From assembly GCA_963281255.1 (NCBI GenBank), contig OY725505.1:2604001-2668000 (forward strand): 64,000 nucleotides of DNA, written 5' to 3'. Shown here in pieces: positions 1 through 64,000 of this stretch. How positions within the stretch are numbered: position 1 is the first letter of the stretch; every line of letters starts with the position of its first letter. The notes beneath the pieces were generated by a model. The model was not told the origin of the DNA and ran no database searches. It saw only the letters and a program-made list of their open reading frames with translations. The translations under genes were made by a program, and so were the position numbers. This DNA comes from Aphrocallistes beatrix. Its lineage: Eukaryota; Porifera; Hexactinellida; Sceptrulophora; Aphrocallistidae.

Positions 1-604
1 TAAGCTTCCTACATTATGATCAACCAGTAATTAGCTATAATTTATATAATTGAACCGATCGCATAACATCTCTTTTCCCCTACGAATCAGATAAATATTT
101 TGCAATCCAATTGTCTGTATTTCTGAATATATTGGCTAAGATGGATCATAAATGTTTGTGTGTTTAGAAAAAAGAGAAAAATCAAAAGAAAAAAATCTCG
201 AATGCTATATACATTCTATGATCATACTTTAAAAATTGTTGTTCTTATTGGTGATTTCCCGTCTATAAACTAAAAGAAATAATCCTATTTTAGTATTTTG
301 AATTAATAACTGACTGTAAGAACATATAAATATATTTAATCAGGAGAAAAAGGTTATTTTCGAACTTGACATTTTTGAGATCAGATTATTGGAGTCCCGG
401 GTATATAATATTTCAAAAATTTGTTTTAAACATATTTTGCGCAATAAATAGTGTTCATTTTTAAACTAGAAGGGTGGCATAGTTGCAATTTGCAAACCGA
501 TTTAAAGTTAAACTAAATTATCTTTATTGTTGAAGAACTTTTGGAAAACTTTTCTTCTTTTTTTCATTATTTTTTTTCATTATGAAGTTATGAGTTCACA
601 TCTG
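1..604. other. Intergenic, nothing recognised
   Basis: AT-rich spacer with homopolymer runs and no open frame of note. I see no gene, repeat family member or RNA gene here. Confidence 0.6.
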
Positions 605-764
605 ATTCTTTGGCCAGGAGGAAGATCACATAGAAAAGTATATACAATATTATTATATTAGCTCATTGTTGGCCACTATACTACTATACCAGTATAGGTC
701 GGTAAACTAGTACTAATCTCATATCAGTTAGATATATAATCTCAACTAAATACTATCATACTAC
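605..764 (+). promoter_or_regulatory. Conserved upstream block of propeller gene copy 1
   Basis: This stretch is recognisably shared with 2725-2877, upstream of the second copy. Both begin near TTGGCCAG and run to the ATG. The last ~45 bases, with TATATAATCTC at 733-743, recur upstream of all five copies of the family (also near 8420, 9771 and 15715). Conservation up to the ATG suggests that promoter and gene duplicate together. The TATA-like string is only ~25-30 bases from the ATG, so either the 5' UTR is very short or the string is not a TATA box. Confidence 0.45.
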
Positions 765-1655
765 ATGAGCAAACGGGCAACTACTCAAGGAGATAATATC
801 GCTAAGAGACGTAAGCCAGCACAAAAGTCAAGAAAAGAATGTTATAAAATAAACCGTACAGATTACAGACAATTCTCAATAAACTCTTGCGGTTATCAAA
901 GGAAAGCTCTTGCATATAATAATAACTTACTTTTGATATATTGTGACGTTAATGACCATGTTCAACTATTTCAAATTTACACCTTAGAGGGTTTCTTTGT
1001 GACTTCATATGAGAATGTAGTGAAGATTGGCCGCACTAAGATCTCAGATCTCAGATTTACAAATGATTTCATTCTAGCGTCCTTTCAAAACCTTTGTTTA
1101 ATCCGAATTAGCGATTATAATATCAAACAAAGATTGGCCTCGAGTTATTCTTTCAGATTTCCACTGGACAGTGATAAATACGGGAATTTCTATGCAATTG
1201 AACCCTTCAATTCTGAATATAAAATCGGAATATACAACTTTGATTTTGAGTTCTTGCAACTCTTCAATAATGATTTACACGATTACGGTTGTCCTCTTTC
1301 CCTCTGCATCAAAGAAGATACAATGTTTGTTGTCACAAGGTTTAAAGATAACAGTCTGACCCTTTTCAAGGTTGATTTAATAAATGGTAAAATAATGAAT
1401 GTGAAAAAACTCAACCATCGTTTACTACCAAAGCCAATATATCTCTTCGTGGACGATATGTATAATGTATTCATTAGTTGTGTGTGTACTACACATATTT
1501 GTATCTATTATGCGTCAGGAAGAATTCGTTACTTTATAACTAACAAGCTGGAGCGTGATTATCAGGAAAGTGAAGGAATTGCATATGTGGCCAATTGTAA
1601 CAGCATATTTGTATTGAAATCTCCCCATTTTAAGATGTACAGTCTTGCTTTGTGA
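765..1655 (+). CDS. Beta-propeller-like (NHL-like) family protein, copy 1
   Basis: Open frame of 296 residues from an ATG shared by all family copies. A basic N-terminal tail (KRRKPAQKSRK, residues 14-24) looks like a nuclear localisation signal. The rest is a string of short beta-strand-like units of the kind D-x-x-N-x-F-I followed by I-x-I-Y-x-x-x-G-x-I-R, as in NHL or WD-type propeller blades. No signal peptide, membrane segment or catalytic motif is visible. Compared with the 9809 copy it ends two codons early, because TGC has become TGA at 1653-1655. Single exon. The fold is inferred from repeat rhythm; the function is unknown. I do not recognise an orthologue in well-studied animals, so this is probably a lineage-specific family. 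Confidence 0.7.
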   Translation: MSKRATTQGDNIAKRRKPAQKSRKECYKINRTDYRQFSINSCGYQRKALAYNNNLLLIYCDVNDHVQLFQIYTLEGFFVTSYENVVKIGRTKISDLRFTNDFILASFQNLCLIRISDYNIKQRLASSYSFRFPLDSDKYGNFYAIEPFNSEYKIGIYNFDFEFLQLFNNDLHDYGCPLSLCIKEDTMFVVTRFKDNSLTLFKVDLINGKIMNVKKLNHRLLPKPIYLFVDDMYNVFISCVCTTHICIYYASGRIRYFITNKLERDYQESEGIAYVANCNSIFVLKSPHFKMYSLAL

Positions 1656-1878
1656 TCTTGAACTTTGAAATTTTATGCATCATGTAATATACTAATGAAA
1701 CTTGATTGCTGTGTATATATTTATTTAGAATATATTCATATATTCATATATTTATATATTTATATACTAGCGTGTTTGGCGCACTTGCGTAGCAAGGTTT
1801 GTAAAGACTGCTTATCCGCAGATTCACTCGGTCCCTTTTGATTCCCTACTAAGGATTGATGGATTGTCATTTATCTAC
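1656..1878. other. Spacer after propeller copy 1
   Basis: AT-rich 3' flank with TATTCATATATTTATATA-type runs near 1735-1765, then a GC-richer stretch leading into an R1 fragment. Part (TCCCTACTAAGGATT) recurs inverted near 5958-5975. No gene seen. Confidence 0.4.
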
Positions 1879-2000
1879 TGCAAGCGCGCTTCGCTTGCTT
1901 GCGCTGCGCGGCTGGCGGACACTTTGTGTCCGCCAGAGGCGCTTCGGACGCCTAGGTTCACATAAATCAATTAAAAGGGAGATAACATCTCTATATACTA
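1879..2000 (-). repeat. R1 repeat, 3'-end fragment
   Basis: Contains the GC-rich terminal module of R1 in reverse orientation: the sequence complementary to AAGCAAGCGAAGCGCGCTT, then the self-complementary GGCGGACACAAAGTGTCCGCC and a degraded copy of the next hairpin, then the AT-rich interior (GAGATAACATCTC). The rest of R1 is missing. Confidence 0.7.
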
Positions 2001-2654
2001 TATACGTATAACATCTCTATATAGGTGTGAAAATTTCGCTTAGATCTTAGAACTTAATCGTAGTCATATCATTTGACACCTACATGCCAATTTTCATATC
2101 TTTACGGCCAATTTTTCAATCAATTCGGACAAACACAAAAAAGGTTTTAATATAAACGTTTTAATATATAACGTTTTTAACGTTTTAATTTATAAGATTT
2201 GGAACAAGAGGATCAAGGTGGTACAAACGATATTAATCACGTTTTAGGCATAAATGATCTCTAAACTTCTAAACTGAGTAATTCGAGTGTGCAGATGTCG
2301 AACCTGATGTCAGACCTTCAGTAGCTATCGTGGTTTTAATGAATCGGCCTCAATGGAGTAACCCATCTTAGTATTATTTATGATGCAAACAATGTGGTGT
2401 TCCAATACTTTTGACCAGGTAGTGATAAGATTTAAACAAATTTAGTTTAAATCCTCTCGAGAATGTATGTATAAATTCAAGCCAGGTATTTAAAATTTAA
2501 TAAATCTGTTTGCTTAGATTGGGAGAAAAGCAATCAAAATGGTATCCCACTTTTCCTCCACTTTTCTCCTGCAGTAACCATCGAGGGTCCCACAAATGCC
2601 CCGCGATACCAAGTGGGTATAGTCTGACACAGTATTATTCAAGTAAGTCACACA
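2001..2654. other. Intergenic, nothing recognised
   Basis: AT-rich spacer without a supported gene. Confidence 0.5.
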
Positions 2655-2694
2655 ATGGCCTACTTAATACACGGCTGTGTATTAAGTAGGCCAT
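2655..2694. repeat. Perfect 18 bp palindrome, 4 nt loop
   Basis: Arms 2655-2672 and 2677-2694 (ATGGCCTACTTAATACAC and its complement) are exact, with loop GGCT. It lies ~30 bases upstream of the conserved 5' block of propeller copy 2. It may be a hairpin remnant of a mobile element; a transcribed hairpin RNA cannot be excluded. Confidence 0.7.
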
Positions 2695-2724
2695 GGTCAC
2701 ACTGTGCTTCAGCCTACTATATCT

Positions 2725-2877
2725 GATGGTTTGGCCAGTAGGAAAATCACAGAGGAAAAATATATCGAATAATATTATAGCCACTCATTCTAGAAGTTGG
2801 TCACTATACTATACTAGTTTACTCGGTAGACTACAAATCTCATATCAGTATATAATCTCAACTAAATACCACCATAC
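2725..2877 (+). promoter_or_regulatory. Conserved upstream block of propeller copy 2
   Basis: Related to 605-764 along its length, including TTGGCCAG at the far end and the TATATAATCTCAACTAAATAC stretch just before the ATG, with small indels. Confidence 0.4.
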
Positions 2878-3777
2878 ATGAGCAAACGGGCAACTACTCA
2901 AGAAGATAATATCGCTAAGAGACGTAAGCCAGCACAAAAGTCAAGAAAATAAAGTTATAAAATATACGGTACATCTTACATACAATTCTCAGTGAAATAT
3001 GGCGGTTGGTGCCCAGGGACAGCTCTCGCATATAATAATAACTTACTTTTGGTATCTTATAACGTTAATAACCATATTCAAATATTTCAAATTTACTCCC
3101 TAGAAGGCTTCTTTGTGACTTCATATGAGAATGTAGTGAAGATTGACCCCTCTTTCATCTCAGATCTCAGATTTACAAATGATTTCATCCTAGCGTCCTT
3201 TAAAAACCTTTGTTTGATCCGAATTAGCGATTATAATATCAAACAAAGATTGGCCTCGAGTAATTCTTTCAGATCTCTTCTGGATAGTGACGACTATGGG
3301 AATTTCTATGCAATTGAAGAATATGATTCTGAATATAAAATCGGAATATACAGCTTTGATCTTGAGTTCTTACAACTCTTCAATAATGATTTACGTCATT
3401 ACGGTTGTCCTCTTTCCCTCTGCATCAAAGAGGATACAATGTTTGTTGTATCAGATATTAATGATACTAGTTTAATAACCCTTTTCAAGGTGGACTTAAC
3501 AAATGGTAAAATAATAGATGAGAAAAAACTCAACACTCGTTTAATATTCAGACCAATCTATCTCTTCGTGGACGATATGTATAATGTATTCATCAGTTGT
3601 GCACTGACTGCACATATTTGTATCTATTATGCTTCAGGAAGAATTCGTTACTTTATGACTGACGAGCTGGAGGGTTATCAAAACTGTAAAGGAATTGCAT
3701 ATGCGGCTAATTGTAACAGCATATTTGTATTGACATCTCCCCATATTAAGATATACAGTCTTGCTTTGTGCTCTTGA
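2878..3777 (+). pseudogene. Propeller-like family, copy 2, one nonsense codon
   Basis: The family ATG is at 2878 and the frame matches copy 1 until codon 25, where GAA has become TAA (2950-2952). After that the frame is open and collinear to 3777, ending with the family C-terminus (SLALCS). An apparent restart at 2992 is a GTG, not an ATG, so a eukaryotic ribosome would not simply re-initiate there. The body keeps the propeller-like repeats. The lesion is a single substitution in an otherwise intact gene, so it could be a very young pseudogene, an allele or a base-call error. Confidence 0.75.
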
Positions 3778-3920
3778 ACTTATTTGCATTGTGTAATGTA
3801 TACTACTTAGTAATGAAACTTGATTGCTGCGCATATATTTTTTAGTATATATTCATATATAGGAAACGACCGGGATCCCGGTCCTGGTAAATATCCATGT
3901 TTTCCCGGGATTCCTTTCCG

Positions 3921-4039
3921 GGGCATGCCTAATTTCCGGGACGGGACGGGTTAAGATGCCAAATTTCCGGGACGAGACGGGTTAAGGTACCTAATTTCCG
4001 GGACGGGATGCCGTCCCGTCCCGGAAATTAGGCATGCCC
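3921..4039. mobile_element. GC-rich foldback minisatellite element, copy A
   Basis: 119 bp with termini GGGCATGCC and GGCATGCCC. The interior has three ~31 bp direct units (CCTAATTTCCGGGACGGGAC plus a GGTTAAGAT spacer) ending in one inverted unit. The 9 bp string TCCTTTCCG stands on both sides (3912-3920 and 4040-4048), a clean target-site duplication. The base composition contrasts sharply with the AT-rich surroundings. A 9 bp duplication with foldback structure is what Mutator-like and Drosophila FB-type elements make; the assignment to that superfamily is inference. Confidence 0.85.
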
Positions 4040-4257
4040 TCCTTTCCGGGAATGTGATTAATGAAATTCAATAGAAATCACACTATAAATGACAGATACT
4101 TTGTGTAATTCCTATATTTCTATTATCATTTTGGTAAGAAGCCGACTGCTGATTTACTGAGGAAATATGATTGATAGAATCTAATTGGTGAATAATTAGT
4201 TTTTGATTTAGTAGAGTCGGAGGGAGGGGTCATCATGCACCATGGGATTAATGTTTG

Positions 4258-4891
4258 TGTGTGTGTATATCTATATCTGTCACGAATTGATTGGAGAAAC
4301 TACCCGGCACAGAAAGATGATTTTTGGCATGTGTCTTGGCTATGGCTCCACTAAGTTCTGACCTCAGAATGTCGACTCATCATGAAATTATGACGTCATT
4401 GTCACTTTTTTATAATTAGAAATTTCAGTTTTTCCACTATAACTCGGGCATGCCTAATTTACGGGACGGGACGAGTCAAGATGCCTAATTTACGAGACGG
4501 GACAGAAAAGGTGCCTAATTTACGGGACGGGATGCCGTCCCGTCCCGTAAATTAGGCATGCCCCTATAACTCGACCATTTTTGGTGCTTTTAGAAGGTTG
4601 AAATTTTAATAGAATGTGTATATTAATATATCTCACTTATAAATTTATATAATGGAACTATCATTAAAAAATGATGACTCATCACTCTTATGACGTCATC
4701 ACTACGAATCAAAAATTTGAAAATTGACAAATTTTGTGATTTTTCAAGTGATATCGATTATAACAGTAAGACAGACGTATTTAGAGATGTTATCCACCTT
4801 ATATTTAATCAATGAGCCTAGGTGCCCGAAGGGCGCCTCAGGCGGACGCGAAGGGTCCGCCAGCCGCGCAAGCAAGCGAAGCGCGCTTGTT
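4258..4891 (+). repeat. R1 dispersed repeat, copy a (with nested foldback)
   Basis: R1 starts at CTGTMACGAATTGATTG after a TA-rich run and passes through TGATTTTTGGCATGTG, GTCGACTCATCATG and two TGACGTCA palindromes. It ends in a GC-rich module with two consecutive self-complementary blocks and AAGCAAGCGAAGCGCGCTT. Other copies lie at 7096-7840, 8797-9298, 9304-9753, 34893-35385 and, degraded, 16813-16945. This copy is interrupted at ATAACTC by foldback copy B. No open reading frame; probably a non-autonomous element. Confidence 0.8.
4446..4563. mobile_element. GC-rich foldback element, copy B, nested in R1
   Basis: 118 bp, same termini (GGGCATGCC and GGCATGCCC) and same unit, here with TTTACGGGACGGG instead of TTTCCGGGACGGG. 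The 9 bp duplication CTATAACTC is exact (4437-4445 and 4564-4572). R1 copies at 8990 and 9487 show the uninterrupted ATAACTCAGCCATT, so the empty site is visible inside this window. Confidence 0.9.
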
Positions 4892-4991
4892 TTAAATTAT
4901 AACTGAATCAAGATTACTTGTAAAAACAAACTGTTCCATATTCTAATAGCAATCGATCAAATATCAAAGATAATTTTGATATTAGCTGAGG

Positions 4992-5050
4992 GCGCATATG
5001 GGTGCCAATACCTCGCGACCCCATCGCGAGGTATTGGCACCCATATGCGC
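4992..5050. repeat. Perfect 27 bp inverted repeat, 5 nt loop
   Basis: Arms 4992-5018 and 5024-5050 are exact complements (outer GCGCATATGGGTGCC, inner TACCTCGCGA) around the loop CCCCA. It is GC-rich, just past an R1 end and ~165 bases before a hAT-like MITE. Open frames crossing it on the minus strand are by-products of the palindrome. Confidence 0.8.
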
Positions 5051-5215
5051 ACCAGAGTATAAAACCTGGCGCCGGGGGCGGCACCATATTTAATACGAGT
5101 TGAGGTAACACTATTATGAATGGTGGATTTTGATATCCCCAGATCCTCTTCAGGTTCGCAAAGTTCAACGTAAAGTCGATCTGCGATATTTGTCATCTGC
5201 GATATTTGTCTAGAG

Positions 5216-5550
5216 CAGCGGTGGGCAACCTGGGGTCCCCGGGCCATTTGGGGCCCGCGAGACTAAATTTGATGGGCCGCGACTCTTTTCAAACACTATT
5301 ATGGGGCCCGCGTGTTAGTGATTGTAATACAAAATGGCCCCGCCTAATTTTAGTGTGAAATTGATGCTGAATATCAATATATTTTCTATATTCATTATAC
5401 TATAATGATTCAATTTATTTTACTTAGTTATTTTTGCTTCCATATATGTTTCTAATGAGTCTGTCAGTCCTTACTACGGCCATGGTGATGTGACCGTAAC
5501 AAAAAATGACAGATTTGGGCCCACTTAAGGATTAAGGTTGCCCGCCACTG
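5216..5550. mobile_element. hAT-like MITE
   Basis: 335 bp with terminal inverted repeats CAGCGGTGGGCAACCT and AGGTTGCCCGCCACTG (two mismatches). It is flanked by GTCTAGAG (5208-5215) and GTCTAGAC (5551-5558), a 7-of-8 match to an 8 bp target duplication. CAG...CTG termini and 8 bp duplications are diagnostic of hAT. No coding capacity. Confidence 0.85.
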
Positions 5551-5608
5551 GTCTAGACGCTATCGAATCGAATACTTAAATACAGCACGTATCGAGCATA
5601 CTTTAGAG

Positions 5609-5822
5609 GGGCATGCCTAATTTCCGGGACGGGACGGGTTAAGATGTTTAATTTCCGGGACGGGACGGAACCATCAGGTACCTAATTTCCGGGACGGGAC
5701 GAGTCAAGATGCCTAATCTCCGGGACGGGACGGGTTAAGAATCTTAAGATGCCTAATTTCCGGGACGGGTTAAGATACCTAATATCTGGGACGGGATGCC
5801 GTCCCGGAAATTAGGCATGCCC
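5609..5822. mobile_element. GC-rich foldback element, copy C (longest intact)
   Basis: 214 bp, termini GGGCATGCC and GGCATGCCC, with about six direct units of the CCTAATTTCCGGGACGGGAC type, showing that unit number varies between copies. The target duplication ACTTTAGAG is exact (5600-5608 and 5823-5831). Confidence 0.9.
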
Positions 5823-5831
5823 ACTTTAGAG

Positions 5832-6371
5832 AAAAAATTCGTGACCTTTCTCAGCGAGGTATGAAAATGTATTTTCAAAAACCAATAAATCTCTTCCCAG
5901 TATAAAATTGTTTATTGCTACAAATTTTCATAATTCTGGCTCTTACATAACAGTTCATTAATCCTTAGTAGAGAATCAGAAAGGGACCGACTCCGGGGAC
6001 AAGCAGTGTTTACTAGCCGTGCTTCGCAAGTGTGTCCACGAAGCAAAGAATGGAGAGATAGATAGATCGGTTTTTGAATAAGATGTTAACCAATTTGTAT
6101 GTTTTCAAATCAACTTTTTATTGTTATATTCATACTCAGATTTCAACTTCCATTCTTTTTATTCACCATATTCAGAGAAAATTATTTTTGGCAACGGGAG
6201 GAAATTATAGAAATTAAGGGGGTAATTTGGATTAGTCTAGGAAGGTGATTTCCCATGCACCAAGTAATATAAATTTCTAACTAACTTGTTATATTATATT
6301 TCAAAATGAAAATTAGCAATCATCGGCGGTTAGTTGTCAAAAACGGAGAAGTGATAGTGGAGGTGCGATGA
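5832..6371. other. Intergenic, nothing recognised
   Basis: AT-rich spacer. A ~60 base stretch around 5958-6040 (inverted) resembles 1780-1860. No gene seen. Confidence 0.4.
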
Positions 6372-6659
6372 AGAAAAAGCGAAGCGTCGTGCTCCGTAAC
6401 CTGCATTTTACATGCATCTAGAATTCATCATGGCATAAAGGGAACAATCGCCAATGAAAAGCTTACTCAGCTGCACAGAATTCGTGACAAACGACTCCTT
6501 GAATCCCACGACTCACCCTATCTCATGGAGGATGTCTGCCGTCTCATTCTGCAGTGTCTTAATAATGCAGGCTCAAAAACAATTGGCTATCATCGAAACT
6601 GGTATCAAAGGTTTGGAAAAATCTGTTTGAAGTGTAATAGGGTAGAACATCATCCTTGA
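6372..6659 (+). pseudogene. Relic ORF of an uncharacterised, probably transposon-associated protein
   Basis: Open for 95 codons from just after a stop (6369-6371) to TGA at 6657-6659, with no ATG start in frame. The translation has a helical stretch (NEKLTQLHRIRDKRLLE, from 6453) and later IGYHRNWYQRFGK, followed by CLKC. A C/W-YQRF pattern after YHRN is something I associate with uncharacterised proteins of cnidarian and sponge genomes, often near mobile DNA. No intact neighbour belongs to it. A coding fragment is likely; the identity is a guess. Confidence 0.4.
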
Positions 6660-6801
6660 CACGTAAAATGAAGCCGCAATATCATGCTCGCCTCGTAAAC
6701 GACCATCATCCTCTGCCATTAAACTCTTCCCTACAGAATATATCTTCTGTCAAAAGTACGAGAAAAAGGTATCTGGTTTGGCCAGGAGGAAAATCACCGA
6801 G

Positions 6802-7092
6802 AAGCAGAGGACATTCTGCTCCGATTAAGCGGAGGACCCTATTAACCGAAAATATTTTGTATTAGTTTCTATGTGTGAGAACTATTCCGGTCCTACCAAA
6901 AGTGACCCGATTAAACAGTCAGGGATTCTTTCAGGGGGGCGGGGGGGGGCATTTTCCCCCCTTGGAAATGACTTAAGTGTATGATTGAAAATGGCCATGC
7001 CCCCCCTATAGTTCTACAAACCTTCATTTGCGCCCCTTACATAAAATCCTGAAAGAAACCCTGACAGTGACCCTATTAAGCGGAGTCGATTG
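6802..7092. mobile_element. TA-type (pogo/mariner-like) MITE, left-truncated, with nested insertion
   Basis: Matches the intact MITEs at 51781-51968 and 55114-55284: CCCTATTAACCGAAAATATT, then ATTCCGGTCC, then the terminal CCCTATTAAGCGGAGTCGA at the right. The left end is lost and a 144 bp element sits inside. Confidence 0.75.
6920..7063. mobile_element. Small TIR element nested in the MITE
   Basis: 144 bp with terminal repeats CAGGGATTCTTTCAGG and CCTGAAAGAAACCCTG and a long G run near 6936-6950. ACAGT stands on both sides (6915-6919 and 7064-7068). The related MITE at 51781 reads straight through (GATTAAACAGTGACCC), which gives the empty site. A 5 bp duplication is shorter than usual for hAT, so the superfamily is left open. 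Confidence 0.8.
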
Positions 7093-7095
7093 TAT

Positions 7096-7840
7096 ATACA
7101 AGCGCACTTCGCTCGCTTGCGCGGCGCGGCTGGCGGACACTGGCGCCCTTTGGACACCTGGACTTACATTGATTAATTATAACGTTGTTAACATCTCAAA
7201 ATACGTCTGTTTTACTGTTATAATGAATATCACTCGAAAAATCACCAAAATTTTCAATTTTGCTGAGTAATCATGACGTCATAACAGAGTGATGAGTCAT
7301 CATTTTATTATGTGAGTTGTATCATATGTGAAGAATATACATATTCTATTAAATTTTCAGTCTTCTATCACCTAAAATGGCTGAGTTATAGTCGAAAAAC
7401 TGAAATTTCTAATTTTATAAAGGTGACAATGGCGTCATAATTCCATGGTGAGTCGACATTTTCGTCTGAGCTCAGAAGCTGATTTTTGGCATGTGGGAGT
7501 CTTTTAGCTATGGCTCCACTAAGTTCTGACCTCAGACGAAAATGTCGACTCATCATGGAGTTATGACGTTATTGTCACCTTTTTTATAATCAAAAATTTC
7601 TTTGTAACTCCGCCATTTTAGGTGATAGAAGGCTGAGATTTTAATAGAATGTGTATACGTATTGATACATCTCACATATGATGTAACTATCATCAAAAAA
7701 TGATGACTCATCACTTTGTTATTACGTCATCATTACGCATCAAAATTTTAAAAATTGACAAATTCGGTGATTTTTCGTGATATCGCACGAAAAATCACCG
7801 AATTTGTCAATTTTTAAAATTTTGATCTATTGACTAGCTA
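7096..7840. repeat. R1 repeat, two copies head to head
   Basis: 7097-7471 is R1 on the minus strand, beginning with its GC-rich end; from about 7472 R1 resumes on the plus strand (GCTGATTTTTGGCATGTGGG onward). The right half then turns back on itself: 7739-7779 and 7786-7826 are exact 41 bp complements around ATATCG. This inverted arrangement could come from fold-back repair or palindromic duplication. Confidence 0.75.
7739..7826. repeat. Perfect 41 bp inverted repeat, 6 nt loop
   Basis: Left arm 7739-7779 starts ATCAAAATTTTAAAAATTG and ends GATTTTTCGTG; the right arm is its exact complement; the loop is ATATCG. The arm is an R1 interior segment also present as a single copy at 9109-9142. 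Confidence 0.85.
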
Positions 7841-8419
7841 TATTTTAATGTCTACTAGCTATCGCGATTTTCAAGATATGATCCCAACTGTACCAAAACA
7901 CGTTTCCATAGCAACACTGGAATGTAGCAACATTCCATGAAAAAATTCCAAATTTTTCGTATTAACCTATTCACATCTCAGTTCTATGCGGAAAATTTTA
8001 TAATAAAAACACTTAGAAGTCACCTTAAACTACCTGAAAATCACCCAATTTGTCACAAAAATAACCTATTGCGCAACCATATGGTGACTAATCTAGATTT
8101 TAACAACGGATATGGGTACTTTGACACCATATTTATATATGCTGGTAATACATTCCTAAGCTCTATTATGCTTTGTTAATGATGTAAGGCAGCTCATCTA
8201 TTAGTTCTACCATCTTCTACCGCATCCCTAGTCCCAAATCCGCAAGTTACTGTGAAGCCTATATACAGTAGGCTATGGTTCAACCTATATTCAATTAATA
8301 TGATGTTTTGTGATAATTACCTCGACTTGCGCATCCATGGTCAAATATCCATTAGTTTCGGTGATATAGATTAGGCTATGCAGTGGCCTTTGTCTATAAA
8401 TTATATGAAATCAATTCAT
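7841..8419. other. Intergenic, nothing supported
   Basis: Contains an 80-codon open frame (7937-8179) without recognisable features. Its end (TATGCTGGTAATACATT) recurs near 41250, so it is more likely repeat than gene. Confidence 0.4.
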
Positions 8420-8554
8420 TTCCGTTAGCTATATAATCTCGACTAAATACCATCATACTTGTACATGAGCAAACGGGAAACTACTCAAGTGGAGATACGA
8501 GGTCATCTCAATAAGAGACGCAAACCAGCAGAAAATTCAGGTATGTCCCTATAG
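8420..8554 (+). pseudogene. Propeller-like family, copy 3, 5' stump
   Basis: The conserved pre-ATG block (TTAGCTATATAATCTCGACT) and family ATG at 8465 are present, and about 28 codons can be aligned (MSKRETTQ, later KRRKPAENS) with small indels. Family similarity then stops and a TAG follows at 8552-8554. The break falls at a sequence resembling a splice donor (CAGGTATGT), but no downstream exon is visible, so a truncated copy is the simpler reading. Confidence 0.7.
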
Positions 8555-8796
8555 TAGGACAAGACATTCTACTTAGAATTAGACTCGTACAGTGGATGTT
8601 ATGTGATACTTCTACACATATTCAGCAGTTCTATGAATTATAGGACAACCCTTGTATCTGGATATAAAAAATATCAGCATTTGAGTTTTTGATAGTAACA
8701 AGTTTATAGTGACAAATGCGATATATAGTTACTCTTTATAAAGTTTATCCTTACTATTAAAACTCAATTAATGTATATTTATTTATTTATTTATAT

Positions 8797-9298
8797 ATAT
8801 ATATGTAACGAATTGATTGAAAAAACTGCCAGGCGCAAAAAGCTGATTTTTGGCATGCGGGAGTCTTTTGGCTATGGCTCCACTAAGTTCTGAGCTCAGA
8901 CCAAAACTGTCGACTCATCATGGAATTATGACGTCATTGTCACATTTTTAAAAGTTAAGCAATACAGTTATTCGAGCATAACTCAGCCATTATAGGAGAT
9001 AGAAGGCTGAAATTTTAATAGAATCTGTATACTAACATACCTCACATATGATGAAACTATCATCAAAAAATGATGACTCATCACTTTGTTATGACGTCAT
9101 CATTACTCATCAAAATTTTAAAAATTGATAAATTATGTGATTTTTGTGCGATATAGATTATAACAGTAGGACAGACGTATTTAGAGATGTTATTTCCCTT
9201 ATAATTAATCAATGTGAGTCCAGGCGCCCAAAGGGCGCCTCCGGCGGACACAAAGTGTCCACCAGCCACACAGCGCAAGCAAGCGAAGCGCGGTTGTG
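8797..9298 (+). repeat. R1 repeat, copy c
   Basis: Near full length, from GTAACGAATTGATTGA after a (TA)n run to AAGCAAGCGAAGCGCGGTTG. It contains two TGACGTCA palindromes (8929 and 9091 regions) and the two GC-rich hairpins at the end. Confidence 0.85.
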
Positions 9299-9303
9299 TA
9301 TTT

Positions 9304-9753
9304 ATATACATCTGTAACGAATTGATTGAAGAAACTGCCAGGCGTAGAAAGCTGATTTTTGGCATGTGGGAGTCTTTTGGCTATGGCTCCAGTAAGTTCT
9401 GACCTCAGACGAAAATGTCGACTCATCATGGAATTATGACGTCATTGTCACCTTTTTTATCATTAGAAATTTCAGTTTTTCGACCATAACTCAGCCATTT
9501 TAGGTGATAGAAGGCTGAAATTTTAATAGAAAAATGGTGACTCATCACTTTGTTATGGCGTTATCATTACGCATCAAAAAATTCAAATTTTGTGATTTTT
9601 TCGTGCGATATCGATTATAGCAATAGGACAGACGTATTTAGAGATGTTATCTACCTTATAATTTATCAATTTTACTCCAGGCGCCCAAAGGGCGCCTCCG
9701 GCGGACACAAAGTGTCCGCTAGCCCCGCAGCACAAGCAAGCGAAGCGCGCTTG
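9304..9753 (+). repeat. R1 repeat, copy d, tandem to c
   Basis: Begins about six bases after copy c ends and lacks an internal ~45 bp present in c. It ends 55 bases before the ATG of propeller copy 4, so that gene's upstream region beyond the last ~40 bases has been replaced by R1. Confidence 0.85.
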
Positions 9754-9770
9754 TATATATTATATGAAAA

Positions 9771-9808
9771 AATCTCATATCAGTTAGCTATATAATCTCG
9801 ACTCATAC
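9771..9808 (+). promoter_or_regulatory. Conserved pre-ATG block of propeller copy 4
   Basis: AATCTCATATCAGTTAGCTA then TATAATCTCGACT immediately before the ATG. Only this ~38 bp is shared with copies 1 and 2; beyond it is R1. Confidence 0.4.
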
Positions 9809-10726
9809 ATGAGCAAACGGGCAGCTGCTCAAGGAGATAATATCGCTAAGAGACGTAAGCCAGCACAAAAGTCAAGAGAAGAATGTTATAAAATAAACCG
9901 TACAGATTACAGACAATTCTCAATAAACTCTTGCGGTTACGTGAAAGCTCTTGCATATAATAATAACTTACTTTTGGTATATTGTGACGTTAATGACCAT
10001 GTTCAACTATTTAAAATTTACACCTTAGAGGGTTTCTTTGTGACTTCATATGAGAATGTAGTGAAGATTGGCTACTCTAAGATCTCAGATCTCAGATTTA
10101 CAAATGATTTCATTCTAGCGTCCTTTCAAAACCTTTGTTTAATCCGAATTAGCGATTATAATATCAAACAAAGACTGGCCTCGGGTTTTTCTTGGAGATT
10201 TCCTGTTGATAGTGATAAATATGGGAATTTCTATGCAATTGAAATGGAAGCCTTCAAAAATTCTAAAATTGAAGTCGTAATATACAGCTTTGATCTTGAA
10301 TTCTTGCGCCTGTTTAATTGTGATTTACGCGATTGCGGTAGTCCTCATTCCCTCTGCATCAAAGAAGATACAATGTATGTTGTATCAAGATTGACTTGTA
10401 GCAGGATTATGACCATGGCCATTTTCAAGATAGACTTAGCAAATGGTAAAATCATGGATAAGAAAAAACTCAACACTGGTAGGCTACAAGACTTAACCTA
10501 TTTCTGCGTGGATGATATGTATAATATATTCATTATTGCTGAGATATTCACAAATATTTGTATATATTATGCGTCAGGAAGAATTCGCTACTATAGGACT
10601 GCTGACTACCTGCAGCGTTATCCTGAGAACTTTAGTGGAGGAATTGCATATGTGGCCAGCTATAACAGCCTCTTTGTATTGACATTTCCTTATATTAAGA
10701 TGTACAGTCTTGCTTTATGCTCTTGA
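9809..10726 (+). CDS. Beta-propeller-like family protein, copy 4 (best intact copy)
   Basis: 305 residues, ATG to TGA, single exon, full-length family C-terminus SLALCS. The N-terminal ~30 residues include the basic KRRKPAQKSR stretch (NLS-like). Then come propeller-like strands: LCLIRISDYN near residue 110, a charged insertion (residues ~145-160) absent from copy 1, SLCIKEDTMYVV near 180, and ICIYYASGRIRYY near 250. It closely resembles copy 1 in the N-terminal third and diverges in the last two-thirds. No catalytic residues were recognised. Role unknown; the NLS-like tail and propeller suggest an intracellular binding protein. Confidence 0.75.
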   Translation: MSKRAAAQGDNIAKRRKPAQKSREECYKINRTDYRQFSINSCGYVKALAYNNNLLLVYCDVNDHVQLFKIYTLEGFFVTSYENVVKIGYSKISDLRFTNDFILASFQNLCLIRISDYNIKQRLASGFSWRFPVDSDKYGNFYAIEMEAFKNSKIEVVIYSFDLEFLRLFNCDLRDCGSPHSLCIKEDTMYVVSRLTCSRIMTMAIFKIDLANGKIMDKKKLNTGRLQDLTYFCVDDMYNIFIIAEIFTNICIYYASGRIRYYRTADYLQRYPENFSGGIAYVASYNSLFVLTFPYIKMYSLALCS

Positions 10727-11219
10727 ACTTTGGATATTACTTAGGGCGCTCAATATGTTCCAGGCCCAACTTTATAATTCGAAAGGCAACTGAAACAATG
10801 TATTTTAAATTCTTTTATTGTATTCGTTAGAGGATTATCTTTACTGGCAATTTGATTTGCTGTGATAATATAATTATTGTGGTTAGCACACACGATTTAT
10901 ACACCCGGTTTACGGTCCTTGTACTTATGGAGAGTTTTAGCTTAATATTTGATGTATTTCAGTTCTGAGCAAACTTGGATTAAAACTAATCTCTCCATTG
11001 AATTCTGCAAATCAAATAACATAGAGATTGACTTCTTTCAACCAAATTAAATGTCATCTAAATTTTTTAAAAAACGAGTGAGAATTTGTCAACAGTGTAA
11101 TTTCAATCACCAGATCTCTCCTACTGTTTATGAGTGTTTCCTCCTGCAAGATCTGTTAATGTTTAAAACAAACCTTTTTGAGATGTTACAGAATAAGAAA
11201 ATCTTGAATATACTTTTAA
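10727..11219. other. Spacer with no supported gene
   Basis: AT-rich. An 88-codon open frame beginning at 11051 runs into the foldback element that starts at 11226 and is not considered a gene. Confidence 0.4.
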
Positions 11220-11225
11220 AGGACT

Positions 11226-11629
11226 GTTGCATAAAAAAATGCCCCCACCATGGATATTCATGTAATATGGGGGGGGCAAAATTTCATGGAGTTAGCGTGA
11301 AAAATTGCCCCCCATGAAAAAATGCCCCCACCATGGATATTCTTGAGTTTAACACTAAATATTGCTGATACTATTTATATACGATACATTTATGAAAGTC
11401 ATTGTTATTACTTCACACGACTAGTTTGTTGATTTGCAATGCTTTAGTAAACGAATAGAAGCCAAATAGCATTCAAAATGTTTTGTATAAGCATTGGCAT
11501 ACTTTAGAATATCCATGGTGGGGGGCATTTTTTCACGGGTGGGCAATTTTTCACGCTAACTCCATGAAATTTTGCCCCCCCCCCCCATATTACATGAATA
11601 TCCATGGTGGGGGCATTTTTTCATGCAAC
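11226..11629. mobile_element. Foldback element with ~120 bp inverted arms
   Basis: 404 bp. The arms begin GTTGCATRAAAAAATGCCCC and contain CCATGGATATTC twice and a long G or C run (11266-11275 and 11573-11585). AGGACT stands on both sides (11220-11225 and 11630-11635), a probable 6 bp target duplication. The partial duplicate of this locus at 17564-17608 lacks the element. No coding capacity. Confidence 0.8.
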
Positions 11630-11685
11630 AGGACTCTAAAATGCGAATAAATAGTAAAATAAAATACATGGATCAATTCGATAAT

Positions 11686-12579
11686 TTAGTTCAGAAATTG
11701 ACTAGGTCTCTTCTGCTTTTGTAAGTGATAGAATAGCTTCTTTCTCTGAACTGACATTTGAGAGGTTAGAACTTGTTCTAGTTCACGGGCTGAGAGAGGA
11801 TCATTATCTCCTCGGATAGAATAACTCCGATGTAAGTGAGCGTCAGTTCCATTCCTGCTAGAATGGTGAGTGAGTCTGGACTGACTAGCAAACCTCTGAG
11901 GACTGTCCACCTGGTAGAGCGGGATTATATTGAATTCCCTGCTGTCTGACTGTCTAGCCGTGTGTCTGAGAGGATAGACAGGTGTTCTCTCCTTCAATCC
12001 GATCGCTTCCCTACCACACGCACTGAGTACGGACGTCTCATCGGAATCTTCTGCTTGTCTGGAGTGAAGAGGGTCGTGGAGGGAGTGAGGAGGGAGAGTT
12101 AGGAGTCTGCCTGGGAACGGATCATACTCCTTAGCTGCAGTGTCCAAATGGACGTTGCGTCTATTCGAGAATTGAAGGTAGGAGGTGTAGAGTGTCCGCT
12201 TACTTTGGTCCTGAATCTGAAACTGCTCAGAATTCAAGGCATTCCCTAGTTCAGTGCTAATTCTGTGATAGACACGGTCAGACCAGTTACGGTAGAGATT
12301 CTCTCTCTTCCTGTTCCTCAGTCGGGAGTTCACTTGGAGCATCTCGTCCACATACTCACTCAGCTCCAGCTCGGAGGTGGCCAGAGGGGAGCAGAGCTGG
12401 GAGCGGGTCTCTTCTTGCTCGGGGTCTGGCAGTGCTTGTCTATTCCTGGAGGGAGTCCGGCCGAAGAATTCGTTAATCGCGCCAGAGGAGAGATAATGAG
12501 AATGCCTGTCAGGTCTTGGAAAGAGATGGAGTGGAACTGAGTGAAGATGCTCACATTGTTTCCTCTCTACTGATGTCAT
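11686..12579 (-). CDS. FAM228-like protein
   Basis: 297 residues, from an ATG at 12579 (MTSVERK) to a TAA at 11686-11688. Upstream in-frame codons belong to a short 5' UTR intron: donor AAAG/GTGAGG after 12730, acceptor ATATAG before 12581, 148 bp. The recognisable core is residues ~95-155: LYRNW, then VYHRI, NSEQF, RTLYTSYLQ and a terminal EYDPF. This spacing matches the conserved segment of the vertebrate FAM228 family as I remember it; the biochemical role of that family is not established. Codon use is less AT-biased than neighbouring lineage-specific genes, consistent with an old conserved gene. A truncated duplicate of its 3' half is at 17564-18509. Confidence 0.65.
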   Translation of the reverse strand: MTSVERKQCEHLHSVPLHLFPRPDRHSHYLSSGAINEFFGRTPSRNRQALPDPEQEETRSQLCSPLATSELELSEYVDEMLQVNSRLRNRKRENLYRNWSDRVYHRISTELGNALNSEQFQIQDQSKRTLYTSYLQFSNRRNVHLDTAAKEYDPFPGRLLTLPPHSLHDPLHSRQAEDSDETSVLSACGREAIGLKERTPVYPLRHTARQSDSREFNIIPLYQVDSPQRFASQSRLTHHSSRNGTDAHLHRSYSIRGDNDPLSARELEQVLTSQMSVQRKKLFYHLQKQKRPSQFLN

Positions 12580-12730
12580 TGCTATATTGTGACAATATTC
12601 GAATAGAGAAATTATTTGTCTCAAATAGAGTAAATAAATATCGTAGCGAGTAAATAATACGTACCACGAATATTTTCGGGTGGGGCAAGTCCTCCAGGCT
12701 CCGCTCGCTCTTGCTTCTCCGCCCCTCACC

Positions 12731-12800
12731 TTTACAACAAAACCGAGAACTGTTTATGTCTGTGGTCATAGAGGAATTTAACCTCAAAATTGTGGAAAAA
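12731..12800 (-). other. Probable non-coding first exon of the FAM228-like gene
   Basis: Ends at a good donor (GTAAAG/GTGAGG, 12730/12729) facing the acceptor two bases before the ATG. The 5' limit is unknown. Inferred from splice signals only. Confidence 0.35.
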
Positions 12801-13964
12801 AGTTCAGGTTCGGAAATCTAATGAACACTCATTGTACAAATGAAATTCATAATGAAGGTATCACTATCGGACATTCGAAGATTCGTGCATAGAAATTCGC
12901 AATAACGGATTTAGATGGAACAATTTCTCTATACTCATATAAAGCTTGTCAAATACATTTTCTTAATTAATTAACATCCTTGTATGGTAACGTCTGGTAT
13001 AAGGGAATTATTTGTGGTTCGCTGAATCACTGCTAAAGTAATTACCATTCTGGCTAAGCAACCGCTACTGTAAATCGATTATTTGTGAGAGTTAGCATTA
13101 CTGAGTCTGAGCTAGGCCATTTTTAACGGTTTATTTATGATTTTGGATGTCTAGATTCTGGTTTCTGGATATCAAAAGTAAGTTTTGAGGTTTTTATTTT
13201 TGTAGAATTAACGAAATTATACTATGGAAAGTGCCACATCTTGTTCTTATACATAATACGTGGATATTTAATTGTTAAATGAGAGTTGTATTTTCCGACT
13301 GCATACCTTATTATCAACAATTACGATGGCTTTGTTCGTTGAAGAATAATTTAGGAATTATTATTGTTTCATCACCTTTAAATAATACAACTAATAATTC
13401 GTTTGAATAGATGTATGCATGCATAGGGGTTTAGTAGGTTTAGGAGTTCAGAATGCCCAAACCTGCACAGAGTCAGGAATCTCGAAAGTGCGAACAAACA
13501 GACCGATTAAACGATAAGAACATTTTTGATCTAGAAGTTAATTGGAGACGCGAATGATACGCACCTGACAAACCAAAGGGAATAAAGTATCCACCTAATT
13601 CTCGGTACTATGAAAAAAACGCAAGAAGGCTGGTACATTCGTGGAAGAGGCTCCAGTAAGTTCTGACCTCAGACGAAAATGTCGACTCATCATGGTGAGA
13701 TTGTCCTCATGAGAGAAAACCAATTGTTGTAATGAAAAACATTAGCCTGTGTAACTAAGTATCTTCTAATATGCGTCAAACAGTTCCCTCGTAAGGTTCT
13801 CTGTAAAGATACACAATGGGGAATTTCCCCAACGACGATAAAGCTGCCCAAATATGAATTCTCGGACTATATTAGACAATAATTCTCAATAATTATTGGC
13901 TAGACTGTACACATTAATCGAGTTTTAATAGTAAGGATTATTCAGTATCAACCTTAATAAGTAA
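12801..13964. other. Intergenic, with a small R1 scrap
   Basis: AT-rich spacer. 13640-13698 is an R1 fragment (GGCTCCAGTAAGTTCTGACC to GTCGACTCATCATGG). No gene seen otherwise. Confidence 0.5.
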
Positions 13965-14461
13965 CAACAAATATCGACTGAGACCTTTAATAACAATAAC
14001 ATAAACAAAATAATCATATTTGTTAGAACAATTGTAAACAATAATTAGGATTATAAGAGTATACAAACAAATGCCAGAATTAGAAATGGCAATACCATTT
14101 GGAGACTTGAATTCTCCTTTCCCGTTCCCTTCCCTTCCAATGGTGTGGAGGAGCTCCCCAGAGTTTGAGAGTATCTTGATGTCATGGTGTACCAAGTCAC
14201 TAACGAGGATATTCTGTTCACAATCCAGACAGAAGAAAAAAGGATTCCATACCAAACATCCTTGATCTTCTCCCTGAGACACGCAGGAGGAAAGGAGGTC
14301 TCCACTTCTGGAGAAGAAGTGGATGCAGTTGGGACTCCTGTCTAGTACCACCACTTTATCTGTCGTTAGTTTCACGTCTTGAGGGTGAGATAGCGATCCT
14401 TGTCCGATAGTCTGTTCGTATTGTAGGAGGTTAGAGAACACGGATACTCTGTGGTTCCATT
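13965..14461 (-). pseudogene. NHL-repeat protein fragment 1
   Basis: The minus-strand frame carries about two and a half NHL blades: TIGQGSLSHPQDV, VVLDRSPNCIHFFSRSG, FCLDCEQNILVSD, then GEFKSPNGIAIS. It then runs out into AT-rich sequence at ~14065. There is no ATG start (an apparent one at 14441 is GTG) and no coiled coil or RING upstream. NHL repeats form beta-propellers, often at the C-terminus of TRIM-like proteins. This piece is internal, so a relic is the best reading. It is duplicated at 14810-15215. Confidence 0.65.
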
Positions 14462-14809
14462 GCTCTTATTAGCACACTTTAAATTGAAATAAACCACCCA
14501 ACCACACTTTGTGGAAATTAAAATATTTCAAATGAAAACCAAGTTGATAAGAGAGTGGAGGTGTGAATGAGAGAGTTTGTTATAAACAAGAAGGTTATGT
14601 TAGTTCAAAATAAAAAATGTTCATATTAAGCGGATTCATAATAAGGCGAACCTGACTGTATATCAATATGTGCATAGGTATACTTTCATAATTTCACATA
14701 TTATATGAGTGTCTAAATATAGTACATGTTCAATTCACACCTCTAGTTGTTGTTTTAATGGAGGTGAATTATTGATTTGTTGATTTGAATTATTAATATT
14801 ATTATTCAG

Positions 14810-15215
14810 TATCAACCTTAAAAAGTAACAACAAATATAGACTGAGAACTTTAATACAATAACATAAACAAAATAATCATATTTGTTAGAACAATTGCAA
14901 ACAATAATTAGGATTCCAAGACAATATAAGCAAAATGCCAGATTTAGAAGTGGTCATACCAAATGTCCCGTTCCCTTTCCTTTAAATGGTGTGGAGGAAC
15001 TCCCCGGAATTTAAGAGTGTCTTGATGGCATGGTGTCCCCAGTCACTAACGAGGACATTCTGTTCACAATCCAGACAGAAGAAATCAGGATTCCATACCA
15101 AACATCCCTGATCTTCTCCATGAGACACGCAGGAGGTAAGGAGGTCTTCACTTCTGGAGAAGAAGTGGATGCAGTTGGGACTCCTGTCTAGTACCACCAT
15201 TTTATCTGTCGTTAG
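14810..15215 (-). pseudogene. NHL-repeat protein fragment 2, duplicate of fragment 1
   Basis: Same downstream flank (CAACAAATATMGACTGAGA, then TTTGTTAGAACAATT) and same blades (DKMVVLDRSPNCIHFFSRSE, FCLDCEQNVLVSDWG) as 13965-14461. The first strand is lost and a stop follows the LHTI motif. Similarity outside the coding part shows segmental duplication rather than retroposition. Confidence 0.65.
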
Positions 15216-15279
15216 ATTGCTGAAACCGAACCGACCTGTATATTGGGGCGTAGCTTCCTCAAGAGATTTGGTACAATTG

Positions 15280-15627
15280 AATTCGACAGGGAAATTAGGT
15301 TCGCCTGGGAGAAGTATGGAAAACGCCGATATCAAGTAAAATACATTAAAGGGAAAATAATGTTGCGACAGATTGCCTGTCAAGATTACACTCAAAAACC
15401 GATGAAGGTATCAACGACGAAATTGAACACTTCGAAAGACACCTCTATTCTATCCCAGACGATGAGGCTAACCTGGTTCAAAGGCTGAAACATGCACAGG
15501 AAGCCGATGAAGTGGTAAGGGCTGCATCGAATCTGATCAGAGAGAAGGGAGCTATTTCAGAGGGGCAGTTCAAGAAAAACTTTAGCATGGCGATTACCCA
15601 TGGGTTCCTTGCATTGGGCGAAAAATA
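15280..15627 (+). pseudogene. Ty3/gypsy-type pol relic (end of RNase H onward)
   Basis: In two plus-strand frames joined by a one-base slip near 15355, the translation reads RRYQVKYIKGK, then NNVATDCLSRL. This corresponds to the conserved Y-x-V-x-Y-x-x-G-K-x-N-x-x-A-D-x-L-S-R end of the RNase H domain of Ty3/gypsy polyproteins. About 70 more residues follow (PDDEANLVQRL, then EKGAISEGQF) to a TAA at 15625-15627. No LTRs or integrase were found nearby. A short dead fragment. Confidence 0.55.
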
Positions 15628-15714
15628 ACCTATATATAGACGGCTATGACAAAACCTGGACAATTTTTCTGAAAAAAATTGGAATTTCGTAGACATCTTA
15701 TATTCATCTGATTC

Positions 15715-15768
15715 TAATTATAAAATCTGATATCATTTAGCTAATAATATCACTAAATACCAGCATAC
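15715..15768 (+). promoter_or_regulatory. Degraded pre-ATG block of propeller copy 5
   Basis: CTGATATCATTTAGCTAATA then ATCACTAAATACCAGCATAC: recognisable but altered version of the family upstream block. Confidence 0.3.
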
Positions 15769-16684
15769 ATGAGCAAACGGGCAACTACTCAAGGAGATAA
15801 TATCGCTAAAAGACGCAAACCAGCACAAAAGTCAAGAAAAGAATGTTATAAAATAGAAAGTATACCTTACATACAATTCTCAGGGGAGTCTGGAGGTTGG
15901 TGGTACTCAGGGAAAGCTCTCGCATGTAATAATAACTTACTTTTGCCATCTTGTACAGATATCTTTAGTAACCATATTCTGCTACTTCAATTTTACACCT
16001 TAGAACTAAGGCTTCTTTGTGACTTAATGTAAGATTGTAGTGGACGCTTACGTCAATGTTTTTGGCTCAGATCTCAGATTTACAAATGATTTCATCCTAC
16101 CATCCTTGAACGAATTTTGTTTCATGCGAATAAGCGATTTTAATATCAAATTTAAAAAGATCCTTTTTAGGAGGTGTCTTGTCAGATGTCTTCTGGATAG
16201 TGATGACTATGGAAATTTCATGCGATTGAAGAATATTATTCTGAATATAAAATCGGAATATACAGCTTTGATTTTGAGTTCTTGAAATTGTTCAATAATG
16301 ATTTACACAATTGCGGTAGTCCTCTTTCCCTCTGCATCAAAGAAGATACAATGTTTGTTGTAACAAGGCTTAAAGATATCAGTCTGACCCTTTTCAAGTT
16401 AGACTTAAGAAATGGTAAAATAATGAATGCGAAAAAACTGAATACTCGTAGACTCGTGAATCAATCCATCTCTGCGTGGATGATATGTATAATATACTCA
16501 TTAGTGATGAAGATTTAACACATATTTGTATCTATTATGCGTCAGGAATAATTCGCTATTTTTCTATTGAGAAGCTGGAGAGTACAATATGTCAAGGTAT
16601 CGCATATGTGGCCAATTGTAACAGCATCTCTGTATTGATGCATCCCCATTCTATTAGGATGTATAATATTGCTTTGTTATTGTG
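15769..16684 (+). pseudogene. Propeller-like family, copy 5, frameshifted
   Basis: Family ATG and basic N-terminus intact (MSKRATTQ, KRRKPAQKSRK). The reading frame then changes at about 16020 (with a stop at 16024-16034), again near 16215-16280 and again near 16470. Collinear pieces are 15769-16032, 16040-16285, 16282-16518 and 16476-16684. All family landmarks (SLCIKEDTMFVV, IYYASG) can be followed across the breaks. Clearly decayed. Confidence 0.85.
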
Positions 16685-16812
16685 AATCCAAATACTTAAG
16701 TATTTTATCTCAGTCGACTTTGGAATTTATATGCATGATGTAATTAATCTATTTTTTTAATCAAATTGCTGTATACTATAGTACTTGTACATATATATTT
16801 CTTCAGTATTTA

Positions 16813-16945
16813 TTTCTGTAACGGATTGATTGAAGAAACTGCTATTCACAGAAAGCTCATTCTTGGTACACCGGAGTATTTTGTCACTGGCTCGAGCAGT
16901 TCAGGTCTCAGACGAAAATGTCAACTCATCACTTAATTGTGATGT
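16813..16945 (+). repeat. R1 repeat, degraded 5' part
   Basis: CTGTAACGGATTGATTGAAG start and CAGACGAAAATGTCAACTCA are recognisable; the rest has drifted or is lost. Confidence 0.6.
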
Positions 16946-17205
16946 CGTTTTCACCTTCAGGTATATTATAACAGCAACTACGCTTAAGCTGAAAATAATC
17001 CCCTTAAGACTATCAGATTCAGTAGCTTTGTGTGAAAGTATATTTTTAGCACACTGTGAGTTTTGCTATCCTTAATGTGGGTCACTTGGGCCCTATGCCA
17101 TAGTTATTACGTCATCAATAATCAAATTTATTGACTATTATGTTGATAACTCGAGATATACATATCGAGGCAACAACCGCTAAAATAGACATATACTATG
17201 TACAT

Positions 17206-17393
17206 CAAGGTATTATTTAGGAGCGCGAGACGCTCCTTTAGGCGTATGATTTTAAGCCTCAAAGTGTTTAGGAGCGTGAAAATCCAGAATAATACTCAAT
17301 TTACCCTTATGATGTTATTTATCGATTTAGGCGTATGAAAATTTAGAAGTTTGAAATTAGGAGCGTATTTCTAGAGGGCTGTATAATACCCTG
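17206..17393. mobile_element. hAT-like MITE
   Basis: 188 bp with ends CAAGGTATTAT and ATAATACCCTG and an exact 8 bp duplication ATGTACAT (17198-17205 and 17394-17401). The interior carries TTAGGAGCG several times in both directions. Confidence 0.85.
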
Positions 17394-17563
17394 ATGTACA
17401 TGTATAATGACAATATCTACACTGTTCTTCCATTTTGATTGAAAGGCTTACTCATCATGGGTGATGACGTCATTGCCATCTTTCTTTTATTTTGAATTTA
17501 AAACCTGCCAATTTAAACTATCCATGGATTAGTGAAGGTAATCAAATACGATATCATGAAAGA

Positions 17564-18509
17564 GATTGAGTATACTTTTAAAGGACTGACATTTGAGAGG
17601 TTAGAACTTGGGTGACCCATAAGTTCTGTTTCAAGCTTCATTAGGTATAAAATTTATTATACTCGAACTATCTTAGTTATTATGGTCCTTAGAGATTGTA
17701 ATTCGAATATTTTCAATGATTTTAAAAGATTTTTCGATTCTATGACTTAGAAATGTGTTTTGTATGGTGAGTTTTGAGAAAAAAAAAATGTCCTGGTACG
17801 CAGCGAAAATCGTGAATCAGGGCCCACTGCTTTTCAAGTTATCTTCTCAGAGTCTTCAAATTCTAGGAAAAATTAGCTCACACATTTTCCTCGAACACCC
17901 TAAATTTGTAGAGATATAAGATGTTCAGATCAGTGCATTTTGAAGATCAGTTGTTTCAGATTTTTTTGTGATGTGAAAAAATTTGCCATTTGGGGAATTT
18001 TGCAAAATGTACCTAATTTGAACTGCGACTGAATAACTTTTTCTCGTTTCTGATAACGAACTCAGTGGATTTATGAAATATTTCTATGGCGAATGAAAGG
18101 TACCTAGTGCTAAATCGTCATGGGACATCGATTATGAAGACATTTTCTACAGAAGCAGTGGGCCCTGATTCGCGATTTTCGCTGCGTGCCAGGACAATTT
18201 TTTTTCTCAAAACTCACCATACATAACACATTTCTAAGTCATAGAATCGAAAAATCTGTTAAAATCATTGAAAATATTCGAATTACAATCTCTAAGGACC
18301 ATAATAACTAAGATCGTTTGAGTATAATAAATTTTATACCTAATGAAGCTTGTAACAGAACTTATGGGTCACCCTGTAGTTCACCGGCTGAGAGAGGATC
18401 ATTATCTCCTCGGATTGAATAATTCCGATGTAAGTGAGCGTCAGTTCCATTCCTGCTAGAATGGTGAGTGAGTCTGGACTGACTAGCAAACCTCTGAGGA
18501 CTGTGCGGG
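17564..18509 (-). pseudogene. Partial duplicate of the FAM228-like 3' region, split by a foldback element
   Basis: 17564-17608 and 18375-18509 together match 11197-11225 joined to ~11748-11905, i.e. the sequence around the FAM228-like 3' end without the 11226-11629 foldback and without the last ~60 coding bases. The coding remnant (RFASQSRLTHHSSRNGTDA) is nearly identical to the parent, so duplication is fairly recent. There is no start or promoter. Confidence 0.8.
17609..18374. mobile_element. 766 bp foldback element with ~225 bp arms
   Basis: Ends GGGTGACCCATAAGTTCTG and its near-complement. Arms run 17609-~17834 and ~18151-18374 with few mismatches (both contain CAGGGCCCACTGCTT or its complement). 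The ~315 bp centre has no open frame. It disrupts the FAM228-like duplicate, and the parent locus supplies the empty site. Terminal sequence resembles mariner ends, but no TA duplication is clear. Confidence 0.8.
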
Positions 18510-19262
18510 ATCCTATTAAGCGGAGTCAATTGTAGTTTTATTTTACAACATTGGTAATAGCATACGATATCCAACAGTCCCGTTTTGGGAGACATCCCGA
18601 TTTTTTGCCTTTTAATTTTCACGAGTGTCCCGTTTTTACATGGTATTTTTCCATTATGTTCTGATTTTTTTATTCCATTTAAAAAAATTGGGCTTTGCAT
18701 CAGGCCTTCATCTGGGTGCGCAATGCGCAACCAGAAATGCGTAATGAAGGTGCACGAAAATATTGTTGGTGAGCATAACGTATTACTCGAATCAGTCCCA
18801 GAAATGGTGTGAAGACATCATTTCTTCATATTATACTCGTGTAAATATAAACAATTCTAAGTAAATAATGCTACTATGAATAAATTTACGAATCTCTTCT
18901 ACGCGGAGACTTCGCCCACATTAAAAATACACGGTGCAAAAACTCTAAATATGTATTCCTACTGTCGTGGACTCCTGGCAGTGCAACCCATTGGACAGCT
19001 ATCCTTGTTAACATCGAGATGTGAGCTAGAGTCAAAAATTTTGAGATGGTGCGCCTAATTTAGCAAGTGCACTATGAGACTAGATGTCTAGGGTGCGCGG
19101 TTGAAGACTCGCACTTTTGGGTGCGCATATTTTTTTATATTTTCCCATTTACTATATATCAAGTTTATAATATCTCTACCACTGCTAAACAATTTAGACA
19201 CATTTATTAGAGAATATATAGAAGCAACACTATTACAAACTAAAATATAGCAAATATAATAG
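18510..19262. other. Spacer of MITE remnants
   Basis: 18510-18535 is the end of the TA-type MITE (CCTATTAAGCGGAGTC). 18566-18670 is an inverted piece of the MITE family seen intact at 45399-45614 (CAGTCCCGTTTTGGGAGACA). No gene supported to 19262. Confidence 0.5.
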
Positions 19263-20159
19263 TTAATTGCAGTTAATATCAACAGAACGACCGTAGCATT
19301 CTGCATCTTCGACTTCTCTACAGTAGTCGCCACAACCTATACCAGAATCGTCTGAATAATAGTAGACTATGTCGTCTGGGATGGCTTGTTCTGTATAACA
19401 TTTTCCAATGCATCTCTTGGATTCGAACGCATATACACACTCATGATCTCCGTAATAAGATGTGCAATCGATGCAAGACTTGCTATGAGTGCTGCAAAAT
19501 GCTATTCGTTCCCCCTTAATACCCAGGACAAATAATGTTGCGAAAACGATCAGTGAAATTAAACACCCGAAAATGACTATCACTGTTAGTATGAACATTA
19601 TGAGTGAATAAATCCGAGTGCTTTTAATAGCAGAATGACCCTTTTCTGATATGATTTGAATCTTCTGTCCAGCTACATACACAAATGCCATTTCTAAATT
19701 AGTATTTTTATCCTTGACAGTTACATTAGTCTCGTTAACCTGTGTTACTGAAGCTATTGTACTCAGTATTTTCCCCATTTTGACTGGTGGCTCTTTTAAC
19801 AATTTTGGAAGGGATTTCCTGATGACATGGATGTGCTGAGTAGATACAAACAGCCATGGAAGCATTAGAAATAATGAAATGAGCGCGTAATAAAAATGTA
19901 CGAATGGCCCTGGAATTGAAATAATTAGGAAAACAACAAACACCCACCGCATCCATCTAAAATACCAATATGTAGGTAGATTTTTTTTGTTATTGATATT
20001 TAGTTGTTTTATAAAAAAATTGGTTCTTAAATATGTAGAATCCCTTAAAGATATTCTTTTATCTGGAAACTTAATTTTTAGGCCACGATATTCTTTACCT
20101 TCAATTAAGACGTCTTTATCTTCGAAAGGAACATAATCTTGAGTATTCACTGTTGCCAT
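19263..20159 (-). CDS. Orphan membrane protein, three TM segments, Cys-rich C-terminal tail
   Basis: 298 residues, ATG at 20159, single exon. Two adjacent hydrophobic segments (~70-87 and 88-106, split by PGP) form a possible hairpin. A third, strong segment is at 184-214. Between them is a ~75-residue polar stretch with beta character and two NxT sequons (NETNVT, residues ~142-147). After TM3 come ~80 residues with ten cysteines (222-297), acidic and Tyr-rich, which could be a disulphide-bonded outer domain. No homologue recognised. Upstream neighbour is the 7TM cluster, in the opposite direction. Likely a real gene, judged by length, a clean ATG and membrane design. Confidence 0.7.
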   Translation of the reverse strand: MATVNTQDYVPFEDKDVLIEGKEYRGLKIKFPDKRISLRDSTYLRTNFFIKQLNINNKKNLPTYWYFRWMRWVFVVFLIISIPGPFVHFYYALISLFLMLPWLFVSTQHIHVIRKSLPKLLKEPPVKMGKILSTIASVTQVNETNVTVKDKNTNLEMAFVYVAGQKIQIISEKGHSAIKSTRIYSLIMFILTVIVIFGCLISLIVFATLFVLGIKGERIAFCSTHSKSCIDCTSYYGDHECVYAFESKRCIGKCYTEQAIPDDIVYYYSDDSGIGCGDYCREVEDAECYGRSVDINCN

Positions 20160-20695
20160 TTCTTAGTAATATTTCAATTCTGTATTAAACTCAGTCTTAT
20201 ACAAGCAACCCCAGGGATCATGTTTCTCAGCATCTATGCATGACAATGGATTTAGATACGTATTTTTGTGTGCTGTCTAGCTCTATAGCCTAAACATTAA
20301 ATGGGATGAAACATCTAGAAAAACAATGGTTTCATGTTTCCATTCTTTTTCAAAAGTTTACTATTTGAATTTGTTTATCACTCCTCAGGTATCATGATTG
20401 TGTAACATTATACGTTGTGTACTGTTATATAATCTGATGAAATAGGATATTTGTGTCTAGCTAGTTCTCCAATCTAACCATTCACTGGGATGATCCATCT
20501 AAGGAAAGAAAGGTTCCAAATGTGATGTGTCTACCTCTTTAGTGATGTTGTTTATTATTTGAATCTGTTTACTACCACATGGTTGGTATTAATACAGCTC
20601 ATAGATTCTCTAATGACATGGACAGTGAGGTACACGCGTCTAATATTAAGCGACTTCCTGCGAACCTAACAATCTGATTCTTACCAGATTGGACA
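20160..20695. other. Intergenic, nothing recognised
   Basis: AT-rich upstream flank of the orphan membrane gene. Two internal ~60 bp stretches (near 20250-20320 and 20445-20510) resemble each other (CTAGCTCTATAGCC vs CTAGCTAGTTCTCC contexts), a weak degenerate repeat. Confidence 0.35.
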
Positions 20696-20851
20696 TCTGT
20701 AGAATCTCGTTAATAAAATAATGGCGAACAGATAGTTTATCTCCAACGGAGGAAAATACATGTGAATCACTCCCGTTAATACGAATTCGGGATAATAATA
20801 CGAACAATTTTCGACCGTCCACTGGTGTTCGTATTAACGAGGTTCTATTGT
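20696..20851. mobile_element. Pogo/Tigger-like MITE, decayed
   Basis: Left end CTGTAGAATCTCGTTAATA and right end TATTAACGAGGTTCTATTG are imperfect inverted repeats of the TAGAACCTCGTTAATACG type. CCCGTTAATACGAATTCGGG and AATACGAACAATTTTCGACC lie inside. Confidence 0.65.
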
Positions 20852-20886
20852 ATAGTAGAATCTCTTAATCTTGTTGATATATCATT

Positions 20887-21070
20887 CATACATGCCAACC
20901 TGAGCCATGATAAAAACGGGACGCAGCGTTGAATTTCGCGGGACATGGCGGGCCGCAATAGAAAAGTATTATATACATGAGTAAAGAAGAATCGGGACAT
21001 AATGGGGAAATTTCATGTAAAAGCGGGAAACTCGATAAAATTAGCTCATTAGAAGAGTGAAAAAAGCAAG
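20887..21070. mobile_element. CATACATGCC MITE family, 3'-truncated copy
   Basis: Matches 45399-45614 from CATACATGCCAACCTGAGCC through GCGTTGAATTTCGCGGGACA to the AGAGTGAAAAAAGC region, then loses the right end. Confidence 0.7.
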
Positions 21071-21373
21071 TATTATCATTAATAATGCTTTTTCTTAAAA
21101 ATATGATCTTTCAGATATGTTTAGCTGCCTCTTTTCAGAAAAATACGTATATCTACGTACTAAATATAGTTCAGGTCTGGTAGACTAATACAACATCAAA
21201 CTGACTCCGACAGAATCTGCTAAGCATACGTAGTATGGTGTAATCATAGTGTTGATGTGTCAACTGTAAATTTTTTTGGGTAGCAGCATGGACTATCAAA
21301 GTTGCAACTCAACAATGACTTTAGACATGATAATCCTATAATTAAATTCCCTTTTGTAATTTCTCCTTTTTGT

Positions 21374-21386
21374 ATACTATATATAG
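21374..21386 (+). promoter_or_regulatory. Probable TATA box of 7TM gene 1
   Basis: TATACTATATATAGG lies ~40-50 bases before the ATG at 21427. The 7TM genes at 24540 (minus), 28447 and 32900 also have TATATA-rich blocks 35-60 bases before their ATGs. Confidence 0.45.
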
Positions 21387-21426
21387 GCAGTTTTAAATCA
21401 TTGCACACAAATTCAATATAATCAAT

Positions 21427-22566
21427 ATGACTTTAGCTGATAATTTACATTTATTTAGAAAGATTTCTGACACGATTACAATTTTCACAGCTTTGTTGAC
21501 ATTCACTCTTCTTGTTGGTTGGATTATATACTTCATTAGAGAATGCTGGAGACTCCACAAAGAGTACAAAACATGTAAACAAACACCTCTTCTACATCCA
21601 CTCTACTCAGGTGTTCAATATCTTTCTCAACAACGGAAGCTATACAACCTTAAAACACACATCGTTAAATACGTCTTAATGATCGTGTGTAGTTCCGTTG
21701 AAGTTTCTGTGATTATTTGCACCTTACTTAGCAGTTTAAGCAAATCAATCCTAAAAATACATTTTAATATTACCAACACGCAAAAAGAAATTTTTCCTCT
21801 TAATATTACTCAGAGATCGTCACTAACCTATTATAAATATCTATTCTTCATTCCAATGCAGAGCCTTTCTGTTTTGTTGCCCACACTGCTCTTAACTCTA
21901 ATTTCAATCCTATCCCGTTATCTCGCTGCCAGGTACCTTAACCATCCTTTCAGACGAACTCTCATCAAATACATTATCTGGTGTAGTGTGCAATGCTTAC
22001 TAACTGCACTGTGTTCTACAGTATATACTTGGCTCTTGATGGTTTTAGTTTTTCCTTCAATCGGTTTAATCAATTGGATTCTGCTATTGCGAGATACGTC
22101 ATTACTGTCTCGAGTACTCAGGTCCAATCTAAGAGAAATCCAATTCCATTCTAACAACAGAATACTTTACCATAACCAATTATCAGCATACAAATTCTAT
22201 CGCATATTCAGGATTGCACTACTTATATCAATGTTCCTAATCATTCTCAGTATATCAGGATATGTTGTCAGTAAACTATTGGAAGTTTTATTCTTCGCAA
22301 ATAACAAATTAGAATTACACCACAATGTAATTATTGCGCCGTTTCTAAGAAGAGATAGACAAGACTTATTTGAAAATATAACGACTATAATGCTTTTTGT
22401 TTGGGAGTTTTGTATATTTATTTATCTAAATTTGACTAGTATACCTCTATGCTGCATCAGCTTTGCTCCGGTTATTGTCAGATGTGTGAAGAGATGTAGA
22501 GAGAAAGAGGACCAGTATCGATACAACTATGAGAAGTTAGAACCACTCATAAGGAAATACCTCTGA
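21427..22566 (+). CDS. Seven-transmembrane family protein, member 1
   Basis: 379 residues, single exon. Hydrophobic segments at about 17-37, 81-103, 138-162, 181-202, 203-222, 261-283 and 320-350 give seven membrane passes. The loops predicted inside are strongly basic (38-80, 163-180, 223-260) and end in a charged tail (RCREKEDQYRYNYEKLEPLI). The loops predicted outside carry N-glycosylation sequons (N114, N126, N317). That predicts N-out/C-in topology, as in GPCRs, but no DRY, NPxxY or other class-defining motif was found, so receptor identity is inference. Residues ~160-263 are nearly identical at DNA level to the other members, while the N-terminus and outer loops differ. An AATAAA follows at 22714. 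Convergent with member 2. Confidence 0.8.
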   Translation: MTLADNLHLFRKISDTITIFTALLTFTLLVGWIIYFIRECWRLHKEYKTCKQTPLLHPLYSGVQYLSQQRKLYNLKTHIVKYVLMIVCSSVEVSVIICTLLSSLSKSILKIHFNITNTQKEIFPLNITQRSSLTYYKYLFFIPMQSLSVLLPTLLLTLISILSRYLAARYLNHPFRRTLIKYIIWCSVQCLLTALCSTVYTWLLMVLVFPSIGLINWILLLRDTSLLSRVLRSNLREIQFHSNNRILYHNQLSAYKFYRIFRIALLISMFLIILSISGYVVSKLLEVLFFANNKLELHHNVIIAPFLRRDRQDLFENITTIMLFVWEFCIFIYLNLTSIPLCCISFAPVIVRCVKRCREKEDQYRYNYEKLEPLIRKYL

Positions 22567-23427
22567 AATTTAGAGAAGATAGAAATTGTTTGTTCAACAA
22601 GTATTAATCAATTACTTTACTCAAATATTTTGAAGAATAATCTTAAGTTCCTTTTTTTAAACATAATTCTCTGATCAGTATGCATTTTAGTTAATTATAC
22701 TGCATTTCTTGTCTCAATAAACTATTCTTTCTCCATTTGATTAACTTGCAATTTTTTCATTGAAAATAGACGTGTGTTACATCAAGTGTCTTAATTAGAC
22801 ATAAGTTTACGCTAGAATTTTCCGAGAATACCAAAAGGAGTATTCTGCAAAATATTCAGTGGTGATTAGACTGACATATACACTAATCAACTAATAATAT
22901 ATCTTCAATGCGTCACGAATAAGGATATTTTATCGCAAAATATATGAATACCATCAGTTTCATGCACCCTACGTCGGCATTTTACTTGGTCCGATCATGA
23001 GAGGCTAGAAATGAGCGTAGCGAGCTTCCAAATGAAAGGTCCTTGGGTAAATTAGACCTTCGATGTTAATAAATTAGTTTTTAGCAAATTTAGCAATATC
23101 ATATTTCACACCTACAATATATCATTAATTGAATGAATATACTCAATGGGACATAGCCTATTAGGCCAAAGAACCACTAAATATCATAAATTAACCGAAA
23201 ACTATGGATACGAGAAAATAGAAAGTAGAGAGGTATTAGTTTATTTATTGTGTACATTAAAATGAGAGAGATAAGGAAAGCAGATAAATCAACTAAAATA
23301 CACTATTGTGTAGGGAAGTACTTAGAAGGAACTTGGAAGTATTTTTCAACACTATTGAGCAATATACTACATAACTAAATTGCTTATTAATACTTGTAGA
23401 ACAAACAATTTCTACTTTCTCCGAACT
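22567..23427. other. Spacer between convergent 7TM genes 1 and 2
   Basis: Holds the 3' UTR of member 1 (TCAATAAACTATTC at ~22712) and the likely 3' flank of member 2 on the other strand. No gene. Confidence 0.5.
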
Positions 23428-24540
23428 TTAGAGGTATTTCCTTATGAGTGGTTCTAACTTCTCATAGTTGTATCGATACTGATCCTCTTTCTCTCTACAT
23501 CTCTTCACACATCTGACAATAACCGGAGTAATTGTAATGCAGCATAAAGGTAAACAAGTCAAAATTAGATAGATAAGCACAAAAAAATCATCAACGAATA
23601 AAATTACATATTTTATTATTTCTTTATTATTTATTCGTAGAAATAGCGGGAAAATCACACTGTGATGTAATTCTATTTTGCAGAAGTCGAAAAGTATAAT
23701 CCTAGATAGACCAGCAAAATATCCTGATACAGAAAAAAAGAAAAATAACATGGATATAATCAGTACAATCCTGAATATGCGATAGAATTTGTATGCTGAT
23801 AATTGGTTATGGTAAAGTATTCTGTTGTTAGAATGGAATTGGATTTCTCTTAGATTAGACCTGAGTACTCGAGACAGTAATGACGTATCTCGCAATAGCA
23901 GAATCCAATTGATTAAACCGATTAAAGGAACAACTAAAACCATCAAGAGCCAAGTATATACTGTAGAACACAGTGCAGTTAGTAAGCATTGCACACTACA
24001 CCAGATAATGTATTTGATGAGAGTTCGCCTGAAAGGATGGTTAAGGTACCTGGCAGCGAGATAACGGGATAGGATTGAAATTAGAGTTGAGATCAATGTA
24101 AATTGCAAAGCAGGAATATTTTTAATTGGAATAATGAATTGATATATGTCATAGCCCTCAGTTTTGCAATGCAAATTTCCGACCTGTATTTCGGTACTAT
24201 TAGAGATTACGGGTAAGTCTGATATAATTATGTTACTCAGTAACGTGGTTAGAATACCTACAACTTCAACGGAACTACACACGATCATTAAGACGTATTT
24301 TGTGATCTGTGTTTTAAGGTTGTATAGTTTCCGTTGTTGAGAAAGATATTGAACATCTGAGTAGAGGGGATGTAGAAGAGGTGTTTGTTCACATATTTTG
24401 TGTTCTTTATAGCATCTCCAGCACTTCCTAATGTAGTAAACTATCCAACCAACTAGAAGAGAGAAAGTCAGAGGAAATATGAAATATAAACTGATGTTAG
24501 AAACTTTCTTAAATAAACGGAATTGATCAAATAAATTCAT
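23428..24540 (-). CDS. Seven-transmembrane family protein, member 2
   Basis: 370 residues from the ATG at 24540. An 11-codon upstream extension begins with GTG and is rejected. It has the same seven-segment plan as member 1 and the same C-terminal tail. Outer loop 1 differs completely (one sequon, SNST) and outer loop 3 differs. The central DNA block (~23770-24080) is almost identical to member 1, including silent sites. TATATA boxes lie at ~24583-24602. Tail to tail with member 1. Confidence 0.8.
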   Translation of the reverse strand: MNLFDQFRLFKKVSNISLYFIFPLTFSLLVGWIVYYIRKCWRCYKEHKICEQTPLLHPLYSDVQYLSQQRKLYNLKTQITKYVLMIVCSSVEVVGILTTLLSNIIISDLPVISNSTEIQVGNLHCKTEGYDIYQFIIPIKNIPALQFTLISTLISILSRYLAARYLNHPFRRTLIKYIIWCSVQCLLTALCSTVYTWLLMVLVVPLIGLINWILLLRDTSLLSRVLRSNLREIQFHSNNRILYHNQLSAYKFYRIFRIVLIISMLFFFFSVSGYFAGLSRIILFDFCKIELHHSVIFPLFLRINNKEIIKYVILFVDDFFVLIYLILTCLPLCCITITPVIVRCVKRCREKEDQYRYNYEKLEPLIRKYL

Positions 24541-25432
24541 GATGATTGAATTGAAGTATGTGTAAAATGACACAGAACTGTCTATATATACAATATATAC
24601 TATGTAGTAAAAGAAGGATATATTACGAAATAAATACTTGTAATTATCAAATCTAAAATCATTGTTGGGGACTAAATTGAACAGTTCATGCTACACCTCA
24701 TCGAAAATTGATTATGTTGACGCATCAACATGTGGAAACGATGTACGTATGCTTAGCATATTCGATTGGGGTATATTGAATGTTGCATATGTGTAAGTTA
24801 TGGATGAACAATTTACTGATGGTAAGGTCTGCTTCATGGAGAGTTAACCATGAGCTCAGCTTGGATCTTTGGAATGCTGTAATTCAAAGTTCAATGCAAA
24901 TAGAACAAGTACTCAGGATATTTGAGAGATGAACTTACTCCCTTTCCTTCTCAAGGAAAAGCATACTTAGAAATATAACAAAGGAGTTACAACTATCTTT
25001 GCCACAAAACACAAATACTTGTCACATTATTAAGTTGCAAAATACGCGCGTGGATTTCAGTAAATCGGATATTTAAAACAATTAAACGGAACAAGTACGA
25101 GAAGATACAATTTTAGGGATTTTCTTTAAAATTATAAACTACGTATTTGGATGTTTGTTATTACGCTGTAGCTATTGACACCGACCATGGGTATCAGTAG
25201 CTTCAGCTTCATCCTTGCTGTTAAGAGATAATAGATAATATTTAATTTGTATGATTTTAAGATTTTCCCAGATAGGGATTGATGCTACAATAATATGTAA
25301 GTAAAATTTGAGTAAATAGTTTTGCAAGCAAGCTTTGGAGAAATAATCTAAAAATTAAATACAATAAGTAACGAAAAGATTAGTATTCATTATCGAAGGT
25401 TGATGACAGAAATGGAGTGAATCTAACTACTC
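24541..25432. other. Spacer, no gene recognised
   Basis: Promoter side of 7TM member 2 and 3' side of the coiled-coil gene 1. AT-rich, with no repeat family member recognised. Confidence 0.45.
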
Positions 25433-26287
25433 CTAAGTGTAGTCACTGTAGTAGTTATTCTTCTCCTTATAAGGTTCGTGGTAAGGAGTTCGTTTAGATC
25501 TTCTACTTCTGTAATAATCTCTAGAAGATCTACTCCTCCATTGCGATTCGTTGTAGTTATAGCCTGAGTAATCTCTCTCTGTAGGAGGGTATCTTCTTGA
25601 TCCTCTGAAACCTCTACGCGATTCGTTATTATAGTTTATTTTTTGGTATCTCTCTGGATAAGATCCCCTTTTGCTAGGGTTTCTAAACTTTCCAGTTTGA
25701 AAAGATTTTTCTCGTTCTTCATAGCGATATCCGAATAAATGCTCACTCGTCACACTACCCTCATTATCCCTAACCCTTTCTCCCCAATTTCCACCGTTAT
25801 TATCTTCATCATCTCCAGTTTCATTATAGCTAGCTTCGTCATCAAAATGTGCACTAGCACTGTAACTGTCATGAATAACCGCGTTTTCATTCGTCTCGTT
25901 CACTTTTACAATCTCAATAGCATTGATAAATGTTCTGAAATGATAATCACAATACTGTCCCCAATCTATTTTAATCTCAAAATCAGGTGGAGCATCACAT
26001 TCTAAACTGAGTTTGTCGATTCCCGTCTGGATTTCATCTAGAATTTTCCGTTGAATGTCAACTAAATTATTCTGTCCCAGTTCTTCAGTTTTAAACTTGA
26101 GAGTATTCAGTTCGGAGACATCATTCTGTTTCTGCTTGCAAACATTGTTGTATTCAGTTTTTAGGCTAGCAATATTCGCAATCAATTCTGCTTTTTTTTC
26201 GGTCAAGCTTTGAATAAACGAATCGATTTCTCTGTCAATTTCCTCTGTAGCTATTTCAAAAATGTTCCTAACAACAGGAGTGGCCAT
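25433..26287 (-). CDS. Coiled-coil family protein 1 with Arg/Tyr-rich tail
   Basis: 284 residues from the ATG at 26287 (MATPVVRN); the longer frame upstream starts with a non-ATG. Residues ~8-95 form an antiparallel-looking coiled coil (EIDREIDSFIQSL, KKAELIANIASL, NNLVDIQRKILDEI) like the one preceding NHL propellers in this kind of genome. Then comes a conserved IKIDWGQ stretch, an acidic linker (~150-200) and a basic low-complexity tail rich in R, Y, S and N (RGFRGSRRYP, YNYNESQWR). No RING, B-box or NHL follows. The acidic-then-basic design suggests a scaffold or RNA-associated protein, which is inference. Paralogues: 31152, 38926, 44209. Confidence 0.75.
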   Translation of the reverse strand: MATPVVRNIFEIATEEIDREIDSFIQSLTEKKAELIANIASLKTEYNNVCKQKQNDVSELNTLKFKTEELGQNNLVDIQRKILDEIQTGIDKLSLECDAPPDFEIKIDWGQYCDYHFRTFINAIEIVKVNETNENAVIHDSYSASAHFDDEASYNETGDDEDNNGGNWGERVRDNEGSVTSEHLFGYRYEEREKSFQTGKFRNPSKRGSYPERYQKINYNNESRRGFRGSRRYPPTERDYSGYNYNESQWRSRSSRDYYRSRRSKRTPYHEPYKEKNNYYSDYT

Positions 26288-26606
26288 TGTAGTGTTTCCC
26301 GATTTAACGTGCTTAGTTTGCCAAATAAGGTTTGCTGTTAAATAACGAAGTTTAACGGAATAAATATCACAAAAAAGCAAAATTAACGCTCATTACAATA
26401 ATCCTGAGGGAAACACTGAATTTAGGAGAGAACACACTCCTGGTGATCACGATCAAGAATACCATTTGATACCACTGCCATAGTTAATCTTACTTAGTTA
26501 TTGGGAATTATTTCAATTCCTCAAAACGAATGAAAACTATAAATATAATATATATGATATGATATCCCCATCAAACTAAGAATTATTTGAGTATATTTTC
26601 AAATAG

Positions 26607-26908
26607 AAATTTAATAGGTTAAAAATATAATGCCTCTGGATGTGCTAATTAAATGAAGGCACCGGACATGATAGTTGTTTAAGACAGGTTTCATAAATGT
26701 TTTCTTTCAACCGTAGAATGTCCAGTGGGGACACAGTGTCCCCGATATCGCGGATGTCTCCCAGGCATTTTCTATGGCACTGAAGCCATATAAATGCTGG
26801 GCATTCTACAGTTAAATAAAACCTGAAACCTGTCTTAAACAACTTCAGCCTGGAGCCTTCATTTGACCAGCGCATCCACAAGCATTATATTTTCAACTTA
26901 TTAAATTC
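26607..26908. mobile_element. ~300 bp near-perfect foldback element
   Basis: The two halves are complements over ~130 bp each: AATTTAATAGGTT on the left and AACTTATTAAATT on the right, then ATATAATGC, TGGATGYGCT, AATGAAGGC and GTTTAAGACAGGTTTCA. The centre holds a second small hairpin (GGGGACACAGTGTCCCC). A 78-codon frame inside is a by-product. Confidence 0.75.
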
Positions 26909-26954
26909 GGTTCACACAGGTGTAAAACACCAATATACATATATGCATATTAAA

Positions 26955-27100
26955 TTATAATTTTGACTGCAAAATAGAATCATATCACAATATGATTTTT
27001 TCATTGTTTTTAGTAATTAATGGTAGAGAAAGACTCAATACTGTATCACCATTGTTCCAGTTATTGTCAAATTTGTGAAGGGATTTAGAAAGGAAGTTTA
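26955..27100 (+). pseudogene. 7TM family scrap (TM7 region)
   Basis: TGCAAAATAGAATCATATCA, then GTTTTTAGTAATTAATGG and CCAGTTATTGTCAAATTTGT, match the last quarter of the 7TM genes with deletions. Not translatable. Confidence 0.7.
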
Positions 27101-27440
27101 GTCATATTAAATATATCCCTTCATGTGAAGGTATTTAGTCAACAACTGCATTATACGTATGTATGATCAGCACCCAATATCCTGTTGAATATTCTCAAGT
27201 TCTCTTGAAACAACTTATCTCGTAAACTGATGGATTGATAAGACGGTTGATGTAATGAATACACGTCCTTTTCAACTATAATATTTGCAATATAATCAAA
27301 TGAAGATTGAATTAGTTTATTCATACATTTAAAAGAAAAAGATAAGAAAAGCAATGAAATCAGAATAAAATACATTATTGAGCAGGGAATTATACTTAAA
27401 GCAGGAATTGATTATTAGAACAGATAAGTTCAGCTTCAAG

Positions 27441-27912
27441 TCAGAGGTATTTCCTTATGAGTGGTTCTAACTTCTCATAGCTGTATCGGTACTGATCCTC
27501 TTTCTCTCTACATCTCTTCACACATTTGACAATAACTGGAGCAATGCTGATAAAGTACAAATGTACATACAAGTCAAATTTAGATAAATAAGAGAAACAA
27601 AAGCACATATTTAATTCTTCCTCTGCCATTCAAAAATCATACTGTGATGTGATATCTTGCAGGAGTCAAAAATTATAATTTTGAATATTCCAACGACGAA
27701 GTATCCTGATATACTGAGAATGATTAATAGTATAGATATAAGTAGGACATATCTAAATATACGATAGAATTTGTATGCTGATGATTGGTTATGGGAGAGT
27801 ATTCTGTTGCTAGAGTGGAGTTGGAATTCTCTTAGGTTGGACCTGAGTACACGAGGCAGTGATGACGTATCTCTCACTAGTAGAATCTATTTGATTGAAC
27901 CAATTAAAGGGC
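27441..27912 (-). pseudogene. 7TM family pseudogene, C-terminal half only
   Basis: Starts abruptly in the TM5 region (ATAGATTCTACTAGTGAGAG on the minus strand) and keeps TM6, TM7 and the tail. A ~24 bp deletion before TM7 shifts the frame (pieces 27611-27877 and 27441-27629). The 5' half is replaced by an R2-like end (~27915-27990). Its 3' flank is the normal 7TM 3' flank. Confidence 0.8.
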
Positions 27913-28446
27913 CAGAATTGGTTATTACGCAAACGAAGCGGACTTGTAGGAATTTTTCATGGTTCAGTACAAAAAATAATTATAATGATATGTAGACCAA
28001 TTAATCAATTATCAGGCTTTTATAAAGCTATTATTTGATCAGTAAAATTGAAAAAAAATTAAAAAATCAAACATGTTACGTAGTAGATGAATAGTCACAT
28101 TACTCGACCAAACGATAGGAAATATAATTAATACGAATTTTTCTCCAAATATGGATGATAGAAGAGAGGAGAGTATGACTTAGGCGGACACAACTGCCGC
28201 GTAAACTGTGCATGGCGGAAGCAGCATGTATATTATTAATAAAATTCTTTTCTCATAATGTCATATGTTAACAAAATAAATTTTCGATCAGGTGTATTAT
28301 GTACTAGTAATATATATTATTCAAACATCATCAAAAATTGAATAATACAATAAAATTCCCTGTGTAATCGATTCTTTATTGTATATGAATGTCTATATAC
28401 TATAAGTATATGTTATTACAGTTGTATATTACTCAAACAATTCATT
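27913..28446. repeat. R2 end fragment and duplicated 7TM upstream flank
   Basis: 27915-27990 is the tail of R2 (ACGCAAACGAAGCGGACTTG, then the ATTTTTCATGG stretch). 28000-28446 is collinear with 32480-32899 upstream of the 32900 gene (ATTATTTGATCAGTAAAATTG, GCAGCATGTATATTATTAAT), ending in a TATATACTATAAG block ~50 bases before the ATG. Confidence 0.65.
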
Positions 28447-29574
28447 ATGAATTCAACGGAAGAAAGATATTTGCTGAAAAAGATTCCTCTCATTTTCATA
28501 TGTGTAACAATTATATTAACTGTATCCGTTTTAGCTGGTTGGATAATATACTTCATTAGAGAATGCTGGAGACTCCACAAAGAGTACAAAACATGTAAAC
28601 AAACACCTCTTCTACATCCCCTCTACTCAGATGTTCAATATCTTTCTCAGCAACGGAAACTATACAACCTTAAAACACACATCGTTAAATACGTCTCAAT
28701 GATCTTGTGTAGCTCTGTTGAGGTGGCTGTGATTATTAGCCAGCTATTTAGTAGCTTAATCATGTCAGACTTCCACATAAATTCAAGTACTACAGATACA
28801 GAAATTGGAGCATTGCATTGCACTACTCATGGATCGTTTATACAGTATTATAAACATCCATTCATAATCCCAGTGCAAAATGTTCCTGCATTGCTGTCGC
28901 TCATGCTCTTAACTCTAATTTCAATCCTATCCCGTTATCTCGCTGCCAGGTATCTTAACCATCCTTTCAGACGAACTCTCATCAAATACATTATCTGGTG
29001 TAGTGTGCAATGCTTGCTAACTGCACTGTGTTCTACAGTATATACTTGGCTCTTGATGGTTTTAGTTGTTCCTTTAATCGGTTCAATCAATTGGATTCTG
29101 CTATTGCGAGATACGTCATTACTGTCTCGAGTACTCAGGTCCAATCTAAGAGAAATCCAATTCCATTCTAACAACAGAATACTCTACAATAACTAATTAT
29201 CAGCATACAAATTCTATCGCATATTCAGATATGTCCTACTTGTATCTATGTTGCTAATCATTCTCGCTATGTCAGGATACTTCGTCACTAGACTATTCAA
29301 AATTCTAGTTTTTGACTTCTGCAAAATAGAATTACATCACAAAACGATATTTCCATTGTTTTTACAAATTAATGGCAAAAATAGAATCAAAAATGTATTT
29401 TTGTTTGCAGACGAACTTGTTTCTCTAATTTATCTAAATTTGACTAGTATACCTCTGTACTGCATCAGCATTGCTCCAGTTATTGTCAAATGTGTGAAGA
29501 GATGTAGAGAGAAAGAGGATCAGTACCGATACAGCTATGAGAAGTTAAAACCACTCATAAGGAAATACCCCTGA
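28447..29574 (+). pseudogene. Seven-transmembrane family member 3, single internal stop
   Basis: Collinear with a 375-residue family member from ATG (MNSTEERY) to TGA, with one in-frame stop at codon 250 (29194-29196) where relatives read CAA (Gln). The lesion is in ICL3, removing TM6-7. Everything else, including the C-terminal tail, is open, though the last residue is Pro instead of Leu. Outer loop 1 has its own sequence with one sequon (NSS). Could be a recent null, an allele or a base-call error. Confidence 0.8.
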
Positions 29575-30236
29575 CTTGAAGCTGAAATTATTTGTTATTA
29601 CTAACCAATTTATTATATATTTCTCTGAGATGTTGATGAATAATTTTAAATTCCTGCTTTAAGTATAATTCCCTGCTCAATAGTGTATTTAAGTTTGATT
29701 TCATTGCTTTTCTTATCTTTTTCTTTTAAATGTAATGAATAAACTAATTCCATCTCAATTTGATTATATTGCAAATATTCTAGTTGAAAAGGACGTGTAT
29801 TACATCAACCGTCTTATCAATCTATCAGTTTACCACATAAATTGTTTCAAGATAACTTGAGAATATTCAAAACAGGATATTGGGTGCTGATAATACCTAC
29901 GTATAATGCAGTTGCAGATTAAATACCTTCACATGAAGGGATAGATTAAATATGAGCAAACTTTGCTTTCATATTCCGTGTGGTTCTCGGAAATTTGTGT
30001 CTATCTAAATTGTTCAAAACGATTCTCTGCTATGAATTAATTTGATAAAATTAAATTTTAAAAAAATTTTAAGATTAGTTATCATATTATACCAGCTATA
30101 TTCAGGTAAAATTTTGTGATTTATTTTAAGCAGACTTTCAAGTGATATTATAGAGTTATGATTTTCGCATAGAATGTAGCTACGGGACCGTTTGATTTGT
30201 AAAATTTAGAATTTTTGAATGGATTTTGTAGGCCCT
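29575..30236. repeat. Duplicated 3' flank of 7TM units
   Basis: Collinear with 34031-34670, 37536-38000 and the minus strand of 41370-41822. Landmarks are GAATAAACTAATTCCATCTC, AGTTGAAAAGGACGTGTATT, GGGATATATTAAATATGAGC and CCGTGTGGTTCTCGG. AATAAA at ~29737 is the probable polyadenylation signal of member 3. Confidence 0.75.
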
Positions 30237-30282
30237 TGGTTATGGGAAGTTAGATCCACTCATAAGGAAATATTTTTGACTT
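30237..30282 (+). pseudogene. 7TM family scrap, last ~14 codons
   Basis: GGTTATGGGAAGTTAGATCC then ACTCATAAGGAAATATTTTT and TGA encode the family tail (KLDPLIRKY). An equivalent scrap is at 34670-34704, so an ancient second 7TM copy lay downstream in the duplicated unit. Confidence 0.65.
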
Positions 30283-31151
30283 TGTAGAAGCTAGGCATTG
30301 TTTATTCTAGTTGTATCAATCAATTCAATTTCGATTATTACCCAAGGTGTTGTTGATTAGCTAACGCAGTAGACTATTCAAGTACTTTTAATAAGTCACG
30401 AATAAAGATATTTTCTCACGAAAATATGTGAATAAACTTTTCACTCCCTATACTTAGGTGTCACTTATAAAGATTCCAATACAATTATAGATTACTAACT
30501 AATTTTAATTAATATCTTATTTGAGGAGTGTAAATTCTGTTTCTTACATAAATTTATATAAAACATATCTATAAATATACATATTAGAACTAATTATTAA
30601 TTTTGAAATCTTCCAATTTTCAAAGCAAGCACCAATTCAAAGTATTTAAATATAAAACCTGTTCCACCCTTCCCCCATTGAGAAAAAAAGCTACTCATAA
30701 GCTATCTTGGGCACAATACACAATTGATTGGAAGAATATATTTGAGGTTATCAGGACACGACCAATGCACCTGGAAACGTAATTCTCATTTCTGTCAAAA
30801 TTAGAGATAGCTATATTAGAAAAATAGTCAGGACCTCGATGTATAATATAGAGAGGCACTGATTTCAGAATACATAGTATTGTCAGCAAACTAAAAACTG
30901 GACAATTTTACTTGTATCTCGAACATAGGTACTCATCATTGAATTACTAATAGTGTTATTACATAGATTCTATTTCATAGAATAATAAAGGTGATCAGGC
31001 CATTGAATGAGTGACCGGACTGCTTATGTTGACCCTAATGGCCGAAGTATAGATTCCTAAAAAACATAAATAGAAAAAGTATTAAGGACTAGAATCCACA
31101 TTGTGCTACAACAAGGCTACACTCTGGACCTTCACACATAATAAATGTTAA
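30283..31151. other. Spacer; 3' flank shared by coiled-coil genes
   Basis: Mostly unrecognised AT-rich sequence. 31030-31130 (CCCTAATGGCCGAAGTATAG to GGCTACACTCTGGA) recurs at ~36085-36180 and ~38580-38680, downstream of the other coiled-coil family members. Confidence 0.5.
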
Positions 31152-31847
31152 TTAATGTTCAGCACAGAAGTTTGCCACTACCCAAAGTACAGCCTCGTTT
31201 CCTGTACTCCTGATGTTACCAGCTTCATTATCCAACTCAATGGAATCACTAGCATCGTTCTCCCTATCCTCTGCATCACTAACCCCGTTCTCCCTGTCCT
31301 CATTATTAACAGCATCATTATCCCAGTCTTCGTTATCACTAGAATAGTTAGCCCAATCCTCGGATTCGTTTTCTCTATCTTCGGCATCTTTAACTTCGTT
31401 TTCACTGACCTCAGCATCTTTAGCCTCTTTTTCCCTATCCTCGGCGTCATTTGTCTGGTTCACCTTTACAATCTTTATAATATTCATAATTTCTCCAAAA
31501 CAAGCATCAAATTGCCCCCAATCTATTTTAACCTCAAAATCAGGTGGATTATTTACTTCTAGCATCAGTTTGTCAATTCCTGTCTCAATTTCATCGAGAA
31601 TTTTTCGTTGTATTTCAACTAAATTATTTCGTCCTAATTCTTCAGTTCTGGACTTCAGAATTTTTAGCTCCAAGACATCATTCTGTTTTTGCTCACGAGT
31701 ATGATTATATTCAGTTTCGAGGGAAGCAATACTTGCAATCAATTCTGCTTTCTTAACACCTAAACACTGGATTAAATTATCGATTTTTCTCTCGACTTCC
31801 TCTGTAGCTATTTCAAACTTGTTTCTAGCATCAGCAGTAGTGGCCAT
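31152..31847 (-). CDS. Coiled-coil family protein 2, acidic tail, no basic tail
   Basis: 231 residues from ATG 31847 (MATTADARN). The coiled coil (EEVERKIDNLIQCL, KKAELIASIASLE, NNLVEIQRKILDEI) and DFEVKIDWGQ are as in the family. Next is an acidic stretch of degenerate 10-residue units (DAEDRENE, DNEDWDND). The Arg/Tyr-rich tail of members 1 and 3 is absent; the frame ends in an unrelated-looking VVANFCAEH. So the protein is probably C-terminally truncated and may have lost part of its function. Head to head with 7TM member 4 (32900), with R2 between. Confidence 0.65.
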   Translation of the reverse strand: MATTADARNKFEIATEEVERKIDNLIQCLGVKKAELIASIASLETEYNHTREQKQNDVLELKILKSRTEELGRNNLVEIQRKILDEIETGIDKLMLEVNNPPDFEVKIDWGQFDACFGEIMNIIKIVKVNQTNDAEDREKEAKDAEVSENEVKDAEDRENESEDWANYSSDNEDWDNDAVNNEDRENGVSDAEDRENDASDSIELDNEAGNIRSTGNEAVLWVVANFCAEH

Positions 31848-32047
31848 TTGATAGAGATATCTAAATAATTGCTTAAATCTTACAGTATCTTATATGTATA
31901 TTAATAACCTCGCCTATACCAGGAATGTGTTCGTCATTTCCGGTTTAAGCCATTTTGGGCGGGGAAGTCATATAAATTTGGGGTCCAGACTATAAATAGA
32001 AAAGACCCCAGTTAAAAGTGGCATTAAAACGCTAGGATTTTTAGTGC

Positions 32048-32455
32048 GATTCCTAGTATAGGAGACGCCTTACGATATGAACGTCAAGTGTACGGAAATG
32101 ATCGGCCTTTTCTGGGAAAAACTGGGGGCACAATTTTCTTTCTAGAAAATTTTCAATCGAATGACTTGCGATTTTATATCTTTCTCAATTTGCGACGTTG
32201 GCCTTTTGTTCACATTAATCATGTTTCAGTCAAGGAAAATTGCCCATACATATATGGGTACGAAAGGAATTCATAATTTGGAAAAGAGTCGGACAAAAAT
32301 GTGAAATTTGTGCCATTTTGGTCCAGAATATGTAACCTTTTTTCTATATGACCAGAGGGGGTAGCTTCCCTCGCTCGAATATAATTGGTTATAATGCAAG
32401 CGAAGCGCACTTGTAGGGAATATTCATCGCTCAATACAAACAATAATTACACGTA
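32048..32455 (+). repeat. R2 dispersed repeat, copy 1
   Basis: From TAGTATAGGAGACGCC through GTACGGAAATGATCG, TTTGCGACGTTGGCC and AGCTTCCCTCGCTCGAATAT to CAAGCGAAGCGCACTTGTAG. Other copies are at 37131-37530 and 43335-43745 (minus); a 3' piece is at 27915-27990. It shares the short GC-rich hairpin GCAAGCGAAGCGCGCTTG with R1. It sits ~450 bases upstream of the 7TM gene at 32900. Confidence 0.75.
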
Positions 32456-32899
32456 TAATGATATGCGGACTAATCAATCAATTATCAGGCTTTTACAAAG
32501 CTATTATTTGATCAGTAAAATTGCCAAAAAATGCGAAAATCAAGCTTAGTTATTAATAGATGAATAGTCATGTTTAACGACCCAACTGTAAGAATATGAT
32601 TAATACGGATTTTTCTCTAAATATAGATGATGGAAGCCCAAAGTGCGTCTTTGGCAGGCAGATAGTGCCCGCAAGCTGTGCATGCCGCAAGCAAGCATAT
32701 ATATTATTAATAAAAATTCCCTTCTCATAATGTCATCTGTCTACAAAATAAATTCTTGATCAGGTGTATTACTTACTCAAAAATATATTAATAACATTAC
32801 AAAATTCCCCTGTGTAATCTATCCTATATTGCATATCAATGTCTATATATACGTATATGACATTATAGTTGTACATATAATATACTCAGACTCTTCATT

Positions 32900-34030
32900 A
32901 TGAAATCAACAAATGAAATATATTCGCTGATGAAAAAGATTTCTAACAGCTATACATGTGTAACAATTTTCTTGACTGTGCCTGTTTTAGTTGGTTGGAT
33001 AATATACTTCATTAGAGAAATCTGGAGACTCCACAAAGAGTACAAAACATGTAAACTAACACCTCTTCTACATCCACTCTACTCAGATGTTCAATATCTT
33101 TCTCAACAACGGAAACTATACAACCTTAAAACACGCATCGTTAAATACGTCTTAATGATTGTGTGTAGTTCCGTTGAAGTTTCTGTGATTATCAGCGCGT
33201 TATTTAGTACTATGATCATATCAAATCTTCACGTATCATCAAATATTACAGATATACAAATTGGAAAATTGCATTGCACTCCTCAGGGATGGTTTTTAAC
33301 TTATTATAAACATCCATTCGTAATACCAATGCAAAATGTCCCTGCATTGCTGTCTCTCATGCTCTTAACTCTAATTTCAATCCTATCCCGTTATCTCGCT
33401 GCCAGGTACCTTAACCATCCTTTCAGGCGAACTCTCATCAAATACATTATCTGGTGTAGTGTGCAATGCTTACTAACTGCACTGTGTTCTACAGTATACA
33501 CTTGGCTCTTGATGGTTTTAGTTTTTCCTTTAATCGGTTTAATCAATTGGATACTGCTATTGCGAGATACGTCATTACTGTCTCGAGTACTCAGGTCCAA
33601 TCTAAGAGAAATCCAACTCCATTCTAACAACAGAATACTTTACCACAACCAATTATCAGCATACAAATTCTATCGCATATTCAGATATGTCCTACTTGTA
33701 TCTATGTTGCTAATCATTCTCGCTATGTCAGGATACTTCGTCACTAGACTATTCAAAATTCTAGTTTTCAACTTCTGCAAAATAGAATTACATCACAAAA
33801 TGATTTTTCCATTGTTTTTACAAATTAATGGCAGAAATAGAATCAAACATGTATTTTTGTTTGCTGAGGAATTTGTTTCTCTTATTTATCTAAATTTGAC
33901 TAGTATACCTCTGTACTGTATCACCATTGCTCCAGTTATTGTCAAATGTGTGAAGAGATGTAGAGAGAAAGAGGATCAGTACAGATACAACTATGAGAAG
34001 TTAGAACCACTCATAAGGAAATACCTCTGA
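32900..34030 (+). CDS. Seven-transmembrane family protein, member 4
   Basis: 376 residues, ATG (MKSTNEIY), single exon, same seven-segment plan, basic inner loops and C-terminal tail. Outer loop 1 carries one sequon (SSNITD) and is almost the same as in the 41823 gene, so these two are close duplicates, while loop 1 of members 1-3 differs. AATAAA lies at ~34191. A TATATATACG block is ~50 bases before the ATG. Divergent from coiled-coil gene 2 across R2. Confidence 0.85.
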   Translation: MKSTNEIYSLMKKISNSYTCVTIFLTVPVLVGWIIYFIREIWRLHKEYKTCKLTPLLHPLYSDVQYLSQQRKLYNLKTRIVKYVLMIVCSSVEVSVIISALFSTMIISNLHVSSNITDIQIGKLHCTPQGWFLTYYKHPFVIPMQNVPALLSLMLLTLISILSRYLAARYLNHPFRRTLIKYIIWCSVQCLLTALCSTVYTWLLMVLVFPLIGLINWILLLRDTSLLSRVLRSNLREIQLHSNNRILYHNQLSAYKFYRIFRYVLLVSMLLIILAMSGYFVTRLFKILVFNFCKIELHHKMIFPLFLQINGRNRIKHVFLFAEEFVSLIYLNLTSIPLYCITIAPVIVKCVKRCREKEDQYRYNYEKLEPLIRKYL

Positions 34031-34704
34031 CTTGAAGCTAAAATTATTTGTTATTACTAACCAATTTATTATATATTTCTCTGAGATGTTGATGAATTCA
34101 AATCCCTGCTTAAAGTATAACTCCCTGCTCAATAGTGCATTTTAGTCTGATTTCATTGCTTTTCTTATCTTTTTCATTTAAATGTAATGAATAAACTAAT
34201 TCCATCTCAATTTGATTATATTGCAAATATTCTAGTTGAAAAGGACGTGTATTACATCAACCGTCTTATCAATCTATCAGTTTACCACATAAATTGTTTC
34301 AAGAGAACTTGAGAATATTCAACAGGATATTGGGTGCTGATTATACATACGTATAATGCAGTTGCAGATTAAATACCTTCACATGAAGGGATATATTAAA
34401 TATGAGCAAACTTTGCTTTCATATTCCGTGTGGTTCTCGGAAATTTGTGTCTATCTAAGTTGTTCAAAACAATTCTCTGCTATGAATTAATTTTATAAAA
34501 TTAAATTTTAAAAATTTAAGATTAGTTATCATATATACCAGCTATATTCGGGTAAAATTTTGTGATTTATTTTAAGCAGACTTCCAAGTGATATCATAGA
34601 GTTATGAACGGGACCGTTTGATTTGTAAAATTTAGAATTTTTTGATCGATTTTGTAGGTCCTTGGTTATGAGAAGTTAGATCCACTCATAAGGAAATATC
34701 TTTG
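34031..34704. repeat. Duplicated 3' flank of 7TM unit with C-terminal scrap
   Basis: Same landmarks as 29575-30282. 34670-34704 is a plus-strand relic reading YEKLDPLIRKYL and a stop. Confidence 0.7.
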
Positions 34705-34892
34705 ACTTTGCAGAAGCTAGACATTGTTTATTCTAATTGTATCAATCAATTCAATTTCGATTATTACTCAAGGGTGTTGTTGATTAGCTAACACAATAGA
34801 CTACTTAAGTACTTTTAATGAGTCACGAATGAAGATATTTTCTCACGAATTATGATTAATATATTATTTAAGGATTGTAAATTCTAGAATAA

Positions 34893-35385
34893 CAAGCGCG
34901 CTTCGCTTGCTTGCGCTGCGCAGCTGGCAGGAACTTCGTGTCTGCCAGAGGCGTACTTTGGACGCCTACGGTCACATTGATTAAGTATAAGGTAGATAAC
35001 ATCTCTAAATACGTCTGTCTTACTATTATAATCGACATCACTCGAAAAATTGCCAATTTTGTCAATTATTTCCATTTTTGATGCGTAATGATGACGTCAT
35101 AACAGTGATGAGTCATCATTTTTTAATGAGAGTTTAATCATATTTGTGATATACTTATATACACATTCTAATAAAATTTCAGCCTTGTATCTAAAATGGC
35201 TGAGTTATAGTCAAAAAACTGAAATTTCTAATTATTAAAAAAAAGTGACAATGACGCGTCATAATTCCATGATGAGTCGACATTTTCGTCTGAGGTCAGA
35301 ACTTAGTGGAGCCAGAGGCAAAAGACTCTAACTTTCCAAAAATCAGTTTTCTGTGTTCTTCAATCAATTCGTTACGGATATATAT
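34893..35385 (-). repeat. R1 repeat, copy e
   Basis: Full-length in reverse: GC-rich hairpin end at 34893-34975, two CRE-like sites (one altered to GACGCGTC), and end CAATCAATTCGTTACGGATA at ~35385. Confidence 0.85.
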
Positions 35386-35412
35386 TAGGGTGCTCAAAAA
35401 AATTCAGTTTAA

Positions 35413-35523
35413 CCCGCGGTTGGCTAGGAATGTTGAAAGTGAAAATGAAAGTACATTGAAAGTGAACTGAAAGTGAAAATGGGGTTTTCTCTATTTATAC
35501 TTTTGAGACCTAGCCAGGCGAGG
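35413..35523. mobile_element. piggyBac-like MITE at TTAA
   Basis: 111 bp bounded by TTAA on both sides (35409-35412 and 35524-35527). Ends are CCCGCGGTTGGCTAGG and CCTAGCCAGGCGAGGG (three mismatches). The interior is a cluster of GAAAGTGAAA-type motifs. The duplicated locus at ~38020-38035 lacks it, so it inserted after the duplication. Confidence 0.7.
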
Positions 35524-35530
35524 GTTAATT

Positions 35531-36074
35531 AAATCTTTAGATGCACAATATTCGAATAGTTTACTTTATTCGCAAGATATTGAACATTAAAGTTTCAAGC
35601 AATTTGGAGATGATTTAGTGGTCGCGCAAGGTAGGCTCCCCCTCGTCCAGATTTATAATGGGATTTGCCCGGCTAGGGCCTTGAAGTTAGAAAAGGCGTA
35701 CTTCTGAAAATCTACCGGTTCGGAGATATTGGGGTAAAAACAGTTGGGACCATTAATAATTTCATTAATCATAGTGCGAAGGCTTGTCCTAACTGTTTTC
35801 ACCAATATCTCCGAACCGGTAGATTTTAGACCACTAAAATGTATTATTAGCTGATATAAAACCACCCCAAATAGCTCATAAATAAAGTTATTAGTGTCTT
35901 TGAATATCAGAACGCCTTTTGTAACCTTAAGCCCCTAACCGGACAAATCCCATTATAAATCTGTACGAGGGGGAGCCTACCTTGTGCGACCACTAAATCA
36001 TCAAATTGCTTGAAACTTTTATGGCCAATATCTGGTGATCGAATTAAACTATGAATAGTGTGCATCTAAAGATT
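35531..36074. mobile_element. ~540 bp nested palindromic element, copy 1
   Basis: Outer arms AATCTTTAGATGCACAATAT and its complement. Middle arms are GTGGTCGCGCAAGGTAGGCT and complement. Inner arms are AATCTACCGGTTCGGAGATA and complement around TTTCATTAAT. The whole would fold into one long, interrupted hairpin. A second copy is at 38035-38569 as part of a segmental duplication. Confidence 0.8.
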
Positions 36075-36422
36075 CAAACTTTAGCCCTAATGGCAGAAGT
36101 ATAGATTCCTAAAAACATAAATAGAAAAGTTATTAAAGATTAGAGCCACACTGTGCCACAACTAGGCTACACTCTGGAAGATAAGTTAATGAACATGAAT
36201 GTCTCAGAAGAAAATACCAACCTAACATAGAATTATGATGTTAGTATTTTTGAACATTTCAATTACGAAATGTATCAATAATTGGCTTATCTCATAAAAT
36301 TTATTTTTCAGATCGAAAATAACGTATATACGCTACGCGGCCTACAATAGTTTAGAATATCTAGTCGTAAATAAAAACATAAAATTAGACTTAACTATCG
36401 AAGGGGTTGGAAATATAGCTCT

Positions 36423-36803
36423 TTAAGTGTAGTCATTGTTCTCCTTTTCCTTTTGAAATCCGTAATAAGAGGCATGTTTGTTTCTTTTTCTGCCTCTATT
36501 ATCACCTCCATAAGGTCTAGCCTTCCATTGCGACTCGTCGTAGTTGTATCTTGATTCGTGTCTCCTTGAAGGATTTCTCCTTGGTTCTCTGTAACCTCTA
36601 CTCGATTGGTTATCCCAACAGTGAATATTTCGTGCGCTTTCTAGAGGAAATCCCATCTCGCTATTATCTCTAGATTTTCTTGTGCTAATAGATTCTCTTC
36701 GCTCATTTGGAGCATGTACGAAACGACGGTAACGATAGGATGCTAGTTCATCGTTATCACGAGCCTCGTTTTCCCTACAAAGATATACTAATCGAAATGT
36801 CAT
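36423..36803 (-). pseudogene. Coiled-coil family, tail-only fragment
   Basis: ~115 codons nearly identical to the Arg/Tyr-rich tail of the 38926 gene (FVHAPNERRESISTRKSRDN, YNYDESQWKARPYGG), ending FQKEKENNDYT. The coiled coil and acidic repeats are missing. The sequence upstream of the break (36780-36843) matches 40565-40628, ~0.5 kb upstream of the intact gene's ATG. So an internal deletion removed the 5' part of a once complete duplicate. The apparent ATG is incidental. Confidence 0.8.
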
Positions 36804-36954
36804 AATCTAAGCAAAGGTCTATAAAAGAACTGAAATCAAATTGCCTTTTGAGATATAGAATTTGGACTGAAACTTATTGAATGTCCTACAAAATTGGATT
36901 TATCTAAAAACTAATGTGAGTCGAACAAATTAATCATATCGATTGTGTAAATCT

Positions 36955-37125
36955 TTTACTAATTTTGTTAGACTTTTCAAAATTTTTGAGTTTTTCATTA
37001 ATTTTATTGGTCTTTTCACAAATTTTGTTGGTCTTTTCACAAATTTTGAGTGTTAGAACAAATTTTGAAAGACATTTAATTAAATTTGTTTGTACAATAA
37101 TTAGAACCGATTTTAGTACAGCTAG
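36955..37125. repeat. AT-rich degenerate minisatellite
   Basis: Repeats of TTGGTCTTTTCACAAATTTT, exact twice (37006-37045) and degenerate around it. A related array in the opposite sense is at 40130-40400. Confidence 0.6.
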
Positions 37126-37130
37126 TGCTG

Positions 37131-37530
37131 CTCCTGGTATAGGAGACGCCTTATGATATGAATGTCCAGTGTACGGAAATGATCGCCCTTTTCTAGGAAA
37201 GACCGGGGCATAATTTTTTTCTAGAAAAAGTTTCCTTTTCAATCGAATGACGATTTTATATCGTTCTCATTTTGCGACGTTAGCCCTTTGTTCACATCAA
37301 TCATGTTTGAGGAAAATTGTCCATGCATAAGCAGGTACGAAACGAACTAAGAATTTGGAAGTGAATCTGACAAAAATGTGACATGGGCCATTTTGCTCAG
37401 AAAATGTAACAGAGTTTTTTTCAATAGGACATGAGAGGTAGCTTCCCTCGCTCGAATATAATTGGTTATTATGCAAGCGAAGCGCGCTTGTAGGGAATAT
37501 TCATGGCTCAAGTGCAAACAAATATTTCAG
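37131..37530 (+). repeat. R2 dispersed repeat, copy 2
   Basis: TATAGGAGACGCCTTATGAT to CAAGCGAAGCGCGCTTGTAG and the following GGCTCAAGTGCAAACAAATA. Immediately after it comes the 7TM 3' flank, not a 7TM gene. Confidence 0.75.
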
Positions 37531-37535
37531 CTGTA

Positions 37536-38000
37536 CGTATATAATTTGATTATATTGCAAATATTCTAGTTGAAAAGGACGTGTATTACATCAACCGTCT
37601 TATCAATCCATCAGTTTACGACATAAATTGTTTCAAGAGAACTTGAGAATATTCAACAGGATATTGGGTGCTGTTAATACCTACGTATAATGCAGTTGAG
37701 GATTAAATACCTTCACATGAAGGGATAGATTTAATATGAGCAAACTTTGCTTTCTTATTCCGTGTGGTTCTCGGAAATTTGTGTCTATCTAAGTTGTTCA
37801 AAACGATTCTCTGCTATGAATTAATTTGATAAAATTAAAGTTTTAAAAAAATTTTAAGATTAGTTATCATATTATACTTATACCAGCTATATTCAGGTAA
37901 AATTTTGTGATTTATTTTAAGCAGACTTTCGAGTGATATATATCATATATATTATAGAGCTATGATTTTCACATAGAATGTAGCTACGGGACCGTTTACA
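37536..38000 (+). repeat. Orphan 7TM 3' flank (gene deleted)
   Basis: Collinear with 29760-30190 and 34210-34620 (ATTCTAGTTGAAAAGGACGT onward to GCTACGGGACCGTTT) although no 7TM coding sequence precedes it. R2 abuts the flank, so the promoter and gene were lost between ~37530 and 37540. Confidence 0.7.
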
Positions 38001-38034
38001 AATATATATTAGGGTGCTCCAAAAAATCTTTTTG

Positions 38035-38569
38035 AATCTTTAGATGCACAATATTCGAATAGTTTACTTTGATCGCAAGATATTGACCTTTCAAGCAATT
38101 TAGAGATTATTTAGTGGTCGCGCAAGGTAGGCTCCCCTCGTGCAGATTTATAATGGGATTTGTCCGGCTAGGGCCTTGAAGTTAGAAAAGGCAGACTTCT
38201 GAAAATCTACCGGTTCTGAGATATTGGTGAAAACAGTTGGGACCATTGATAATTTCATTAATTATAGTGCGAAGGCTTGTGCCAACTGTTTTCACCAATA
38301 TCTCAGAACTGGTAGATTTTAGAACACTAAAATGTATTATTAGCTGATATAAACCACCCCAAATAGCTCATAAATAAAGTTATTAGTGTCTTTGAATATC
38401 AGAACGCCTTTTGTAACCTTAAGCCCCTAACCGGAAAAATCCCATTATAAATCTGTACGAGGGGGAGCCTACCTTGTGCGACCACTAAATCATCTCCAAA
38501 TTGCTTGAAACTTTTATGGCCAATATCTGGTGATGGAATTTAACTATGAATAGTGTGCATCTAAAAATT
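38035..38569. mobile_element. ~535 bp nested palindromic element, copy 2
   Basis: Near-identical to 35531-36074, with small indels. Belongs to the segmental duplication that also carries the coiled-coil gene downstream. Confidence 0.8.
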
Positions 38570-38925
38570 CAAACTTTAGCCCTAATGGCAGAAGTATAGA
38601 TTCCTAAAAAACATAAATAGAAAAGTTATTGAAGATTAGAGCCACACTGTGCCACAACTAGGCTACACTATGGAACATAAGTTAATGAACATAAATGTCT
38701 CAGAAGAAAATACCAACCTAACATAGAATTATGATGTTAGTATTTTTGAACATTTCAATTACGAAAAGTATCAATAGTTGGCTTATCTCATAAAATTTAT
38801 TTTTCAGATCGAAAATAATGTGTATACACTACGCGGCCTACAATAGTCTAGATTCTAGAATATCTAGTCGTAAATAAAAACATAAAATTAGACTTAACTA
38901 TCGAAGGTTTTGGAAATATAGCTCT
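38570..38925. other. 3' flank of coiled-coil gene 3
   Basis: Same as 36075-36422: AGCCACACTGTGCCACAACT, then TGATGTTAGTATTTTTGAAC and the stop-proximal AAATATAGCTCTTTAAGTGT. No gene. Confidence 0.6.
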
Positions 38926-40053
38926 TTAAGTGTAGTCATTGTTTTCCTTTTGAAATCCGTAATAAGAAGCATGTTTGTTCCTTTTTCTGCCTCTATTATC
39001 ACCTCCATAAGGTCTATCCTTCCATTGCGACTCATCGTAGTTGTAGCTTGATTCGTGTCTCCTTGAAGGATATCTCCTTGGTTCTCTGTAACCTCTACTC
39101 GATTGGTTATCCCAACAGTGAATATTTCGTGCGCTTTCTGGAGGAAATCCCGTCTCGCTATTATCTCTAGATCTTCTTGTGCTAATAGATTCTCTTCGCT
39201 CATCAGGAGCATGTACGAAACGACGGTAGCGATATGATGCTAGTTCATCGTTATCACGAGCTTCATCAACATCAGGAACAGTTTCCCTATTCTTGTCACT
39301 AGCCTCGTTTTCCCTACCCTTGTTGACACCAGCTTCGCTATCCCACCCAATGATACCTCTAGCTTCATTTTCTCTGTCTCCTGCATCACTAGCTTCGTTT
39401 TCCCTATCCCCAGCATCACTGGCTTCGTTGTCTCTGTCTCCTGCATCACCAACGTCGCTTTCTCTGTCTCCTGCATCACTAAGGTCGTTTTCTCTTTCCT
39501 CTGCATCACTAAGGTCGTTTTCTCTTTCCTCTGCATCACTAGCTTCGTTTTCTCTTTCCTCTGCATCACTAGCTTCGTTTTCCCTATCTTCATCATCACT
39601 AGCTTCGTTTTCCCTATCTTCATCATCACTAGCTTCGTTTTCCCTATCCTCGGCATCACTACCTTGGTTCACCTTTACAATCTTGATAGTATCCATAATT
39701 ACTACAAAATAAGCATAAAATTTTCCCCAATCTATTTTAATGTCAAAATCAGGTGGATTATTTAGTTCCAGCATCAGTTTGTCAATTCCTGTCTGAATTT
39801 CATCGAGGATTCTCCGTTGTATTTCAACTAAATTATTCCTTCCCATTTCTTCAGTTCTGGACTTGAGAATGTTTAGCTCCAAGACATCATTCTGCTTTTG
39901 CTCACGCACATGATTATATTCAGTTTCGAGGGAAGAAATTTTTGCGATTAATTCTCCTTTCTTAACGCCTAAACATTGAATTAAATCATCGATTTTTCTC
40001 TCGACTTCCTCTGTAGCTATTTTAAACACATTTCCAGGATCAGGAGTGGCCAT
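38926..40053 (-). CDS. Coiled-coil family protein 3 with acidic repeats and Arg/Tyr-rich tail
   Basis: 375 residues, ATG 40053 (MATPDPGN). Order: coiled coil (~8-95; EEVERKIDDLIQCL, NNLVEIQRRILDEI), FDIKIDWGKFYAYF (~105), and about a dozen tandem 10-residue acidic units of the form D-A-E/G-D/E-R-E-N-E/D-A/L-S (~135-255). A basic tail (~270-375) has YRYRRFVHAPDE, WDNQSSRGYREPRRYPSRR and YNYDESQWKDR. The DNA repeat unit is 30 bp, so copy-number change keeps frame. The charge pattern (coil, acid block, Arg/Tyr block) is suited to self-association or nucleic-acid contact, but no defined domain supports a specific function. Confidence 0.8.
   Translation of the reverse strand: MATPDPGNVFKIATEEVERKIDDLIQCLGVKKGELIAKISSLETEYNHVREQKQNDVLELNILKSRTEEMGRNNLVEIQRRILDEIQTGIDKLMLELNNPPDFDIKIDWGKFYAYFVVIMDTIKIVKVNQGSDAEDRENEASDDEDRENEASDDEDRENEASDAEERENEASDAEERENDLSDAEERENDLSDAGDRESDVGDAGDRDNEASDAGDRENEASDAGDRENEARGIIGWDSEAGVNKGRENEASDKNRETVPDVDEARDNDELASYRYRRFVHAPDERRESISTRRSRDNSETGFPPESARNIHCWDNQSSRGYREPRRYPSRRHESSYNYDESQWKDRPYGGDNRGRKRNKHASYYGFQKENNDYT
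39363..39660 (-). repeat. 30 bp coding minisatellite
   Basis: Ten or so 30 bp units (plus-strand form GCATCACTAGCTTCGTTTTC then CCTATCCTCG with variants) inside coiled-coil gene 3. Adjacent pairs are identical in places (39571-39630), indicating recent slippage. A shorter, more drifted version is in gene 2 (31260-31450). Confidence 0.85.
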
Positions 40054-40129
40054 TTGATACAGATATCTAAATAATTGTTTGAATTTTTATATTAAAAACC
40101 GCTGGAATTTTCTAATAGTTATAGTCATT

Positions 40130-40400
40130 ATTAAACTAACAAATTTAGTTAAATGTATAACAAAATTTGTGAAATCACTAACAAATCAATTAAAACAAAA
40201 TTGTTGAAACGTCTTACAAAATTAATGAAAAGAACAAAAAAATTAATGAAAACTCTCACAACTTTTTGGAAAGTCTAAAAAAATTATTAAAAAGATTAAA
40301 ATTTATAATAAGACAAAATTAGTGAAAATGCTGACAAAATTAATACGTCTAACAAATCTAATCGTAAATTTAGTGAAATATCTCACGAACTCATTATACA
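40130..40400. repeat. AT-rich degenerate minisatellite
   Basis: Variants of ACAAAATTAATGAAA and ACAAATTTAGT, opposite in sense to 36955-37125. It lies just upstream of coiled-coil gene 3. Confidence 0.55.
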
Positions 40401-40634
40401 AAAACAGAAGACTGATATTTGGTTTGCAACCGTTCATTTTCAGCCTTGATAGATAATATATAGAGATCGAATTCTCGAATATTTTGAGTTTTGAGGTGCG
40501 AAAATTATGTCTTTGCTACTTACTACCTTTCGAGTGCAATAAAATAATCCGTAATCAGAACAAACACATACTAATCGAAAGGTCATCATCTAAGCTAAGG
40601 CCTATAAAAAGAACTGAAATCAAATTGCGATATA

Positions 40635-41164
40635 CAGGGTTGCCGTGGGAATGGGAATCTGTGGGTTTTCCCATGGGTATTCCCATATGGGATGGGAATG
40701 GGAATGACTTTAAGCCTATGGGTATTCCCACATGTGGGTTCTGTGGGTTTTTGTGGGTTTTCTGTGGGTTTTCTTGGGCATGCCTAATTTCCGGGACGGG
40801 ACGGAACCATCAGGTACCTAATTTCCGGGACTGGACGAGTCAAAATGCCTAATCTCCGGTACGGGACAGAAAAGGTACCTAATTTCCGGGACGGGTTAAG
40901 ATGCCTAATTTCCGGGACGGGACGGGTGAAGATACCTAATTCCCGGGACGGGATGCTATCCCGTCCCGGAAATTATGTATCTAGATTTTCCGGGACGGTC
41001 CCGTCCCGTTCTGGAAATTAAGCAAGCTCGTTTTCTTGTGGGTTTCTGTGGTTTTTTTGTGAGGTTTCCTGTGGGTTCTGTGGGTTTTTGTGGGTATTCC
41101 CACAGAAATCCTGTGGGAATGGGATGGGGATGGGTATTGAAATTCCATTCCCACGGCAATCCTG
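40635..41164. mobile_element. hAT-like MITE with nested foldback
   Basis: Ends CAGGGTTGCCGTGGGAATGG and CCATTCCCACGGCAATCCTG (one mismatch). Exact 8 bp duplication GCGATATA (40627-40634 and 41165-41172). The interior is rich in TGTGGGTTTT and GGGTATTCCCA repeats. Foldback copy D is inserted at TTTTCTTG. Without it the MITE is ~270 bp. Confidence 0.92.
40776..41029. mobile_element. GC-rich foldback element, copy D
   Basis: Left end GGGCATGCC; right end drifted to AGCAAGCTC. Six or seven units of CCTAATTTCCGGGACGGGAC and two inverted units. GTTTTCTT(G) on both sides (40768-40776 and 41030-41038) is the target duplication. Confidence 0.85.
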
Positions 41165-41369
41165 GCGATATAACAAATATATAACGAAGATATAACAAAA
41201 CACATTTTTATAATGGATTCGGGTACTCAGATATGTGGTTATACTTAAGTATATGCTGGTAATACATTTCCGGCCCAGGAACTATTTTTGCTTTGTTGTA
41301 AAATTCATCAACTCTACTATTTCATCCATGGTCCAAAATTATTCTAGTGTATACGATAGCCTTTATGTA

Positions 41370-41822
41370 CAGAATTGTTTTAAAAATTGAATTTTATCAA
41401 ATTAATTCATAGCAGAGAATCGCTTTGAACAACTTAGATAGACACAAATTTCCGAGAACCACACGGAATAAGAAAGCAAAGTTTACTCATATTAAATTTA
41501 TCCCTTCATGTGAAGGTATTTAATCAGCAATTGCATTATACGTATGTATAATCAGCACCCAATATCCTGTTGAATATTCTTAAGTTCTCTTGAAGCAATT
41601 TATGTGGTAAGCTTATGGATTGATAAGACGGTTGATGTAACACACGTCCTTTTCAACTAGAATATTTGCAATATAATCAAATTGAGATGGAATTAGTTTA
41701 TTCATTACATTTAAATGAAAAAAATAAGAAAAGCAATGAAATCAGACTAAAATACATTATTGAGCAGGGAATTATACTTAAAGCAGGAATTGATTATTAG
41801 AACAGATAAGTTCAGCTTCAAG
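41370..41822 (-). repeat. 3' flank of 7TM member 5
   Basis: Inverse of the 7TM 3' flank (landmarks CGAGAACCACACGGAATAAG and ACGTCCTTTTCAACTAGAAT). On the minus strand an AATAAAC lies at ~41700, the likely polyadenylation signal. Confidence 0.7.
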
Positions 41823-42950
41823 TTAGAGGTATTTCCTTATGAGTGGTTCTAACTTCTCATAGCTGTATCGGTACTGGTCCTCTTTCTCTCTACATCTCTT
41901 CACACATTTGACAATAACTGGAGCAATGGTGATGCAGTACAGAGGTATACTAGTCAAATTTAGATAAATAAGGTAAACAAATTCCTCAGCAAACAAAAAT
42001 AAATATTTAATTCTTCCTCTTCCATTAATTTCTAAAAACAATGGGAAAAACATTTGGTGATGCAATTCTACTTCGCAGAAGTTAAACATTATAATTTTGA
42101 ATAGTCTAGTGACGAAGTATCCTGACATAGCGAAAATGATTAGCAACATAGATACAAGTAGGACATATCTGAATATGCGATAGAATTTGTATGCTGATAA
42201 TTGGTTATTGTAGAGTATTCTGTTGTTAGAATGGAATTGGATTTCTCTTAGATTGGACCTGAGTACTCGAGACAGTAATGACGTATCTCGCAATAGCAGA
42301 ATCCAATTGATTGAACCGATTAAAGGAAAAACTAAAACCATCAAGAGCCAAGTGTATACTGTAGAACACAGTGCAGTTAGTAAGCATTGCACACTACACC
42401 AGATAATGTATTTGATGAGAGTTCGTCTGAAAGGATGGTTAAGGTACCTGGCAGCGAGATAACGGGATAGGATTGAAATTAGAGTTAAGAGCATGAGAGA
42501 CAGCAATGCAGGGACATTTTGCATTGGTATTACGAATGGATGTTTATAATAAGTTAAAAACCATCCCTGAGGAGTGCAATGCAATTTTCCAATTTGTATA
42601 TCTGTAATATTTGATGATTCGTGAAGATTTGATATGATCATAGTACTGAATAGCGTGCTAATAATCACAGAAACTTCAACGGAACTACACACGATCATTA
42701 AGACGTATTTAACGATGTGTGTTTTAAGGTTGTATAGTTTCCGTTGTTTAGAAAGATATTGAACACCTGAGTAGAGTGGATGTAGGAGAGGTGTTTGTTT
42801 ACATATTTTGTACTCTTTGTAGAGTCTCCAGCATTCTCTAATGAAGTATATTATCCAACCAACAAGAAGAGTGAATGTCAATACAATTGTTACGCCTATA
42901 TAGATAGAAGAAATCTTTTTCAGCAAATGTATTTCTTCCGTTGAATTCAT
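41823..42950 (-). CDS. Seven-transmembrane family protein, member 5
   Basis: 375 residues from ATG 42950 (MNSTEEIH), single exon, complete family plan with basic inner loops and the RCREKEDQYRYSYEKLEPLI tail. Outer loop 1 has a sequon (SSNITD) and is nearly that of member 4; the N-terminus is closer to member 3 (MNSTEE). This mosaic pattern suggests exchange among members. R2 on the minus strand lies ~390 bases upstream, then coiled-coil gene 4 in the same direction. Confidence 0.85.
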   Translation of the reverse strand: MNSTEEIHLLKKISSIYIGVTIVLTFTLLVGWIIYFIRECWRLYKEYKICKQTPLLHPLYSGVQYLSKQRKLYNLKTHIVKYVLMIVCSSVEVSVIISTLFSTMIISNLHESSNITDIQIGKLHCTPQGWFLTYYKHPFVIPMQNVPALLSLMLLTLISILSRYLAARYLNHPFRRTLIKYIIWCSVQCLLTALCSTVYTWLLMVLVFPLIGSINWILLLRDTSLLSRVLRSNLREIQFHSNNRILYNNQLSAYKFYRIFRYVLLVSMLLIIFAMSGYFVTRLFKIIMFNFCEVELHHQMFFPLFLEINGRGRIKYLFLFAEEFVYLIYLNLTSIPLYCITIAPVIVKCVKRCREKEDQYRYSYEKLEPLIRKYL

Positions 42951-43334
42951 AATGAATAGTTTGAGTAATATACAACTGTTATGACATATACTTATATATA
43001 GACATGCATATACAATAAAGGATAGATTACACAGGGAATTTTATAATGTTATTAAATTTTTAATGATGTTTGAATTATAGACATTACTAGTAAATACACC
43101 TGATCGAGAATTTATTTTGTTGACAGATGACATTATGAGAAGGGAATTTTTTAAATAATATACATGCTTGCTTGCATGCGCCATGCACAGCTTGAAGGCA
43201 GAAAAATCTATTTAACTTTACAAAAATCTAGATTGTACAATATCTATGTTAATTAACCATTAAGATCTCAGTTCTATCGTAAAATATTAATTATTGTCAA
43301 AGGAGTGAACATATTATCTTTTGTGCCATAATAT

Positions 43335-43745
43335 ACGTACAGCTGAAATATTTGTTTGCAATTGAGCCATGAATATTCCCTACAAGCGCGCTTCGCTTGC
43401 ATAACCAATTATATTTGAGCGAGGGAAGCTACCCCCTCTGGTCCTATAGAAAAAAAAAATTTCTGAACAAAATGGCACATGTCATATTTTTTCAGATTTT
43501 CTTCCAAATTTTAATTCTTTTCGTACCTGCGTATGCATGGACAATTTTCCTAAAACATGATTGATATGAACAAAGGGCTAACGTCGCAAAATGAGAACGA
43601 TATAAATCGCATTAAGTTCATTCGATCGAAAAGACGACTTTTTCTAAAAATGAAACTGTGCCCCGGTCTTTCCTAGAAAAGGGCGATCATTTCCGTACAC
43701 TGGACATTCATATCATAAGGCGTCTCCTATACCAGGAGCAGCACT
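43335..43745 (-). repeat. R2 dispersed repeat, copy 3
   Basis: Inverse orientation, from CTACAAGCGCGCTTCGCTTG to AGGCGTCTCCTATACCAGGA. Upstream of 7TM member 5, as copy 1 is upstream of member 4. Confidence 0.75.
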
Positions 43746-44208
43746 AGCTGTACTAAAATCGGTTCTAATTATTGCACTAACAAATTTAGTTAACCCAAAT
43801 TTGTGAAACCACTAATAAAATCGCATCTACCAAAATACGGCATTATGTTATTTGGAACCGGGTGCAAAAATGAGTCGTATTTAGATATTATAACACCTTA
43901 CTTTATTCAGAATAAAATATTAGGCATACTCACCAACCATAGTTTAGGCAATAAGTTATAATAAAGGCTTGCATGGAGCAAAACAAAGTTTTCCAAACAG
44001 CCTTTGACAAAAATTAAAAGTGCGCATGTACCATTTATACCATCATAAAGTAATGAACTAAAATACAGGCAGAATAAAAATACAAAATGACAAGTAAGAA
44101 AGTCTCGGGGAGAAAATAGTTGAGTATTAATCTAAGAATATGTTCAACCTGAAAATCCATATACCAGGATATACATACACACATGTACAAATATTAATGT
44201 CTTCAATC
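43746..44208. other. Spacer, nothing recognised
   Basis: AT-rich; 3' flank of coiled-coil gene 4, with no match to the flanks of genes 2 and 3. Confidence 0.4.
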
Positions 44209-45039
44209 TCAATTTCCCCAATCACAATCTTCTCGTTCGATAGGTTCTAGGCTCGAATTTCGCAGAGTAGGAGACACAGTGTATGAATTCATTTCTCTAC
44301 CCCGCTGTTTATTCGCATTGTATCGCTGTTTCTGACTTTTCGGTTTGAATGAATCTGACACAAAAACCTGTTTCTCGCCTATATTCTCTCTCCATCTCCT
44401 CTCTGCAGGTCCTCCCTTATCCTTCCTGTAATTCTCCACTGCATAGACACGCTCAACTCTTGGAGTTGGGTCTATATCCCATCTGTCCTCGCCCCATTGC
44501 GTCTCGTTAGTTGAATCTTCGTTAACTAACTTGGATCTGATTCTCCAATCATCAGGAGATGTTCTACCTGAATCTGATACCTTTTTACGCACAGTTTTCT
44601 GCACATTTCCATTTGGGATTATTACAATTGGGCTAAGGCCAGCAATTAAATCTTTTCCAATATTAGCCACTTGTAGGTGAGAATTTCTCATCTTGGTAGT
44701 GAAATAAACTCGACTCAATCCCAATTTTATTTTAATCTCAGGTGGAGAAATTTGTGTGTTTAAATTATCAATTCCTGCATTTAAATTTTCCAGAAGTTTC
44801 TGCTGTACCCCAACTAAACTGTTCTGTGCCAATTCTTCAGCTTGTGACTTGAGAGCAGTTAGTCTCTCCAGATCTATTTGCTTCTGTTTTTGTTTACTAA
44901 CATATCGAGACTCGAGTGAGTTAATATTACGGAACAATTCTATCTTTTTTTCATTCAAACACTGAATAAACTGATTTATTTCGTCTTCCACATTGTTCCG
45001 AGCAAGTTCAAATACATTCTCACACTCTGATGAGGTCAT
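44209..45039 (-). CDS. Coiled-coil family protein 4 (divergent)
   Basis: 276 residues, ATG 45039 (MTSSECEN). Coiled coil ~8-95 (NNVEDEINQFIQCL, KKIELFRNINSLES, NSLVGVQQKLLENL) then PEIKIKLGLSRVYF in place of the IDWGQ stretch. The C-terminal half is basic and unlike genes 1-3 except for NETQWGEDRW, which echoes the ESQW motif. No acidic repeats. The most diverged member, perhaps closest to the ancestral form. No NHL propeller follows. Confidence 0.75.
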   Translation of the reverse strand: MTSSECENVFELARNNVEDEINQFIQCLNEKKIELFRNINSLESRYVSKQKQKQIDLERLTALKSQAEELAQNSLVGVQQKLLENLNAGIDNLNTQISPPEIKIKLGLSRVYFTTKMRNSHLQVANIGKDLIAGLSPIVIIPNGNVQKTVRKKVSDSGRTSPDDWRIRSKLVNEDSTNETQWGEDRWDIDPTPRVERVYAVENYRKDKGGPAERRWRENIGEKQVFVSDSFKPKSQKQRYNANKQRGREMNSYTVSPTLRNSSLEPIEREDCDWGN

Positions 45040-45398
45040 CCTAGCATACCTAGCTTCAGTTAAAATGCAATGTTAACATCATAATACAGAGAATAACAGC
45101 CAATCAATAATAAATACGTACGGAAGTTTTGATAATATAATTTGAAATTTCCTATACATCCATTTCAAATTTATTGTCAAAAAAATTCTATACTGTTTCT
45201 TACTATTTCTTTACAGGTTCAAACAGTAAGATAAAACCGATGGAAATTAATATATAGATTTGGAATTTTTTACATAATTAAGATTCTGAAATAGGAAGAA
45301 AAAACCGATAAGTAAGGATAAACCGGAGAGAAAAAAACGGTTTCAACTGTATGACATTCATTTGGCGATTTTACATCACACCTATTATTGGTCAGGTG

Positions 45399-45614
45399 CA
45401 TACATGCCAACTTGAGCCATGATAAAAGCAGGAAGTAGCGTTGAATTTCGCGGGAAATGGCGGGACGCAATAGAAAAGTATTATACATGGAATTAAAAAA
45501 GCGGTACATAATGGGAATAATTTGGTTTAAAAGCAGGATACTCGTGAAAATTAGCTCAATAGAAGATTGAAAAAGCTGGATGTCCCGCCAAAAACGGGAC
45601 AGTTGGCAAGTATG
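45399..45614. mobile_element. CATACATGCC MITE family, intact copy
   Basis: 216 bp with ends CATACATGCCAAC and GTTGGCAAGTATG (one mismatch) and CAGGTG on both sides (45393-45398 and 45615-45620). Interior GTTGAATTTCGCGGG and a GTCCCGCC/AACGGGACAG block. Related copies: 20887-21070, 50004-50192 and a piece at 18566-18670. Confidence 0.8.
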
Positions 45615-45889
45615 CAGGTGAGATGCAAGATTCAATGTTTACTATTGTACTGAGAAATATTCACATAAATGTACAGTAATGATGAAACTGTCCATTTATG
45701 TAACCAAATTTCAACAAAGGTCTAAAAGTTATAAACGACAAAAGATTGATATGAAAATATCTAAATAAATATCCTTATGTAAATAAATGCACAAACATCG
45801 GAAGTAAATAGATACACCTCACGAGTGGTAACATAATAGCACGGCATAGATAGAACACATACCAAGAAGTGACAGGGTTGCTATGCGGT

Positions 45890-46163
45890 TTAAAATAGAT
45901 TATTTTGATCTTCTGAGAAATTAACCTTCGCGACTCTCTTCTGCAACAAATTGATCGAATTCTGGGATACTTTTTCGCAGTATGAAATATCAATTTCTCT
46001 CAAATTGAGGAGACCGGAGCGAATGGATTTGATGGCGTGATCGGTTAGGTGAGTGCAGCCACCAATCTTTAGTGTCCTCAGGTAGCGACACCCTTGTGAC
46101 ACGTAGTCCATACTGCTGTCTGTCAGCTGAGAGCAGTGGGAGAGATCCAGAGAGAGCAGGAAT
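45890..46163 (-). CDS. FBXL13: FBXL13-like exon 7 (last LRRs and stop)
   Basis: Acceptor TTTTAG before 46163. It supplies LRRs SLDLSHCSQLTD, TLKIGGCTHLTD and EIDISYCEKVS, then a short Lys-rich tail and stop at 45890. Confidence 0.85.
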
Positions 46164-49100
46164 CTAAAAGAATTGGAGGATGATATTTTAGGAAATGTCT
46201 TCGTTATGTTCATAATTCAGTCTTAATTTCGTTTGCTATATCCTAGGGATGCCAGAACTGGCAAAAAAAAGTTGTATGGATTTTTTTTTGCCCACCGTTT
46301 ACTTGCTACCTTATTTTTTCTCCCATTTTAGATTTAGTTGGCGTGAGGGGAAGAAATTATTGATTGTGCTGTATAAGAACGAAACGAGGGCGCATCGAGC
46401 GATTTGCAGAAATATTTGAGCATTTCAGAATCAGAATGTTTTTAATTTAACCATGTCCATTTCATCAGGTGTCCGGGAAATTTACTTGCTACTTTTCTTT
46501 TGCTCGCCATCCAGAATATTTACTTACTACCTTTTATTTTCCTCAAAAAAATAAAAAGGTAGTAAGTAGCAAGTAAATCCCTGCTATATCCACATTGAAA
46601 AATTTTCTTTGAGTATCGTCTCGCCAAACCCCCATATCATAAACAAAATGGACGAGCCAAAATATGAGGGCTCTTTTAGGCGTATATAATTGAAAATGTG
46701 GATACAACCCTACATGTATGTATGCGTACAAGTATGCATACAACTTTTATAACTGACGACTTCAATTCTAAAGAATAATATTTTCAAAATGTATCTGAAT
46801 ATGTAGATAAACAGATGTGGCATCATTCTGGCACAGAAGGTAGAAGTCTCAATACAAAGTATTTGCCAAAAAATGTTTGCGAAAAAAACACAATTTAATT
46901 GCCAGAATTATATTACATTTGTAGATAAACGGTAGAGAGACTGGTAAACGGACACTTCGTCATACGGACATTTCGTCCTCTGAAAATTAGTTACCGGACA
47001 ATGTGTAGCGGAATTTCCTTCTCTGTTTCACGGGAATTTCGCCTCATTAGAGACTAAAATAGATGGGTACTAATGTGTAAGGAATGGAAGTTGAGGCTTT
47101 TGGAGTGGAGCGTGTAAAAAGGGTGAAAATGAGGGCTTTTGATTGAGAAATAAGTAGGTGCGAAAGAGGTATTCCAGGGGCGAAAGTTCCGCTACCCATT
47201 GTCCGGTAACTAATGTTCAGAAGACAAAATGTCCATGCGACGAAATGTCCATACGATGAGTGTCCGCCATTCAGAGAGACTCACCCACAGAAGAAAGCTA
47301 TGTTTTTCACAGCTGTGTTATTAATCCCTCTGCAGAAGGCTAGGTCCAGCTGGTTCAAGTGTTTGGCGTTAGAACAGAACTTCTCAATGCCCAGATCCGT
47401 CAAGTTGACACACTCAGATAGAGACACGTATTTGAGAATACTATTATCTCCCAGCGAAGAGATCCCCGTGTCTGTGATGTTACAGCCGGAGAGGTTTATC
47501 CCAGACAGTCTGGGGAGGGAGGAGAGTAACTCTACCCCTGCGTCTGTCAAGAACTCGCAGTAACAGAAACTGACGTAGGTAAGGTTGAAGAGGTGCTGAT
47601 GCATTCGTAACAGAGTGACGTCACTGATACGGACTAAGTTGGTTAGTGTTAGCTCCATTATGCGAGTACGGGACTGTCCTTCCATTATCTGCCGTACACC
47701 CGCGTCTCCGATCTTGATGCACTCCGCAACGTTAAGAACCTATATGATTAGTTAACTATACGTTCCATTGCACCAGCTCTGTTGCTAGGCAGTACCATTC
47801 AATATGATTACTTAATATCCAATGGATATAGGAAGTGTTCTTAATAGCTGATAAAATTGTTCAAAGCAAACACACAGTTGCAGCTAAATCTTTGACAAAG
47901 GTGTGTGTGAAAAAGAGAGTTTATTTTAAACTGAAGATTCTAAGCGCTTGGCATATAAACATAGAGAATCCAACTTCTCAAATAATTCCTTTAAATGGGA
48001 TGTAACTACAGTAGAACATCGTTAATCGAACACGGATAATACGAAACTCTGGATAATATGAAGATATTTTATGTCCTACATACGAAAATACAGCTAAATC
48101 ACTCCGGGTAATACGAACAAATTTCGATCGTCCCTGGTGTTCGCATAGCGAGGTTCTACTATAAGACGTTGAACAAGAACAGCTGACCTGCAGGTGTTTA
48201 AGTTGTCCCAGTGCGCGTAGGGACGGGTCTCCCAGACGGCCGCAGTTGGCCAGGTGCACGTGTGACAGCTGTAGACAGGCGTGTGCGAGTGCCTTGACAG
48301 CTCCGTCCGTCACGTGAGGATTCTCCTCCAACTTAAACACACGCAGCTCTCGGTTATGCACTGCCAGCGCTTTTATACCCAAATCGGTGAGAGCGCGGGC
48401 GCCAATCAGGTCGACATGACGCAAGTGCTTGCAAGAGGCGGAGAGACCTACCAGGGCGTCGTCCTGAAGGGAGGCGATGTTTGAGAGGATTATGGTCTGG
48501 AGCTGAGGAGTGGCTTTGCCTAGGCAAGTGAGGCATTCTGGAGTCAGCTGCTTGCAGCCTGACATGTCCACGTGGACGAGCTTGTGGCAGCCTCTTCCCT
48601 CTGCCATGTACAGCAGACCCTGAGGGTTGGAGAATATATATACAGCGAAAATCGGCAATACCTTCCTAACGATCATCCGTGATTATCGGTGAGAATTTTT
48701 GGTGCCTTTTCGGAACGCATATTTTAAATTTCGGGCGATCTTTTAATTCATCGGTAAGATCCGTCGATAATCGGTGATACGGATGATCGCTGTATAAGTA
48801 TTCTCGATGGTTAGTATCAGAATCACACCAATAAAGTATTTGAATAGTACCAATTCAAAATAATTATGCCCCTTGCTCCCAATTACAGTACACTCTCGCT
48901 AATCCGAACAGCTCTGTACCAATGAAAAAAAATAGTTCGGATTAGTTAAATAGCATTAATTCAATGCGAAATTAACGAATTTGTAATGTTAGAATTATTG
49001 ATTCGTTATGATTGCTTTTTAATGAAGTTTCTCGATCTTATTGAAGACAGAGATTAGATATGTCGATTCACGACGTAGAGACAAATAAAATTACATTTTT

Positions 49101-52100
49101 CGGCGTTCGAATTCTGGAAGTGTTTTGAAAAGCGAGGGTGTACTGTAATACCAAATTGTGTTTTTACCATAAATAGAATTGATCCCAAGACTAATTCGGG
49201 AATATTAAATATACAGGCTGTCTCAAAAGTTATTTCCGGTTGTACAATTAATAATTAATAATAAAACCGGGAAATATTTGGGCATGCTTAATTTCCGGGA
49301 CGGACCATCCCGGAAAATCTAGATACATAATTTCCGGGATGGAACGAGTCAAGATGCCTAATCTCCGGGACGAGACAGAAAAGGTACCTAATTTCCGGAA
49401 CGGTCCCGTCATATCCCGGAAATTAGGCACCCAAATATTTTGAGACACCCTGTATATTTTGAGTATATCTTACAACCAAGTAACCCAGTCACGCACCTGA
49501 GTGGAGAAGTCCAGACAGGCGGCTAGGGAGAGGAATCTGAGGTTGATGCAGTGGCGGGAGAGAGCTCGTAGCAGATTGTCCCCGCAGTCCGTGTGCGAGA
49601 TGTTCAGGTAGAGGAGACTGGGGCAGTTCTGACAGAGAGCTGACACTGCTTCGTCGCTTACGTGTGGAATGTCAGAGATGTTCAGGTCCTGTAGGTTACG
49701 GCAAGACGACACATTCTTCAGTCCCAGCCTAGTTACGGCATGGCAGCCCCTGAGACACAGGTGTCCGAGGTAAGGCCGACACTTTGAGAGGACACTGGAG
49801 AGGCCGCGGTCCGTGAGCTGAGACCGGAACTGGGAGAGGTTGATGTGTCTCCAGAGAGAGGATTCCTGTGTGAGTAGCTTCCAGGTGCGACACACACGAG
49901 CACATCTACACACAAAGTGGACAGGATTTGTCAACAATAATCCTCCACCTAGGATCCCTCAGTACACAGACAATTAGAAATACTGCTAGTCCACCTAGCT
50001 ATGCATGCATGTCAACTTGAGTCATGATAAAAGCGGGACGCAGCGTTGAATTTCGCTGGACATGGCGGGACGCAGTAGAAAAGTATTAAGAATGGAATCC
50101 AATAAAATGGGACATATTGGAGTTTTTTCATGTAAAAACGGGACACTCGTCAAAATTAGCTCAATATAAGAGTGAAAAAAGCGAGACGGTAGACAATTAG
50201 AAGACGAAATTAATCGGAATCCTTAAAGCTAAGAGATTAATATTGGCGTAGAATGATAGCTAAGTGATATTTGGGAAAGTGTATTAGATATTGTTCAAAG
50301 TTTGAACGGATCCTTATCAGGGATATTTTCTCGAAGCAACCGACGTATACAACGTACGCTACCGTAATGTAACACTAAGCAAGTTCAATCTAGATTCTAG
50401 AATCCACCTTGCTAAGCTCTTGAAATCGAGGAAGGAGAATATCTTGGCGACAAGATGCTTCCCTTCCAGCATGTGTCCCTCCAGTCTGGGATCGAACACC
50501 GTCACACAGATGACCAGCTTGCCGATCTCGTCCACTTTATCCTCGTCCAGATCCTCGTCGATTGGGAAGTCAGGGTCGCTGGTGGTCTGCCGCATTAGGC
50601 GCTGCATCCAGAGGCTCTGTTTGCGGGATTGGCGCGCGTCTGACTTCCAAGCCCGCACCACAGCCGTGAGCAGCCGGTTCTGGTCTATCCGGTAGAGAAT
50701 GCTGGCGCCCTTAGCGTGCTGTGCCGTCACGTACCGGCTCCAGTCCAGCCAGCGAGAGAACACCTGTGACGTCATCAGATTAATACGGTAGATACTATGG
50801 CAGTGGTTCGTCCATGGACGCCTTAGTGGTCCACAGAAGATATCAGGGGGCCCGCAGGATTCGAAATTTTGTATTACGGTTAATAGGAGGGGGTCCACAG
50901 AATATAGGAAAATTGATAGGCCCACAGTAAAAAAAAAGGTTGAAAACCGCTGTACTATGGTATGCACTTGTTAATGATTCCAATTATCCGGCTGAATCAA
51001 GGTATTCCAGAGCCAAATTTAAGAATTTTAATTCATTTGGTATTTTCAACATGTAAGAATCTCCAAATATGCAAAGATTCAATTAATTTAAATTAAAACC
51101 AACACACGTCTGACTGAATATTTGAAATTACCAATTTATCTCGTCGGATGTGACACTTCAGGAATCTCAAACAGTAGACTTCCAAATAGATCTTATATAG
51201 TCCTGAGCCAGCCATATGATACATACATCAAAACATATTCATCAATCACTTTAATTTCAATCACTATGATCAAATAATATTTTCTGAGTGTTTGCAATAT
51301 TAGAAAGACTATGAATGCTTTTCATAATAAGGCAATTGAAGAGGGGAGAACAAATTATTCAGAAATTTGCCGTTACATAATATCGTGTGTATGGTTTCTG
51401 ATGGAGTTGACCGTACTAGTTAATAGTAAAGCTATCTAAAACAAAAGCTACTAGAACCTGAATGCTGTGAACACTTCACACCTACCCTAGCAGACAGCTT
51501 CCGGTAGAAGACAGCTCGCGCCTGAGAGAAGAGCAGCTGTTCCTGTTTCCGTTTCTGAATGCGCTCAACTCTCCACTCTCTGAAGGCCTGCATGCTGAGA
51601 CGGGTGAGTTTGCTCTGGTAGTGGTTGTACGCACGCATGTACATGTCCAGAGACGGCTCCAGAGCTCGCTCCTCCTTCTCGATCAAGCGGAACAGTCCTA
51701 GAATTGGGAGACCAGCGTTCATGGGCGTAACTATTTGGATTTTTTCATGGTTAGCTAGGGTGGCGAGATTTGTAAACATACAGTCGACTCTGCTTAATAG
51801 GGTCACATCGGTCAGAGGACATTTTGCCCCGAATAAGCGGAGAACCCTATTAACCGAAAATATTTTGTATTACCTTCTATGTGTGAGAGCTATTCCGGTC
51901 CCTCCAAAAGTAGCCTGACTAAGCGATTGACCCGATTAAACAGTGACCCTATTAAGAGGAGTCGACTGTATATCAAACTAATGTGGCATGCCACCCCTGG
52001 AGTTACGCCTATGCCAGCGTTAATGCAGGTAACAGCCAGGATTTAAGATTGGGGCAGTGTTTCCCTCAGGATTATCGGAAAGCGAAGTTAATTTTGCAAT

Positions 52101-52872
52101 TTCTGTGCGGTTTATTCGGGTAAATTGCATTATTCAACAACAAAATCAAGTTATTCGACAAGCTAAGCGTGCTAAATAGCGAGCTTAACGCACTCGGCGG
52201 GAAGCACTGGATTGGGGTCCAGCGCGACTAAAGCAAGCAAGTAAGGGGATCTGGAGGACTTGTCCTCTTCAAATTTTAGATGCTGAAATATCGATTTAGA
52301 GTTATACTAACCATGTATGGAGCAATAATGATCTAATTGATCTTAATATTCATTATTTTTGATGCATGAAAATCAAAACAAAATATTTTACCCATTTGAG
52401 TAAGAACAAATCATAATGACTGAACTGTTAACTTTAACTTACCACATAGATCAAGAAAGGATATACGATAATGCGAGTGCCAATAGTCCAACAGTTGGAT
52501 CAGATGTCCCTAGGACCCTTGCCCTGGGTCATTTGTCCGAGGGACCACTGGTACTACCACACCGGAATGTTTACGCCTGATAATTATTGAATAATTTCTT
52601 AATAAAGATTATCAGTTGTCACCTTTGGGAAATATCCTTCGCTGGAGACGTGAGTCTTCTGGAACGAACATATTCCAAGAGTAAGCACCCTTCCGACTCT
52701 TCAGTTCCAGGATTCTCCCTATCAGGTAGTCCCATGGTTCTACAGGTTGGTTAGCAACCACTCCGGTCACTAGGCATTCCAATATGTCACATAGTTTAGT
52801 CTCTTCTACGTAGCTTAGCAACGACTGTTCTGCTTCGAAAGTGAAGTTGGTTGAATTATTGTCTTGAGACAT
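45890..52872 (-). CDS. FBXL13: FBXL13/DRC6-like F-box and leucine-rich-repeat protein, seven exons
   Basis: Gene model from splice signals and phase. Exons are 52872-52623, 51697-51486, 50763-50408, 49905-49497, 48619-48188, 47739-47285 and 46163-45890; they sum to 2388 nt, 795 codons plus stop, with every junction in frame. Order: RIIa/Dpy-30-like docking helix pair (~14-60), helical basic region (~85-150), acidic linker (~225), F-box (~252-292, completed only by joining exons 3 and 4: LVAKIFSFLDFKSLA then RCARVCRTW), then LRRs of the L-x-x-L-x-L-x-x-C type to the end. Order and length match vertebrate FBXL13 (about 735 residues), known as DRC6 of the nexin-dynein regulatory complex in motile cilia and as an SCF substrate receptor. 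In a sponge it would serve choanocyte and larval flagella (inference). Introns are 0.6-1.1 kb and carry MITEs. Confidence 0.85.
46942..47272. mobile_element. MITE in FBXL13-like intron 6, overlapping the donor site
   Basis: ~330 bp with ~80 bp inverted arms (TTAGTTACCGGACAATG, GACATTTCGTC). AGAGAGAC on both sides (46934-46941 and 47273-47280). On the minus strand the duplicated bases supply positions +5 and +6 of the exon 6 donor (GTGAGT). Confidence 0.8.
47285..47739 (-). CDS. FBXL13: FBXL13-like exon 6
   Basis: Acceptor ATATAG before 47739, donor GG/GTGAGT after 47285. Begins VLNVAECIKIGD, then LRRs with ELTLTNLVRISD, INLSGCNITDTG and QLDLAFCRGINN. The adjoining vertebrate segment is collinear. 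Confidence 0.88.
48009..48161. mobile_element. Pogo/Tigger-like MITE in FBXL13-like intron 5
   Basis: Ends CAGTAGAACATCGTTAATCG and GCGAGGTTCTACTA, flanked by TA. AATACGAACAAATTTCGATC inside matches the 20696 element. Confidence 0.75.
48188..48619 (-). CDS. FBXL13: FBXL13-like exon 5
   Basis: Acceptor CCTCAG before 48619, donor CAG/GTCAGC after 48188, 144 codons in phase 0. LRRs include LVHVDMSGCKQLTP, HVDLIGARALTD and HVHLANCGRLGD. Confidence 0.88.
48886..49145. mobile_element. TA-flanked MITE in FBXL13-like intron 4
   Basis: 260 bp with ends CAGTACACTCTCGCTAAT and GAAAAGCGAGGGTGTACTG, TA on both sides. CCGAACAGCTC and AGTTCGGATTAG form inner repeats. Pogo/Tigger-like. Confidence 0.75.
49214..49452. 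mobile_element. Mariner-like MITE in FBXL13-like intron 4, carrying foldback copy E
   Basis: Ends CAGGCTGTCTCAAAAG and TTTTGAGACACCCTG, flanked by TA. Split by the foldback element at 49280-49432. Confidence 0.8.
49280..49432. mobile_element. GC-rich foldback element, copy E
   Basis: Left end GGGCATGCTTAATTTCCGGG, right end drifted to AATTAGGCACCC. AAATATTT on both sides (49272-49279 and 49433-49440), eight bases of the usual nine. The most decayed of the five copies. Confidence 0.8.
49497..49905 (-). CDS. FBXL13: FBXL13-like exon 4 (second half of F-box, first LRRs)
   Basis: Acceptor GTGTAG before 49905, donor CAG/GTGCGT after 49497. CARVCRTWKLL completes the F-box, followed by LWRHINLSQF and LRRs HLCLRGCHAVTR, DLNISDIPHVSD and FLSLAACLDFS. 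Confidence 0.9.
50004..50192. mobile_element. CATACATGCC MITE family copy in FBXL13-like intron 3
   Basis: CATGCATGTCAACTTGAGTC start and GCGTTGAATTTCGCTGGACA interior; the right end is not clear. Third recognisable copy of the family. Confidence 0.7.
50408..50763 (-). CDS. FBXL13: FBXL13-like exon 3 (linker and first half of F-box)
   Basis: Acceptor CACAG before 50763, donor AAG/GTGGAT after 50408. Encodes FSRWLDWSRYVTAQH, a basic helix, an acidic stretch (DEDLDEDKVDE) and HLVAKIFSFLDFKSLA of the F-box. Confidence 0.88.
50801..50952. mobile_element. hAT-like MITE in FBXL13-like intron 2
   Basis: 152 bp, ends CAGTGGTTCG and TGAAAACCGCTG, exact 8 bp duplication TACTATGG (50793-50800 and 50953-50960). 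Confidence 0.85.
51486..51697 (-). CDS. FBXL13: FBXL13-like exon 2 (helical N-terminal region)
   Basis: Acceptor TTCTAG before 51697, donor AGG/GTAGGT after 51486. LFRLIEKEERALEPSLDMYM, then AFREWRVERIQKRKQ resembles the W-x-x-x-A-R repeats at the start of vertebrate FBXL13. Confidence 0.85.
51781..51968. mobile_element. TA-type (pogo/mariner-like) MITE in FBXL13-like intron 1
   Basis: Ends CAGTCGACTCTGCTTAATAG and TATTAAGAGGAGTCGACTG with TA on both sides. Intact relative of 6802-7092 and 55114-55284. Confidence 0.85.
52623..52872 (-). CDS. FBXL13: FBXL13-like exon 1 (RIIa/Dpy-30-like docking domain)
   Basis: ATG at 52872 (MSQDNNS). SLLSYVEETKLCDILECLVT then WDYLIGRILELK has the two-helix L-x-x-Y, L-L-x-x-L, P-x-x-P-x-x-F/Y-L pattern of RIIa/Dpy-30 domains that dock radial-spoke and AKAP-type helices. 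YSWNMFVPED follows. Donor AAAG/GTGACA fits the phase of exon 2 exactly (Gly codon split 1/2). Alternatively the frame reads through to a stop three codons later, giving an 86-residue stand-alone protein; the splice phase and the downstream match favour exon 1. Confidence 0.65.
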
Positions 52873-52936
52873 AATCAACTAATTATTAAAGCAAAAAAGA
52901 TGTGGTGACGTACGTACATAAATTGTACATAAGTAC

Positions 52937-53577
52937 AGTGGAACCCCGCTTAACGGCCACCCCGGAATAGCAGTCACTTTTTTAACTTACTATAGACATT
53001 AACATTAATTTATGTCAGAATTCCGGCCATTCTTTTAGAACGAAACCCTATTTTAACCTCAGAATTACGGCCAATCTTAACAATAGGGAATCATTATTGC
53101 AAGTTTGAAAACGAAAACAATTTCTTTACAATTCAATAACAATACATTGGATTGGGGATACGGACAGTTCATATCGCATTCATATCGCAACACTTCTGTG
53201 AAAGAATTGTTGCGATATGAATGAGTAAAATTTCGCTATCATTATCAGTATTAAAATAAATGTAAAGTGGCTCAGAAAAATAGCTAAGACAAATTATCTA
53301 GCACCCTTCGTAATAGCATCGAAGTACGTATACTAAAAATGTTCACAGAGTGCTAAATATTAGTTAAATTTGAAAAAATATAGGACTGAAACGAATATGA
53401 GTTTCAAAACTAATGAATACGGTATAGCCTCTGGACAACGGACATTTTGGGACCAGAGTCGTTGTCCGTTATTTAGAGGTTGTCCGCTATTCGGAGGTCG
53501 AGCCTTATACAGTAGATATTGGATATAGTAATATTAGATATAGTGGCATATTGGATATAGTGATAATTCTAAGCAGT
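52937..53577. other. Spacer of decayed pogo-like MITE pieces
   Basis: 52937-53090 starts like a pogo-type end (CAGTGGAACCCCGCTTAACG). 53417-53515 carries GTTGTCCGTTATTTAGAGG and TTGTCCGCTATTCGGAGG, as does 54895-55080. No gene. Confidence 0.5.
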
Positions 53578-53745
53578 TTGAGGTGCCCCAGTCGATGATA
53601 TTCCATACAAAATGTATTGGATATTGGATATAGTGATAATTTGACCTATCACTATCACTATAGCCAATATCTACTCCATATCCAATATATCACTATATCT
53701 AATAAAATTAATATGGAATGTCATTGACTAGGGCACCTCAAGTTC
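53578..53745. mobile_element. Small palindromic MITE with GATATTGGATATAGTG repeats
   Basis: Ends TGAGGTGCCCCAGTCGATGA and its near-complement (GACTAGGGCACCTCA). The interior has several ATATTGGATATAGTGATAA units in both directions, which continue outside to the left (53513-53560). Confidence 0.6.
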
Positions 53746-53905
53746 TCAACCCCAAAAATTATAATTAAATCCAATATCGTCTGTATTAGCTAATAGTACT
53801 ATAACACACTATCAAATGGTGCTGTTGCATGGTATTTTGAGATCCTAGTTTTAACTAACAATGGATTGATAGCGTGGTATTTTGAGATTTCAATGGATTG
53901 GCATA

Positions 53906-54529
53906 GTAATATGAATCTAAATGTTCCTAAAATGAGAATATTTATATCTAGACGCTGTAAAATGTGTTAGATAAGCGAAATTCTCAACTCGTAATTACAA
54001 TTAAATGTAAATGTACATACTTGTAAAATGGAACTTTCGTATCCAAGGAAGAGTTATCCCTGGACTGCTTTATTGTGCTCTCATAGGCATACCAAAAGTA
54101 TATTGAAAGCAAAGGTGTAAGGGATTCTCCTAGGCCTGGCTACGCCTCTAATTGAAAACAATAAATACTTTCTTCAACACATTGTAAAGTTATACTAATT
54201 ATTATTGTAAAATGATACTAAAGAATATGTTGTAACTCTTGTCTTCTGACGAATCAACAACATCAATTTACAAATCCTTTTCCTGGGATTTAATACTTTG
54301 GACCTGCTTGTTAATCAACAATATAACTATTATAACAATATTATCTTGTTAGAATTGTTATTCAAAAAACATGCTCTTATCAAAGACTACGAGGTTACTG
54401 TAGCCAAAATAGAAGGACTTTAAGGGAAACGAGTCTATTAATCGATAATTGCGTCGAAAATAATCTTTCATCAAATTCTATTTACCATACTAATAGCTGT
54501 ACTGAGAATAAAAGCTCTGAACCAATAGA
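53906..54529 (+). repeat. Long direct repeat, left copy (brackets the GMC gene)
   Basis: 624 bp collinear with 59773-60663, from TAATATGAATCTAAATGTTC through AGAGTTATCCCTGGACTGCT and TACGAGGTTACTGTAGCCAA to AAGCTCTGAACCAATAGA. High identity. No open frame, no TG...CA ends. Confidence 0.85.
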
Positions 54530-55113
54530 TTGGACTATAAGGGAACACTACTTGAATCTTGATGACTAAAAGTAGTTATGTAAGTCAGTTTGCTTGTACC
54601 TTATAATATCGCACCGTACATGTCCCGATTTCTAAAGAGAGATGTCAACATCGCTTATGCAAAAGTGATAAGGGGAAAATTAATAGAGGAGCTGGTTATA
54701 GAAATCCCCTGTGACTTTATGGACCCAGAGAATACATAGATAAAATGAAAGAGATAATAGACTCTTTGAAGAGCAATGCATTTGTATAGAGAGCTAAATT
54801 TATAATATTGTACTTATACTTTAGCAATGATAAAAATAAAAATAAAACTATCATGAATTCATGGCGTATCATTATTTCGATATCATATACAAGATGTATC
54901 TGTCCGTTATTCAGAGGCAAAAAAGTACTCAAAATTCAATTCGGGACCCAGTTGCTGTCCGCTATTTCAGGTTGCTTTTCTATTAGACATAAGCTAAATT
55001 CAATCCGTGCCACGAGGGTTATCCGTTATTTAGAGGTTGTCTGCTATTCGGAGGGGTCGTTATGGGAGGCTCCACTGTATTTGAATATTTGGTATATTCG
55101 TTTCATCTCTATA
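54530..55113. other. Spacer with pogo-like end
   Basis: 55030-55080 ends in GGAGGCTCCACTGTA, the right end of a pogo-like element whose body (54895 on) has TCCGTTATTCAGAGG. No gene. Confidence 0.45.
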
Positions 55114-55284
55114 CAGTCGACTCCGCTTAATATAGTCACTGTTTAATCAGGTCACTTTTGGAAGGACCGGAATAGCTCTCACATATAGAAGCTAATACAA
55201 AATATTTTCGGTTAATAGGGTTCTCTGCTTAATCGGGGCAAAATGCCCTCTGACCGATGTGACCCTATTAAGCGGAGTCGACTG
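55114..55284. mobile_element. TA-type (pogo/mariner-like) MITE
   Basis: 171 bp, ends CAGTCGACTCCGCTTAATAT and TATTAAGCGGAGTCGACTG with TA on both sides. Opposite in orientation to the 51781 copy. Sits ~220 bases beyond the stop of the GMC gene. Confidence 0.88.
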
Positions 55285-55506
55285 TATTTTACAATTATAT
55301 TTTTGATCGCTTGTATAAAATACTATTAATTACAAACAATTACAATTAACACATGTCTCTATATTAGACACAAATACATGATATGGGCGCTCTAAGCAAC
55401 TGTTAACACACCTTATAGGGAAATATTGCAAGCTCTAATAGCATAGCTATATACTAAGTCCTAAAACACACAAATAGAATTCCCAATCCCTGCTACTTCA
55501 TTGTCT

Positions 55507-57177
55507 TCAACTCCAAATATTGTCTTTGCACAAGTTGTCAGCTAAATGCTGCGACATTCCAACCATAGCCAAAGTCGGATTCCATGATCCACTACGCGGC
55601 CACAACGAACCCCCAGTCACATAGACATTCCCAATCCCGTTTAGCTTATACTGCAAATCAACAGGAGCAGCTTCGTTGTCACCTATCCAGAGGGTAGATC
55701 CCTCATGCACCAACCCAGGCACTCGTATCTGTTCTGTGGAAGGACGCTCCAATTTCCATTCACCTCTTCCATCAGAATTCTCATGCCAATACTCTAGAAC
55801 GGATGAGTCATTTGAGAGTATGTGTTCCAATGCTTGGAATGTCCCTTGATCCATTTCATCCCAGACTAGCAGATCTTTTCCACTAGCTTGCACTTGCAGA
55901 GTTACATTTGCCGTTAGATCTTGATCATCATTCTTGCAGACCCAATTATTCTCATTATAAAGTAATTCGCCTAGGGCAGCACAAGCGAAAACTACATGAT
56001 CAGTTGATGACAGTAGCTGTTCTTTGGAAGCAGTTGTGATCACATCCGGCATGCATCTTTGTGCAGTCTTTGCATTTCTTCCTGGATTTTTATCAGATAT
56101 CCCAGTTATCTGTACGTGATATTGTCCATTAGTCTCCTTATTTTCTCCAGCCAGATATATTGCAGCCAATTCTAACTCATTCAACTGATCATTAAACGGA
56201 TATTCCTTTCTAGGGACGCGAGCAGTTATTGAACTAATGAAATGCGCAGTGAATCGTTTACCTGCGTTTTTTACAGATGGAAATGAGTTTAAAACTAGAG
56301 TGGTTGGCGGTATTGTACCCATTGCAAGAATAACTTTAGCATTACCGACATGTATTGTTCCACGTGAAGTTTCCAGTGCAGTCGCGTTATTGTCATCTTG
56401 CAATATTCTTTTCACAACACACTCCAGTGCAATACGGAGAGGATTTCGTTTATTATGAGAATTATGGTTTTCGAAGATTTCAAGCAAAGGACCTGGAACG
56501 GCAAACTTTTTTACACAAATATCTGGTTCATCCGGAGCACCCATGGCCAATGATGTATGAATTACACGAGTGGCTGAGGGAATCTTGTCCAAATTTGTAG
56601 ACAGTCTCTCATAGAGTTTCTTCTGCAGTACATTATATGTTGATTTTTCACAGTTTTTGTTACCACCGATTTGATTGGCAGGAATTGAATTCAGTAGAAT
56701 CGCCGCTTCATCACAGTACTTTCGAGTTGTCTCGATTAGCTGCGCGGGCCATCCTTCCATCTCCTTCACAGTTGGTTTAACGCACCATCCACTCCACAAA
56801 GTGGATTTTCCTCCGAAGAAAGATCTCATTCCATGCAGCAATTTTATGGGAGAACCAGTGGTGGTTTCAGGAGATAGATTCCATGGAAATGATTCAGTCG
56901 GTCCCAAAGTTTTTTGAAAAGGAAGTGGCATATTTTGAAAGTGTTCCGGTAAAAAGAAAGAACCTCTCTCAAGGATAAGTATTTTTGCCTTCGGATTATT
57001 TTGGTACATTCTTTCCACAAAAGCCAGGGCACATAAACCACTCCCAACTACGATATAATCAAAACACTCTTCCGTTACTCTCTCCCAATCCGACTCTGTC
57101 ACGAAGAAAAGGTTGTCCAGTATATTCTGGCCTGTAATTTGTTGGTTTGGTGGAGCGGATCCGTAATTAGAGTTCAT
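55507..57177 (-). CDS. GMC-family FAD-dependent oxidoreductase
   Basis: 556 residues, ATG 57177, single exon. N-terminal Rossmann fold YIVVGSGLCALAFVERM (41-57) with the ribose-binding acid at E70 (ILILERG). The second FAD stretch is FFGGKSTLWSGWC (120-132). A second FAD-domain strand (VILAMGTIPPT) lies mid-protein, and the GMC C-terminal signature is GGSLWPRSGSWNPTLAMVGMSQHLAD near the end, with the Asn-Pro pair used as part of the active site in GMC enzymes. Family members oxidise alcohol groups of sugars, choline or similar with O2 or other acceptors; the substrate cannot be told. No signal peptide, so cytosolic. Lack of introns over 1.7 kb contrasts with the neighbouring FBXL13-like gene and would fit acquisition from bacteria or fungi, or retroposition. 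Flanked by 5.2 kb-spaced direct repeats. Confidence 0.85.
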   Translation of the reverse strand: MNSNYGSAPPNQQITGQNILDNLFFVTESDWERVTEECFDYIVVGSGLCALAFVERMYQNNPKAKILILERGSFFLPEHFQNMPLPFQKTLGPTESFPWNLSPETTTGSPIKLLHGMRSFFGGKSTLWSGWCVKPTVKEMEGWPAQLIETTRKYCDEAAILLNSIPANQIGGNKNCEKSTYNVLQKKLYERLSTNLDKIPSATRVIHTSLAMGAPDEPDICVKKFAVPGPLLEIFENHNSHNKRNPLRIALECVVKRILQDDNNATALETSRGTIHVGNAKVILAMGTIPPTTLVLNSFPSVKNAGKRFTAHFISSITARVPRKEYPFNDQLNELELAAIYLAGENKETNGQYHVQITGISDKNPGRNAKTAQRCMPDVITTASKEQLLSSTDHVVFACAALGELLYNENNWVCKNDDQDLTANVTLQVQASGKDLLVWDEMDQGTFQALEHILSNDSSVLEYWHENSDGRGEWKLERPSTEQIRVPGLVHEGSTLWIGDNEAAPVDLQYKLNGIGNVYVTGGSLWPRSGSWNPTLAMVGMSQHLADNLCKDNIWS

Positions 57178-57954
57178 TTTATATTTGTTAATTCTTTAGA
57201 TTATTACTGAAGATCGATTGTTTATATACTTTTGTAGGATTTACTGCTATCCTACTAGATAACAGTAAATCCCTTCGTTCTACTCACTATGCTATTGCAT
57301 AGGCATATTATGTTGCATTTGAAGTCGCAGGATATATGCTATTGGTTTATCAGTAAATGCTGTATTTCTTCAAATACATGAAACAACATTCGTATTGTTA
57401 ACAATGGACGTTTAATAATACATTAATACATAGCTCATGAACATTTGATTGCAACTTGTGTATGTAAACAGTTGTTTGTATATGATATTATTATAAATTC
57501 GAGGGTTTTCCTGAAGTATAACGATCGACAAATGACCATTTTTTGGTAAAATTATGGCGAAATTCTGATAAAAAAAGCTTATTTTGGATCTGACATCAGA
57601 AAATATTCGTCTTAAAATAGGTTGCAGGCTTCGGTTAAAAGTTCCGTAATCACTCATGACACATCATAGTATTTTCACTCATTTTGATAGCAAAAAAAAA
57701 ATCTAGCTACATAAACCCAATTTATTGTGGACAAGCTGCTGATAAATCAAATTTATTAGTGCAACTCCTATAGGGAGATGTCCTTATGGCATGTACGGAG
57801 TATCTCGTCCGTCCGTATGTATGTATGTGTACGCGCGCTGCTGCGAAATCTAACAGTCCGATTTTACCAAATTTCGCATGTAGGATCTCTTTATGGTGTA
57901 GATGTGCACCGTCAACATTTTTTCGCAAAATCTCATCACTTCCGGTTGAGTATA
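57178..57954. other. Upstream spacer of the GMC gene, nothing recognised
   Basis: AT-rich. A small hairpin at 57234-57276 (GTAGGATTTACTGCTATCC and TAACAGTAAATCC) lies 60-100 bases before the ATG. Confidence 0.4.
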
Positions 57955-58433
57955 CAGTACCCGGACAAAAGTATTTGTACACTATATTATTCCCCATACA
58001 AATAGTACTAAATTGGATCTTTTCATGAAGGGAAAAGTATTCAAACTCTAAGAGCTATTAAGAGTCTGATTTAAGATTCGAAATCTTCACATTCAAATTA
58101 CTAATAGTTGAAGATTTCTAATAAATTACTCAATTCAATGAGTAAAGATTATCAACCTGTGCCACAAGAGGTAGTACATTGCCATCATGTATAGTGATAA
58201 AAATGGACATATGTGACACAAAGTGGCAGTGATTGATAATTTGAAAACATTGGGAATTAATAATTAATAGAAATATCCTACAATAACTAATTTAAATGCA
58301 GAGATTTCGAATTTGATACCCGATTAGTTGTATCACTTACCGTTTCGGAGTTTTAATCTTCATGGATAGACCCATTTTAGTATTAAATACACGTAAGATA
58401 ATGAAGTGTGCAAATACTTTTGTCCAGATACTG
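57955..58433. mobile_element. Tc1/mariner-like non-autonomous element
   Basis: 479 bp with ends CAGTACCCGGACAAAAGTAT and ATACTTTTGTCCAGATACTG (two mismatches), TA on both sides. No transposase frame inside. Confidence 0.85.
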
Positions 58434-58658
58434 TATATTCATATTTTAACACCACCACTGCAAAGCTTTGTTTAAAGATATAAGTAAGATCTTGACGATT
58501 AATGTAGGGTTTTGAGTATTTCCCGATGTATTCCGATATTTACATTTCATGTTCTTTCAAGTCATTTCCTGGAGCTGCACTATCGGTCTGTCGACCGACA
58601 TTTTATTGGGAAAGTTCTCGATAGGTTCAATTTATTTTAGCTATGTTTTCAATGGATT

Positions 58659-58702
58659 GGATTTATTTGCTGAGGGATCGAATTCCCTCAGCAAATAAAT
58701 CC
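58659..58702. repeat. Perfect 19 bp palindrome, 6 nt loop
   Basis: GGATTTATTTGCTGAGGGA (58659-58677) and exact complement (58684-58702) around TCGAAT. The surroundings repeat AATTTATTTTGGACATGTTG-like phrases (58620-58850). Confidence 0.75.
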
Positions 58703-59772
58703 ATTTCGACATGTTGAAACTGACCGAATTTATTTCAGGTATGTGACACATGTTGATGAATTTAAATTAGTTTCCACATTTTGTTGATGGATCCAATTTA
58801 TTTTGGACATGTTGTGTTGATAACTCGAATTACTTTCTTGAGCCAAAAAGTTATATTTAGTCAACCAAATGCATAAACAATGTCATTGAAAGCAATTACC
58901 AGAAATCAAAATCTATGAATGTTTGTTTCATTTCATACAAATAATATGGCTCAAATTTTATTTGAGAAGATTACCTTGACTCAAAATTTTAAATCTGATA
59001 CTGGAATACCATAATATACACAAACATTAATGGCGCTCTACATTCAATCTTTTACAACAACCTGTTGTCCGAAAACCTGAAAGACTAAAACTTAAAAAAA
59101 CAAATATTATTCAAGTACAGTATGTAAAAAGATAGATGGATGTCGCAATTAGACTTTTTGTCTTTGAAACTTAAGTGACGACTAACAACGCTGTGTTGAA
59201 AGTTACCATGTTTTGAGAGAATTATCTTTCAGTACACTAAAATTAATTCGATATATCAACAACATAGCTAAAATAAATCTGACTATCATCAACATGCCTA
59301 GAATACAATTTAGCAACATTGATGCCACTCAACTATCATATTTTCAATCTCAAAGGTAAGTAGAAGATCAAACAAAACTAGGGAGATTATGTTTCATCAG
59401 GTCTTGTACTTAGAGTTCAAACACGCAGTTCCTGTCATCGTATATATCCACAGAGATGTTCAAAAGAGGATATTAGATATATCAATGGAAAAATTTGTTG
59501 AAAGACAAGCATGACTGCAGGGCGTGACTAGACTTTTGAAATAGGGCGGTGCTAATTGGTTAAATATTTATAGAAGAGTGAGTATTAATATTTGATAAAC
59601 TTAATATGACCCAGAAAAACAAAGATATACATCAAAATTGTAAACTTGCATTCTCCATTTCCTAGGGTATTTTGCAATGAATAATTTACAAATATTGTCT
59701 ACTCTAGGGGTCCGAATAAACGGGAGGGGGGGGAAGGGAGGTTGGATTTAAATTAATTGATGTATTACATAC
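58703..59772. other. Intergenic, nothing recognised
   Basis: AT-rich. Degenerate GAATTTATTT...ATGTTGATG phrases continue to ~58850, and a G run is at 59725-59735. No gene. Confidence 0.45.
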
Positions 59773-60663
59773 TAATATGAATCTAAATGTTCCTAAAATG
59801 AGAATATATCTATCTAGTCTCTGTAAAATGTATTAGCTAGCGAACTCCTCAACTCGTAATTATAATTAAATGTAAATATACTTTTCGTATTCAAGGAAGA
59901 GTTATCCCTGGACTGCTTTATTGTGCTCTCATAGGCACACCAAAAGTATATTGAAAGCAAAGGTATAAGAGGTTCTCCTAGGCCTGGCTACGCCTCTAAT
60001 TGAAAACAATACATACTTTCTTCAACACGTTGTTAGGTTCCATTAATTATTATTGTAAAGTAATACGATAAAGCATCATAGACAAATTTAAGGACTACCA
60101 TTTCACCTAAGAACATATCAGTTGACTCAGAGAGCAGATGTCCGATATTCTTAGAAATATGCAATTACTTATTAAGTTAAAATTGATATAGACCATATCT
60201 ACGCGTATATGTCCTGCATTTTTTATTTTGACTTGTCTAAAAATAAAATCCTTCATCATATTACAGGAAATTGTGCAATTGCTTGTTCTAAATTGTGCAA
60301 TTGCTTGTTCTAAATGGTGCAATTGCTTGGATACATTATTGAGTTATAATACTAGCTACAACTCTTGTCTTCTGACTAGTCAACATAATCAAATTACATT
60401 CCTTTTCCTGGGATAAAATACTTTGGACCTGAATGTCAATCAACAATATCTATTTATAACAATATTATCTTGTTAGAATTGGTATTCAAGAAACATGGTC
60501 TTATTAAAGACTACGAGGTTACTGTAGCCAAAATAGAAGGATTTATGGGAAACTAGTCTATTAATCGATTATTGCGTCGAAGATGATTCTTCATCAAATT
60601 CTATTGACCATACTAATAGCCGTACCGACAGTATACTGAGAATAAATGCTCTGAACCAATAGA
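59773..60663 (+). repeat. Long direct repeat, right copy, with ~270 bp insertion
   Basis: Matches 53906-54529 at both ends (59773-60065 and ~60360-60663). The middle ~290 bases are extra and include a triple tandem repeat. No open frame. Confidence 0.85.
60268..60332 (+). repeat. Triple ~22 bp tandem repeat
   Basis: AAATTGTGCAATTGCTTGTT then CT, two exact units and a third ending GGATAC. Inside the extra segment of the right direct repeat. Confidence 0.8.
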
Positions 60664-60987
60664 CAAAATAGAAAATTTCACATAACAAAATCACAATGTT
60701 TCGACTAACTAATGTTATGATTCTAAAAGTAGAAAAATCAAACTCAGTACTATACGATTTAAAACTGAGATTATTCTTCAATAAATTGATGGTTTGTGGT
60801 GTCACATTTTCTAATTTATACTTACAACCACACTTACGACCATAAATTAAGATGATTAAACTTTAAGATAGGAATCTCCACCTCCAATATTTGAATATGT
60901 AAAAAATACGTGCTAGCCTAGTCCGTACCCAGCATGTACTGAGTGAAATTTGGCGATTTTATAATTCGACATGAACCACTATCGATA

Positions 60988-61055
60988 AAGACTGAGTTCG
61001 AGCTAAGACTGAGTTCGAGCTAAGACTGAGTTCGAGCTAAGACTGAGTTCGAGCT
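60988..61055 (+). repeat. Four perfect 17 bp tandem units
   Basis: AAGACTGAGTTCGAGCT repeated four times without a mismatch. The absence of variation implies very recent expansion. Confidence 0.95.
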
Positions 61056-61548
61056 ATTTTGTACCAGGGATGATTACAAGTTGTTGCACCAAATAAGAAT
61101 TCTAATTTTATTGGAACAGATACTACTATGATACCTGAAAGAGACTAATAGAAAACATAGAAGATAATTCCTTAATTTACATTTAATGAGTATATTGTAC
61201 TATTTTAGATTTCTCAATTTTTCAATTTCAAAAACATTGTAATCCTGTTGATTGTGGAACTGTCTAGTTACACAATTCCGATCGATGCCAATATAACCTT
61301 GTTGCATTAATCTTGAGAAACAAAATTGACCCATAACATGTTCCTTTACATGATCTTATAATGAAATTAATAGTATCGTAATTAGCTTGTAGTAATTATG
61401 TGTAAATGGCTTAAAACTAAACTTGGAGAATAATTCTTTTGAAAGCTGATCTACATTTAAACTGATCTACATTTAATCGAGTGCAGGAACCAAAATAATT
61501 GCCCTATCAAAATAAACCATAAAGCAAATTGAACTTGACCTCCTAAGC
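61056..61548. other. Intergenic, nothing recognised
   Basis: AT-rich spacer between the tandem array and the hAT relic. Confidence 0.4.
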
Positions 61549-62507
61549 CTAAGGAATGAATACATACGTACAATGGACAAATTGAAAATATTTTTCGGTA
61601 GTATTTCCTGTGGTCATTATAGATTGTGCTTCATTCATATTTTCTACACTATCAAGATTTCCCTCAATTCTTGAAAATAATTCGCAGCAAAATCTGTTAA
61701 TTACCACTTTTTTCTCAATTTGAGCCTGAGGATTGTGAAGATGTTGTAAAACGACCGATGCATTGATATATCGCTCTTGAATAATACGCTTGTCAATTGC
61801 TTCCAAAATTTGATTATTGTAATTTGAAGGAGACAAACTGAGTTAATTTAATAGAATTTTTATTGTTGCTTCCGCAATAATCAAATTAGCATCACGCCTA
61901 CATAGCGCTTCGATTGCAATTTTGATTGGAGTGAGAGCTTTGGCAATTGATTCAATCCTGATAAAATTTTGATCACTTAGATTTTCAATGGCACCAAGGT
62001 CCAATAGAGCCTTTTGAACTGGTAGCTTAAGCTGAATAATTCTTGCCAACATATCTAGTAGCTAACTCCATCGAGTCTAACAATGAAGTATTAAATTTAA
62101 TCTTTTGAGATGGATTACTCTAACATATTTTTGTAATGCTTCATTTTTCAATGGCGATCGCTTAAATTGTTTCACAATTCCGCGTATTTTGATTACAATG
62201 TCATGGCATAGTTCAGGAGAGATTTCTTGTTCAGGGATATCTAACCATCTTCCTCCATCTTCCAAAGATTCTTCAATTTCATTAGAATCAATAGTAGTTA
62301 AGATTAATTTTAGGCTTATAGGTTTGCTTTGATAGAATATATATTGTATAACTAACTGTAGTCCGTCAGCGTAGCATAATTGTTAGAATGGCGGTATTAT
62401 TCGACCAAGTTTTTTCATCATCGCACAACCATCTGTTGTAATAGCAACAATATCTGTACGAAAATCTAAACCAAATTCCTTCAGCTTTTTAGAGATTGCA
62501 ATATAGA
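61549..62507 (-). pseudogene. hAT-family transposase relic (ZBED-like)
   Basis: Reading the minus strand through several stops and frame changes: DIVAITTDGCAMMKKLGR (the T-D-x-x-x-N/A-M-x-x-x-x region), then CYADGLQLVI, QFKRSPLKNEALQKY, a broken TRW..., LARIIQLKLPVQKALLDL, SIAKALTPIKIAIEAL and a terminal QILEAIDKRI...LQHLHNP. The order matches the RNase H-like core and insertion helices of hAT transposases. The N-terminal BED finger and the C-terminal dimerisation end are missing. Pieces: 62077-62265, 61843-62052, 61549-61836 and upstream. Confidence 0.7.
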
Positions 62508-62515
62508 TTTACTAG

Positions 62516-63596
62516 ATGGCGGAACGTAAAGAATCATTCAAGGTTACAAAAGAGATTGACTATCTTATTGTGGGAGCCGGGATTTCTGGATCATTCTGTG
62601 GTTACCAACTAATGAACAAAGGCATCCAAGCAAATCAGATTCATATTCTTGAAAGTTCAACCGTATTGGTGGGTTGCTGAAGTCGGAATAGTTGAGATAG
62701 AGGGATATCGAATAAAGCAAGAAGAGGGAGGTGTGCGGTTCCACAAATATCACCGAGTCTATAAACTGGCAAAAGAACTCGGACTGAGTGATGACATTGT
62801 CGAGTTCAAAATGGGAGGTGATTACAATTTAAAATATTTCAGAGGCTATCGTTTTACTCAAGATCCCAAGGACAACCCTATTTTGTTCAAAACTTTCAAT
62901 ACAAATCAGGATGTGACAACAGACTTAACACCTAATGACATACTGAAAAATGTTTTTTATAAAATAAAGGAATTAAATGACAAAAAAGGAAAGGATCCTT
63001 CCACTCCAGAAGATTGGCAAAATGTCAGGCTTAATGGACTGTACCCGAATCCGGTATTCCAGTCCCTCTCTACAAGTGGGAATTTGGATACCTACTGAGA
63101 CACTTGGACCTAAACCCAGAGACGATTAAAATGATTCAATACGCAATGGGATTTAGATCCATCTTCAACCAAAATGTCAACGCAGGTTTCGGATTCCGAT
63201 CAAAGGCACACTGCCAATACCTACTGCACTCTAAAGCGTGGATATGATACGATTCCAAAAAGTCTATGCGAACGATTAGTGAAAAACGGTGCAAACGTGC
63301 AGCTGAATTCTGAAGTCGTGAAAATTCATGAAGAAAAGGGGGAATATTCGATTAAAGTCGAGTATATTCTGGATGGTACAACAGATAAAATCAGTTGCAA
63401 ATTCTTAGTTTTAGCCATTCCCAAATTAGCATTGCAAAAGTTATCAAACAATAATGAGTTCATGAACTCTCAACCAAACTTGAGTCTTTCTCCATAGTCC
63501 AGCAGTGGGTAGAAGGATCACTACATCACACACGGATTTGTCGATCAGCACTTCCAACAAATGAACAAGTAGGTTTGCTGAACTATAGTCATGGAT
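62516..63596 (+). pseudogene. FAD-dependent amine oxidase, frameshifted and C-terminally truncated
   Basis: ATG 62516 (MAERKESF) opens into the dinucleotide-binding YLIVGAGISGSFCGYQLM and HILESS. The frame is then lost at ~62660 and resumes in others: 62655-63098 (GGVRFHKYHRVYKLAKELGL), ~63068-63230 (DLNPETIKMIQYAMGFRS) and ~63225-63480 (LKRGYDTIPKSLCERLVKNG, FLVLAIPKLAL). A final short piece (QQWVEGSLHHTRICRSAL) ends at 63596. This is the order of flavin amine oxidases (MAO/LAAO/polyamine oxidase type), but the C-terminal FAD and substrate regions are absent. At least three or four shifts argue for a pseudogene, not introns, as no splice pairs are obvious. The hAT relic ends nine bases before its ATG. 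Confidence 0.7.
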
Positions 63597-64000
63597 AATG
63601 TAATCTGAGCCTACACTCTTGCAGAACCTTAGTGAGCTGAAAGCACTAAGGATATCATCTTGCTAAAGGTAAAGTTAGGTGCCATCTTTCTTGCCTACTG
63701 ATAGTCGAGTTTTTCTCTGTAACACGCTATCATATGCACACAGACATGCCATCATAGCATACAGACACGCCGCATGCACACATTCAGCAACTATCAGTAG
63801 GTTTAGCACCTCACTCAGATTGTGAATCCCCTGAGAACATATTAGCACATGGATTCGGGGGGTATATAAATCTATAAACTTTATATGGTTTAATATTGTA
63901 ACTTCATGAGCAGTGTGTTTACTATTACTTAAAGGAATGCCAGTCAAATTATATTCATTACAACTTGCATCACATACTAACTCATCCCAAATACAAACTT
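63597..64000. other. Window end, nothing recognised
   Basis: No supported gene. Two inverted segments (ACCTTTAG-type hairpin around 63660-63810: AACTATCAGTAGG and CCTACTGATAGT) form a loose ~140 bp palindrome, perhaps another MITE. Confidence 0.4.

Follow-up and report, generated by a model that had tools for sequence, protein, structure and literature searches.

A clustered chemoreceptor-like family of predicted seven-helix proteins, perhaps of a new class

The 64-kb stretch of DNA analysed here (the window) carries four open copies of one family of seven-transmembrane (7TM) proteins, one further full-length copy with a single stop, and two relics (Table 1). A sequence-only reading had already reported four open members, one member with a single stop and some additional scraps, and we found all of them in place: the stop is a TAA, and the scraps are two C-terminal remnants, one read in two frames and the other recognised by DNA similarity. 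The four remaining full-length copies match the copy at 21427 at 68–74%. Together, the five copies make up ~5.6 kb of the 21.5 kb between 21427 and 42950; the remainder of this segment includes a second tandem family, of coiled-coil type.

Table 1. Family members, relics and TATA-box-like elements in the window
Feature	Position	Strand	Remarks
TATA-box-like element	21378..21385	+	47–49 bp before ATG of copy at 21427
7TM family member, open, 379 aa	21427..22566	+	without EL1 and EL3 cysteine
7TM family member, open, 370 aa	23428..24540	-	
TATA-box-like element	24583..24590	-	48–50 bp before ATG of copy at 23428
Relic, C-terminal part of 7TM member	26967..27096	+	DNA similarity 79–87% to intact copies, families D15 and D19
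Relic, C-terminal part of 7TM member	27444..27910	-	two frames, internal stops
TATA-box-like element	28394..28399	+	53 bp before ATG of copy at 28447
Full-length 7TM family member, one TAA after residue 249	28447..29568	+	
TATA-box-like element	32844..32851	+	54–56 bp before ATG of copy at 32900
7TM family member, open, 376 aa	32900..34030	+	
7TM family member, open, 375 aa	41823..42950	-	
TATA-box-like element	42993..43000	-	48–50 bp before ATG of copy at 41823

Moreover, at least 100 matches to the family were found on 15 contigs of the window's own genome, a lower bound with 108 of 179 candidates scored, and this number excludes chance. Open frames of at least 335 aa account for 68 of these matches, and the members are clustered, with runs of up to 17. 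The earlier description as a one-exon, clustered, multi-copy family is borne out by these counts and by the relics, and in being large, clustered, intronless and accompanied by relics the family resembles chemoreceptor multigene families. For the comparisons below, 42 frames of at least 335 aa were taken from the examined loci and two were dropped (the L019 copy, with no near ATG, and the L026 copy, short after its Met). The resulting alignment holds 40 of the 68 open frames; members on contigs C9, C12, C13, C16 and C20, together with two C7 members and a single one from C3, are absent from it, and the stop-bearing window copy stands outside it.

Hydropathy gave seven segments in 28 of the 40 members, eight in 10 and six in two, and lysine plus arginine was more abundant in inner than in outer loops in all 40 (helix borders were placed by hand from averaged hydropathy, and the members are related, hence not 40 independent tests). 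The predicted topology is thus seven helices with the N-terminus outside and the C-terminus inside. Sequons are enriched in the outer segments only: 77 were observed in the N-terminus, EL1 and EL3, compared to 31.1 ± 4.9 in shuffles, and 17 in the inner loops, compared to 29.0 ± 5.1. As a prediction, the GPCR-like topology proposed earlier, with seven hydrophobic segments, basic inner loops and sequons outside, is therefore upheld.

EL1 (~40 aa) and EL3 (~34 aa) are the main outer loops, EL2 being almost absent with the hand-set borders; the conserved cysteines lie instead in EL1 (39/40 members) and EL3 (37/40), which are probably joined by one disulfide. The copy at 21427 lacks both cysteines, and two distant members retain that of EL1 without that of EL3. 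On the inner side, IL1 measures ~36 aa, IL2 11 aa and IL3 ~39 aa, followed by a basic C-terminal tail of ~31 aa that contains DQYRYNYxKLxPLL. Class A GPCRs usually have a shorter IL1. A structure model built from the five window sequences alone (one cut at its stop) reached a pLDDT of 42.1 and a pTM of 0.28, too low for the predicted fold to be used.

We searched for relatives of the family among known profiles, structures and genomes. Pfam searches brought up no receptor family for the 40 members (E up to 1) or for eight proteins (E up to 10), and no PDB chain was matched. Viral and prokaryote collections, which have no bearing on other animals, yielded pattern matches (viral: 70 with the 40-member alignment A1 and 22 with query A3; prokaryote: 13 with query A3) and no relatives. 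The rhodopsin motifs [DE]RY, NPxxY and [CF]WxP, the insect Gr TM7 motif (TYhhhhhQF or a variant) and the RSF motif NxLQxxMNxL between TM6 and TM7 each occur in 0/40 members. Both the lack of known class motifs and the lack of a recognised class, as noted from the sequence alone, thus survive these searches. Among the literature matches listed, judged by title and start of abstract and with subscription papers mostly outside the coverage, none described such a family.

The family could still belong to the rhodopsin-type (class A) GPCRs, as a strongly diverged branch in which the motifs have eroded; it would then be chemoreceptor-like all the same and not a separate class. SRYLAxRY stands at the end of TM3 in 29/40 members, with SRY at the D/ERY position, and TM2 carries an acidic residue (E92) in 40/40; the former resembles the D/ERY site of class A receptors, and the latter parallels their D2.50. 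However, distant members have lost the R of SRY, the near absence of EL2 and the cysteines in EL1 and EL3 do not fit the class A disulfide that links the top of TM3 to EL2, and neither the class A motifs nor a receptor profile were recovered, so that we regard this branch as unlikely, even though strong divergence is reported for sponge class A receptors (PMC4302439).

The copies do not vary evenly along their length. In four gene clusters, pN/pS was 0.55–0.94 in the outer blocks versus 0.16–0.45 in the inner blocks, the latter indicating purifying selection, and amino-acid variation was likewise greater outside than inside. Across eight close pairs (six of them sisters on the tree and two from unresolved forks), outer pN/pS exceeded inner pN/pS in 8/8. 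It ranged from 0.48 to 0.91, below 1 in every pair, and positive selection thus finds no support in these pairs. Silent differences, too, were 2–4 times more frequent in predicted outer than in inner blocks of the four clusters, of which the C4 group of 11 takes in L014 (on contig C6) and L020 (on contig C4, 1.2 Mb away); the exceptions are the TM7in-tail blocks of C18 and C6, where pS is not low (0.58 and 0.29, respectively). A run test on silent sites gave 84 of 2000 shuffles or fewer in 6/10 window pairs, not in the other 4/10, and one long unchanged run in the window extends into the outer TM6–EL3 block. These patterns make gene conversion between copies likely. The variable outer parts claimed earlier are hence recovered in the four clusters, in all close pairs and at silent sites, an outer-variable, inner-conserved arrangement of the kind seen in chemoreceptors.

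This side-specific variation also bears on whether the proteins are receptors at all. A transporter, channel subunit, sorting protein or enzyme-like protein that has seven helices by chance and expanded in tandem would be consistent with the missing homology in the searches above and with the unusable five-sequence model (pLDDT 42), and its conserved inner loops could belong to an inner-side machine. Nevertheless, variation is concentrated in the outer blocks of the four groups, and an odd number of helices with the N-terminus outside is unusual for transporters; we consider a non-receptor family quite unlikely.

A TATAWA element lies 26–75 bp upstream of the ATG in 32 of 38 family genes, compared to only 2–6 of 38 per bin across five more distal bins; the count uses 38 of 41 upstream stretches, leaving out L015:8030, L033:2533 and L010:8884, the last truncated where its locus ends. 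Since the TATA box is so near the ATG, the possibility that each frame is one exon of a longer gene was dropped. A TATA box occurs at the same distance in 4/8 unrelated ORFs of the window, so that it marks the gene start and not receptor identity. Given the promoters and the purifying selection, it appears less likely that the copies are not transcribed.

On the tree, members group by locus: 12 contig-label changes were counted for 13 groups, with distant places on one contig labelled separately, where the minimum possible is 12 and shuffles gave a mean of 27.2. This suggests that the family grew by local duplication. L014, on contig C6, is nested in the C4 clade, indicating that at least one copy moved to another contig. 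We give next to no credence to the idea that the copies belong to a mobile element and spread by transposition. Such an element would fit a multi-copy family with relics, and an ORF at L024:3686-4711, mariner/Tc1 transposase-like by eye, sits between two copies; on the other hand, the label changes are at their minimum, with copies not scattered regardless of locus, the inner blocks are under purifying selection, and the ORFs neighbouring members vary from locus to locus.

Taking these observations together, we lean, with moderate confidence, towards a multigene family that evolves by birth and death and encodes seven-helix receptors of the cell surface, most probably chemoreceptors. The ligand site would comprise EL1, EL3, the outer halves of TM1, TM2, TM3 and TM7, and TM6, and would differ among copies. 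Within a cluster, the inner face (IL1, IL2, IL3 and the basic tail) is nearly constant, and we therefore propose that all copies address one shared inner signalling partner, with a G protein as the leading candidate. Having one exon and its own TATA-type promoter, each copy would lend itself to selective, single-copy expression. Against the chemoreceptor reading we count the missing receptor profile or PDB match, the model pLDDT of 42, outer pN/pS below 1, the silent-site exceptions, the long IL1, the TATA boxes of unrelated ORFs, the two distant members with the EL1 cysteine alone, and the fact that the joint loss of the EL1 and EL3 cysteines is a single event.

The sequence-only reading had likened the family to chemoreceptor or self-recognition receptors. 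Its clustered one-exon organisation, predicted N-out/C-in topology and variable outer parts stood; a GPCR bundle is at this stage a candidate fold, and self-recognition gained no positive support. A self-recognition or immune family, in which outer variation marks individuals or microbes and does not serve chemical sensing, would account for that variation, the clustering, the relics and the signs of exchange between copies; yet what lies outside consists of short loops, with no Ig, lectin, scavenger-receptor or other binding domain among them, and the variation in the window is between copies, not between individuals. We hold this to be very unlikely. It is most improbable that a sponge-like animal here carries ion channels of the insect seven-helix type (Gr/Or, 7TMIC): they share seven helices, a size of about 380 aa and a large chemoreceptor-like family, but an intracellular N-terminus is given as their defining feature (PMC9998090), against a predicted outer one in 40/40 members, and neither the Gr TM7 motif (0/40) nor 7tm_6/7tm_7 among the Pfam matches was found.

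More tentatively, the chemoreceptor-like family may represent a new 7TM receptor class, sequence-unrelated to known GPCRs, with an EL1–EL3 disulfide and almost no EL2. An early-branching, perhaps nerve-less animal would have expanded this class into the chief repertoire with which it senses chemicals, food or microbes. Gene conversion would then homogenise the signalling side, with diversification going on at the sensing side.

Several known systems offer a comparison. The Rhodopsin-family receptors AqRho-A to AqRho-E of the sponge Amphimedon also have seven helices and form a large expansion separate from the receptors of other animals (PMC4302439), but they were collected through Pfam, whereas our family has no receptor Pfam match and no [DE]RY, NPxxY or CWxP. 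A family that no Pfam model covers would escape that census, which began from a Pfam search. The nematode NEMCH receptors are similarly a large, lineage-limited 7TM family (PMC11526382); ours differs in that Pfam, searched with E up to 1, gave no receptor model for it. Insect Gr/Or and Gr-like channels resemble it in helix number, size and fast evolution as chemoreceptors (PMC9998090), with the opposite topology to that predicted here and a TM7 motif that none of the 40 members has. GPRch3 and RSF of choanoflagellates and relatives are 7TM proteins that resemble none of the known classes (PMC12716839). RSF is reported absent from metazoans, and its motif occurs in 0/40 of our members; GPRch3, compared by description, is short at both its N- and its C-terminal end, and homologs of it are reported from sponges.

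Should the source be an early-branching animal, for instance a sponge, the family would be a candidate answer to the means of chemical sensing in such animals. Its side-specific homogenisation offers a clean natural case in which the two halves of a receptor family, outer and inner, evolve apart. The gene list, the fixed residues and the promoter position provide a ready basis for expression and topology tests. Few fixed residues are common to distant members, and the family profile found further genomic neighbours that a single-protein search had missed, so that the superfamily may comprise several hundred genes.

The seven-helix, receptor-like 7TM family is present in the window as the sequence-only reading had claimed, with four open members, a fifth bearing a single stop and, as for the scraps, two relics. 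With the copy at 21427-22566 as query, a search of the genome from which the window comes (28 contigs, 100,537,919 bases) yielded at least 100 matches (E 1e-245 to 1e-4) distributed over 15 contigs, with 108 of 179 candidates scored and all counts being lower bounds. Among them, 68 are open frames of at least 335 aa with no stop in the match and 4 are near-full with one stop, all other matches being pieces. Runs of matches were observed on contigs C6 (17), C4 (13), C16 (11), C18 (8), C19, which holds the window (7), C9 (5) and C13 (5). Moreover, a 40-member profile also scores nearby ORFs outside this list (for instance L028:5138-6364, E 1.6e-15; L031:4113-5252, E 1.5e-36), indicating that the superfamily is larger than the list.

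Features of the window and their coordinates
Feature	Coordinates	Strand	Remark
7TM member	21427-22566	+	open, one exon
7TM member	23428-24540	-	open, one exon
7TM member	32900-34030	+	open, one exon
7TM member	41823-42950	-	open, one exon
7TM member	28447-29568	+	full length, single TAA
7TM relic	27444-27910	-	
7TM relic	26967-27096	+	
Second tandem family, coiled-coil	25433-26287, 31152-31847, 36423-36803, 38926-40053, 44209-45039	all -	
Another tandem family, ~300-aa one-exon ORFs	765-1655, 2953-3777, 9809-10726, 15757-16515 (pieces)	all +	
298-aa protein	19263-20159	-	hydrophobic segments, cysteine-rich C-terminal part; directly adjoins 7TM cluster
Short arrays, 30-31-bp unit (CCTAATTTCCGGGACGGGACG-like)	3925-4008, 4450-4532, 5613-5740, 40783-40953, 49321-49402		scattered
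NHL-repeat exon-like ORFs	13941-15410	-	PF01436, E 3.7e-5 and 0.008
F-box + leucine-rich-repeat (LRR) exon-like ORFs	47281-50970	-	E 5e-7 (F-box), 7e-11 (LRR)
One-exon 556-aa ORF	55507-57177	-	DUF4259, E 2.2e-6, above its cut-off
Amine-oxidase-like exons	62616-63497	+	PF01593, E 9e-4 and 5e-8

The family has grown by local duplication and not by scattering, since the locus label needs the least possible number of changes on a tree of 40 members (12 for 13 groups), whereas shuffled labels required 27.2 on average and 0 of 200 shuffles were as low as 12. The L014 copy lies on a different contig from the rest of its clade, and the deep joins of this tree are unsure because of long branches.

The copies had been read as intronless, and their upstream regions support a single exon: of the 38 genes examined, 32 have a TATAWA that starts 26-75 bp upstream of the ATG (2-6/38 in each of five 50-bp bins farther upstream), which places the gene start shortly ahead of this codon. 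Near members carry the box in 26 of 30 cases and distant ones in 6 of 8; it also precedes 4 of 8 other window ORFs. The reversed pattern rises at 26-75 bp as well (9/38 vs 2-3/38), as partly expected from the palindromic TATATA.

To describe the protein, we used an alignment of 40 of the 68 open frames, which share between 19% and 74% identity with the first window copy and are 363-389 aa long, except one of 333. The predicted N-out/C-in topology, with helix and loop borders placed by hand on averaged hydropathy, gave mean lengths of 36, 11 and 39 residues for inner loops IL1-IL3, 40, 1 and 34 for outer loops EL1-EL3, and 31 for the tail. The expected basic inner loops and outer glycosylation sequons were both recovered: K+R is higher inside than outside in 40/40 members, and sequons exceed shuffles ~2.5-fold in outer segments, fall short of them in inner ones and show no enrichment in helices. 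Seven hydrophobic segments were counted in 28 members, as proposed; the simple count gave 8 in 10 others and 6 in 2. It should be noted that these counts are not independent tests, because the members share ancestry. An AlphaFold model from only five window sequences has seven helices and is too poor for use (pLDDT 42.1, pTM 0.28).

E92 in TM2 is kept in all 40 members, the [YF]Lxx[RK] motif that closes TM3 in 39 and an [RD][FY][NGP] step in the tail in 37; W32 (TM1), YNxKT ahead of TM2, C127 (EL1), Q189, N216, C293 (EL3) and P340 (TM7) are also fixed. Residue numbers refer to alignment columns and follow the 21427 copy, a member that has neither cysteine. The EL1 cysteine occurs in 39/40 members and that of EL3 in 37/40; members at L032 and L033 have the EL1 cysteine only, L033 being without that part of EL3. 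We infer that the two cysteines would be joined by a disulfide; their joint loss in the 21427 copy counts as a single event.

The claim of variable outer loops was borne out in four groups (5 window genes, 11 of the C4 clade, 9 of C6 and 5 of C18): pN is 0.10-0.43 and pN/pS 0.55-0.94 in the three blocks predicted to lie outside, versus 0.01-0.09 and 0.16-0.45 in inner blocks. The outer ratio exceeded the inner one in 8/8 close pairs (pooled 0.69 vs 0.32; N:S Fisher p 1e-5) and was above 1 in none of the 8. Silent sites follow the same split, except that C18 and C6 show no low pS in the TM7in-tail block (0.58 and 0.29, respectively) and that EL1 and EL3 of C4 are only mildly high. Codons for identical amino acids differ 2.0-3.9 times more often outside than inside across the four groups (window 0.264 vs 0.067), and 1.9 times in close pairs (0.107 vs 0.057; p 5e-6). 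Given that protein-level selection alone would not give this silent-site split, its simplest cause is probably gene conversion of inner parts among paralogs. Regional mutation or codon constraint is a possible cause instead, as the run test within the window was mixed: 6 of 10 overlapping pairs fell at or below 84/2000 shuffles, 4 did not, and one run extends into the outer TM6-EL3 block.

The best-supported reading from these sequences is a family of surface receptors, in which the outer side, variable among copies, would be a putative ligand site and the constant inner side would meet a partner common to all copies. The leading rivals are a non-receptor membrane family and a motif-poor branch of class A GPCRs. 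The latter is favoured by SRY, one letter from D/ERY, in 29 of 40 members; however, as the sequence-only reading had noted of known GPCR motifs, [DE]RY, NPxxY and [CF]WxP each occur in 0/40, and no receptor family appeared among Pfam matches of the 40 at E up to 1 (best match chance-like, E 0.028). The TM7 motif of insect Gr channels and the RSF motif of RSF receptors are likewise absent (0/40 each). Eight further proteins (distant members and profile-found neighbours) matched no Pfam receptor family at E up to 10; no PDB chain matched a single-sequence query at E up to 1 or a profile at E up to 10, and viral and prokaryote contigs yielded no relatives. We found no description of the family in the literature consulted, which included parts of PMC4302439, PMC12716839, PMC9998090, PMC11526382 and PMC3447736. 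By analogy, its role may be chemosensing, as is usual for families of this look (PMC11526382); G-protein coupling would be a guess.

In the window, 7TM genes are interleaved with those of the coiled-coil family, which carry acidic 30-bp-unit repeats. This pairing is so far peculiar to the window cluster, because ORFs of at least 90 aa in loci L009-L039 gave no coiled-coil family match. In the C18 cluster, ORF L024:3686-4711 (+), which has a 7TM gene on either side, is mariner/Tc1 transposase-like by eye only. The 298-aa protein had no Pfam match above cut-off, nor did the two long copies scanned of the ~300-aa family, whose long copies are 73-76% alike. The 556-aa ORF has GMC oxidoreductase C-terminal similarity just under cut-off. 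An animal source is in keeping with the NHL-repeat and F-box/LRR exons, and a sponge would fit too. The F-box/LRR exons are probably one spliced gene, whose product may resemble the ciliary FBXL13/DRC6 protein.
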